Assembly: GCA_003022945.1 (NCBI GenBank)
Contig: PXRZ01000015.1
Location: forward strand, 1-41,203
Direction: 5' to 3'
DNA length: 41,203 bases
Source: Halobacteriales archaeon QS_8_69_73
GTDB lineage: Archaea > Halobacteriota > Halobacteria > Halobacteriales > Haloarculaceae
Shown here: in pieces, positions 1 through 41,203 of the stretch
Position numbering within the stretch: the stretch's first letter is position 1
Layout: each line of letters begins with the position of its first letter
The notes under the pieces: model-generated
Seen by the model: the letters and a program-made list of their open reading frames with translations, nothing else
Databases searched by the model: none
Told to the model about the DNA's origin: nothing
Translations under genes and position numbers: made by a program

Positions 1-91
1 CCTCCGGGCGCCCGGCGAGGAGGCCGTCTACCGGGTCGTCAATTCGCCGGACGACGACCTCGCCTCGATAGCCGAGGACCTCGACGGATGA
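1..91 (+). CDS. C-terminal end of an unidentified protein (5' end outside window)
   Basis: The last 29 codons of a reading frame that enters from the left and stops with TGA at 89-91. The visible peptide is acidic and ends in SIAEDLDG, in keeping with a haloarchaeal protein. The stop overlaps the ATG of the next gene in an ATGA arrangement, so the two are probably co-transcribed and translationally coupled. Too little remains to identify the family. Confidence 0.6.
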   Translation, partial: LRAPGEEAVYRVVNSPDDDLASIAEDLDG

Positions 92-519
92 ACGGCGAGA
101 CCCGCTACGAGTCGTTCCTCGCCGGCGACCGGCCCGACGACGTGCTCGTCTACCTCCACGAAGACGGCGTCGGGTCAGTGGAGGACCTGCTCGAGATCGG
201 CACCCGTGTCGACGACGGCATCGTCCTCGTGCTACCCGGCGACGACGGCCGGGCGGCCTTCGAAAGCGCGACCGGAATGGACCCGATGGCGTTCGCCGGC
301 GCCGCCATGGACACCGACGGCGACGTCGCCGACGACTGCACTGGCGGGACCTGCCCTGCGGACGACGGCGCCGACCACTACGCGCGGTTCGTCTTTGCCT
401 TCGCCGAGGAGCAGAACGAGGCGGTCGGCGACCTCTACGCCGAGGGCGACGTCATTCACGGCTACGCGGCCTGCGCCTGCGGGACGACCTACTCCGAGAA
501 GTGGGTGGTCGACGGGTAG
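88..519 (+). CDS. DUF5807-type haloarchaeal protein
   Basis: A 143-residue acidic, soluble protein with no signal peptide or membrane segment. It matches my memory of the haloarchaea-only DUF5807 family, mainly through the stretch FVFAFAEEQNEAVGDLYAEG and the C-terminal block CACGTTYSEKW. Four cysteines lie in two pairs (CTGGTC near residue 85 and CAC near residue 132), which could form a metal site; that is inference. No reaction is known for the family. The ATG at 88 overlaps the stop of the preceding gene by 4 nt (ATGA), which fixes the start and implies an operon with the truncated gene at the window edge. Length is normal for the family as I recall it. Confidence 0.8.
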   Translation: MNGETRYESFLAGDRPDDVLVYLHEDGVGSVEDLLEIGTRVDDGIVLVLPGDDGRAAFESATGMDPMAFAGAAMDTDGDVADDCTGGTCPADDGADHYARFVFAFAEEQNEAVGDLYAEGDVIHGYAACACGTTYSEKWVVDG

Positions 520-853
520 CCGCCCTCGAACCGCGACGACACGCGTCCATACCGCCGTCGTACCGTCCCCAGAGAGTTCCATCATGGGCGACCCGGTCGA
601 GGACGAGGCGGTTGTCGGGATGGTCGAGACACGCGACGGCTGGACCGTCGAGCGGCGGATCGAGACGTACCTGCTGGCCCGCCGGGTCGGCGCGATGGCC
701 GCGATGCCGCTGTGGCATAAAAGGGTTTGGGCCTTGAGGGCCGCGACGAACGCGAGGCTGTCCACCGGACGTACCTCGAGCTGTATCTCCGGGAGCACTC
801 CGAGAAATCGGGTTTTGGGGAAAATTTTCCTTCTTTCGGAGCGAACGGACGAT
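520..853 (+). other. Region without a convincing gene; possible decayed frame and toxin-antitoxin promoter
   Basis: These 334 bases hold no gene I can name. A short frame opens at ATG 584 (MGDPVEDEAVVGMVETRDGW...) and stays open in frame into the downstream antitoxin, but after about 45 residues its composition stops looking like a haloarchaeal protein, so it may be a gene remnant. An AT-rich patch at about 717-728 (gcataaaaggg) and another at 818-829 (gaaaattttcc) are TATA-like. The second lies about 27-35 bases before the antitoxin ATG at 854, the spacing of a nearly leaderless archaeal promoter. Confidence 0.35.
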
Positions 854-1078
854 ATGGACATCGACGCCAGCGACGGCCGTATATACCTCCCGAAGGACCT
901 CCGAGAACGGTTCGGCGACCAGTTCAAGCTCGTCGAACGGGGCGACCGGCTCGTCCTTATTCCCGTCTCCGAGGATCCACTGGCCTCGCTCCGGGAGGAG
1001 TTCGCCGACGTCAAGCGGAGCGCGCGGGAACTCCGCGAGGACGGTCGGGAGACCGCCCTGGACGAGGCGGGGTCCTGA
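854..1078 (+). CDS. AbrB/SpoVT-type antitoxin (VapB-like)
   Basis: A 74-residue protein starting MDIDASDGRIYLPKDLRERF and continuing with FKLVERGDRLVLIPV. This is the swapped-hairpin AbrB/MazE-type DNA-binding fold (about residues 1-40), followed by an acidic, charged C-terminal tail (DPLASLREEFADVKR) of the kind that wraps and inhibits a PIN toxin. The stop TGA at 1076-1078 overlaps the ATG of the PIN gene at 1078, the usual coupling of antitoxin and toxin. By family, such pairs autoregulate through antitoxin binding at their own promoter; the TATA-like patch at 818-829 is the likely site. The reading frame is open upstream to 206, but AbrB homology begins exactly at 854 and the promoter spacing supports that start. 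Confidence 0.85.
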   Translation: MDIDASDGRIYLPKDLRERFGDQFKLVERGDRLVLIPVSEDPLASLREEFADVKRSARELREDGRETALDEAGS

Positions 1079-1509
1079 TGTACGCCGAGGTGGATTTTCT
1101 CCTGGCACTTATCAAAGACGACGACTGGCTCGGCGAGTCCGCCGAGCGGATATACAGAGAGCACCACGACGAGTTCTGGACGTCACACTATGCCCTCCTC
1201 GAGTTGATGCTCATTGCCTACCGCGAGGACCGAAACGTCGAATATGTCGTGGCGAACGCGAGCGAACTGCTCGAAGTTCGCGGCGACGTAGACCTCGTCC
1301 TCGCGGCTGCCAGCTACGTCTCCGAACAGGGGATGACGCCGTTCGACGCCATCCACGCCGTCGCCGCGGAGGGAAGCCCGATGGTCTCGAGTGATTCCGC
1401 CTACGACGACGTCGCAGAACGGGTTCCGCTGGAGGAAAACGACGGGCAGCGGCCTCCTCACATTCGATCGATGCCCCGTCGTCAGGGGTCCGGAGCGTGT
1501 CCGGAATGA
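1078..1509 (+). CDS. PIN-domain toxin (VapC-like ribonuclease)
   Basis: A 143-residue PIN-domain protein. Visible elements in order are the N-terminal acidic site (EVDFLLALIKDDDW, residues 3-16), a central Glu on the helix TSHYALLELML, and the C-terminal acidic motif MTPFDAIHAV followed by MVSSDSAYDDV, which together form the usual Mg-binding pocket. By family it would be an RNA-cleaving toxin held in check by the AbrB-type protein encoded just upstream with a 4-nt overlap. The domain appears finished at about residue 120 (RVPLEE). The last 24 residues (QRPPHIRSMPRRQ...) are basic and low-complexity, unlike the rest, and suggest a lost stop codon and read-through into intergenic DNA. Confidence 0.85.
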   Translation: MYAEVDFLLALIKDDDWLGESAERIYREHHDEFWTSHYALLELMLIAYREDRNVEYVVANASELLEVRGDVDLVLAAASYVSEQGMTPFDAIHAVAAEGSPMVSSDSAYDDVAERVPLEENDGQRPPHIRSMPRRQGSGACPE

Positions 1510-1530
1510 CCTGCCTCGTGACGGCGCCGG
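1488..1530 (-). repeat. Fragment resembling the 3' end of the nearby DHH phosphoesterase gene
   Basis: The 43 bases at 1488-1530 match 2334-2376 at 36 of 43 positions by hand alignment. The second segment encodes the end of the DHH protein. Read on the minus strand, both encode a GAVT(K/R)QVI peptide. The copy has no surrounding DHH gene, so it looks like a leftover of a partial duplication or of a deleted paralogue. Confidence 0.5.
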
Positions 1531-1687
1531 CGACTGACGCCCGCATCGGTGCCGGGACCCGGTGCGGATCCTCCGCGCCGACGACGGCACCCGACAAGTA
1601 GTCGCCGCGTCCCGGCGGGATGGAGGTCGAGCCGCGGGTCGGGCCCCATTCGTACGGTTTACGACGTTTGGAACCGAACGTCGTCGT

Positions 1688-2197
1688 ATGATCTCCCGGC
1701 ACCGGCTGTACTTCGGCGGGTTCGTCGTCTCGGGGCTCCTACTGGTCGGAGCCGCGCTGATGGGCCTCTTCGAGGGGCTGTCGGCGCTCTCCGGCGGCGT
1801 CCCCCCCGGCGAGAACCTCATCCTGTTGACGGTGCTGGTGGCCGCCGCCGAATGGGTCGTTCTCGCCCTCGGGTTCGGGCTCGTGGCGGTGCTGTTCCTC
1901 GTCGCAACGGTGGTCTCGGTGCTCCGAAGCAGGTCGCTCCCCCGCGATGACAGGCTCGTCTCGGTCGTCGAGCGGCTCGAGCGGGAGTACCCGGTGCTCC
2001 GGCAGTTCGACGTCTCCCAGCGGGTCGAGCCGACGGCCGAGGACCGGCGGCGCGAACTCAAGGAGCGGTACGTCGAGGGCGACATCGGCGACGCCGAGTT
2101 CGAGCGGAGGATGGACGAGCTGATGGACGACCCCGGCTCGGAGGGCTCCCGGAGGTCCGACTCGGCGGGGACGACAGAGGAGGACACTCCGCGCTGA
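1688..2197 (+). CDS. Two-helix membrane protein with C-terminal SHOCT-like domain
   Basis: 169 residues. Two hydrophobic segments lie near the N terminus (about residues 8-28, YFGGFVVSGLLLVGAALMGL, and about 42-78, ending VLFLVATVVSVL). They are followed by a soluble acidic part that ends in a short SHOCT-type module: RRRELKERYVEGDIGDAEFE then RRMDELMDD, about residues 124-152. SHOCT modules are oligomerisation-like segments common at the C termini of small archaeal membrane proteins; no enzyme activity is implied. The open frame extends upstream to 1562, but that part (ADDGTRQVVAASRRDGGR) reads as non-coding. ATG 1688 gives a normal haloarchaeal membrane-protein start. It converges with the DHH gene. 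Confidence 0.75.
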   Translation: MISRHRLYFGGFVVSGLLLVGAALMGLFEGLSALSGGVPPGENLILLTVLVAAAEWVVLALGFGLVAVLFLVATVVSVLRSRSLPRDDRLVSVVERLEREYPVLRQFDVSQRVEPTAEDRRRELKERYVEGDIGDAEFERRMDELMDDPGSEGSRRSDSAGTTEEDTPR

Positions 2198-2281
2198 CCC
2201 GGTCACCGGTCGTCGAGCGTTCTGCAACCGGGGGCCGCATCGTCGAAGGAGAGTCGAGACGTCGTCCCGAAGCGGCCCCGG

Positions 2282-3379
2282 TCAGGCCTTCACGTCTGCG
2301 TCCGCGTCCGCGCCCGCGCTGCCATCTGCCAGCGCCCGGAACGCGTCCAGGATGACCTGCTTCGTGACGGCGCCGCGGGTTGTCCAGTGGTGGGCGTAGT
2401 CCAGCATGTCGTCGTAAATGTCGGGTTTGCAGCCGGCGGCCTTCGGGTGGCCGCCGCCGTTGACCTGTGCGGCGACCTCGTGGCAGCGCTCGAAGGCGTC
2501 GGTGCCGCGGATGGAGGCCGATCCCGCGGGCTTGACGACGACGGAGGCGTCGGCGCCGGCCTCGCGCATCGCCTCGGCGACCTCGTTCTGCGAGCACCGG
2601 CCGTAGGTGACGCCGACGGTCCACTCGCCGATCGTCTCGTAGTCGGCGCGGTCGACGGCCCGCTCGATCAGCGCCTCCTTCTCGACGCGCTGTTCCTCGA
2701 GGAACGCCCCGACGTCGGCCGGTAGGTCCGCGCCGTGCTCGAGGACGGTCGCGAGGTACTCCTCGGGGTCGGCCCAGTAGGCGTAGTCCGCGAGGTCGTC
2801 GCTGCGGGGGTCCTCCCGGAGCCAGAGGTCGTGGTCCCGGGTCACCGCCGCCAGGTCGGCGTACCGCTCGTCGAAGTCGTGGGCGAGGCTCCGGAGCGTC
2901 ACGTCGGCCGAACACTCCTTGTCGGATTCGCCGACGACCAACTCGGCGTGCTCGCGGACCGTCGCCGCGAGGTCGGCTTCCCACTGGTGGTGGTCGAACC
3001 ACCGGACGCCGGCGGCGTGGTCGGCGACCGTCGCCAGCGGCTCGACGTCGCGGTCGTCGTCGGGACAGAGGTCGCAGACGTACAGTTCGAGGCCGGGGTC
3101 GCCGAACTCGGCGACGTACTCGAGGGCGTCGGCGATCTCGTGGGGGCCGGCCGGCAGCAGCGCCGCCTCCCCCAGGGCGGTCCGCAACAGCGCGACGCAG
3201 GCGAGGCCGTCGGCGTCGGGGTCGGCGACGACGACCCGGTCGGCGCCGGCCAGCGCTTCCCGGGCCTCGCGTTCGGTTTCGACCTCGTCGACGGAGTCGG
3301 GAACGAAGAACCCCTCTCCGGGCAGCAGCGACCGTCGGGTCAGCGGGAGGGTCTCGTCGTCGATGAGCGCGTCGTCCAT
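2282..3379 (-). CDS. DHH-family phosphoesterase (RecJ/NrnA-like)
   Basis: 365 residues with the full DHH/DHHA1 layout. The N-terminal metal-binding motif is VVVADPDADGLACVAL (about residue 50), the family signature is VRWFDHHQW (about 125), and the C-terminal DHHA1 nucleic-acid-binding motif is NGGGHPKAAG (about 325). By family it hydrolyses phosphodiester bonds in short nucleotides, single-stranded nucleic acid or cyclic dinucleotides with Mn or Mg; the substrate cannot be read from sequence. I chose ATG 3379 over the upstream ATG at 3421 because the extra 14 residues look non-coding. It lies 38 bases downstream of a universal-stress gene on the same strand and may be co-transcribed with it. 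Part of its 3' end recurs at 1488-1530. Confidence 0.88.
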   Translation of the reverse strand: MDDALIDDETLPLTRRSLLPGEGFFVPDSVDEVETEREAREALAGADRVVVADPDADGLACVALLRTALGEAALLPAGPHEIADALEYVAEFGDPGLELYVCDLCPDDDRDVEPLATVADHAAGVRWFDHHQWEADLAATVREHAELVVGESDKECSADVTLRSLAHDFDERYADLAAVTRDHDLWLREDPRSDDLADYAYWADPEEYLATVLEHGADLPADVGAFLEEQRVEKEALIERAVDRADYETIGEWTVGVTYGRCSQNEVAEAMREAGADASVVVKPAGSASIRGTDAFERCHEVAAQVNGGGHPKAAGCKPDIYDDMLDYAHHWTTRGAVTKQVILDAFRALADGSAGADADADVKA

Positions 3380-3417
3380 ACAGTTGGGAGGAGCGCCGAC
3401 GGCAAGAACCCCTCGTG

Positions 3418-3855
3418 TCACTCCAGGTGCCGGACGGTCAGCACCGGCCGCGAGCAGGTTCGGACGACCCGCTCGGCGACGCTGCCGAGCAGGAAGGAGC
3501 GCTCGCCGTGACGGCCGCGGGTGCCGACGGCGACGGCGTCGGCGTCGACCTCGTCGGCGTAGTCGACGATGGCGTCGGCCGGACGGCCGACCCGGACGGC
3601 GGTCTCGAGGGTCGCCGGCTCCGCGCGGGCACCGTTGGCGGCCTCGACGGCCGCCAGCGCCTCCCGGCCCCGCTCGTCGAGGGCCGCCCGGACGTCGTCG
3701 CGGACCTCGTCCGGCAGCGACTCGATCCGGCCGGCGTCGACGACGTACAGCGCGTGGACGGTCGCCCCGAAGCGGACCGCCAGATCCAGCGCGCAGTCGG
3801 CGGCCCGGGAGACGCTCTCGGAGCCGTCGGTCGCCAGAACCACCGTGTCGAACAT
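3418..3855 (-). CDS. Universal stress protein (UspA family, ATP-binding type)
   Basis: A 145-residue single UspA domain. It starts MFDTVVLATDGSESVSRAAD and ends with the nucleotide-binding signature GTRGRHGERSFLLGSVAERV, the G-x2-G-x9-GS pattern found in ATP-binding UspA proteins. It is cytoplasmic and by family acts in general stress tolerance, usually as a dimer. ATG 3855 is preferred to earlier starts because UspA homology begins at its first residue. It is transcribed away from a second UspA gene starting 73 bases off, so the two share a divergent promoter region (about 3856-3927), with the AT-rich patch gtttttcatc near 3897-3906. Confidence 0.9.
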   Translation of the reverse strand: MFDTVVLATDGSESVSRAADCALDLAVRFGATVHALYVVDAGRIESLPDEVRDDVRAALDERGREALAAVEAANGARAEPATLETAVRVGRPADAIVDYADEVDADAVAVGTRGRHGERSFLLGSVAERVVRTCSRPVLTVRHLE

Positions 3856-3927
3856 ACCGGCACTCTCCGCGCGTCCGATAAAAACGACGCGGACGGGTTT
3901 TTCATCCCGGGGAGAGGAGAGAAACAT

Positions 3928-4365
3928 ATGGAGATCGAGATGGTGCTGGCGCCGGTCGACGGCTCCGAGGAGGCGATGGAAGCCGTCGAATACGCCCTCG
4001 CGGTCGCCGACCGCTACCGCGCCGGCGTCCACGCGCTGTACGTGCTCGGCGAACACACCGCGACGGCGATCGAGGACGACGACGCCGCCGAGACGGTCGC
4101 CCGGCGGGGCGAGCAGGTGATGGCCGGCGTCAGGGCGCTGGCCGACGAACGGGACGTCCCCGTCGACCACTCCTCGGCGTACGGCTTCTCCCAGCGGCGG
4201 CTCGCACAGCACCCTGGAAGCGTCATCCTCGACGTCGCGGAGTCGCTGCGGGCGGACTTCGTCGTCGTGCCGCGGGAGCCGGTTACCGGCCACCCCGACG
4301 CCGTCATCGAAAAGGCTGCCGAGTACGTGCTGGCCCACGCCTCTCAGCCGGTGCTGTCGGTTTAG
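3928..4365 (+). CDS. Universal stress protein (UspA family, ATP signature missing)
   Basis: A 145-residue UspA domain beginning MEIEMVLAPVDGSEEAMEAVEYAL. The C-terminal region reads VVVPREPVTGHPDAVIEKAA and lacks the glycine-rich ATP-binding signature seen in the divergent neighbour, so it probably belongs to the non-ATP-binding class; it may pair with the neighbour as a heterodimer, which is inference. The ATG is preceded by a purine-rich GGAG-type stretch (ggggagaggagagaaac) at 3909-3925, a stronger ribosome-binding site than most genes here have. Its 3' end overlaps the acetyltransferase remnant on the other strand by 4 bases. Confidence 0.88.
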   Translation: MEIEMVLAPVDGSEEAMEAVEYALAVADRYRAGVHALYVLGEHTATAIEDDDAAETVARRGEQVMAGVRALADERDVPVDHSSAYGFSQRRLAQHPGSVILDVAESLRADFVVVPREPVTGHPDAVIEKAAEYVLAHASQPVLSV

Positions 4366-4822
4366 TCGGCCAGCCGGGCGGCCATCTCGAGTTCGAAGCT
4401 GTCCGTGTCGCTGGCCTCGAACCCTATCTTCCGGTACAGCGCGATGGCGGGGGCGTTCCACCGCTCGACGGTGAGCCAGATGCGCTCGACGCCCGCCTCC
4501 CGGCCGGCGCCGAGCAGCGCCCCTAACAGCCCCGTCCCGATGCCGGCCCGCTGATAGGCCCGCAGGACGAAGATCGCCAGCTCGAAGTCGCCGTGGCGGT
4601 CCGGCACCAGCACCGCGTGGCCGACGACCGCGCCGTCGTGGCGGGCGAGCACGCCGACACCGTCGTCGGTCAGCGATTCGAGGCCGTGTACATCTCCACG
4701 ACGGCCTCGAAGTCGTCGTCGCCGTACCGCCGGAGTTCGACCTCGCGGTCGGCGTCGTCGACGAACGACCGCGGCGGCGCCTCGTACGGTCCGGCGATCT
4801 CGGTCGGATAGTCGCGGCTCAT
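4362..4822 (-). pseudogene. GNAT-family acetyltransferase broken by an internal deletion and frameshift
   Basis: Two parts of one GNAT protein lie in different frames. The first runs from ATG 4822 (MSRDYPTEIAGPYEAPPRSF...RRYGDDDFEAVVEMYTA) to a stop at 4670-4672. The second, in another frame, contains ESLTDDGVGVLARHDGAVVG and the acetyl-CoA-binding segment RAYQRAGIGTGLLGALLGAG, ending at 4362. Intact haloarchaeal relatives, as I remember them, have about 25 more residues between these parts. The join therefore looks like a deletion of roughly 75-85 bp at about 4680-4687 that also shifts the frame. The second part could still be translated from GTG 4652, but would lack the N-terminal strands. 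The ATG overlaps the stop of the UspA gene at 4819 (ATGA), so it once formed an operon with it. Confidence 0.75.
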
Positions 4823-5187
4823 CGGACCAGCGTCACCGTCGTTCTGGCGTTCAACAGGACGAACTCGGCGATGGAGCCGAGCTCGACCTTGCCGAGCGGG
4901 CTTGTCTCGCCGCCGCCGAGGACGATCCGGTCGTACCCCTCCCGTTCGGCTAACTCGAGCAGCTGGCTGCCGGGGTGCCCCGAGAGGGTCCGCACCTCCG
5001 CGTCGAACGACACCGCCGAAAGCGCCGCCTCGACGCGGTCCCGTATCTCCTCGACGTCCGTCTCCGACTCCGGATTCTCGACGATGGCGACGGTGAGCGC
5101 GTCACCCGCCTCGACCGCCCGCTCGATCGTCTCCTCCAAGGCGCGAAACGAGTCCTCGCTGCCGCCGATACCCAACAGCAGGTCCAT
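4819..5187 (-). CDS. Short universal-stress-type protein
   Basis: 122 residues with a compact UspA-like fold: N terminus MDLLLGIGGSEDSFRALEET, middle TVAIVENPESETDVEEIRDR, and a C-terminal glycine-rich site IVLGGGETSPLGKVELGSIA. The site resembles the nucleotide loop of UspA proteins. The protein is shorter than the neighbouring 145-residue UspA proteins but is a recognisable haloarchaeal type, so I do not regard it as truncated. It is the first gene of a minus-strand pair: its stop overlaps the start of the broken acetyltransferase. It is the third Usp gene within 1.8 kb. The cluster suggests a stress-related locus, which is inference. Confidence 0.82.
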   Translation of the reverse strand: MDLLLGIGGSEDSFRALEETIERAVEAGDALTVAIVENPESETDVEEIRDRVEAALSAVSFDAEVRTLSGHPGSQLLELAEREGYDRIVLGGGETSPLGKVELGSIAEFVLLNARTTVTLVR

Positions 5188-5224
5188 ACCGTCGCAACGA
5201 CGGCGGCGCGCAAAAGCCCATGGA

Positions 5225-5400
5225 ACGGGCCTCGCGGCTCCGCCGCTCGCATATTCGGAGGCCTCCCTTCGGTCGGCTTCCCGCGGTTCGCCTGCCGTCG
5301 CCCGCTCGCACTCTCGTGGCCCTCCCTTCGGTCTCTACACGCGGCTCACGGCTCCCTGCGGTCGCCGTTCGCACCCCCGTAGCCCTCCCTTCGGTCGGGC
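5225..5400. repeat. GC-rich tandem repeat, period about 60 bases
   Basis: The block CCTCCCTTCGGTC recurs at about 5263, 5321 and 5384 (spacing 58 and 63), each preceded by a related c-gctcgca stretch. Between the second and third copies lies a more diverged version (ctccctgcggtcgccgttcgca). No gene fits here. The same words (ggcctccctt...cggtcgg) recur near 19.2-19.4 kb, so this belongs to a dispersed family. Confidence 0.6.
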
Positions 5401-5464
5401 CACACGTCCGCCGTCCGTCAGACACCGGCGATACGCTTTTCGAGACCGCCCCGCTATCTCGGGC

Positions 5465-6037
5465 ATGAATGAGGAGGCCGAGGGGACGGACGACAGCGGT
5501 GGACCGACGCCGGCGCCGCGGCGCCCCGACGAGGGCGACGAAGACGACGTCCCACCGGACGTCAGGGAGTACGCCCGCTTTTCGAAGATCGACGGCGCGA
5601 CGTACGACCGGGCCAACGAGTTCCTCCGGGAGCGGACGTACATCACGGCCCGCGGCGAGAACCTGCCCGAGCTGGTGCCGTTCATGACCGACACCTACAG
5701 CCCGCAGGCGGTCAACCAGGCGCGGGCGAGCTTCGACGAGAAGGTCCGACAGGCCGGCGCCACCTTTCTCTACGGCGCGATGTGTGACTTCCACACCGCC
5801 GAGGAGCTGGACGACCTGATGTACGAGATCACGGAGGTCGCGAAGTTCCTGCTGGAGGTCGAGGGCGTCGAGCTGGGCGTCGACGAGGAGCTGGAGACCG
5901 AAGAGCGCATCTCCAGCGTCATGCGGGAGGTCCGGGAGTCGTCGGCGGCGCTGCGACACGACCACGTCACCTGTCCGGAGTGCGGCCACGAGATCGAAAC
6001 CGACGGCAAGACCGGCGACGTCGCGGCCGACGACTGA
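5465..6037 (+). CDS. DUF5806-type haloarchaeal protein with an internal in-frame gap
   Basis: 190 residues: an acidic leader (about 1-35), a conserved core starting RFSKIDGATYDRANEFLRER, and an acidic C terminus containing a CxxC...H stretch (TCPECGHEI) near residue 173. The core matches my memory of the haloarchaeal DUF5806 family, which has no known reaction. In relatives I recall about 22 residues (starting EWAIARLCADF) between YITAR and GENLPEL. Here these join directly at residues 63/64 (base 5653/5654), so the gene appears to have lost about 66 bases while keeping frame. The rest (LVPFMTDTYSPQAVNQAR, FLYGAMCDFHTAEELDDL) is well conserved. Whether the protein still folds is unknown. Confidence 0.75.
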   Translation: MNEEAEGTDDSGGPTPAPRRPDEGDEDDVPPDVREYARFSKIDGATYDRANEFLRERTYITARGENLPELVPFMTDTYSPQAVNQARASFDEKVRQAGATFLYGAMCDFHTAEELDDLMYEITEVAKFLLEVEGVELGVDEELETEERISSVMREVRESSAALRHDHVTCPECGHEIETDGKTGDVAADD

Positions 6038-6072
6038 CGCCGCCGGTCGGGCGGACGCGAAACGGCCGGGGG

Positions 6073-6359
6073 TTATTCTAGCCGCCGAACGTAGGTGACG
6101 CCGGCCTCGTCGGCGGCCGTCAGCCGGAGGGTCCCGGCGTCACCGTCGTGGGGCTGGCGGTGCGCGTCGAGACGGTTGTGATCGGTGCGCTCCTCCCGAG
6201 GTTCGAGACGCTCGGGTGGTCCGGCACCGCGATGGCCAACCGGGGCACCGAGAACGCACGGCGATACACGGACACCGGCTCGAACCGACCGGAGGACGAC
6301 TCCCGGCAGGCGATGACCCGCGTCGGCTCGTTCGGCGCCGGGTTGACGCTCGCGTGCTG
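6073..6359 (-). other. Gene-free or decayed stretch downstream of dihydroorotase
   Basis: Nearly 290 bases without a gene I can name. The minus strand holds a peptide that looks natural (HDGDAGTLRLTAADEAGVTY, ending at a stop near 6073), but upstream of it the frame becomes arginine-rich and unconvincing. A 71-codon plus-strand frame (6148-6363, beginning MGLAVRVETVVIGALLPRFE) is the alternative. Both are best read as remnants of a lost gene. Confidence that nothing intact is here is moderate. Confidence 0.4.
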
Positions 6360-7667
6360 CTAATGACCGCCGTCCGCAGCTGAGGTGCGCACGTTCCGTC
6401 CCTGTGCGTCGGCGAACTCGCCGTCGCGGTACACGATCGTTCCGCGGACGGCCGTCAGGTCGGGAAACACCCCACGGCGGCCCTCGAACGGCGTCCACCC
6501 GCACCTGGAGTGGAGCTTCTCGCCGCGAATCGGCTCGGGGTCGGTCTCGTCGACCAGCACGAGGTCGGCGTCGCGGCCGGGCTCGATCCGGCCCTTCCAC
6601 GGGAGGTCGAACACCTCGGCGACGTCCGCGGCGGTGACGTCGCGGACCCGCTCGTAGCTCAACTCGCCCGTCCGGGCCGCCTCCAACAGCAGCGGCAGCG
6701 CCGTCTCGACGCCGGGGACGCCGCTGGGCGCCGCCGGCAGGGCCGCATCCTTCTCGGCGCGGGTGTGCGGTGCATGGTCCGTCGCGACGACGTCTATCGT
6801 CCCGTCGACGAGCCGCTCGAACAGCGTCGCCCGCCGCGACTCGCTCCGGAGCGGCGGGTTCATCCGGCCGTAGGTGCCCAGCTCCGCGAGGTTCGCCCGC
6901 GACAGGAAGAGGTGGTGCGGCGTCGCCTCGCAGGTCATCCCGGCGTCGGCGGCGGCGTCGGCGCCCTCCGGGGTCGAGGTGTGGGCGACGTGGACGTCGG
7001 CGTCGTGCCGACGGGCGACCTCGCCGGCGCGCTCGACGGCCGCGAGTTCGGCCTCGGCGGTCCGGTAGGCGCTCCAGGCGTCGGCGTCGGCCGCCCGGCC
7101 GGTCGGGCCGTCGCCGGCCGGCAGGGCGTCGTCGTCGAACAGGGTGGCGTCTTCGGCGTGGACCGTCACGGTGACGTCGGCCATCGCGGCGCGTTCGACG
7201 GCCGTCTCGAAGCGGTCGACGTCGATGCCCATCTCGCCGGTGGAGTCCGCGAGGAACACCTCGCCGAGCGCCGCCATCGGCCGCTCGAACAGCTCTTCGG
7301 GCGCCCACTCGGCGGTGACGCCGCCGTTGATTCCGTAGTCGACCAGCGAGGCCGCCGCGAGGTCGGCCTTCCGGTCGAAGCTCGCGCCGTCGACCGTCGG
7401 CGGGTCGGTGTTCGGCTGGTCCACGACCGTCGTCACGCCACCGGCGGCGGCGCTCCGGGAACCGGTCGCCCACGTCTCCTTGTGCGAGAAGCCCGGCTCG
7501 CGGAAATGGACATGGGCGTCGATCATTCCCGGCAGCAGCAGGCGTCCGTCGGCTTCGATCACCTCGCCGTCGGCGTCGAGGCCCTCGCCGACCGCGGCGA
7601 TCGTCTCGCCCTCGACGCGGACGTCCCGCACCCGACCGTCGGCCAGCCGCGCGTTCCGGAACAGCAT
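6360..7667 (-). CDS. pyrC: Dihydroorotase
   Basis: 435 residues, full length for the family. It catalyses the reversible ring closure of N-carbamoyl-aspartate to dihydroorotate, the third step of pyrimidine synthesis, in the cytoplasm with zinc. Metal ligands are visible: DAHVHFREPG (H52, H54), H170 in TVTVHAEDA, H229 in VHVAHTSTPEG, and the catalytic Asp 297 in VATDHAPHTRAEKD. DSTGEMGID (about 141) and GRMNPPLRS (about 267) are also typical of the allantoinase/dihydroorotase branch. Allantoinase is the main alternative, but the haloarchaeal PyrC pattern fits best. ATG 7667 is chosen because MLFRNARLADG is the standard N terminus; the longer frame to 7703 reads as non-coding. The lipoate-ligase-family gene lies 32 bases upstream on the same strand. 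Confidence 0.93.
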   Translation of the reverse strand: MLFRNARLADGRVRDVRVEGETIAAVGEGLDADGEVIEADGRLLLPGMIDAHVHFREPGFSHKETWATGSRSAAAGGVTTVVDQPNTDPPTVDGASFDRKADLAAASLVDYGINGGVTAEWAPEELFERPMAALGEVFLADSTGEMGIDVDRFETAVERAAMADVTVTVHAEDATLFDDDALPAGDGPTGRAADADAWSAYRTAEAELAAVERAGEVARRHDADVHVAHTSTPEGADAAADAGMTCEATPHHLFLSRANLAELGTYGRMNPPLRSESRRATLFERLVDGTIDVVATDHAPHTRAEKDAALPAAPSGVPGVETALPLLLEAARTGELSYERVRDVTAADVAEVFDLPWKGRIEPGRDADLVLVDETDPEPIRGEKLHSRCGWTPFEGRRGVFPDLTAVRGTIVYRDGEFADAQGRNVRTSAADGGH

Positions 7668-7699
7668 TGTCGCGTCTGCACGGCCCGACGCCGTAAGGC

Positions 7700-8401
7700 T
7701 CACGGAGCCGGCCGGAGGTCGGCGGCGGCGACGACCTCGGGGTCGCGGCCGTTGAGGAACGACCGTCGAATCGCCTCGATGACCGCCGCGGGGTCGGCCG
7801 GGCCGCCGGCGCCCGCGACGCTGCCGACGCTGTTAGGGTCGAAGGCGACGCCGAGGGCGTCGTACACCGGCTCGAGGACGGTCGCGACGGCCCGGGCCTC
7901 CGGCTCGGCGACGACGACACAGCCGCCGACGGAAGCGACCGTCCGGCGGACCCGCTGGGCGACGCCGGCGACCTTGCCGTCGCCCCGCAGGGAGTGCTCG
8001 CCGGGGCAGAACGACGCCGCCGGCTCGCCGTCTCGGATCGTCGCGCCGACGTCCGCCAGCGCCGCTCGAAGCAGGTCGGTGCCGCGCTCGTAGCGGCCCT
8101 GGATATCAGTGCGGGCGCCGTCGGTCGGGACGGCGTAGACGAACGCGACCGTCTCGCCGGTGTAGGCGACGGCCCGGCCGCCGACCCGCCGCTCGATGGG
8201 GTCGTAGCCGTGGTCGCGGGCGGCGCGTCTGGCCCGGGCGTAGCCGTCGGCGGCGGCGTCCCGGCGGCCGAAGGCGACCTGTCTGGGCGGCGTCCACGCC
8301 CGGATCGCCGGCCGGCCGGTTCGCTCGACGAGGTCGGCCATCTCGCGGGAAACCGCCCGGTCGCGGTCGACGTCCGTCAGCGACCCCCGGACCACGTGCA
8401 T
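7700..8401 (-). CDS. Lipoate/biotin protein ligase family protein
   Basis: 233 residues of the LplA/LipB/BirA-type catalytic fold. The key segment IERRVGGRAVAYTGETVAFV (about residues 68-88) corresponds to the RRxxGG ligand-binding loop. A Lys in the GDGKVAGVAQRV motif (about residue 148) matches the acyl-adenylate-binding lysine of lipoate ligases. By family it would attach lipoate or octanoate to carrier proteins such as 2-oxoacid dehydrogenase E2 or GcvH; the exact substrate is not readable. It appears to be the first gene of a minus-strand pair with pyrC (32-base gap). ATG 8401 lies close to the divergent start of the M23-like gene, leaving only 52 bases for both promoters. Confidence 0.8.
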   Translation of the reverse strand: MHVVRGSLTDVDRDRAVSREMADLVERTGRPAIRAWTPPRQVAFGRRDAAADGYARARRAARDHGYDPIERRVGGRAVAYTGETVAFVYAVPTDGARTDIQGRYERGTDLLRAALADVGATIRDGEPAASFCPGEHSLRGDGKVAGVAQRVRRTVASVGGCVVVAEPEARAVATVLEPVYDALGVAFDPNSVGSVAGAGGPADPAAVIEAIRRSFLNGRDPEVVAAADLRPAP

Positions 8402-8453
8402 GTCCGGACGTAGGCGCCGACGGTCATAAAACGCCGACGGACGAACCGGCCGC

Positions 8454-9311
8454 ATGGTCATGCTGTCGGGCGACGTCGTGGGTCGGTACGACCGTTTTTC
8501 GCTGTTCAACTCGCCGTACCCGGCCCACGACGCCGGCCGGGCGGTCGACCTCTACCCCGGCGACGGGGTCGAGGTGGCGGCGTCGCCGGTCGCCGGCGAG
8601 GTACGAGCGACGCGGACCGTCCGCTGCCCGCCGAAGCCGTACGCGGCCAACCACGACCACCTCGTCCTGATCGACTGCGGCGACGTCGTCGCGCGGGTGC
8701 TGCACGTCGACCCGTCGGTCGAGGCCGGCGACCGGGTGGCGGTCGGCGACCCGCTGGGCGAACTCATCCGGTCGGGCTTCTTCGGCCGGTGGGTCGACGA
8801 CCACATCCACCTGGGGTTCCGCGAGCCCGACCAGAACCTCCGGCGGGCGACGGGGTCGCTGCCGCTGGCGCTCGACGTCGACGTCGCGGGCGTCGACTGG
8901 GACGGCACCGGCGAGGCCGTCGAGACCGGGCCGACCCACGTCCGGCTCGACGCGCCGCGGCTCGACCGCGAACGGGGATTCGCGGCCGTCGGGGGCGACG
9001 ACGGGACGCCGCTGGACGGCGGGTTGGTCCACTACGCCGGTGGCGGCGCGCTGGCGCCGGCCGACGGGACGGTGTCGCTGCTCGGGACGCCGGTCGGACG
9101 GGTCGACGGCCGCCGCCTTGAGTGGGCGGACGTCGCGCTGTCGGTCGTCGACGACGCCGACCGGCGCCGCCGGGCGACGGGGCTGTCGCTGTTCGCCTCG
9201 CAGGTCCGGTTCGGAGCGAAGCTCGTGTTCCACGAGGGCCACGACCTCTCGGTCGGTGACAGTCTGACGGTGTCGGTAGAGCCGGCGGTCGACCCGGTCC
9301 GACTGGGGTGA
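8454..9311 (+). CDS. M23-peptidase-fold protein, cytoplasmic
   Basis: 285 residues. The N-terminal half resembles the lysostaphin-type M23 fold: H25 and D32 in HDAGRAVDLYPGDG, then H117 and H119 in DDHIHLGFREP, matching the His/Asp plus HxH zinc ligands of M23 proteins. The His-to-Asp spacing (7) differs from the usual 4. There is no signal peptide or membrane segment, unusual for cell-wall peptidases, and archaea lack murein, so the role is probably not peptidoglycan hydrolysis. The second half (about 155-285) contains ALAPADGTVSLLGTPVGRVD, which resembles a lipoyl-type beta-barrel. The start is ATG 8454 or ATG 8460. It is divergent from the lipoate-ligase-family gene. Confidence 0.65.
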   Translation: MVMLSGDVVGRYDRFSLFNSPYPAHDAGRAVDLYPGDGVEVAASPVAGEVRATRTVRCPPKPYAANHDHLVLIDCGDVVARVLHVDPSVEAGDRVAVGDPLGELIRSGFFGRWVDDHIHLGFREPDQNLRRATGSLPLALDVDVAGVDWDGTGEAVETGPTHVRLDAPRLDRERGFAAVGGDDGTPLDGGLVHYAGGGALAPADGTVSLLGTPVGRVDGRRLEWADVALSVVDDADRRRRATGLSLFASQVRFGAKLVFHEGHDLSVGDSLTVSVEPAVDPVRLG

Positions 9312-9341
9312 CGACCCGGCGCTCATGTCGGGCGCGGCGGG

Positions 9342-9797
9342 TCAGCCGTCGCCGTGGCGCTCCCGGTGTCGGTCCTTCAGCCGCTGATAGGTCTCGTCCT
9401 CGCGGACCGTCTCGAGGTGCTCCTTGAACACGAGGGCGGCCTCGCGCTTTTCCGGGTCGGCCCACTCCTCGGCCTCCCGCTCGCCGCCGTCGTCGTCGTA
9501 CTTCTTGCCGCCGGGGTACTTGGCGTAGCGCATCGCCCGCGTGTACCCCATCTGGAGGTACTTCCGGGCCATGTCCATGCCGACGAAGTCCTCGTCCTCG
9601 CGGTACCGGCGGAACCGGTCGTGGATCGCCGCGGCGGCCTCCTCGGCGGTCTCGCGGTCCGCGTATCCCCACAGCGGGAGCAGCTCCGACTTGTACGGCT
9701 CGACTTTGAACACGCCTCGCTCGCCGCGGCCGATGTCGTACTCCTCGGGGTGCTGCCGGAAGTCGATGTCGTACTCCGGGCCACCGTCGCTGCTCAC
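9342..9797 (-). CDS. DUF4385 family protein
   Basis: 151 residues matching DUF4385, a family of unknown function found in bacteria, archaea and phages. Characteristic stretches are GRGERGVFKVEPYKSELLP, FVGMDMARKYLQMGYTRAMR and YAKYPGGKKYDDDGG. It is cytoplasmic, highly charged and predicted largely helical. The start is GTG at 9797, with a TATA-like patch (tattgtat on the minus strand, about 9821-9828) roughly 28 bases upstream, consistent with a leaderless message. It converges with the M23-like gene. Confidence 0.85.
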   Translation of the reverse strand: MSSDGGPEYDIDFRQHPEEYDIGRGERGVFKVEPYKSELLPLWGYADRETAEEAAAAIHDRFRRYREDEDFVGMDMARKYLQMGYTRAMRYAKYPGGKKYDDDGGEREAEEWADPEKREAALVFKEHLETVREDETYQRLKDRHRERHGDG

Positions 9798-9885
9798 GTC
9801 CCCGGTGTGCGGACGACACGATACAATAGCTACGTTGCCGGAAGAGGATGCCGAAACCGGCGGTGAAATGGACGGCAGGCGGCCG

Positions 9886-10467
9886 TCAGGCGGCGACGTC
9901 AGTTGCGACGAGCCACGCGGCGATACCGAGCAGCGCGACCCCGGAGCCGACGCGGACCGGCCGGCTCCCGCCGCCGAACCGCCCCGACAGCGCCCCGACA
10001 GCGCCGAGGTAGACAGCCGTGACGAGGGCGTACAGCGCCCCGAGGACGACCGTCCCGGCGGCGGGCGCCGATTCCGGGGCGAACCCCGGGAGGAAGGCCA
10101 GGAAGAACGGCACCACCTGCGGATTGAGGACGTCGACGGCTAGCCCCTGGAGGTAGGGGCTGCCGTCGGGGGCGGGCCTCGGCGGCCGGCCGGCGGAGCC
10201 GGCTGACGCCGAGGAGAGGTAGACGGCACCGCCGAGGACGACGACGGTGCGGGCCGCCGGGACCGCCCGGAACAGCGCCGCCGGGCCGACCGCCGCGGCG
10301 ACGGTGTGGACGAGCACGCCCGAGGCGACCCCGAGCGTCGACCGGACGCCGGCACCGGGACCCTCGCCGGCCCCGCGGGCGAGGACGTACGCGGCGTCCG
10401 GCCCCGGCGAGAGGATGACGGCGACGGCGGCCGCAAGGTAGACCGCGAGCGTCGTGGCGTCGAACAC
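9886..10467 (-). CDS. LysE/RhtB-family exporter
   Basis: 193 residues, strongly hydrophobic, with the family hallmark near the N terminus ([20 protein letters not shown], about 16-35) and [20 protein letters not shown] (about 106-125). By family it is an inner-membrane exporter of amino acids or other small solutes, with about five or six membrane segments. It is slightly shorter than the usual 205-210 residues. The region after GGAVYL (about residue 82) seems compressed before the loop [16 protein letters not shown], so a small deletion is possible. The start is GTG 10467. Within its 3' half a small tandem duplication CCCCGACAGCG is visible near 9980-10002. Confidence 0.8.
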
Positions 10468-10533
10468 GCGAGCCCGTTTCCGAGGTCGAGTGAAGCCTCT
10501 GTCGGCCCCGAGCGTCCGGCGGTCGGTCGAGGG

Positions 10534-12534
10534 CTACCCGTCGGGGTCGTCGGCGGCCGCCGACAGCCCCTCGTCGCCGCGGTCCAGCGCCCGGGGGCAG
10601 TCGTGGCGCTCGGCGTAGCCGTCGAACCAGCGGACGATACGTTCCAGGCGGTCGACCACGTGGCCGGGGTCGCCGGACCGGGAGAGTTCGTGTCCCTCGC
10701 GGGGGTACCGGACGAGTCTGGTGTCGACGCCCTGCTTGCGGAGGAACAGGTAGAACAGCTCGCCGTTGTTGACCGGCGCGCGGTAGTCGTCGTCGGCGTG
10801 AATGACGAGCGTCGGCGTTTCGACGCCGTCGACGTGGGCCGCCGGCGAGTGCTCCCGGAGGAACTCCGGGTCCGCCCACGGCGTCGCGTCGAAGTCCCAC
10901 TCGACGAGGTGGAACGCGTCTGTCGAGCCGTAAAAGGAGTTGAGCTCGTAGACGCCTCGCTGTGCGACGGCGGCCTCGAAGCGGTCGGTGTGGCCGACGA
11001 GCCACCCCGTCATGAACCCGCCGAACGAGCCGCCGGTGACGAACTGCTGGCTCTCGTCGACGTAGTCGCGCTCGGCGACGCGGTCGACGCCGGCGAGGAC
11101 GTCCTCGCTCGTCACCGCTCCCCAGTCCCGCTCGTTGGCGGCCATGAACGCCTCGCCGTACCCCGTCGAACCGCGGGGATTCGACCAGAAGACGACGTAG
11201 CCGCGGGCCGCCAGCGTCTGGAACTCGTGCCACATCGTGTCCGAGCGGCTCCACATGGCGTGGGGGCCGCCGTGGATCTCGACCGCCAGCGGATACGTCT
11301 CCGTCGCGTCGAAATCGGGCGGCGTCAGAACCCAGCCCTGCACCTCGACCCCGTCGGCGCTCTCGAACCGGATCTCTTCCGGTTCGCCGACGTGGTGCGC
11401 CTCGAGGTACTCGGCGTTGACGTCGGTCAGACGCCGCTCGCCGCCGTCGCCGGTCAGGAAGATGTCTCCCCGGTGGTCCCACTCGCTTTTGGTGACCACG
11501 ACCCGGCCGTCGCAGGCATCGAGGGCGGCGGCGTGTCCCCCCGGGACGACCGTCTCGACGTCGTCGGCCGACGTCTCGACCAGCGGGGCCCGTCGGACGA
11601 CGACGTCGCCCTTGTCGGGCGTCAGAAAGAGCAGGTCACCGTCGTCGAGGACGAAGTCGCCGGCCGTGCGGTCGACGCCCGCCGTCGGCCGGACGGTCTC
11701 GCCGGTCTCGGGGTCGAACGCCTCGATTTCGTCCTGCCGTACGGTCGGTCGATCGGGGTCGGTGGCCGGGTAGACGACCCGGCCGTCGTCGGTGACTTCC
11801 AGGGTCGGCTCCCAAGCGTGCGTCGAGGTCACGGTCTCGCGGTCGCCGGTCGCCAGGTCGAGGGTGTCGATGTCGTGTTCGATGGTATCGTCGGGCTCCT
11901 CGCCCCGCTTGACGGCGTAGTAGAGCGTGCTGTCGTCGCCGAACGCCGGCACGAGGAAATCGCGGTCGCCGTCGGTGTGCCGCTCGACCTCGCCGCCGTC
12001 AACGTCGACCGTGTAAACGTGACTTCGGGTCCCGTCGAAGTACTCCGCGCCGGCCCGGTACACCAGCCGGTCGACGACGCGGGGGTCCGGTCGCTCCCGC
12101 TCGTACTCCGGGTCGCATTCGAGGTCGTGACCCGCCTCGCGCTCCGGTGCGGTGGTCCGCTGGGTGAACGCGACGGTCTCGCCGTCCGGCGACCACGCGA
12201 TCGACGAGACGCCGCCGACCACGTCGGTGACCCGGCGGGCCTCGCCGCCGTCCATCGGCAGGACGTACAGCTGCGGCGGGCCGTCGTTCTCGCCGCGGAC
12301 GAACGCGAGGCGGTCGCCCCCGGGCGAGAACCGCGGGTCCGAGTCGTCGTCGCCCGTCGTGAGCGGTTCGGCGTCGCCGCGACCGTCGGCCGGAACCGTG
12401 TAGATGGCCGTCTCGTAGGACTCGTCGTCGACGGGGTCCTTGCGGACGAACGCGACCGTCTCGCCGTCCGGCGAGAGCCGCGGGGCCGCAACCTGAGTGA
12501 TATCGTGGTAGTCGCTCGCCTTGATCGGTTCCAT
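10534..12534 (-). CDS. S9-family serine peptidase (acylaminoacyl-peptidase-like)
   Basis: 666 residues. The N-terminal part (about 1-390) is a WD/PD40-like beta-propeller with repeated SPDGETVAF-type blades (residues ~15, ~105). The C-terminal alpha/beta-hydrolase carries the catalytic triad: Ser503 in TGGSFGGFM, Asp near 580 in [13 protein letters not shown], and His near 614 in [12 protein letters not shown]. By family it removes acylated residues or short peptides, in the cytoplasm, since no signal peptide is seen. ATG 12534 is preferred to the longer frame because the extra 39 residues are low-complexity and overlap the promoter of the divergent SRP54 gene. The two start codons are 117 bases apart. 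Confidence 0.9.
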
Positions 12535-12651
12535 GGCCACACGACGGCCGCCGGCGTGGTATGTCTGTGCACTCCGGCGGCGCGGTCGCCGCCCGGGCGA
12601 CTCGAAACGACGAACGAAGCCTTTACCGGCTGGACCGTCTATCCCCGGCAA

Positions 12652-14037
12652 ATGGTACTCGACGATCTGGGTAGTTCCCTCCGGGGAACGCTCGACAAGC
12701 TACAGGGTAAGTCCCGGCTCAGCGAGGATGACGTCGACGAGGTCGTCAAAGAGATCCAGCGGTCGCTGCTGTCGGCCGACGTCGACGTCGACCTAGTGAT
12801 GGAGCTGTCGGATTCCATCCGCGAGCGGGCGCTGGCCGAGGAGCCGCCGGCCGGGACGACCGCCAAGGACCACGTCCTCAAGATCGTCTACGAGGAGATG
12901 GTCGACCTCGTCGGCGAGTCGACCGAGCTGCCGCTGGAGGGACAGACCATCGTGCTGGCGGGTCTGCAGGGGTCGGGCAAGACCACCTCCGCGGCGAAGA
13001 TGGCATGGTGGTTCTCGAAGAAGGGCCTGCGGCCGGCGGTCATCCAGACCGACACCTTCCGGCCGGGCGCCTACGACCAGGCCGAGGAGATGACCGAGCG
13101 GGCGGAGGTGGACTTCTACGGCGACCCCGACGCCGACGACCCCGTCGAGATCGCCCGCGAGGGGCTGGAGGCGACCGCCGACGCCGACGTCCGCATCGTC
13201 GACACCTCCGGACGGTCCGGGCTGAACGAGGAGCTGGTCGAGGAGCTGGAGCGCATCGAAGCGGCCGTCGAGCCGGACCGCAACCTGCTGGTGCTGGACG
13301 CCGCCATCGGCCAGAGCGCAAAGGAGCAGGCCGAAGCCTTCGGCGACGCGGTCGGCATCGACGGCGTCGTCATCACGAAGCTCGACGGGACGGCGAAGGG
13401 TGGTGGCGCCCTCGCCGCGGTCGATCAGACGGACTCCTCGATCGCCTTCCTCGGGACCGGCGAGGAGGTCAAGGACGTCGAGCGGTTCGAGGCCTCCGGA
13501 TTCATCTCCCGGCTACTCGGGATGGGCGACCTCAAGCAGCTCTCCGAGCGCGTCGAGCGTGCCATGGAGGAAACCCAGGAGGAAGAAGACTGGGACCCCG
13601 AGGACCTGATGCAGGGGGAGTTCACGCTGAAGGATATGCGCAACCAGATGAACGCGATGAACAGGATGGGGCCGCTCGATCAGGTGATGGACATGATTCC
13701 GGGGCTGGGCGGCGGCCTCAAGGACCAGCTGCCGGACGACGCGATGGACGTCACCCAGGACCGCCTGCGCAACTTCGAGGTCATCATGGACTCGATGACC
13801 GACGACGAACTGGAAAACCCCCGGTCGGTCGGCCAGAGCCAGATCGAACGCATCGCCCGCGGCTCCGGCACCGACGAGGAGACCGTCCGGGACCTACTGG
13901 AACAGCACAAGATGATGAGCCGGATGATGAAGCAGTTCCAGGGCATGGGCGACGGCGACATGCAGCGGATGATGCAGAAGATGCAGGGCGACGGCGGTGG
14001 CGGCGGCATGGGCGGGATGGGGCCGTTCGGCGACTGA
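12652..14037 (+). CDS. srp54: Signal recognition particle protein SRP54
   Basis: 461 residues, full-length SRP54. The helical N domain (1-90, starting [20 protein letters not shown]) is followed by the GTPase G domain, with P-loop GLQGSGKTT (about 104-112), DTSGRSG and [12 protein letters not shown] (about 245-256). The C-terminal methionine-rich M domain ([20 protein letters not shown] and later [13 protein letters not shown], about 325-455) binds the signal peptide and 7S RNA. It ends in a glycine/methionine tail. In the cytoplasm it binds ribosome-nascent-chain complexes and delivers them to FtsY at the membrane. ATG 12652 matches the conserved N terminus. It is divergent from the S9 peptidase. 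No SRP RNA or ftsY gene is visible in the window. Confidence 0.97.
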
Positions 14038-14070
14038 GCCGGGCGGCCGACTGGAAGGAGGCCGCCGGAT

Positions 14071-14114
14071 GAGCGAGCGGGAGGAACGACCAGGGGGAGT
14101 GACGACACGCGAGC
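14071..14114 (+). repeat. Copy A of a dispersed GC-rich repeat (after srp54)
   Basis: Starts GAGCGAGCGGGAGGAACGA and ends GTGACGACACGCGAGC. The same start and end words, with a variable middle, occur at 15104-15139 and 15176-15217, and in reverse orientation at 19315-19357 and 19401-19431. It sits 33 bases past the srp54 stop codon and could take part in transcript ending, which is inference. Confidence 0.65.
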
Positions 14115-14208
14115 CGGGCGGCGCGTCGTTCTGTCCATAGATTGTTCCCGATGAGTGCCTCCACTCAATGGAGCGGTGAATCGTCCATTAGGTGGAAGTG
14201 CAGATCGA

Positions 14209-14490
14209 TCAGTCGTCGTCACCGCGATACGCATCGCCACCACGTTTTCGAATCCGTAGGACATAGAGGATGTTCTCGGCTCGGTCAGTACGACATCCGA
14301 GTCGGAACGGCCCAATACGGAGTTTGTCGTTGGGCGCACCTTGCAGGGGTTCGAGATGGTCCGGTGGGTCTCGCCATTCGTCCGTGATGATCTCGTCGAG
14401 TTTGTCGACGATGCGGTCACGTGCGTGGTTATCGAGGCTGTCGAAGTCCCGTCGTGCGGTGTCGGTGAGTTCCCAGTCCCACTCACTCAT
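14209..14490 (-). CDS. RelE/ParE-family toxin
   Basis: 93 residues with the RelE-type fold pattern: WELTDTARRDFDSLDNHARD (N-terminal helices), HLEPLQGAPNDKLRIGPFRL (central strands) and ILYVLRIRKRGGDAYRG (C-terminal strand with basic residues). By family it cleaves mRNA on the ribosome or, for ParE-like members, inhibits gyrase. The basic residues K56, R58, R63 and the terminal RIRKR suit a ribosome-dependent RNase. Its ATG at 14490 overlaps the antitoxin 3' end by 8 bases, the usual antitoxin-first order. Base composition is visibly lower in GC than neighbouring genes, in keeping with recent transfer. Confidence 0.85.
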   Translation of the reverse strand: MSEWDWELTDTARRDFDSLDNHARDRIVDKLDEIITDEWRDPPDHLEPLQGAPNDKLRIGPFRLGCRTDRAENILYVLRIRKRGGDAYRGDDD

Positions 14491-14710
14491 CGCCGTCGCG
14501 TGCTGTGTCGTCGAGACCGTACTCCGCCTTCACGTCATCGCTAGTATGGGTGCGGTCCTCCCGAATCTCCGCTTCGCTGGTAAGCATCGCCTTCAGGTCG
14601 GCGCGGTTGAATTCGGGATGTTTGAGGGCATCTCGAAGCACAGCTCGGATGAATTCACTCCGACTGTTGAACCCCTGGTCTACATACGATGTGTTGAAGT
14701 TGTGTATCAA
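14483..14710 (-). CDS. Ribbon-helix-helix antitoxin, possibly N-terminally shortened
   Basis: 75 residues. The helix-turn-helix part of the ribbon-helix-helix fold is clear (GFNSRSEFIRAVLRDAL, residues 14-30), followed by an acidic tail (EAEIREDRTHTSDDVKAEYG) that would bind the toxin. The only in-frame start is TTG 14710, since a stop lies at 14717-14719, and the first 13 residues (MIHNFNTSYVDQG) do not look like the usual N-terminal beta-strand that contacts DNA. The gene may have lost its original 5' end or use a rare start. A TATA-like cgtttattg overlaps the start region on the minus strand. It is coupled to the RelE-type toxin. Confidence 0.7.
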   Translation of the reverse strand: MIHNFNTSYVDQGFNSRSEFIRAVLRDALKHPEFNRADLKAMLTSEAEIREDRTHTSDDVKAEYGLDDTARDGDE

Positions 14711-14764
14711 TAAACGTTACGTCAGCCGGTACCGCCTCTACTTGACCAATTTGGGATGGCAGAT

Positions 14765-14790
14765 CATGGGATGGAAAGTTTTCTCCCATG
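14765..14790. promoter_or_regulatory. Inverted repeat between toxin-antitoxin pair and reductase gene
   Basis: CATGGGA (14765-14771) is mirrored by TCCCATG (14784-14790), with inner GAAA/TTTC pairing around a GT centre and a 2-base bulge. It lies 54 bases upstream of the antitoxin start and 53 bases upstream of the plus-strand reductase ATG, whose TATA-like box (gatatttct) is at about 14811-14819. An operator for either gene is plausible. Confidence 0.4.
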
Positions 14791-14842
14791 CGCGGGAACC
14801 GCCAACGGAGGATATTTCTACGCCGCCGTACTCCGTCCCTGT

Positions 14843-15998
14843 ATGCACGATTTCGTCGTCGTGGGCGCGGGCCCGGCCGGCTCGCGGTTCGCCCGATCGG
14901 CGAGCGAGCGAGGACGCGACGTGCTCGTTCTGGAATCGGGCGAAATCGGCCGGCCGCTGGCCTGTTCGGGCCACGTCAGCCGCGACGTCTGGGAGTTCGT
15001 CCCTGACGACGCCCGCGACCGCCTCCTCCAAAACGAGGTGTACGGCGCGCGGTTCCACCTCGGCGGCGCCGATAGTGGGGACGACCGACGGGAGCCATCG
15101 GACGAGCGAGCGGGAGGAGCGGAGCGACGACACGCGAGCGACGAGGCGCGCCCGACGGAGAGCGACTCGGGGGCCGCGAGCGGGAGGAGCGAACGAAGGG
15201 AGCGACGACACGCGAGCCAGGACGGGTACGCCTTCTACAAGGACGAGCCGGTGTCGAACGTCATCGACCGGGTCGGCCTCGACGAGACCCTCGCCGACCG
15301 CGCCCACGAGGCCGACGCCGAGGTCCGCGACGGCCACACCGTCACCCGGGTCGATGAGGGCCCCGACGGCGTCGCGGTGACCGCCCGCGGGCCCGACGGC
15401 ACCGAGTCCTTCGAGGGCCGGATGGTCGTCGGCGCGGACGGCCCGCGGTCGAAGGTTCGCGACGAGGTGGGCCTGCCGGAACCCGACGAACTGCTGCACG
15501 GCGTGCTGGGGTTCGAGGGCGGCGCCGACGACGGGGACCGCGTCGACGTTCACCTCACCGTCCCGCGGTTCTTCGCCTGGCGCATCCCGCGCGGCGACGC
15601 CGGCGCCGAGTACGGGCTGGCGGTCGCGCCGGGCGACGACGCCCCGGGCCGGTTCGAGGCGCTACTGGACGACTACGGCGTCGACGTCGAGCGGCGCTGC
15701 TCGGGGGCCATCCCCATCGGCCCGCCGGACCGGACCGTCGGCCGCCGGAGCCTGCTGGTGGGCGACGCCGCCGCCCAGACCAAGCCGTTCACCGCTGGAC
15801 GACTACGAGCGGGCCTGGCGCGAGGAACTGCGGACCGACCAGCGGCTCGGCAGCCTCGTCCGGGCCGGCTACTCGATGCCCGAACCCGTCCAGCGGGCCG
15901 GGCTGCGGGCGTTCAGCGGCGAGATCGCCGTCCACATGGACCGGCCGACGTCGCTGTTCTCGCGAGCGCAGCTACGGGCGCTGCTGTCGTGGGGCTGA
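14843..15998 (+). pseudogene. Geranylgeranyl-reductase-family FAD protein with an internal deletion and a repeat insertion
   Basis: The 5' part is a flavoprotein of the geranylgeranyl reductase family: dinucleotide-binding MHDFVVVGAGPAGSRFARSA (1-20), LACSGHVSRDVWEF (~43), YAFYKDEPVSNVIDR (~130), PRFFAWRIPRGDAG, GAIPIGPPDR and the second FAD motif LLVGDAAAQTKPFT. By family it saturates isoprenoid chains of archaeal lipids. After QTKPFT (base ~15793) the frame breaks. The true C terminus continues in another frame (LDDYERAWREELRTDQRLGS to the stop at 15996-15998). The GG(G)-containing FAD loop and about 25 residues normally between are absent, so a deletion of roughly 75-85 bp shifted the frame. 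About 50 extra residues (76-127), rich in Arg, Glu and Ser, come from inserted repeat DNA. The frame as read stays open to 16042. Probably inactive. Confidence 0.8.
15104..15217 (+). repeat. Two repeat copies inside the reductase reading frame
   Basis: Copy B (15104-15139) and copy C (15176-15217) share the start word GAGCGGGAGGAGCG and the end word AGCGACGACACGCGAGC with the intergenic copy at 14071-14114. Together with flanking GC-rich filler they fill about 150 bases between the codons for ARFHLGG and YAFYKDEP, which adjoin closely in relatives as I recall them. The insertion keeps the reading frame open and adds a hydrophilic segment. Confidence 0.7.
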
Positions 15999-16067
15999 GC
16001 ACGATCGCGGCGCCGCGGATCGGCGCGGAGTCGCCGAACTGACGTGCGTCCGCGGCGTAGCCGGCTC

Positions 16068-16652
16068 ATGACCGACGAGATGGCCCCGGCGACGCCGACG
16101 GAGGGGCGGTTCCGCGTCCTACCGGGTCGGGACGACGACGAGTGGCTCTTCCTCGACGTCGAGACGATGGAGCCCACCTACGTCCCCCGGGCGTCGGTCC
16201 CGGCGCCGACACCGGCGGTGGGCAACTGCGTCGAGGCGACCATCTCGTGGGACGATGGGCCGGTCGTCGACGCCCTGACCGTCGAGACGGAGACAACCGT
16301 CGCCTTCGTCGAGACGACGGAGCCTATCTTCGAGGCCGCGAAGAACTGCTTCGAGCGGGCCCGGGCCGACGGCGAACCGATGAACTCACGGGTGACCTAC
16401 GACACCGACAACGAGCCCAACGGCGTCGTCTACACCTTCGCCGACCAGTCCGGTCGGCGGGACCTGCTCGCGGAGTTCCGCGACGGCGGCAAACCGCTGG
16501 AGCCGCTGATCGACCGCACGGCCCGGCCGGACGAGATCGACCCGCCGTTGTCGGTGTTCGTCATCGATCCCGAGGAACCGTTCGTCGTCGTCTACATCGT
16601 GCTGGACCCGGACGGCCTGCTAGACGAGACGGTTCGGGACACCTACCTGTAA
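16068..16652 (+). CDS. DUF6663-type haloarchaeal protein
   Basis: 194 residues, acidic and cytoplasmic, with no recognised catalytic motif. The pattern GRFRVLPGRDDDEWLFLDVE, TMEPTYV, MNSRVTYDTDNEPNGVVYTF and FADQSGRRDLLAEFRDGG matches, from memory, the haloarchaeal DUF6663 family. No function is assigned to the family. ATG 16068 is preferred to the frame start at 16044 because the preceding residues (MRPRRSRL) are atypical and the AGCCGGCTC upstream is ordinary leader. It lies 70 bases after the broken reductase on the same strand and converges with the 6-phosphogluconate dehydrogenase gene, leaving 23 bases between stops. Confidence 0.72.
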   Translation: MTDEMAPATPTEGRFRVLPGRDDDEWLFLDVETMEPTYVPRASVPAPTPAVGNCVEATISWDDGPVVDALTVETETTVAFVETTEPIFEAAKNCFERARADGEPMNSRVTYDTDNEPNGVVYTFADQSGRRDLLAEFRDGGKPLEPLIDRTARPDEIDPPLSVFVIDPEEPFVVVYIVLDPDGLLDETVRDTYL

Positions 16653-16675
16653 CCGAGCGCGGAGCGGATGGCCGA

Positions 16676-17581
16676 TTAATCGTCCCGCCGGCGGACCTCG
16701 TGACGGCCGAAGCCGTACCGGAGGCGGTTGGCGAGCCGGCGGGAGAACTTGCCCTCCTCGTCGACCCGCGAGTCGAACCGCTCGCCCAGCGCCTCGTAGA
16801 TGAGCGGCACCGACACCCCCTGGGCGAGTGCCTCCTGGACGGTCCAGGTGCCGGTCGACCCGCCGGCGACGTGGTCGGCGACCGTTTCGAGATCGTCGCC
16901 CTCCTCCCGGAACGCCTCCTCGCAGAGCTCCAGCAGCCACGACCGAATGACGGCGCCGTTGTTCCACGTCCGGGCGACCGACTCCATGTCGAGGTCGTAG
17001 CGGCCCTCGTAGAGGAGTTCGAACCCCTCGCCGTAGGCCTGCATCAGGGCGTACTCGACGCCGTTGTGGACCATTTTGACGTAGTGGCCGGCCCCCGACG
17101 GGCCCATGCGAGCGTGGCCGTCCGGGCCGGTGGCGACGGCGTCGAATATCGGCGTCATCGCCTCGTAGGCGGGGTCGGGGCCGCCGATCATCAGCGAGAA
17201 GCCGAGTTCGGCGCCGGCGGGGCCGCCGGAAGTGCCGCAGTCGAGGAACTGTGCGTCGACAGCCTCGGCGCGCTCGACGGACCGCTCGAAGCGAGAGTTG
17301 CCGGCGTCGACGACGACGTCGTCGCCGTCAAGGTGGGGGTCCAGTTCCTCGAGGGTGGCGTCGACGGCGTCGCCGGCCGGGACCATCAGCCAGATTCGCT
17401 TCCGGTCGGGCAGGCGGTCCGTGAGGTCGGCGACGGAGTCGGCCAGCGTCGCGCCGGCGTCGGCAGCGGCTTCGACGGCCGATTCGTCGAGGTCGAAGGC
17501 GACGACGTCGTGGTCGGCCGCGAGCACCCTGTCGACGACGATGCGGCCCATCCGACCGAGTCCGATGACGCCGAGTTGCAT
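16676..17581 (-). CDS. gnd: 6-phosphogluconate dehydrogenase (decarboxylating, short type)
   Basis: 301 residues, the length of the short GndA-type enzymes. It oxidises 6-phosphogluconate to ribulose 5-phosphate and CO2 with NAD(P), in the oxidative pentose phosphate route that haloarchaea use. Visible elements are the Rossmann motif GVIGLGRMG (residues 4-12), WLMVPAGDAV (~67), the substrate motif DCGTSGGPAGAELG (~117) and the catalytic lysine and asparagine in GHYVKMVHNGVEYALMQ (~168-184). ATG 17581 is the natural start. On the minus strand a TATA box (gtttataccg) sits at about 17630-17639, and a perfect inverted repeat lies just upstream (17640-17673), suggesting regulation at this promoter. 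It is divergent from the Tat-exported hydrolase. Confidence 0.92.
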   Translation of the reverse strand: MQLGVIGLGRMGRIVVDRVLAADHDVVAFDLDESAVEAAADAGATLADSVADLTDRLPDRKRIWLMVPAGDAVDATLEELDPHLDGDDVVVDAGNSRFERSVERAEAVDAQFLDCGTSGGPAGAELGFSLMIGGPDPAYEAMTPIFDAVATGPDGHARMGPSGAGHYVKMVHNGVEYALMQAYGEGFELLYEGRYDLDMESVARTWNNGAVIRSWLLELCEEAFREEGDDLETVADHVAGGSTGTWTVQEALAQGVSVPLIYEALGERFDSRVDEEGKFSRRLANRLRYGFGRHEVRRRDD

Positions 17582-17639
17582 ATTCCGGACCTCGACGGCC
17601 CGGCAGGTGAGGGTTGCGGTCGCGGTCCCCGGTATAAAC

Positions 17640-17673
17640 ACCCGGATAGAAGCGCCGATAACGCTATCCGGGT
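17640..17673. promoter_or_regulatory. Perfect 10-bp inverted repeat, candidate operator between gnd and a hydrolase
   Basis: ACCCGGATAG (17640-17649) and CTATCCGGGT (17664-17673) are exact reverse complements separated by 14 bases. The element lies directly upstream of the gnd TATA box and 26 bases before the ATG of the plus-strand hydrolase. Two half-sites 24 bases apart would bind a dimeric regulator on nearly the same DNA face. The palindrome does not match the TrmB pattern that I know. Confidence 0.6.
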
Positions 17674-17698
17674 AGTTGTGATTGTACCGAATCAAGGG

Positions 17699-19159
17699 AT
17701 GGGAGGCGAATACACCCGGCGAGCGCTCCTCCACCTCGCCGCGACGACAGGCATCGTTCCCGCCGCCTCCGGCGCCGGAGCGGCGGCTCCGGTCGACGGC
17801 GACCTGGGGACGGACGCCGACGAGGAGTACCTCGAGCGGGAGTTCCGGAACTTCGCGAAGACGATAGGGGCGCCGGCCGAGCAGACCTCCGATCCGGGGT
17901 TCATGCGCCGCTGGCAGGCCCGGAGCCGGAAGAACAGCCGGCGGTACGCCGAGCGCGTCGCGGCCGAACCCGGCTGGCGGAGCCACGCCAACCTCTGTGC
18001 GACGTGGAGCGAGCAGTGCACCGGCGACCCCGCCCTCTACCGTGACGTCGACGACCGGGGGTTCTACGGCGCCGTCGGCGAGCGCCGCCGGGTCGCCTTC
18101 TACGACCGGCAGGGTGCGCGGCTCTCCGGTCACCTGTGGACGCCGGTCGAGGCGAGCAGGAGGGATAGAGAAGGGCTGCCGGGGGTCGTCGTCACCGACG
18201 GCTCCGTGCAGGCGCCGGAGCCGCTGTACTGGTGGGCCGCCCAGTCGCTCGTCGCCGCCGGCTACGTGGTGCTGACGTACGACCCGCGGGGGCAGGGTCG
18301 CTCCGACAGCGTCACGCCGGACGGCGACCGCGGCGGCAACGCCGACGCCGACGTGTTCGTCTCCAACCAGGTCGACGCCGTCGACTTCCTCCGGTCGACG
18401 CCCGAGGAGCCGTACGCGCCGAACGCGGAGTACGACCGCGGCGACGGCGCGCCGGTCGACCCGTACAACCCGGCCGCCGGACTCTTCGACCGCTCGCGGG
18501 TCGGGATCGCCGGCCACTCGGCGGGCGCCGTCGGCGCCAGCATCGTCCAGGGGCTGGAGCCGTGGCCGACCGGCGGCGACAACCCCGTCGACGCCGTCGT
18601 CGCCTGGGACAACCTCGGCGACAGCGAGGCGCTCGCCGCCCGCCGGCCGGAGCGGGAGGCCGAGGACCTGGCGACGCTGCTGGAGACGGTCCCCGACGGC
18701 GGGGTCGAGCCGCGGGTCCCCGCGATGGGCCAGGCCGGCGACTACTTCCTGACGCCGCGGCCGCACGTCGAGCCGCCGGACCCGGACGCCAAGTCGGTCG
18801 GCTTCGAGCGGTGGCGTGCCGCCGACGTCGACGCTTACCAGCTGGTCGTCCGCGGCGGCACCCACTACGAGTGGTCACGGACGCCGACGTTTCCCGCCAC
18901 CTCCTGGGGGTTCGGCAACGCGCTGGCGGACTACTACACCGTCGCGTGGTTCGACCGCTGGCTCAAGCGACCGTCGGAGCCGGGGTACGACGACGCCGAC
19001 GCCCGGCTGCTGGCCGACGACGAGTGGAGCGACCACCTCAGCTTCCACTACTGCTCGCGACGGGCCTTCGAAGGGCGCGACGGCCGCGAGCACGCCTGCG
19101 ACGACGTCCGCAGCGCGAGCGAGACGGCGCCGCCGGAGCGGGCCCGGAGAGGGGAGTAG
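17699..19159 (+). CDS. Tat-exported alpha/beta-hydrolase
   Basis: 486 residues. The N terminus is a twin-arginine signal (YTRRALLHLAATTG with an Ala-rich cleavage region, about residues 5-35), so the folded protein is probably exported. The body has the alpha/beta-hydrolase order: VVLTYDPRGQGRS (~195-207), nucleophile Ser274 in GIAGHSAGAVGAS, a late Asp in the region VDAYQLVVRGG, and His in GGTHYEWSRTP (~388). Strands and helices resemble the dienelactone hydrolase or acetyl-xylan esterase group; the substrate is unknown. ATG 17699 precedes the Tat motif directly. It ends with a charged tail. Downstream lies a repeat cluster with a strong hairpin. The upstream inverted repeat at 17640-17673 may control it. 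Confidence 0.8.
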   Translation: MGGEYTRRALLHLAATTGIVPAASGAGAAAPVDGDLGTDADEEYLEREFRNFAKTIGAPAEQTSDPGFMRRWQARSRKNSRRYAERVAAEPGWRSHANLCATWSEQCTGDPALYRDVDDRGFYGAVGERRRVAFYDRQGARLSGHLWTPVEASRRDREGLPGVVVTDGSVQAPEPLYWWAAQSLVAAGYVVLTYDPRGQGRSDSVTPDGDRGGNADADVFVSNQVDAVDFLRSTPEEPYAPNAEYDRGDGAPVDPYNPAAGLFDRSRVGIAGHSAGAVGASIVQGLEPWPTGGDNPVDAVVAWDNLGDSEALAARRPEREAEDLATLLETVPDGGVEPRVPAMGQAGDYFLTPRPHVEPPDPDAKSVGFERWRAADVDAYQLVVRGGTHYEWSRTPTFPATSWGFGNALADYYTVAWFDRWLKRPSEPGYDDADARLLADDEWSDHLSFHYCSRRAFEGRDGREHACDDVRSASETAPPERARRGE

Positions 19160-19198
19160 CGTCTTTCGGCGGTGATGACGGCGTTTCCGAACCCCCTC

Positions 19199-19431
19199 TC
19201 CCGCTCGCTTCTTTACTAGGCCTCCCTCGCTTCGAGCGGTTGGCCTCGCCGTCTCCGAAAATTGGCGATTTCCGGAATGACGAACGACGGCTCGCGGAGC
19301 CGTCGTTCGAACCACGCTCCCGTGTCGTCGCCCCCCTACGTCGCTCCTCCCGCTCGCTTCTTTACGAGGCCTCCTTCGCTTCGATCGGTCGGCCTCGCCG
19401 CGCTCCCGTGTCGTCACTCCTCCCGCTTCGC
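19199..19431. repeat. Repeat cluster: 58-bp direct repeat plus two reversed copies of the dispersed repeat
   Basis: A 58-base unit starting TCCCGCTCGCTTCTTTAC and ending near GGCCTCGCCG occurs at 19199-19256 and again at 19348-19405, with about six differences. Interleaved are reversed copies of the dispersed repeat (CGCTCCCGTGTCGTC ... CTCCTCCCGCTCGC) at 19315-19357 and 19401-19431. The block separates the exported hydrolase from a decayed gene. Neither strand carries a convincing gene. Confidence 0.65.
19281..19309 (+). terminator. Perfect 13-bp hairpin downstream of the hydrolase gene
   Basis: CGAACGACGGCTC (19281-19293) and GAGCCGTCGTTCG (19297-19309) are exact reverse complements around a GCG loop. 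It lies 120 bases after the hydrolase stop within the repeat cluster. Archaeal termination usually relies on T-rich tracts, which are absent here, so the hairpin may act in RNA processing or stability or belong to a mobile repeat; terminator is a guess. Confidence 0.4.
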
Positions 19432-19433
19432 GT

Positions 19434-19889
19434 GCTGTTGATCGCCGTCGAGATCTATCTAGCGGCGAGCGTCCTTGGCGGCGTCGCGGCCGACCACGCC
19501 GGTGACTCGAAGGTCGACTCGAACGTCTCCGTGGCGATCAACGCCGGTGGCTACTTCAGGGTGCTCTGTAGGGGTCGCCGGCGGACACGACTGCGACGAG
19601 AGCGGTCGGCTCGACGCCGGCCCCGCGGGCTCGATTACCGCGGCTTCGACGACAGCCTCGCCGGCGGCTACTCGCGATTCGGCGACAGCATCGTCGTCAC
19701 CGTCGGCGACCGGCAGCACACCATCACTCTCACCTGCGAGTTCACCGATGAGTCGCCGGAGGAGTCTCCCGTCGGCCCGATGGTAACGGCGAGGACCCCG
19801 GAGGCGGTGAAGACGGCAGTAACGACGAGAGCGGCGACAAGGACGGCGAGGACCGCGAGAACCGCGAGAACCGCAGGAACGGACGCTGA
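19434..19889 (+). pseudogene. Decayed gene for a secreted haloarchaeal protein
   Basis: Coding-like pieces follow one another in different frames. LAASVLGGVAADHAGDSKVD then SNVSVAINAGGYFRVLC is in one frame. VAGGHDCDESGRLDAGPAGS is in a second. RGFDDSLAGGYSRFGDSIVV then TVGDRQHTITLTCEFTDESP is back in the first. Finally an Asp/Glu/Asn-rich tail (DGNGEDPGGGEDGSNDESGD...) is in a third, with a stop at 19887-19889. At least three frame changes are needed to join them. The pieces look like an exported surface protein with a low-complexity acidic tail, family not recognised. The 5' end is unclear because it runs into the repeat cluster. Confidence 0.6.
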
Positions 19890-19959
19890 ATCGACGCGAC
19901 ATTTCGGCGCCCGTAACCCCCGCAGGGTATAGGCCGCTGGGGACAGAAGGCATCGACGA

Positions 19960-20634
19960 ATGTCGGCCATCCAGACGCGGGCGCTGTCGAAGCGGTACGG
20001 CGACGTCGTCGCGCTCGATTCGCTGTCGCTGGCCGTCGGCGACGGCGAGTGCTACGGGTTCCTCGGGCCGAACGGCGCGGGCAAGTCGACGACGATCAAC
20101 ATCCTGACGGGTCAGCTGGTGCCCGACGACGGCGAGGCGCGGGTTGCCGGCGTCGACCCCGTCGAGACGCCGGTCGAGGCCCGCCGTCACGTCGGCATCC
20201 TGCCGGAAAGCGGCCGGCCGCCTTCCTTTCTGACCGTCCGGGAGTACTTCGAGTTCGCCGCGGCGACCCGCGAGTTCGACCCGGCGACGGCCGCCGACCG
20301 GGTCGAGGCGTGGGCCGAGCGGCTGGAGTTCGCCCACAAGCTCGACACCCTCTGTACGGACCTCTCGCAGGGCGACCTCGACCCCATCATGCAGGAGCGG
20401 GTCAAGGAGTTCTTCGAGACGTACCGGGCGGCCGGCAACACGCTGTTCCTGTCGACGCACTTCGTGGAGACGGCTGCCGAGGTGTGTACGCAGGTGGGCA
20501 TCATCAACCGGGGCCGGCTGCTGGAGGAGCTGCGGCCCCGCGGGATGGACGGCGACGCGCTATTGGACCGGTTCTTCGCCTCCGTCGACGAGGACGTCGC
20601 CGAAGCCACCCTCGCACGGTCGTCGACGGGATGA
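19960..20634 (+). CDS. ABC transporter ATPase lacking Walker B (internal in-frame deletion)
   Basis: 224 residues. Present are Walker A (GPNGAGKST, 36-44), a Q-loop region (ILPESGRPPSF, ~80), the first part of the signature (LSQG, 135-138), the D-loop-like LDPIMQERVKEFF (from 140) and the H-loop histidine 167 in LFLSTHFVE. Between LSQG and LDP the family normally has about 25 residues that hold the rest of the signature helix and the Walker B strand with its catalytic Glu. Here they are absent and LSQG joins D139 directly (base 20373/20374). The protein keeps frame, but ATP hydrolysis should be abolished. The rest is well conserved. The stop overlaps the permease ATG (ATGA), marking an operon. 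Confidence 0.85.
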   Translation: MSAIQTRALSKRYGDVVALDSLSLAVGDGECYGFLGPNGAGKSTTINILTGQLVPDDGEARVAGVDPVETPVEARRHVGILPESGRPPSFLTVREYFEFAAATREFDPATAADRVEAWAERLEFAHKLDTLCTDLSQGDLDPIMQERVKEFFETYRAAGNTLFLSTHFVETAAEVCTQVGIINRGRLLEELRPRGMDGDALLDRFFASVDEDVAEATLARSSTG

Positions 20635-22055
20635 CCTCGACGGGCTACCTGCTGCGGCTGATGGCCGTCGAGGAGTGGCGGCTCCGCAGCCACGTCTTCG
20701 GCGGCCGCCGGTTCGCGTTGTTCCCGCTGTTCGTCGCCGGCGTTGCCGCCGGGACGGCCGCCTTCTTCGGACTGGCCAACGCCGACGCCGGGCTGTTGAT
20801 CGACGGTCTCCACCTCGTCGTCGCCGCCCTCGGCCTGCAGGTCGGCACCGTCGGGCTCGTCGGCCGCGACGCCCTCGAGGACCTGCTCGGGGAGACGGCG
20901 CTGCTGCTGTTCTCCGCGCGAGCCCTCCCCGTCGAGCCCCGGAAGCTCCTCGTGGCCTTCCTCGTCAAGGACGTCGCCTTCTACACGGTGCTGTTCCTGC
21001 TGCCGCTGACGGTCGGGTTGGTCCCGCTGGTCGTGCTGGCGGACGTGCCGGCGGCGCGGCTGCCGCTGCTGTTCGGGACGACGGCCGGCGTCTTCGCGGT
21101 CGGCGTCGCCGCCAGCGTCGCACTGGTCGGCGTCCACACCCGCTCGCGGCTGGCTTCGACGGCCGTCGTGGCCGTAACCGTCGTCGCGCTCGTCGCCGAC
21201 GGCGGCCGCCTGCTGTCGGTCACCCCCTACGGGCTCCTGTCGGGCGTCACCCCGGCGGCGGTCGCCGGCAGCGTCCTCCTGCCGCTGGGGCTCGGCGCCG
21301 TCGGGGTCGCGCTGTTCCGGTTCGACCGCCGGACGCCGACCCGGACCGCCGAGAACCGCTTCGGTCGGCTCCGGGGCCGGCTCGGCGGCGCCGACGGCCA
21401 GGGGCTGCTGGCGAAGTCACTGCTCGACGTCGTCCGGTCGTCGGGCGGGCTCTGGAAGGTGGTGTTCTCACAGGGGCTCGTCTTCGCCGTACTGGCCGTC
21501 CTGCTCGCCTTCGTTCCCGACGTCGTCCCGATTCGCCTCGAGCCGGGGCTCACCGTCGCCAGCGTGCTCGCGCTGGGGTCGTTCACGGCCTACAACTGGC
21601 TGTGTCAGTTCGACGATACCGGCTTCTACCTCCGGTATCCGGTCGCGCTGTCGGCGGTGTTCCGGGCGAAACTACTCGGCTTCTGTCTGCTGGCATTGCC
21701 GTCCGGGCTGGCCTTTCTCGCGCTCGGCGGGCTCGTCTTCGGCACCGGGACGATGCTGGTCGGTATCGCCGTCTTCGCGCCGCTGTCGCTGTACGTCTTC
21801 GGCGTCACCGCCTACGTCGCCGGCCTGGAGCCGACGGAGCTGCTGTTCGACACGCCCGTGTTCGCGGCGTTCACGCTGGCGATGATGGTCGTGTTGGTTC
21901 CGCTGGTGGTCGCGGCTATCGTCTTCGAACTGTGGCCGGCCGGTCTCGCGGTCGGCAGCGTCGTCTATGCGTCGCTGGCCGGCGGCGTCGGGCTCGTGCT
22001 CTACCGCCGGGCCGGACCGCGCTGGGAGCGGCTGGCGCTGACCGGCGACGCATGA
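20631..22055 (+). CDS. ABC transporter permease
   Basis: 474 residues, mostly hydrophobic with about ten to twelve predicted membrane segments: for example LFPLFVAGVAAGTAAFFGLA (~25-45), VLFLLPLTVGLVPLVVL (~118), FTLAMMVVLVPLVVAAIVFE (~425) and the last near 450. No extracytoplasmic solute-binding domain is present, so with the upstream ATPase it forms an export-type ABC system of unknown substrate. The start overlaps the ATPase stop by 4 bases (ATGA). The 3' end overlaps the convergent Agl23-type gene by 55 bases. If the ATPase deletion is real, this permease lacks a working partner in the window. Confidence 0.85.
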   Translation: MTSTGYLLRLMAVEEWRLRSHVFGGRRFALFPLFVAGVAAGTAAFFGLANADAGLLIDGLHLVVAALGLQVGTVGLVGRDALEDLLGETALLLFSARALPVEPRKLLVAFLVKDVAFYTVLFLLPLTVGLVPLVVLADVPAARLPLLFGTTAGVFAVGVAASVALVGVHTRSRLASTAVVAVTVVALVADGGRLLSVTPYGLLSGVTPAAVAGSVLLPLGLGAVGVALFRFDRRTPTRTAENRFGRLRGRLGGADGQGLLAKSLLDVVRSSGGLWKVVFSQGLVFAVLAVLLAFVPDVVPIRLEPGLTVASVLALGSFTAYNWLCQFDDTGFYLRYPVALSAVFRAKLLGFCLLALPSGLAFLALGGLVFGTGTMLVGIAVFAPLSLYVFGVTAYVAGLEPTELLFDTPVFAAFTLAMMVVLVPLVVAAIVFELWPAGLAVGSVVYASLAGGVGLVLYRRAGPRWERLALTGDA

Positions 22056-23806
22056 CCCGCGACGGCCGGGTCGACGTACACCACCATCCCGTCGAAGTCG
22101 TTGCCACCGGTCGAGCGGTGGAGGACGCCGTACCGGCGGTAATCGTCGGGGACCCGCTCGGCGAGCCGCGGCGACCGGTCGCCGTCGGCGACGACGAGCC
22201 GCTCCGGCGCTCGCCGGCAGTCTATGGCCCGCTCCAGCGCGCAGTCGGCCTCCGCGACCACGACCGGCGGGAGGTCCTCGGGCAGCGGCTCGTCGCCGGA
22301 GACCTCGACCGCGGTCACGGAGGCGCCGGCGCCGTCGAGGTACCACGCCCACGGAAGCGTCTTGAACCAGGCGACCCGCTCCGGCGAGCGGGTCCCGCCG
22401 GTGGCGTCGGTGACGTCGCCGGTGCCGTAGAACAGTACGTCCGGGTCGCCCTCGTGGCGCTCGGCGACGGCGACGGTCGCGTCGACCGGCTCGCGCATCT
22501 CCTGTTGCGGCTGGGCGAACTGTACGAGTTCGTTGTCGGGACCGGTCGGTTCGGCGAACGCCGCCGAGACGCCGACGACGGCCACGTGTCCGGCCGCCGC
22601 CGCCAACAGAACGGCGACGATGGCGGCGCTGACGCGGTCCCGCTCCGCCAGCGCCTCGCGGCCGACGTCGACGAGCGTCCCGACGCCGACCGCCGCGGGC
22701 ACCGCGAGCGGCACCAGCGCGTTGGCGAGTATCCAGGCGGGCAGCGGCGAGATGTCGGACCCGAGCGGGTAGCCGACGACGCTCGCGAACCCCCAATAGC
22801 TACAGCCGAGAACCAGTCGGCGTGTCTCGCCGCGGCGCGAGATCTCCGCCACGAAACCGACGACCGAGAGTGCCGCCAGCGCGCCGGCGTACTCGATGCC
22901 GATCCGGACGAACCGTTCCAGGTTGCTGCGGTACTGTTCGAGGTCGTTCTCCCCGCTCTGGTCGAACCAGTAGTTCATTCCGCCGGAGATATCCCCCCAG
23001 GTGGCGTCGAGGGTCGCACCGAGGTTGCCGGTCCACAGTCCCGCCTCCCCACCCCGGGGAGCGTACAGGAGAAAAAAGAGCAAAACGCCGACCGCGGCCG
23101 AACCGAGCACGCCGGCGCCGAGTCGACTCAGCCGGCGGCTCGCGTCCGGGCCCTGCAGATAGGCGTCCCGGTACGCCTCGAGGGCGGGGAGAAGCGGCGA
23201 ACTGACGCCGAGCGGTGGCGCAACGCGGAAGCGGTAGCCCACGACCAGAAGCGCCGCTGCCCCGAGCCAGCAGAGCACGTAGATGACGGCGTTTTCCTTG
23301 GCGCCGATGCCGAGCGCGAGGAAGGCGGCAGCCACGAGGAGGTACGCGCGGCCGTCGCCGTCGTACCACCGGACCAGCGCCGCGAAGGCGACGAAGCAGA
23401 ACGCCGCGACGAACACCGTCGACCGCGCGAACCGCGAGTAGTACAGCAGTACGGGGTCGACCGCGAGGGCGACCGCCAGCGCGACCGTCTCGACGTCGTC
23501 GAGGTGGCGACGGAACCACAGTGCAACGAGCGGCAATAGGCCGCCGACCAGCGCCACCGGCGCCCGCATCACGAAGTCCGAGGCGCCGAACGCCGCGAAC
23601 AGCGGCCGGTGAAGGTGCTGCATCAGCGGGCCGTGGATGTCGCGTCGGTAGCTGACCGCGCCGGTTTCGAGGTACTCCAGGCCCCACCAGGCGACGCGGG
23701 CCTCGTCGAAGTGCGCCACCCGCGACCCCAGCAGGACGAACCGCGCGACGAGCGCGACGGCGGTCACCGCGAGGACGACCCGGCGGGTGCGGTCGCCGGA
23801 GTTCAT
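22001..23806 (-). CDS. Agl23-type flippase-activity-associated membrane protein (TIGR03663)
   Basis: 601 residues. It is a multi-spanning membrane protein of the glycosyltransferase-like (GT-C) type, with about ten segments in the first 400 residues and a soluble C-terminal domain. The first extracytoplasmic loop has the acidic pattern AHFDEARVAWWGLEYLETG and DIHGPLMQHLHRPLFAAFG, typical of the TIGR03663 group annotated as flippase-associated Agl23 in haloarchaea. By family it acts in handling dolichol-linked sugars for N-glycosylation, although biochemical proof is thin. ATG 23806 starts MNSGDRTRRVVLAVTAVALV. The C terminus beyond VYVDPAVA reads into the permease gene's 3' end (55-base overlap), suggesting a lost stop. 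No other agl gene is visible. The 239 bases on its 5' side (23807-24045) hold nothing I recognise. Confidence 0.8.
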   Translation of the reverse strand: MNSGDRTRRVVLAVTAVALVARFVLLGSRVAHFDEARVAWWGLEYLETGAVSYRRDIHGPLMQHLHRPLFAAFGASDFVMRAPVALVGGLLPLVALWFRRHLDDVETVALAVALAVDPVLLYYSRFARSTVFVAAFCFVAFAALVRWYDGDGRAYLLVAAAFLALGIGAKENAVIYVLCWLGAAALLVVGYRFRVAPPLGVSSPLLPALEAYRDAYLQGPDASRRLSRLGAGVLGSAAVGVLLFFLLYAPRGGEAGLWTGNLGATLDATWGDISGGMNYWFDQSGENDLEQYRSNLERFVRIGIEYAGALAALSVVGFVAEISRRGETRRLVLGCSYWGFASVVGYPLGSDISPLPAWILANALVPLAVPAAVGVGTLVDVGREALAERDRVSAAIVAVLLAAAAGHVAVVGVSAAFAEPTGPDNELVQFAQPQQEMREPVDATVAVAERHEGDPDVLFYGTGDVTDATGGTRSPERVAWFKTLPWAWYLDGAGASVTAVEVSGDEPLPEDLPPVVVAEADCALERAIDCRRAPERLVVADGDRSPRLAERVPDDYRRYGVLHRSTGGNDFDGMVVYVDPAVAGHASPVSASRSQRGPARR

Positions 23807-24045
23807 CGCCGGGCGTCGACGGCGCGCGTCGGGCCGCCGCGGACCGTCGCCACGCGGTCGGGCGCCGGACGGCAAGCGGGCTGTCGGGCGGTCATGGAAC
23901 GCGACTCGGGGAGGGCGGGCAAATTTCTTTCCGTCGCGGGCGGGTCGTACTGCCGGCCGCGATTTCGCCACGAGTCCCGGCCGGGGAGATTCGGTCCGGA
24001 GCCACGTCGTCCGGACGGGGCCGTCTCACGCGGGGATGGCAGCCG

Positions 24046-25557
24046 TCAGCGGGCGGCGTCGAGCCCGTAGAGGGCACCGAACTTCGACTCGGCGTAGTCG
24101 AGGAAGAAGTCGGCGGTGAACGGCTCGCCGGTCGCCTCCTCGACCAGCTCGTCGGTGGTGTGCCGCCGGCCGTGGGCGTGGACGTTGTCGGTGAGCCACT
24201 CGTGCAGCGGGCCGAACTCGCCGGCCCGGATCTTCTCGTCGAGGTCCGCGACCTCGTCGGCGGCGGCGTCGTACAGCTGCGCCGCGAGCACGCTCCCGAG
24301 CGAGTAGGTGGGGAAGTAGCCGAAGGAGCCGTGGCTCCAGTGGATGTCCTGCAGACAGCCGTCGGCGTCGGTCTCCGGTCGGATCCCGAGGTACTCCTCC
24401 ATCTTGTCGTTCCAGACGGCCGGCACCTCCGCGACGTCGAGGTCGCCGGCCAGCAGGTCCCGCTCGATCTCGAACCGGAGGATGATGTGGAGGTGGTAGG
24501 TGAGTTCGTCGGCCTCGACGCGGATGAGGTTGTCCTCGTACACCCGGTTTGCGGCCTCGTAGGCCTGTTCGGGCGTGAGGCCGGTGCCGTGGTAGTCGTT
24601 GAACCGGGGGACGAACCCCTCCCAGAACGCCCGCGATCGGCCGACGTGGTTCTCCCAGAGCCGCGACTGCGATTCGTGGACCGTCAGCCCGCGGTGCTCG
24701 CCCAGCGGCGTCCCGTAGTCGTCCGTCGACAGCCCCTGGGTGTAGGTGGCGTGGCCGAACTCGTGGACGGTCGACCCCAGCGAGTCCAGCGGCTCGGACT
24801 CGTCGAACCGCGTGGTAACGCGGGCGTCGAACTGCGTTCCCGACGAAAAGGGGTGGGGAGCGGTGTCGAGTCGGCCGCGGTCGAAGTCGTAGCCGAGCGC
24901 CTCCAGCGTCTCCCGGGCTAGCGCCAGCTGGTCGTCCTCAGGGAACGTCCCTTCGACCGCGTGGAGGTCGGCGTCGGCCGCCCGGATGTCGTCGATGAGC
25001 GGTACCAGCCGGTCGCGGAGCCGCTCGAGTACCCGCTCGGCCGTCTCCAGGTCGAGGTACGGCTCGTAGTCGGCGAACAGCACCGCGTAGGGGTCGGCGT
25101 CGGGGTCGATATGCTCGGCGTACTCCCGCTTGAGCTCGAGCAGCCGCTCGACGGTCGGCGCGAACGTCGACCAGTCGTCCGTCTCGCGGGCCTCCTGCCA
25201 GACGGGGTGGGCGTCGCTGGTCACCTCGCTGATCTCCTCGACGAGCTCCGTCGGTACCCTGGCCTTCCGGTCGTACTGCCGGCGTATCTCCCGGACGACG
25301 GCCGCCTCCTCGGCGGGCAGCTCCGTCGCCTCCAGTTCGTCCAGCCAGGCGCCGACGTCGTCGTCGACGAGCAGTTCGTGCTGCATCGCCGAGACCGCGC
25401 TGCGCTGTTTCGCCCGGGCCGGCGTCCCTTCTTCGGGCATCATCACCTCCTGGTCCCACGAGAGGACCATGTTCGCGTCCCCGAGGTACGTCGCCCGCTC
25501 GTACTGCTCCAGCAGGTCGTCGTACGCCTCGGGAACCGACGATCGTTCGGTTGCCAT
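24046..25557 (-). CDS. M32 metallocarboxypeptidase (Taq carboxypeptidase family)
   Basis: 503 residues, normal for the family, almost entirely helical. The zinc site HEFGHATYTQGL (HExxH, about residues 264-275) and the downstream motif LTVHESQSRLWENHVGRSRA (third ligand Glu) identify M32. Another family block, GCLQDIHWSHGSFGYFPTYS, lies near 408-427. It removes C-terminal residues from peptides in the cytoplasm, probably in peptide recycling. Two ATG codons are close together (25563 and 25557); MATERSSVPEAYDDLLEQYE from 25557 is the more typical N terminus. It is divergent from the PIN-KH ATPase, with 128 bases between starts. Confidence 0.93.
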   Translation of the reverse strand: MATERSSVPEAYDDLLEQYERATYLGDANMVLSWDQEVMMPEEGTPARAKQRSAVSAMQHELLVDDDVGAWLDELEATELPAEEAAVVREIRRQYDRKARVPTELVEEISEVTSDAHPVWQEARETDDWSTFAPTVERLLELKREYAEHIDPDADPYAVLFADYEPYLDLETAERVLERLRDRLVPLIDDIRAADADLHAVEGTFPEDDQLALARETLEALGYDFDRGRLDTAPHPFSSGTQFDARVTTRFDESEPLDSLGSTVHEFGHATYTQGLSTDDYGTPLGEHRGLTVHESQSRLWENHVGRSRAFWEGFVPRFNDYHGTGLTPEQAYEAANRVYEDNLIRVEADELTYHLHIILRFEIERDLLAGDLDVAEVPAVWNDKMEEYLGIRPETDADGCLQDIHWSHGSFGYFPTYSLGSVLAAQLYDAAADEVADLDEKIRAGEFGPLHEWLTDNVHAHGRRHTTDELVEEATGEPFTADFFLDYAESKFGALYGLDAAR

Positions 25558-25653
25558 AGCCATGATCAGGGTTCGGCGGGGAAGAACCCACGGATGCCGG
25601 GTCGAAGGCGTCGGCGACATCGCCACGGCCGGCGGGCGCCCCTCACATCACCG

Positions 25654-25661
25654 TATTTATA
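25654..25661 (+). promoter_or_regulatory. TATA box of the PIN-KH ATPase gene
   Basis: TATTTATA centred about 28 bases upstream of ATG 25686. This is the spacing at which archaeal transcription starts at or next to the start codon, so the transcript is probably leaderless. Confidence 0.6.
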
Positions 25662-25685
25662 CGCGTCGACCTCCCTACGTCGGGT

Positions 25686-27515
25686 ATGGAGATTCTGCCG
25701 GACACGAGCGCGGTCGTCGACGGCCGCGTGTCGGAGCGCGTCGAGACGGCGGGCTTCGACGGCACCGTCTACATCGCCGAGGCCGTCGTCGGCGAGCTCG
25801 AGGGCCAGGCCAACGACGGCCGCGACAGCGGCTGGGACGGCCTCGAGGAGCTCCAGCGGCTCGCCGACTACGCCGACGACGGCGACATCGACGTCGAGTA
25901 CGTCGGTCGCCGGCCGGACGCCGCCGAGCGGGCGGGCGCCGGCGAGGGCGACGTCGACGCGCTCATCCGCGGACTGGCCGCCGACCACGGCGCGACGCTG
26001 CTGACGAGCGACGTCGTCCAGGCGGAGGTCGCCGAGGCCAAGGGCCTGTCCGTCGACTACGTCGAGCCCCGGACCGACGACGCCGGCGACAACGACGATG
26101 GGCTCGCCGTCGAGCGGTTTTTCGACGAGCAGACGATGTCGGTCCACCTGAAGACGGGGGTGCCGCCGAAGGCCAAGCGCGGCGCCGTCGGCGAGATGAG
26201 CTACCAGGCCCTCGAGGACGACCCGCTGGAGGAGGCCCGGATGCGGTCGTTCGCCGACGACGTCGTCGAGACGGCCCGCACCTCCAGCGACGGCTTCGTC
26301 GAGCTGTCGCAGCCCGGGATGACCATCGCCCAGGTGCGGGACCTCCGAATCGCGGTCGCGGAGCCGCCCTTCGCCGACGGCGTCGAGGTGACCGCCGTCC
26401 GGCCCATCGTCAAGACCGACCTCGACGACTACGCCTTCGCCGACGAGCTCCGCGACCGGCTGGCCGAGCGGAACCGCGGCGTCCTCATCTCGGGGTCGCC
26501 CGGCGCCGGCAAGTCGACGTTCGCCCAGGCCGTCGCGGAGTTCCTCAACGACGCCGACTTCGCCGTCAAGACGATGGAAAAGCCCCGCGACCTCCAGGTC
26601 GGGCCGGAGATCACCCAGTACACCGAGCTGGGCGGGTCGATGGAAAACACCGCCGACTCGCTGCTGATGGTCCGGCCGGACTACACCATCTACGACGAGG
26701 TCCGCAAGACGTCGGACTTCGAGACGTTCGGGGACATGCGCCTTGCGGGCGTCGGGATGATCGGCGTCGTCCACGCCACGCGGGCCATCGACGCCCTCCA
26801 GCGGCTCGTCGGCCGGGTCGAGCTGGGCATGATCCCGCAGGTCGTCGACACCGTCGTCTACATCGAGGCCGGCGAGATCGACACCGTCTACGACGTCGCC
26901 ACGGAGGTGAAGGTGCCGCACGGGCTCACCCAGGACGACCTCGCCCGGCCGGTCATCGTCATCCAGGACTTCGAAACCGGCACGCCGGCCTACGAGATAT
27001 ACACGTTCAACCGGCAGGTCGTCACCGTCCCGCTGGAGGGCGCCGACGGCGCGGGCGACGACACCGGCGTCGAGCGCGTCGCCAAACAGGAGATCGAGCG
27101 GGAGATCCGGTCGGCGGCCCGCGGCCACGTCGAGGTCGAACTGCGGGGACAGAACGAGGCCGTCGCCTACGTCGAGAACGACGACATCAGCTACGTCATC
27201 GGCAAGGGCGGCGGCCGCATCGGCAAGATCGAAGACCGCCTCGGCATCAGCATCGACGTCCGGACGTTCGACGACCGGCCGGGAGGTGCCTCCGGCAGCG
27301 GTGGCGGCTCCGGGGGCGCCGCCAGCGAGGTCGTCGTCCCGGAGGTGACCGACCGCCACGTCGTCGTCCCGCTGGACGACCACCACGGCGAGACCGTCGA
27401 GGTGCGGGCCGACGACGAGTACCTCTTCACCGCGACCGTCTCCCGCGGCGGCGAGGCCGCCGGCACGCACGCCGTGGCCGCATCGCGGAGGAACGCAGCC
27501 CTCCGGCGCCGCTTC
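25686..27515 (+). CDS. PIN-domain and KH-domain ATPase (PINc/VapC-type ATPase), C terminus disrupted
   Basis: A long conserved archaeal protein. The N-terminal PIN domain (MEILPDTSAVVDGRVSERVE, acidic residues D6, E39, D95) is followed by a VirB11/PilT-like ATPase, with Walker A GSPGAGKST (~272-280), YDEVRKTSDFET (Walker B, ~336) and IGVVHATRAID (~360). A KH-like RNA-binding domain follows (SYVIGKGGGRIGKIEDRLGI, ~500-520). By family it probably processes or unwinds RNA. Homology runs to TATVSRGGE (~590, base 27458). After that the frame turns into arginine-rich sequence and stays open to 28502, across two minus-strand genes. The expected ending (IAEE...) appears in another frame at about 27480, so a small indel has destroyed the natural C terminus. 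I end the feature where the opposite gene stops. Confidence 0.85.
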
Positions 27516-28097
27516 TCACCCCTCGGCCTCGAGTCGGACGAACGCGATACAGGCGACCCGGCCGTCGCCGGCGGGGTCCGGGGTGCCGAGTTCAGCGGCG
27601 TACCGTCCGGGGTCGAGGTTGAGGTCGGGGTCCGATCGGACGGAGTCGACCGCCTCGAGGAGCGACGAGGAGCGGGTTCCGCCGGGCGTCACGGTCGTCT
27701 TTCCGTCGCCGGCGGTCTCGCGGGCGAGTTGCGTCCACCCGTCGCCGCCGTCGTGATGGACGCGCCAGCTGTGGGGGTTGAACGAGAGCTCCACGTCGGA
27801 CCGGTTGTGGAGGGTCAGCATCACCTCCTCGGCGGGCGTCCCGTCGTCGAGGCGGCTCCGCTCCGGCGTCGCCGCGAGGAAGACGCTCGCGTCGCGCTCG
27901 ACGGTGTGCGAGCAGACGGCCCTGTCGCGGGCCGTCTCGAAGGGCGGACACCGCCGGCCTCCGGCGGTCGGGGTCGGCTCCGTCCCGTCGGAGCCGGTCG
28001 GCGCGTCGTCCGGCGCGTCGTCGCCGCCGGCCGGGGCGCCGGTACAGCCGGCGGCGAACCATATCGGCAGGGCGGCGAGAAGCCTTCGCCGGTTCAT
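27516..28097 (-). CDS. Lipoprotein of unknown function
   Basis: 193 residues. The N terminus MNRRRLLAALPIWFAAGCTG is a basic, hydrophobic signal ending in a lipobox (FAAGC), so the mature protein would be lipid-anchored at Cys18 on the outer face of the membrane. An Asp/Pro/Thr-rich linker (~20-50) leads to a beta-sandwich-like domain containing EVMLTLHNRSDVELSFNPHS and GRYAAELGTPDP, with a conserved pair CPPFE...VCSH. The domain resembles extracellular Ig-like or protease-inhibitor-type folds, but I cannot assign a function. ATG 28097 is preferred because it begins the signal peptide. It converges with the PIN-KH ATPase. Confidence 0.75.
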   Translation of the reverse strand: MNRRRLLAALPIWFAAGCTGAPAGGDDAPDDAPTGSDGTEPTPTAGGRRCPPFETARDRAVCSHTVERDASVFLAATPERSRLDDGTPAEEVMLTLHNRSDVELSFNPHSWRVHHDGGDGWTQLARETAGDGKTTVTPGGTRSSSLLEAVDSVRSDPDLNLDPGRYAAELGTPDPAGDGRVACIAFVRLEAEG

Positions 28098-28171
28098 GCC
28101 TCGGACGGTGGATCGCAGCGACAAGTGCGTTCGGGTGGGTCAAAGGGCCGTTTGACCTTCGGCGATGCGGG

Positions 28172-28200
28172 ACGGTACGCTTGCCAGTGCAAGCAGCCGT
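28172..28200. promoter_or_regulatory. Hairpin between the HTH gene end and the lipoprotein start
   Basis: GCTTGC-CAGT-GCAAGC (28179-28194) is a perfect 6-bp stem with a 4-base loop. Outer ACGG (28172-28175) pairs with CCGT (28197-28200) across a small internal loop. It lies 14 bases past the stop of the minus-strand regulator gene and 75 bases upstream of the lipoprotein ATG. It could be a transcript end or an operator. Confidence 0.35.
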
Positions 28201-28214
28201 ACGAAGGGCGACGG

Positions 28215-28493
28215 TCAGTCGTCGGAGACGGCCGTGTCGGTCCCGTCGGCGGCGGCGTCGACCGGCGTCTCGATCTCGTAGAGGTTCTGGCGCGCGTCGG
28301 CGAAGTAGACGTCCTCGGTGACGATGTCGATCTCCTCGAGTCGCTCGAGGGCGTAGCGGACGGTTCGGGCCGACAGCATCGACTCCTCGACGATGTCCTT
28401 CTGGGTCATCGGGCCGTTGTACTCGAGCACCTTGTAGACGAGCTTCGCACTTGGCGGGAGGTCCGAGAGTTCTTCGCCGTCAGAATCAGCCAT
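28215..28493 (-). CDS. Winged-helix transcription regulator (MarR/TrmB-like)
   Basis: A 92-residue single winged-helix domain: LPPSAKLVYKVLEYNGPMTQ, KDIVEESMLSARTVRYALERL (recognition helix) and IDIVTEDVYFADARQNLYEI (wing). It is a common haloarchaeal small DNA-binding protein with no ligand domain. ATG 28493 is preceded on the minus strand by a TATA box (tttatctt, about 28520-28527) about 30 bases away. A perfect inverted repeat (28533-28549) lies just upstream of that, a plausible site for autoregulation. It is divergent from the EMC6-like/ABCE1 operon, so it may also act there; that is inference. Confidence 0.85.
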   Translation of the reverse strand: MADSDGEELSDLPPSAKLVYKVLEYNGPMTQKDIVEESMLSARTVRYALERLEEIDIVTEDVYFADARQNLYEIETPVDAAADGTDTAVSDD

Positions 28494-28532
28494 CTGTGCT
28501 AATGCACACGCAAGGCTCGAAGATAAACGTTG

Positions 28533-28549
28533 ACCCAAACTAGTTGGGT
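28533..28549. promoter_or_regulatory. Perfect inverted repeat upstream of the winged-helix gene, candidate operator
   Basis: ACCCAA (28533-28538) and TTGGGT (28544-28549) flank a 5-base centre ACTAG. It abuts the BRE/TATA region of the minus-strand regulator gene and lies 78 bases upstream of the plus-strand EMC6-like gene. The position suits binding of the adjacent regulator. Confidence 0.5.
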
Positions 28550-28626
28550 ACGGTTCAACGGGTTCGACAGGCGCAGGCGAGGGGTGGAACGAACCGCTTT
28601 TGCCGCCGGACGGCCGACGGTGAGGT

Positions 28627-28944
28627 ATGTCAACCGACACGGCCGAGCGGCGGGCCGAACACGTCCGCGGCGTGACGGTCACGTTTCTGGCGTGCTTCGC
28701 CGGCGTCGTCGCGGCGATGGTCTCGGCGAGCGTCGCCAGCGGGCCCGAGGACCTGCTCGGCGTCTACGTGGTCGCGGGGGCCGTGCTCATGCAGTTTCCC
28801 CTCCACCGGGGGCTGGAGGCGGTCGGGATCGACCTCGACGTCGACGACTTCGGGCCGAAGGACTTCCTCTACGTCGCGTTCATGACCTTCGCGCTGTGGT
28901 TCGTCTGCTGGACGGTGCTGCTGACGACGGGGACGAGCCCCTGA
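28627..28944 (+). CDS. EMC6-like small membrane protein
   Basis: 105 residues with three membrane segments (about 17-37 TVTFLACFAGVVAAMVSASV, 42-60 LLGVYVVAGAVLMQFPLH and 82-100 VAFMTFALWFVCWTVLL). It matches the haloarchaeal proteins annotated as EMC6-like, which recur directly upstream of ABCE1/RLI. By resemblance to EMC6 a role in membrane-protein insertion is suspected but unproven. The stop TGA at 28942-28944 overlaps the ATG of the ABCE1 gene by one base, a tight coupling that argues for co-expression with the ribosome-recycling factor. Confidence 0.8.
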   Translation: MSTDTAERRAEHVRGVTVTFLACFAGVVAAMVSASVASGPEDLLGVYVVAGAVLMQFPLHRGLEAVGIDLDVDDFGPKDFLYVAFMTFALWFVCWTVLLTTGTSP

Positions 28945-30779
28945 TGGCCGACGACAGCATCGCCGTCGTCGACCTCGAGCGGTGCCAGCCCGACCGCTGC
29001 AACTACGAGTGTGCGAACTTCTGTCCCCCGAACCGGACGGGCGAGGAGTGCATCGTCACCCGGGAGGAACGGCACGGCGCCGACGGCGCCTTCGCCGGCG
29101 GCCCCGACCAGGTGTCGATCAGCGAGGAACTGTGTCTCGGCGAGACGTGCGGTATCTGCGTCGAGAAGTGCCCCTTCGACGCCCTGGAGATAATCAACCT
29201 CCCGCAGGAACTCGACGAGGAGCCGACCCACCGCTACGGCGAGAACAGCTTCGCGCTGTACGGCCTGCCCGCCCCACAGGAGGGCCGCGTCACCGGCATC
29301 CTCGGACCGAACGGCATCGGCAAGACGACCGCGGTCCACGCGCTGGCCGGCGAATTGGTCCCCAATCTCGGCCGGTTCGACGAGGACCTGGACTGGGACG
29401 GCGTCCTCGAGGCCTACCGCGGCACCGAGCTGCAGGGCTACCTCGGGGACCTCCGGGCGGGCGAGGTGACCGTCGCCCGCAAGCCACAGTACGTCGACCG
29501 CATCCCCGACAGCTTCGACGGCCGGACCGAGGAACTGCTGGCCGGCGTCGACGAGCGCGGCGCCGCCGACGAGCTGGTCGAGCGACTCGGCATCCAGCCG
29601 GTTGTCGACCAGCCCATCGACACGCTGTCCGGCGGCGAGCTCCAGCGGGTGGCGCTCGCGGCCACGCTGGTCCGCGACGCGGACTTCTACTTCCTCGACG
29701 AGATCACGCCGTATCTCGACATCGGCCAGCGCGTGACCGCCGCGCGACTCGTCGGGGAACTGTCCGAGGAGGGCCGCTCGATGCTCGTCGTCGAACACGA
29801 CCTCGCGGTGCTAGACCTGCTGGCGGACGCGCTGCACGTCGCCTACGGCGAGCCGGGCGCCTTCGGCGTCGTCACGCCGCCCAAGTCGACGAAGGGCGGC
29901 ATCAACCAGTACCTCGAGGGCTACCTCGAGAACGAGAACATGCGCGTCCGCCAGGAGGCCATCGAGTTCGAGGAGCACGCCCCTCGGGTGGCGACCCGCG
30001 GCGACGCACTCGTCGAGTACCCCGACGTCCGGAAGTCCTACGGCGACGGGGAGTTCACGCTGGAGGTCGAGGGCGGCGCCATCCGCGAGAACGAGGTGCT
30101 GGGCATCGTCGGCCCCAACGGCATCGGCAAGTCGACGTTCGCGAAGCTGCTTGCCGGCCGGCTGGAGCCCGACGAGGGGACCGTCGGCGCGGATCTCGAC
30201 ATCTCCTACAAACCTCAGTACGTCGAGATCGACCGGCCGATGCGGGTCGACGCGTTCCTCCGGTCGATCACCGACGACTTCGGCACCTCCTACTGGAACA
30301 CCGAGATCGCCGGGCCGCTCCAGCTCGAGCGGGTGATGGAGCAGAACCTCACCGACCTCTCGGGCGGCGAGCGCCAGCGGGTCGCCATCGCGGCCTGTCT
30401 CTCGAAGGACGCCGACCTCTATCTGCTGGACGAGCCGTCGGCGCATCTCGACGTCGAACAGCGGGTGCTCGCCACGCGGGCCATCCGTCGCTACACCGAA
30501 CAGCACGACGCCACCGCGATGGTCATCGATCACGACATCTACATGATCGACCTGCTGTCCGACCGGCTACAGGTCTTCGACGGCGAGCCCGCCGAATACG
30601 GCCACGCCGGCCGACCCGTCTCGATGCGCGAGGGGATGAATGCCTTCCTGGCGAACCTCGACGTCACCTTCCGGCGCGACGAACGCACCGGCCGCCCCCG
30701 CATCAACAAACCCGGGTCGCAGAAGGACCGCGAGCAGAAAGCGGCGGGCGAGTACTACTACGCGCCGACCGATGAGTAG
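28944..30779 (+). CDS. Ribosome recycling ATPase ABCE1/RLI
   Basis: 611 residues, full length. Two 4Fe-4S clusters sit at the N terminus (Cys residues in RCQPDRCNYECANFCPPN and CLGETCGICVEKCPF, residues 14-76). Two ABC cassettes follow, with Walker A GPNGIGKTT (121-129) and GPNGIGKST (~392-400), signatures LSGGELQRVALAA and LSGGERQRVAIAA, and Walker B FYFLDEITPYLDI and LYLLDEPSAHLD. It splits archaeal ribosomes into subunits after termination and takes part in initiation. All catalytic elements are intact, unlike the ABC ATPase at 19960. It is the second gene of an operon with the EMC6-like protein. Confidence 0.97.
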   Translation: MADDSIAVVDLERCQPDRCNYECANFCPPNRTGEECIVTREERHGADGAFAGGPDQVSISEELCLGETCGICVEKCPFDALEIINLPQELDEEPTHRYGENSFALYGLPAPQEGRVTGILGPNGIGKTTAVHALAGELVPNLGRFDEDLDWDGVLEAYRGTELQGYLGDLRAGEVTVARKPQYVDRIPDSFDGRTEELLAGVDERGAADELVERLGIQPVVDQPIDTLSGGELQRVALAATLVRDADFYFLDEITPYLDIGQRVTAARLVGELSEEGRSMLVVEHDLAVLDLLADALHVAYGEPGAFGVVTPPKSTKGGINQYLEGYLENENMRVRQEAIEFEEHAPRVATRGDALVEYPDVRKSYGDGEFTLEVEGGAIRENEVLGIVGPNGIGKSTFAKLLAGRLEPDEGTVGADLDISYKPQYVEIDRPMRVDAFLRSITDDFGTSYWNTEIAGPLQLERVMEQNLTDLSGGERQRVAIAACLSKDADLYLLDEPSAHLDVEQRVLATRAIRRYTEQHDATAMVIDHDIYMIDLLSDRLQVFDGEPAEYGHAGRPVSMREGMNAFLANLDVTFRRDERTGRPRINKPGSQKDREQKAAGEYYYAPTDE

Positions 30780-30847
30780 GACCGTCTCGGCAGGGTCGCT
30801 ACCGACCACGGCGAGAGAGTAGCTCCGGACCTCCTCTACGACCAGCC

Positions 30848-31276
30848 ATGACCGACGACATCCTCAGAATCACGTTCAAACAGCAGGAACAGCACCGCGA
30901 CGCGGCCCGCAAGCGACTCGAACGCGCCGAGGCCGGCGAGCGCGGCGATGCCATCGAACAGGATGCCCGATTCGTCCTGAACTTCGAAACTTACGACGAC
31001 ATCGCCCGTCTCATGCGGACGTCCAACCTCGAGTTGATCGAGGCGATCGTCGCGGACCAGCCCGACAGCATCCGTGCGACGGCGGCCGCCGTCGACCGCG
31101 ATTACCGCGAGGTCCACCGGAACCTGGAGGAACTCGAAGACCTCGGCGTCATCGAGTTCGAGGCCGCCGGCCAGGGTAAGCGACCGGTTCTGCGGGCGGG
31201 CGCCGAGCACGTCGACTTCTCTATCCAGTTCCCCAGCCGGCCCGAGAGCGGAGAGCTACCCGGCGCCTCGGTGTGA
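30848..31276 (+). CDS. HVO_A0114-type putative DNA-binding protein
   Basis: 142 residues. The N-terminal helical region (FKQQEQHRDAARKRLERAEA, ~10-29) is followed by a winged-helix part: MRTSNLELIEAIVADQPDSI, VDRDYREVHRNLEELEDLGV and IEFEAAGQGKRPVLRAGAEH. It matches the haloarchaeal group named after HVO_A0114. These are often second genes of toxin-antitoxin-like pairs, acting as the DNA-binding partner, but no toxin gene lies within the 68 bases upstream, so here it stands alone. It is probably an autoregulated repressor; the target is unknown. Confidence 0.82.
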   Translation: MTDDILRITFKQQEQHRDAARKRLERAEAGERGDAIEQDARFVLNFETYDDIARLMRTSNLELIEAIVADQPDSIRATAAAVDRDYREVHRNLEELEDLGVIEFEAAGQGKRPVLRAGAEHVDFSIQFPSRPESGELPGASV

Positions 31277-31375
31277 CGACCATCGACCCCACAGGTGAGA
31301 ACATATCGGACCGACGTAGACCCGCCCGGGACGATACGGAAGGAGGTCGTCTCGGACGAGAACCCAGGCCACGCC

Positions 31376-32458
31376 TCAGTATTCCGGCACCCGCCGGGAC
31401 CGCCCCGACCCCTCGACGAGTGGCAACTCCACGAGGTCGGCGTCGACCTCCTCGCCGTCGACGCGGACGGTCACGGCGTCAGTCTCGAGCCCGTAGTCGA
31501 CGAGTGCGAGCGCAGCCGGCGCCTCCAGCGTCGGATTCTCCGTTCCGCGAGTCACCTCGCCGACGTTGGCGTCGCCGTCGAACACCGCGGCGCCCTTCGT
31601 CGGAATGGCCTCGGGGCGCAGACCGACGAGCCGCCGGGAGGGTCGGCCGCGGTTCTCGATCTTCGAGACGACCTCCTGGCCGACGTAACAGCCCTTCTCG
31701 AAGTCCAGGGCGTTGCGGACGCCGACGACGTTGGGCACGTTGCCCTCGAGTTCGGTCTCGAACAGCGGCGTTCCAGCCTCAAGCGTCAGGTTCCCGAACG
31801 TGTCGCGGCCGAACGGCGCGGCGTTGAGGCCGTGGTTGACCAGCGCGTCGAACACCTCGGCGGCGTCGGCGGCGGCGCAGATGACCTCGTAGCCCTCCTC
31901 GCCGGTCGGGTCGTCGGTGCGGACGACGGTGACGCCCCAGTCGCCGATCGTCCCGCGGACGAAGGACAGCGGGTCGTCGGGCGTGCCGGGGCCGGTGAGC
32001 ACGGAAGCGATCTTCTCGGTGGCCTTGGGGCCGTGGACGCCAAAGACGCCGAACTCGTCGGTCGCCACGCGGACGTCGACGTCCTGGATGAAGGTCTTGC
32101 CGGCCCAGTCGTCGGCCAGCGGCCCGGCCCGCCGCGGCGGGACAAAGCAGAGCAGCCGACCGTCGGCGTTGTAGACGTGGAGGTCCGTCTCGATGCCGCC
32201 CTGCGGGTCGAGCAGCAGCGCGTAGACGCCCTCGCCGTCGACGTCGGGGACGCGGTTGGAGACAGCGTTGTCGACGAAGTCGACGCGGTCGTCGCCGGTC
32301 ACCTCGACGATTCCGTACCCCATCTCGACGACGCCGACGACGTTCCGGACCGCGCGGTGGGCCCGCGTCGGGCGGCCGTAGTGGGCGACGATCCGACGGC
32401 CGCCGCGCTCGGTGAACGTCGCGCCGTGGGCCTCGTGGAGGTCAGCGACGACTGTCAT
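31376..32458 (-). CDS. Folate-binding YgfZ/GcvT-like protein
   Basis: 360 residues of the aminomethyltransferase fold. The family mark KGCYVGQEVVSKIENRGRPS (KGCYxGQE, about residues 255-274) defines the YgfZ/COG0354 branch, which needs a folate and helps in iron-sulfur-protein maintenance rather than glycine cleavage. The N-terminal folate domain contains VVEMGYGIVEVTGDDRVDFV (~42-62), and the C-terminal domain ends LALVDYGLETDAVTVRVDGE. A true GcvT role is less likely because the KGCYxGQE motif is present. ATG 32458 gives the typical N terminus (MTVVADLHEAHGATFTERGG). It has no operon partner within 48 bases except the DUF6432-type gene upstream on the same strand. Confidence 0.88.
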   Translation of the reverse strand: MTVVADLHEAHGATFTERGGRRIVAHYGRPTRAHRAVRNVVGVVEMGYGIVEVTGDDRVDFVDNAVSNRVPDVDGEGVYALLLDPQGGIETDLHVYNADGRLLCFVPPRRAGPLADDWAGKTFIQDVDVRVATDEFGVFGVHGPKATEKIASVLTGPGTPDDPLSFVRGTIGDWGVTVVRTDDPTGEEGYEVICAAADAAEVFDALVNHGLNAAPFGRDTFGNLTLEAGTPLFETELEGNVPNVVGVRNALDFEKGCYVGQEVVSKIENRGRPSRRLVGLRPEAIPTKGAAVFDGDANVGEVTRGTENPTLEAPAALALVDYGLETDAVTVRVDGEEVDADLVELPLVEGSGRSRRVPEY

Positions 32459-32506
32459 CGTCGAACCGAGGGGTCGGGGGAGTAAAACGGTCGCGGCCGG
32501 AGGCGG

Positions 32507-32815
32507 TCAGACGCCGAAACGATCGCGGACCCGCTCGAACAGCGACCGGTCGCCGTCGTCGCCGTCGTCGACCTCGGGGTCGGGGACGACGCGGTCGTCG
32601 GGGTAGATGTGCATCGGCTCGTCGTCATCGTTCTCGACGGTGATGAGCCCGGCCTGTTTCAGCTCGGCCAGCGCCGTCTCGAGTTCGTCGATGTCGACCT
32701 CGGCCTCGGCGCGCAGCTCGAACACCGTCATCCCCTCCTCGGTTCGTTCGACGAGCGCGTCGAGCACCGCGACCTGAGTGTCCTTGCGGTCGCGGTACTG
32801 CCCCTTCGCCTGCAT
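32507..32815 (-). CDS. DUF6432-type winged-helix protein
   Basis: 102 residues. The first 70 form a winged-helix-like unit (KDTQVAVLDALVERTEEGMT, VDIDELETALAELKQAGLIT, VENDDDEPMHIYPDDRVVPD). A very acidic linker and a short amphipathic end (RSLFERVRDRFGV) follow. It resembles the haloarchaeal DUF6432 family as I remember it; function unknown, DNA binding likely. It may be co-transcribed with the YgfZ-like gene 48 bases downstream. ATG 32815 is the first in-frame start with family-like sequence. Confidence 0.75.
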   Translation of the reverse strand: MQAKGQYRDRKDTQVAVLDALVERTEEGMTVFELRAEAEVDIDELETALAELKQAGLITVENDDDEPMHIYPDDRVVPDPEVDDGDDGDRSLFERVRDRFGV

Positions 32816-32873
32816 ACTCCGACATTTGCCCGGGGGTCTCTTAACCGTTCGCCGCGGCCCGGCCGGCGACTCA

Positions 32874-32881
32874 AGTTTTAA
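32874..32881 (+). promoter_or_regulatory. TATA box of the two-zinc-site protein gene
   Basis: AGTTTTAA about 30 bases before ATG 32908, preceded by a GC-rich region. The distance suits transcription starting at or very near the start codon. Confidence 0.5.
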
Positions 32882-32907
32882 GCCCCCGAGACGGCCACAC
32901 CACCACC

Positions 32908-33558
32908 ATGGGACTGAAGTGTTCGATTCTGGGCCACTCCTTCGAACCCGCCGACTTCGAACGGGAGCGCGAGGAGCAGGGCTCGGAGGTCGTGACCGTC
33001 GTCCGGGAGATCGAGCGGTGCGTCCGCTGCGGGGAGCAGCGGGTCGTCTCCGAGAGCACCGAGGTGACCGCGGTCGTCGACGAGGCGGACGTCGACCTCG
33101 AAGGAGGTGACGCCGCGAACCGCGGAGCCGGGGCGACGACGGACGCCGGCGCCAGCGCCGGTGTCGACGCCGCCGCTGGGCCGGCCGACGACGGGGGGAC
33201 GTTCGAGGCCCGCGACCCGGCCGAGGAGGACACCGAGATACTCACCGACGACGAGCCGGACCGCGAGCCGGGCGCCTGGCCGGAGGAGCCCGACGAGTCG
33301 TGGGAGCCCGATGCGCCCCGCGACGGCGGCAGCGGCGACGGGGCCGCGGCCGAGACGACGGCGACCGACGCCGACGACGGCCCGGACGACGACGGTCCGG
33401 TCGCGCCGACCGAGGAGACGCTGTCGGGCATCACCGTCCCCGAGGGGACCATCGTCTGTACGGAATGCGAGTTCAGCGTCGACGCCGAGTCGTCCTACCG
33501 GGACGGCGACCCCTGTCCCGACTGCGGGGCGTGGCTGACGGGCGAGCGAAATCGGTAA
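32908..33558 (+). CDS. DUF7093-type protein with two zinc-ribbon-like sites and a disordered middle
   Basis: 216 residues. The N-terminal part carries CSILGH (residues 5-10) and CVRCGEQ (~37-43). The C-terminal part carries CTECEFS (~187) and CPDCGAW (~203). Between them lies about 120 residues of Asp/Glu/Ala/Gly-rich low-complexity sequence, probably disordered. The layout matches a haloarchaeal family I recall as DUF7093; no function is known. The pair of zinc sites joined by an acidic linker suggests a protein or nucleic-acid adaptor, which is inference. A DUF5611-type gene follows 19 bases downstream and is probably in the same transcript. Confidence 0.75.
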   Translation: MGLKCSILGHSFEPADFEREREEQGSEVVTVVREIERCVRCGEQRVVSESTEVTAVVDEADVDLEGGDAANRGAGATTDAGASAGVDAAAGPADDGGTFEARDPAEEDTEILTDDEPDREPGAWPEEPDESWEPDAPRDGGSGDGAAAETTATDADDGPDDDGPVAPTEETLSGITVPEGTIVCTECEFSVDAESSYRDGDPCPDCGAWLTGERNR

Positions 33559-33577
33559 ATCATCGGGTTCCGATACC

Positions 33578-33976
33578 ATGACCATGGAGGAATACAAGAT
33601 GCGTCGAGGCGAGTACCTCGAGGAGCGCGTCCCCGACATAGAGGCGACAATCGAGGAGTACTTCGGTCCCATCACCGACACCGAGGAGTTCAACGGCAGC
33701 GACCTCCACGTCGTCGAGGAGCCGGACAACCCGGTGTTCGACCGGATCGTCGCGGGCGCCGTCTCCTATTCGAGCAAGAAGGACAAACTCGCCGTCGAGT
33801 TCCACGAGCGCGACCTGGAGGAGTTGATGGAGACGGGCGACGTCGACGCCGCCGGCGACGCCAACGACGCGAAGAACGACTTCCTGCTGGAGTGTACCGG
33901 CCGGGACGCCAAGTCCCGCCGGGAGTCGATGAAGCGGTCCGTCGAAGACGACGCCGAGAAGCCGGACAACGTGTAA
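33578..33976 (+). CDS. DUF5611-type haloarchaeal protein
   Basis: 132 residues, acidic and cytoplasmic. Recognised by YKMRRGEYLEERVPDIEATI, EEYFGPI, NGSDLHVVEEPDNPVFDRIV and FLLECTGRDAKSRRESMKRS, which match my memory of the DUF5611 family. No catalytic motif is visible and no function is known. The start is ATG 33578 or ATG 33584 (MEEYKMRRG, closer to relatives). It is the second gene after the two-zinc-site protein. Its 3' end lies only 14 bases from the inverted repeat at the end of the tnpB element, so the element inserted directly downstream of this operon. Confidence 0.82.
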   Translation: MTMEEYKMRRGEYLEERVPDIEATIEEYFGPITDTEEFNGSDLHVVEEPDNPVFDRIVAGAVSYSSKKDKLAVEFHERDLEELMETGDVDAAGDANDAKNDFLLECTGRDAKSRRESMKRSVEDDAEKPDNV

Positions 33977-34015
33977 ACTACCCAATCCTACTCCCTCGGC
34001 ACATACGCGCCTCGG

Positions 34016-34160
34016 TTCTTGAGGGAGGGGCTTTGATATGGACTCCCGGCGATCAGTCCCCGGCGATAGGCCGATGACTCTCGCCATTCAACGTCCCACC
34101 ATTTATACGCAGGTCTACTTCTGCGTCTCCGCTCCCCGACGTGGGCGAGGACCGGAGTCT
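34016..34160 (-). ncRNA. Candidate omega/guide RNA overlapping the tnpB 3' end
   Basis: In characterised IS200/IS605 elements the guide RNA is made from the tnpB 3' end and the right end of the element. Here the last 110 bases of tnpB and 37 bases beyond contain two copies of CCGGCGAT (34046-34053 and 34060-34067) and lead into the end repeat at 34016. Position is by analogy only; I did not fold it. Confidence 0.3.
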
Positions 34161-35303
34161 ATGTGTCTGCTTTCGGGCGTACCGTAGTCCGATGTTCTTC
34201 GCGCCGTTGTAGTCCGCGTTCACCTCGTACCCGCACTTTTGACACTTGAATTGTTCTCCGTCGCGGTTATCTTCGTGCGTGAACCCGCAGTCCGTCCGAG
34301 AACAACGTCGGGACGTGTGGTTCGGTTCGACCTGCTCTACGGAGATACCTTGTTCAGGGGCTTTGTAGGAGATGTACTCGTAGAGGCGTCGGAACGCCCA
34401 AACGTGGTGCCACTTCGCGTGCGGAAGTCGTTCTCGAATGTCGGTCAGGTCCTCAAGTACAATAACGTCGCAGTCGTGATCGACGGCTTCCGTGACAATC
34501 TCGTTTGCAACCGTATGGATGTACTGTTTCCGCCATGCTTCTTCGCGCTTCCCAAGACGAAGCAGAGCGTTGTGCGCGGCTTGCGTACCGCGCTGTTGCA
34601 TTTCTCCACGCCGCTTCTCAAACTCGCGGCACCAGTGGCCGTAGTCGTCTCCCTGCCAAAACATGCCGGTTGATGAGACGGCAAGGCTGTTGACGCCGAG
34701 GTCGATACCGAGGACCGTTTGGTCGGGGTGCCCGGTATCTGCCGGAACCTCTGCGTCGTCGCCCTCAATCCGCCGCATCGAGATGTGGAGGTAGAACTCA
34801 TCTGTTACCGCGTCGTACCGAAGCGTGCTTTCGCGAAACTCGTAGTCCTCGGAGAGAACGCATCGCTCGTAGGGTGTCGGGCTGTCTGCCGGGAGAACGA
34901 ACGTTGGTTCGACCCGGCCTTCAACAGTTGACAGTGACACCTTGTTGCGGTAGAAGGTCGCGCTTCGCGCGTCGTAGTCCATTGTCTCGGCGGAGAACGT
35001 CGGACGGGAGATCCGCTGTCCATTCTTCCACCGTTCGGTAACGCTTTTGATGGCTTCGACAGAACGTTTGATGGCGGCTTGGACGAGTTGTGCCTGTAGG
35101 TCCGTCTGTTCGCGGAGTTCGGAGTACAGCGCGTCTCGGACCCGCCGTTTGTTGGTCTTGCACTCAGTATAACAAGTGTCAGACCAACAGTAGTCAGCAG
35201 TTCGGTTCGCGCAGTACAGGTATTGCTTGGCAGTTCGATGGAATGCATCGCGTTGCTCGTCGGAGACGGCAAGTTTTACGACAGCGGTTCGACGCACCTC
35301 CAT
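34053..35303 (-). CDS. tnpB: TnpB RNA-guided nuclease (IS1341 type)
   Basis: 416 residues with all parts of an active TnpB. The RuvC-like acidic residues are D201 in VLGIDLGVNSLAV, E284 in VIVLEDLTDIRE and D364 in NADYNGAKNIGLR. A four-cysteine zinc finger (C334, C339, C354, C357) lies between the second and third. The N-terminal part (1-190) is the nucleic-acid-binding region. By family it cuts DNA next to a short target motif under the guidance of an RNA made from the element's right end. ATG 35303 is used because MEVRRTAVVKL is a normal N terminus and a TATA box lies about 29 bases upstream. The C terminus after NIGLRYAR (36 residues) is variable in the family. No truncation is seen. Confidence 0.9.
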   Translation of the reverse strand: MEVRRTAVVKLAVSDEQRDAFHRTAKQYLYCANRTADYCWSDTCYTECKTNKRRVRDALYSELREQTDLQAQLVQAAIKRSVEAIKSVTERWKNGQRISRPTFSAETMDYDARSATFYRNKVSLSTVEGRVEPTFVLPADSPTPYERCVLSEDYEFRESTLRYDAVTDEFYLHISMRRIEGDDAEVPADTGHPDQTVLGIDLGVNSLAVSSTGMFWQGDDYGHWCREFEKRRGEMQQRGTQAAHNALLRLGKREEAWRKQYIHTVANEIVTEAVDHDCDVIVLEDLTDIRERLPHAKWHHVWAFRRLYEYISYKAPEQGISVEQVEPNHTSRRCSRTDCGFTHEDNRDGEQFKCQKCGYEVNADYNGAKNIGLRYARKQTHRLRSSPTSGSGDAEVDLRINGGTLNGESHRPIAGD

Positions 35304-35326
35304 AACTTCAGGGACTGCCCTACAGT

Positions 35327-35338
35327 AATTAAATATTC
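35327..35338 (-). promoter_or_regulatory. TATA box of tnpB
   Basis: On the minus strand AATATTTAATTA, centred about 29 bases upstream of ATG 35303, predicting a transcript that starts very near the start codon. Confidence 0.5.
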
Positions 35339-35477
35339 GGGAGCCAGCCGGTTGCAGTATGTCGGTCATATTATACCGTGTCGGCTTCCTCCCCGACTTA
35401 CTCGCTCCCTTCGCTACGCTTCGGTCGCTTCTTGAGGTCTGGGGCTCCACCTCGAATTACGCTGATTCCGCGCCCGA

Positions 35478-35654
35478 TCACATCACCGACCGACCGGGCG
35501 TCTCCGTCGCCGCGTCGGTGAGCAGCGCCTCGAGGTTCTCGTAGGGGACGAACGCCAGCAGTTCCTCCCCGTCGTCGTACAGTTCTACGCCGTGGTCGCC
35601 TTTCCGGTAGGACGCACACTCGAGCTGGCCGTTCGGGATGATGGCGCGGTACAT
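35478..35654 (-). CDS. Small conserved haloarchaeal protein (58 residues)
   Basis: 58 residues: MYRAIIPNGQLECASYRKGD then HGVELYDDGEELLAFVPYEN and LEALLTDAATET. Two short beta-rich halves suggest a small compact fold. I believe similar small proteins occur widely in haloarchaea but cannot name a family or function. ATG 35654 is chosen because upstream codons in the longer frame (to 35732) look non-coding. Its 3' end is 32 bases from the left border of the tnpB element, so the element sits downstream of both flanking genes. Confidence 0.65.
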   Translation of the reverse strand: MYRAIIPNGQLECASYRKGDHGVELYDDGEELLAFVPYENLEALLTDAATETPGRSVM

Positions 35655-35738
35655 GCGAGACGGTTGGGCGCGCCGGTCCGAAGGCGTTTCGCCGAGGGGC
35701 CAACCGCGGCACGCCGTCCCGACGGTCGGCACGGCGGT

Positions 35739-35747
35739 GTTTAATTA
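35739..35747 (+). promoter_or_regulatory. Probable promoter of thiD with a long leader
   Basis: TGTTTAATTA-type TATA box. Transcription would start near 35770, leaving a leader of about 115 bases before ATG 35886. That is long for this window, where most messages appear leaderless. Confidence 0.4.
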
Positions 35748-35801
35748 CGAGAGAGCCGGCCGGTCAGCCGATGTCGGGTGGGAACTCGAACGGGGCCGAC
35801 C

Positions 35802-35816
35802 GCTCGCGGAGCGAGC
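35802..35816 (+). promoter_or_regulatory. Hairpin in the presumed thiD leader
   Basis: GCTCGC (35802-35807) and GCGAGC (35811-35816) pair perfectly around GGA. The surrounding leader (35790-35880) is GC-rich with words of the dispersed repeat family (GCGAGCGGGAGGGGG near 35868). A regulatory RNA role is possible, but no thiamine-riboswitch consensus is visible. Confidence 0.35.
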
Positions 35817-35885
35817 CGACGCAAGCACGGCCGCAGGCCGCGCGCAGCGAGGCACAGCCCGCGAGCGGGAGGGGGCGTTCGGAAA

Positions 35886-37229
35886 ATGAGCGAGACGCGA
35901 ATCCCGGCGCCGACCGAGAAGCCGGTCGTCCTGACGGTCGCCGGCAGCGACTCCGGCGGCGGCGCGGGCATTCAGGCAGATCTGAAGACCATCGAGGCCA
36001 CGGGCGGCTTCGGCGTCTCGGCGCTGACCGCCGTGACCGCCCAGAACACGACCGGCGTCGAATCCACCCACGTCCTCCCGGTCGGGGAACTGGAGGCGCA
36101 ATTGGACGCCGTCCTCTCGGATTTCGAGGTGGCGGCGGTCAAGACCGGCATGCTGGCGACGGCCGAGGTCGTCGAGACTGTCACCGAGTACGCCGCCGAC
36201 CTCGAGTGCCCGCTGGTCGTCGACCCGGTGATGGTGGCGGCGACGGGCGACCGCCTGCTGACCGAAGCGGCGGAGGCCGCCTACGAAGACCTGGTCGCGG
36301 AGGCGACGCTGGTGACACCGAACGCCGACGAGGCGGCGGTGCTGACCGACGTCAAGCCCGAAGACGAGGCCGGCGCCCGGCTGGCCGGCCAGCGGCTGCT
36401 GTCGACCGGCGCCGACGCCGCCCTCGTGAAGGGCGGCCACATCCCCGGCGACGAGGTGCTGGACGTGCTGGTGACCGAAAACGACATCGAGGTCGCCCGT
36501 CATCCCCGCATCGACACCGACGCCACTCACGGGTCGGGATGTGCGCTGTCGGCCGCCGTCGCCACCCGACTGGCCCACGGCGAACCGCTGGTCGACGCCG
36601 TCGGCCGGAGCGTCGCGTTCATGAAACGAGCCGTTCGCTATCACCACGACGTCGGCGAGGGGGCCGGCGCGGTCCACCATCTCGTCGCGCTCCGCAACGA
36701 GGCCGCCCGCGACGCGACCGCCGAGGCCGTCCGGGGCGTCGTCCGGCGGCTCGAGGGGGCCGACGTCCGGCCGCTCGTCCCCGAGGTCGGGACGAACGTC
36801 GTCGGTGCGACGCCGTACGCCGAGTCGGCCGACGAGACGGCGGCCGTCGAGGGCCGGGTCACCCGCGGGCTCGACGGCGTTCGCGCCGACGGGGTCCGGT
36901 TCGGCGCCTCCGGCCACGTCGCCCGATTCCTGCTGTCGGCCCGGGAGCACCGTCCCGGCCTGCGCTTCGCGGCCAACTGTCGGTTCGACGACGGCGTCGA
37001 GGCCGCCCTGGAGGCGCTGGGGTGGCCGATCGCCGAACACGGGGGCGGTGCGGCGGCCGACGGCGCTACCGACGACCTCGGAGCGGCGCTCGCTGGCGCC
37101 GAAAAGCCGGTCGCCGTCGTCGACCACGACGCCAGCACGGCGCCGATGACGAAGGTCCTCGCCGAGGGAGCGACGACGCTCGGCGACCGGCTGCTCGAAC
37201 TGAACGAGGCGGTCGGCTCGCGGCGGTAG
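35886..37229 (+). CDS. thiD: ThiD-ThiN fusion: HMP/HMP-P kinase with thiamine-phosphate synthase
   Basis: 447 residues. The N-terminal ThiD domain (about 12-265) has VVLTVAGSDSGGGAGIQADL (16-35), VKTGMLAT (~81), VVDPVMVAATGDRLL (~111) and the anion-hole motif DATHGSGCALSAAVA (~215). It phosphorylates hydroxymethylpyrimidine twice. The C-terminal ThiN domain (about 275-447) has VPEVGTNVVGATPYAESADE and GVRFGASGHVARFLLSAREH, which joins the pyrimidine and thiazole units to thiamine phosphate. The fusion is standard in archaea without ThiE. ATG 35886 follows a G-rich stretch and matches the family N terminus, although the frame is open from 35778. It converges with the M14 peptidase, 18 bases between ends. 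Confidence 0.93.
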   Translation: MSETRIPAPTEKPVVLTVAGSDSGGGAGIQADLKTIEATGGFGVSALTAVTAQNTTGVESTHVLPVGELEAQLDAVLSDFEVAAVKTGMLATAEVVETVTEYAADLECPLVVDPVMVAATGDRLLTEAAEAAYEDLVAEATLVTPNADEAAVLTDVKPEDEAGARLAGQRLLSTGADAALVKGGHIPGDEVLDVLVTENDIEVARHPRIDTDATHGSGCALSAAVATRLAHGEPLVDAVGRSVAFMKRAVRYHHDVGEGAGAVHHLVALRNEAARDATAEAVRGVVRRLEGADVRPLVPEVGTNVVGATPYAESADETAAVEGRVTRGLDGVRADGVRFGASGHVARFLLSAREHRPGLRFAANCRFDDGVEAALEALGWPIAEHGGGAAADGATDDLGAALAGAEKPVAVVDHDASTAPMTKVLAEGATTLGDRLLELNEAVGSRR

Positions 37230-37247
37230 CGGGAGCGGACGGTGGCC

Positions 37248-40200
37248 TCAGATCCCGACGCCGACCACTGAAATGGTGCCGCCGGTGCCGCCGACCGAGC
37301 GCCACTCGCCGTCGACGTCGACCTCGACGGGGCCGAACTCGTAGCGGCCGGTACTTCCGAGGCCGTCCGGTGCTTCCGCGAAGTAGGTCACGTCGCCGTC
37401 GGCGACGGACTCGAAGACGACGCGCTGGCGGCCGTTCTCGAGCCGTTCGACGCCGGCGACGTCGCCGTAGTCCTCGACGACGTTCCAGGAGTCGGGGACG
37501 GTATCGGCGACGCGACCGTCGGATGCGGCGTCGCCGGCGTCGTCGGTCGTCGCGGTGATGGTCTGCTGGGTCGTCTGGCCGGCGGTGTAGACCGGGGCGT
37601 CGGTCTCGCGGTCGAAATCGAGGTCCAGCGGGTCTTCGACCTCGACCGCGAAGTCGTCCCAGCCGAAGCGCTTGACGACCTCGCCGTCGACCGTCCGGAC
37701 CTGCTCGAAGCCCATCGTGTTCATCAACACGATGTGGCCGAAGAACGTCATCCCGTAGCTCATCATACCGAACGGATGGATCTCCCGCTGGTGGGCCGGC
37801 GGCAGGAGACTGCCGACGAAGTGGATGCCCGTTGCGTCGTCGGCCGCCCGGGTCCGGGAGCCGGCCGACACCAGCCCCGAGGTGGTGCCGGCGACGCTGG
37901 CGACGCCGGCGTCGGTCGCGGCGAAGGCCTCGCGGTCGACGAGCGTCATCGGCGCCTTGTTCGTCGCGTACCCGAGACCGGCGATGTGCCACAACAGCTG
38001 CTGGCTGTCCAGCGAATCGGCGAGCAGCGGGTGGTCGTCATTGCGCTCGCCGATGTGGGCGACGTAGTAGGCGTTCTCGTCGTCGCTCCGGTCGGGCTCG
38101 CGGTACGTGCGGCCGCGGTTCTCGACGTCGTCGGCGGTCACGCCGGCCGCGAGGTCGCTGTCGAGGGCCGGTAGGAGGTTCGCGGCGGTGTCGGTCAACA
38201 CGAGGTTGCCGCCCGACTCGACGTAGGTGTCCAGCGCGTCAAGATAGGCATCGTCGTTCCGGCCGTCGTCGTGGATGACGACCAGGTGATCGGTGCTGAC
38301 CTCGCCGCGGGCGACCTCCTCGACGGTGTAGGCGACGGGGTCGGTGTCGAGCTCCCCGGCCAGGTCCTCGAAGTACTGGAACGGGGACGACTCGTAGGCG
38401 CGCTGCTGGTAGCCGACGGCGTCGACGGGGTCGGGGTTGGGGCCGCCGCCCTCGGTGCCCATCGTGGAGACGCGGGCGACGAGGCGGGTCGGCGCCTCGA
38501 AGCGGTTGGCGACGACGAGCGTCCACTCGCCGGCCTGGGGGTCGGTGACGTTCCAGGTGACCATCCCGCAGCACTCGCCGCCGACGCGGTCCTCGCTCAC
38601 GAGTTCGAAGTCGCGGACGACCTCGCCGTCGGGCGCGATCAGCGCGGCGTCGGCCAGCCCGGCGACGGGGTGGTCGCCCTGCGGTTCGGCGTGTGGGTGG
38701 ACGGTCATGCTGTGACGCCCGCTTTCGACGTCGAAGCTGACCGTTTCGCGGTCGCTCGCGGCTACGTCGGTACCATACTCCTCCTCGTTGACGACCGTCC
38801 GGCCGTCCGAATCGAGAAAGGAGAGATCGTCGGATGTGCGCGTCAGGGCGTCGGTGGTGACGTAGCCGAGCGTCTCACCGTCGGTCTCGATCTCCGTCTC
38901 GACGTCGGTACTCGCGTGGTCGGCGATCTCACGGATGGACGTCCGGTAGGCCCGGACCTGGGCGTCGACGCGGGCCTGGTCGTAGACGTTCCCGCCCGCG
39001 ATGTTGGAGTATATCATCTCCATCGTCATCATCGTCATGTCGAGACAGCCCCACTCCTCGGGCTGGGACATCCAGTCCTTCATGTAGCCGGTGCCGGAGT
39101 AGCCGATACCCTCCCAGGAGGGGCTGTAATCGTAGGCCTCCTCGGGGACGGCGCTGAGACCGAACACGGAGGGGTTGAACTCGCCGGTCAGGGCCCGCTG
39201 TGTCTCGCCGGCGGTCTGCCAGGAGTCGATCTCCTCGGTCAGCGCGTCGTCGATGCGACGGTTCATCTCCGCCAGGTCGTGGTGTTCGTCGTTGGTCGAC
39301 TGGACGTGGCTCTCCAGCCCCTGGGTGAAGTACTCCGAGGCCAACATTCCGTGGAAGTCGGCGCCGTGAGTCAGGTTCTCGTACTCCCGGAAGTGCTCGA
39401 CGAAGTCCAGGGCGTCGGGCACCTCCTCGACGACGTAGTCCGGCGGCTCCGAGTCGCCGTCGAGGCCGGTCCCGAGCGGTTCGGCCGGCTTGTGGGAGGG
39501 GTCGATCCAGCCGGGAATAGGGAACTGGCGGTTGGTGTCGCCGCCGTAGTTGCCTCGCTCGTGCAGCGTCGCCCCCGGCACCCCGTAGCTGTCGTACTGC
39601 GGCCGGCGGGCCGTCCAACCGTCGGGGTTGGGATAGGCGAAGATGAGTGCGAGATCGTCCAGAAGCGTCGCCGTCTCCGGCTCCTCGCCCCGGAGTAGGT
39701 TCTCGATGAACCGCGAGCAGGCTTCGGTGCCGGCCCGCTCGTCGCCGTGGACCGACCCAGAGAACATCACCTTCTGTTTGTCCTCGAAGGCCTCGCGGTC
39801 GTCGACGTCGTTCGTCACCTCGACGACCAACACTTCCCGGGGGTCGGTCCGGTCGGAGAGGTAGTTGTACTTCCCGTGACCCGTCCCGATGACGAAGGCG
39901 TCCATCCGGTCGGGGTGGCGGGATTCCAGTTCGCGGATCCCACGGAGGTTCTCGTCGAAGTCGATGAAGTCCACCGACCGGGTGGCCTCGGGGAAGACGC
40001 CGAACGGGTAGTAGCCGAGCCGCCAGAACGGGTTGGCGCCCGGCGAGTGTGAGAACGTCTCGGCGGTCGGCAGGTCGGCGACCTGCCGGGCCTCGGCGGT
40101 CGTCAGCTTCGCGTAGGCCGCCGGCGTCGGCTCGGTCGTCGTGTGGACCGCCTCGCCGACGTCGAGCGCCTCGAAGGCCGCGACGCCCGACGGGTCGGAG

Positions 40201-40400
40201 AACTCGACGAGCGTCGGGACGGCGTACCCCTCCGGCGTGTGGTTGAGGGCGTACTGGTAGGTCGCGCCGAAGCGCTCGTCCGTCACGGTGGCGCCCGCCG
40301 CGCCCGGCAGCGCGAGTGCGCCGCCGGTCGCCGCCGACAATCGGACGAACTGCCGGCGAGAGATCGGTGCGTCGTCGAACTGGGTGGAATCGTCTGTCAT
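37248..40400 (-). CDS. Very large Tat-exported M14 zinc carboxypeptidase
   Basis: 1050 residues. A twin-arginine signal (ISRRQFVRLSAATGG, ~13-27, ending in LPGAAGA) directs export. The M14 domain (about 150-530) has the zinc motif VHGDERAGTEACSRF (H218, E221) and a candidate third ligand in THGADFHGM (~345). After it come a beta-rich proprotein-convertase-like segment (~570-670, containing ECCGMVTWNVTDPQAGEWTL), a Rossmann-like region (~700-880, VVIHDDGRNDDAYLDALDTY) and a C-terminal Ig-like part. It probably removes residues from extracellular peptides. It is much longer than usual M14 enzymes (300-450 residues), but this multi-domain form occurs in haloarchaea. On the minus strand a TATA-like CAAAAGAG (~40427) and a palindrome (40410-40424) precede ATG 40400. 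Confidence 0.88.
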   Translation of the reverse strand: MTDDSTQFDDAPISRRQFVRLSAATGGALALPGAAGATVTDERFGATYQYALNHTPEGYAVPTLVEFSDPSGVAAFEALDVGEAVHTTTEPTPAAYAKLTTAEARQVADLPTAETFSHSPGANPFWRLGYYPFGVFPEATRSVDFIDFDENLRGIRELESRHPDRMDAFVIGTGHGKYNYLSDRTDPREVLVVEVTNDVDDREAFEDKQKVMFSGSVHGDERAGTEACSRFIENLLRGEEPETATLLDDLALIFAYPNPDGWTARRPQYDSYGVPGATLHERGNYGGDTNRQFPIPGWIDPSHKPAEPLGTGLDGDSEPPDYVVEEVPDALDFVEHFREYENLTHGADFHGMLASEYFTQGLESHVQSTNDEHHDLAEMNRRIDDALTEEIDSWQTAGETQRALTGEFNPSVFGLSAVPEEAYDYSPSWEGIGYSGTGYMKDWMSQPEEWGCLDMTMMTMEMIYSNIAGGNVYDQARVDAQVRAYRTSIREIADHASTDVETEIETDGETLGYVTTDALTRTSDDLSFLDSDGRTVVNEEEYGTDVAASDRETVSFDVESGRHSMTVHPHAEPQGDHPVAGLADAALIAPDGEVVRDFELVSEDRVGGECCGMVTWNVTDPQAGEWTLVVANRFEAPTRLVARVSTMGTEGGGPNPDPVDAVGYQQRAYESSPFQYFEDLAGELDTDPVAYTVEEVARGEVSTDHLVVIHDDGRNDDAYLDALDTYVESGGNLVLTDTAANLLPALDSDLAAGVTADDVENRGRTYREPDRSDDENAYYVAHIGERNDDHPLLADSLDSQQLLWHIAGLGYATNKAPMTLVDREAFAATDAGVASVAGTTSGLVSAGSRTRAADDATGIHFVGSLLPPAHQREIHPFGMMSYGMTFFGHIVLMNTMGFEQVRTVDGEVVKRFGWDDFAVEVEDPLDLDFDRETDAPVYTAGQTTQQTITATTDDAGDAASDGRVADTVPDSWNVVEDYGDVAGVERLENGRQRVVFESVADGDVTYFAEAPDGLGSTGRYEFGPVEVDVDGEWRSVGGTGGTISVVGVGI

Positions 40401-40409
40401 AGGGGAACG

Positions 40410-40424
40410 GCCGGACGGTCCGGC
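40410..40424. promoter_or_regulatory. Perfect 15-base palindrome at the M14 peptidase promoter
   Basis: GCCGGAC (40410-40416) and GTCCGGC (40418-40424) around a single G. It lies between the TATA-like box and ATG 40400 of the minus-strand peptidase gene, the position where a bound repressor would block initiation. Confidence 0.45.
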
Positions 40425-40559
40425 TCTTTTGAGGTCGCCGAGAGTACAAGAAAGGTTCTTGTGGCAAACGCATCCAAACCTCCGGCCGGCCCGTGTGGCC
40501 GTCCCACCGCCACGACTCTTCGCGGACTCGCCGCCCGTCACACGCGGAATCGGCAATAC

Positions 40560-40566
40560 TTTATAA
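40560..40566 (+). promoter_or_regulatory. TATA box of the TAXI solute-binding gene
   Basis: TTTATAA centred 26 bases before ATG 40589, the classical archaeal spacing for a leaderless transcript. Confidence 0.65.
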
Positions 40567-40588
40567 CGGGGCGCGTGAGCACCCGGGC

Positions 40589-41203
40589 ATGGTAGATCCG
40601 GAGTCGATCGACCGTCGTGACGTCCTGAAGGGACTCGGCGCCGCCGGCGTCGTCTCGCTGGCCGGCTGTACCGGCAACGGTGACGGCGACGGCAGTAGCG
40701 GCGGCGGCCAGGTCATCGAGTGGCACGCCGGCGGCGAGACGGGAACCTACTTTCCGCTGTCCAACGAGTTCAAGACGGTCGTCGACGAGGAGACGGAGTT
40801 CTCGCTGCAGGTGCAGTCGACGGGCGCCAGCGTCACTAACGTCGGCAGCCTCAACGAGGGGGAGGCCGACTTCGCGCTCATCCAGAACGACATCGCCTTC
40901 TTCGCGAAGAACGGCGAGTCGCTGGACGCCTTCGAGGGCGACCCGGTCGAGGACCTCCGCGGCGTGGCGACGCTGTACCCCGAGACCATCCACATCGTCA
41001 CCCGTTCGGACTCGGGCATCGAGTCGCTGTCGGACCTCGAGGGCCGGAGCGTCAACACCGGCGACCTCGGCAGCGGCACCCAGATCAACGCCCTCCAGAT
41101 TCTCGAGTCCGTTGCGGGGCTGACTCCCGGCGATTTCAACGAGCAGAACTCCGGCTTCGGTGACGCATCCGACCAGCTCCAGAACGGCGACGTCGACGCC
41201 GCG
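40589..41203 (+). CDS. TAXI-family TRAP transporter solute-binding lipoprotein (3' end outside window)
   Basis: The first 205 residues of a TAXI-type periplasmic binding protein. The N terminus DRRDVLKGLGAAGVVSLAGC combines a twin-arginine motif with a lipobox (LAGC, Cys30), so it is a Tat lipoprotein anchored outside the cell. The mature part follows the family pattern: GGETGTYFPLSNEFKTVVDE, QVQSTGASVTNVGSLNEGEA, DFALIQNDIAFFAKNG, VATLYPETIHIVTRSDSGIE and VNTGDLGSGTQINALQILES. It captures an organic acid, often glutamate or another dicarboxylate, for the TRAP membrane subunits normally encoded next to it. Those would lie beyond 41203. The gene is intact as far as seen. Confidence 0.92.
   Translation, partial: MVDPESIDRRDVLKGLGAAGVVSLAGCTGNGDGDGSSGGGQVIEWHAGGETGTYFPLSNEFKTVVDEETEFSLQVQSTGASVTNVGSLNEGEADFALIQNDIAFFAKNGESLDAFEGDPVEDLRGVATLYPETIHIVTRSDSGIESLSDLEGRSVNTGDLGSGTQINALQILESVAGLTPGDFNEQNSGFGDASDQLQNGDVDAA

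Follow-up and report, generated by a model that had tools for sequence, protein, structure and literature searches.

Four conserved genes in the window, by which we mean the whole 41,203-nt stretch that was analyzed (contig PXRZ01000015.1 of the Halobacteriales archaeon QS_8_69_73 draft, GCA_003022945.1), each lack one internal block, and our comparisons indicate that these losses are not a biological feature but almost certainly an ordinary fault of assembly or of another processing step. Judging from the sequence comparisons, the losses are probably scaffold joins made over small gaps whose length was under-estimated, with no Ns written. The draft to which the window belongs as contig C15, referred to here as G000, comes from a haloarchaeon, totals 2,633,186 bases over 79 contigs and is 76.3% complete. 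The closest relatives found were the drafts G010 and G018, and G005 (3.8-4.0 Mb, 2 contigs); G010 is ~95% identical to the window over the aligned part.

Alignment to contig 18 of G010 reveals that the four interrupted genes, encoding a GNAT acetyltransferase, a DUF5806 protein, a member of the geranylgeranyl-reductase family and an ABC transporter ATPase, are without 64, 66, 74 and 75 bp, respectively, at the very places where the initial annotation had noticed one internal block missing from each. That annotation was also right that the blocks are of similar size, but its range of 22-28 codons was not borne out, the measured blocks being slightly smaller and tighter (21-25 codons). In the GNAT gene (4365..4820, minus strand), the 64 bp are absent at join 4682/4683 and the frame is lost; the Acetyltransf_1 match begins at profile position 32 in the window piece versus 19 in G010. 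The DUF5806 gene (5465..6037, plus strand) keeps its frame, since it lacks exactly 22 codons (66 bp) at join 5652-5654, and its profile match falls into two stretches, whereas in G010 a single stretch reaches position 146 of 148. The frame is again lost in the geranylgeranyl-reductase-family gene (NCBIfam TIGR02032; 14843..16042, plus strand), where 74 bp are absent at join 15792-15794, and kept in the ABC transporter ATPase gene (19960..20634, plus strand), which is short of 75 bp (25 codons) at join 20374-20375 and in which the ABC_tran match ends at profile position 113 of 137, versus 136 of 137 in G010. The ATPase loss begins directly past the LSQG motif and removes the segment that includes the Walker B aspartate region. 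Two losses in frame and two out of frame is also what had first been seen. The four junctions, taken in this order, show 0, 2, 2 and 1 bp of microhomology against G010, and their 40-bp flanks are 97-100% identical to it. The earlier remark that the joins bear no scars of random decay was right.

The same blocks are fully present elsewhere. All their bases align in both G018 and G005 (64/64, 66/66, 74/74 and 75/75). For DUF5806 we looked at the best 80 of 282 relatives, all in named genomes, and each of these 80 loci keeps the block, with at least 20 of its 22 residues aligned. These results led us to reject an insertion in the relative as the source of the difference. Alignment to the closest relatives, a check proposed at the outset, thus defined the lost segments and established that G010, G018 and G005 do not naturally lack the blocks. 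A small mobile element, either excised here or inserted in the relatives, might be suggested by the similar size of the missing blocks, but what is missing are parts of conserved protein families, found in all three genomes and, for DUF5806, in every one of those best 80 loci, and we regard such an element as vanishingly improbable. DUF5806 itself is a strongly conserved haloarchaeal family, with no function assigned to it, of which we confirmed 282 relatives in our genome collection; the relatives that follow the closest drafts in the search include Natronomonas strains. One scaffold in this set, PXTT01000034.1, is titled "Bacteroidetes bacterium QS_9_68_14" although its DUF5806 gene, 69% identical to the query, is haloarchaeal; this points to a mis-binning of the scaffold in that draft genome.

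Outside the four genes, three further gaps of this kind occur in the window, at 14046, 14681 and 35885, none of them assigned to a strand. At 14046..14047, 77 bp are absent relative to G010, and this intergenic gap is possibly natural because it is located in repeated sequence. At 14681..14682, 85 bp are absent, and at 35885..35886, 97 bp are absent between genes, immediately before an ATG. A G+C-rich repeat ("gcgagcgggaggag...acacgcgagc") occupies ~14046-14125, 15073-15220 and 19196-19400 of the window, and is found again within and between many contigs of both G000 and G010; the reading frame of the reductase includes one such stretch, at ~15073-15220. The window also contains a 100-bp block (14505-14604) that is cleanly missing from G010, with 1 bp of microhomology. 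It is one of eight such gaps in G010, so the fault may also affect that draft, though less often.

The losses extend well beyond the window. We aligned five G000 contigs (C15, C72, C44, C32 and C1), 431.5 kb in total, to the corresponding G010 sequences. The alignments span 306,503 bases, and unaligned parts were excluded from the counts (C72, for example, is aligned over 48,647 of its 132,607 bases). The class counted comprised gaps of 40-260 bp with both 40-bp flanks at least 80% identical and microhomology of at most 3 bp; gaps with a less than 80% identical flank on either side were dropped before counting, and those outside this length range or with at least 4 bp of microhomology formed separate classes. 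By this definition, G000 has 55 clean gaps (52-155 bp) versus only 8 (45-149 bp) in G010 (two-sided binomial p ~1e-9), which, together with the presence of the four blocks in G010, G018 and G005, marks the losses as specific to this assembly. The 55 gaps have a density of one per 5.6 kb, a median length of 80 bp and a mode of 75 (6 cases), and they occur in all five contigs, with 7 to 15 in each. Because the same loss class recurs throughout the sampled part of the genome, the initial proposal of a common cause is supported.

By contrast, other classes of gaps are nearly even between the two drafts. Gaps of 1-19 bp, summed and counted with no flank filter, number 352 in G000 versus 369 in G010, single-base gaps 66 versus 73 (again with no flank filter), and repeat-mediated gaps of 20-260 bp, with at least 4 bp of microhomology, 12 versus 9. 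There are few gaps of 20-39 bp (4 versus 1), and those above 260 bp go in the opposite direction (2 versus 8). We are therefore dealing with one narrow class of loss on an otherwise good base sequence, and an error-prone base sequence was rejected as an explanation because of the balanced 1-19 bp gaps. Not all of the 55 gaps are necessarily artefacts: a few may be natural, since G010 has eight such gaps and since 5 of the 55 lost segments partially match sequence elsewhere in the examined part of G000, three of them in repeated stretches.

Good base sequence, intact flanks and clean junctions are also what would be expected of real deletions in the organism, produced by slippage during replication, by end joining or by some other mutational process, but the identity of the genes that were hit is at odds with this. 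Genes at the joins were named by matching the G010 proteins to Pfam and NCBIfam, the Pfam scan including 30 proteins that cover 32 of the 34 confidently coding events lying each within a single locus, with events 23 and 24 left out. Among these genes are several universal ones. On C72, the ribosomal protein gene uL11 (~46182) lacks 107 bp and is frameshifted, uL1 (~47154) lacks 102 bp in frame, and the cysteinyl-tRNA synthetase (CysRS) gene (~52402) lacks 91 bp and is frameshifted. On C44, uL16 (~58452-58775) lacks 128 bp, and its reading frame switches at the join (~58754). The Trm5 gene is frameshifted by two absences, of 62 and 95 bp. Segments are also absent from the genes for aconitase (118 bp), a LeuA-family synthase (155 bp), LeuC (111 bp, in frame) and UvrA (100 bp). 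uL16, uL11, CysRS and Trm5 are essential. When the G000 contigs were searched for the uL16 family, a single place was found; it is the broken gene, and its match to the profile does not start until position 38. Rpb2, which was sought in G000 as a test gene, was not found, the genome being incomplete. While second copies in the missing part of G000 are conceivable gene by gene, they are not credible for several universal single-copy genes together. With several universal genes frameshifted and the only uL16 gene found being a broken one, we conclude that the losses, which would be lethal if real, arose during the making of the sequence.

Reading frame and junctions point the same way. The coding frame, assigned by base composition, was confident for 35 of the 55 events, 34 of these lying each within a single locus; the composition rule gave a low-scoring frame for the GNAT event, which was therefore examined separately. 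Only 10 of the 35 confident coding cases keep the frame, no more than one third, and the lengths of all 55 gaps are distributed 14/26/15 over the remainders modulo 3 (14 of 55 frame-keeping). Microhomology of 0, 1, 2 and 3 bp is found in 58, 22, 18 and 2% of the 55 gaps, which were selected at no more than 3 bp, versus 51, 27, 13 and 5% at random. Real deletions, which must contend with frameshifted essential genes, no excess of frame-keeping losses and microhomology at the random level, are thus very improbable, and the deletion-prone replication or recombination process put forward initially fails on the same junctions and frameshifts. We can also imagine that the joins are real in the DNA that was sampled, stemming from haloarchaea that had died or were decaying, for example a population preserved in salt, in which pieces would have been rejoined end to end. 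Each join would then have cost ~50-150 bp, with neither microhomology nor selection on frame involved, but we hold this to be extremely improbable.

The lost sequence itself is unremarkable. In the survey of G000 gaps we found no end motif at the breakpoints of the lost segments, shared end motifs having been among the features to be looked for, and no excess of mutual similarity between the segments (12 pairs, versus 4-20 in 20 random sets). Both results stand against a small mobile element, and excision of such an element, the second cause proposed initially, is equally ill-suited to the frameshifts in essential genes. The G+C content of the lost segments does not differ from random (0.692 versus 0.699), and their mean folding energy per base (-0.393) lies within the range of ten random sets (-0.376 to -0.421). 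Dropout caused by G+C content or folding was rejected because the lost segments match random sequence on both counts. Within 60 bases of the joins, identity is slightly higher than in the control (0.97-0.98 on the left and ~0.96 on the right, versus 0.94-0.96). Of the three causes first proposed, it is therefore the systematic assembly or amplification fault that survives, as an assembly fault.

The runs of N in the draft bear on how this fault might have arisen. In 531,501 examined bases of G000 there are five such runs, which makes it most likely that the draft was scaffolded; since some Ns remain, we rejected a stripping of every N from the assembly. The run of 19 N at C44:39982-40000 stands for an interval of 160 in G010, that of 59 N at C32:12017-12075 for 300, that of 159 N at C61:24898-25056 for 411 and that of 86 N at C70:21025-21110 for 171, while the 116 N at C44:41970-42085 could be matched to G010 on one flank only. 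In all four measurable cases the run of N is shorter than the G010 interval, by 85-252 bases, in agreement with an under-estimation of gaps, on only these four runs; mere masking of sequence would be expected to preserve its length. Moreover, the largest silent loss is 155 bp, while no measured N gap spans less than 160 bp.

In the scaffold-join account that we favor, shorter contigs would have been ordered through linking information over true gaps of ~50-155 bp. A bias in the estimate would have made these gaps appear too short, and wherever the estimate came out at zero or below, the scaffolding step would have abutted the two contigs without Ns. The sequence of the gap would thereby be silently removed about once per 5-6 kb, within and between genes alike, and gaps below ~50 bp would be rare because reads had closed them. 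Two observations count against it. The five N runs in 531.5 kb are rare beside 55 silent joins in 306.5 kb of aligned sequence, so that nearly every gap estimate would need to be at or below zero, and some of the pieces between joins are very short (155 and 194 bp). Few N runs and such short pieces would also suit another processing fault, either a post-assembly trimming of stretches with low coverage or no support, or an operation on the assembly graph in which a short path is left out and the paths beside it are connected (the short pieces suiting the latter), and this would produce the same pattern, blind to sequence and frame. By itself, however, such a fault leaves unexplained both the N runs shorter than the intervals in relatives and the split at ~155/160 bp, and we consider it unlikely.

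Faults related to the scaffold joins proposed here have been described. Chen et al. 2020 (Genome Research, PMC7111523), in the part concerned with such errors, report that metagenome-assembled genomes contain errors of local assembly and at scaffold gaps, and caution that databases thereby acquire protein-coding genes that are incomplete or incorrect. As in that work, scaffold joins in a draft genome would here damage protein-coding genes. However, the cases in that part of the article are open N gaps, unsupported consensus and Ns placed despite overlapping flanks, whereas in G000 flanks that do not overlap appear to have been fused without Ns, with loss of the intervening sequence. ALLPATHS-LG, according to the relevant portion of PMC5368935, gives negative gap sizes for overlapping neighbor contigs in its scaffold tables, and so offers a parallel for a scaffolding step able to assign a contig link a gap size below zero. 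Its negative sizes stand for overlaps, as set out there, in contrast to the G000 flanks, which do not overlap (0-3 bp are shared by chance) and have 52-155 bp between them in the relative.

Extrapolated from 55 losses in 306.5 kb, the 2.63-Mb G000 draft would carry some 470 silent losses without Ns. For this genome, gene lengths, estimates of completeness and the calling of frameshifts or pseudogenes are therefore unreliable, and part of its 76% completeness may itself be due to this damage. The silent losses have no biological importance for the organism; their value is as a warning.
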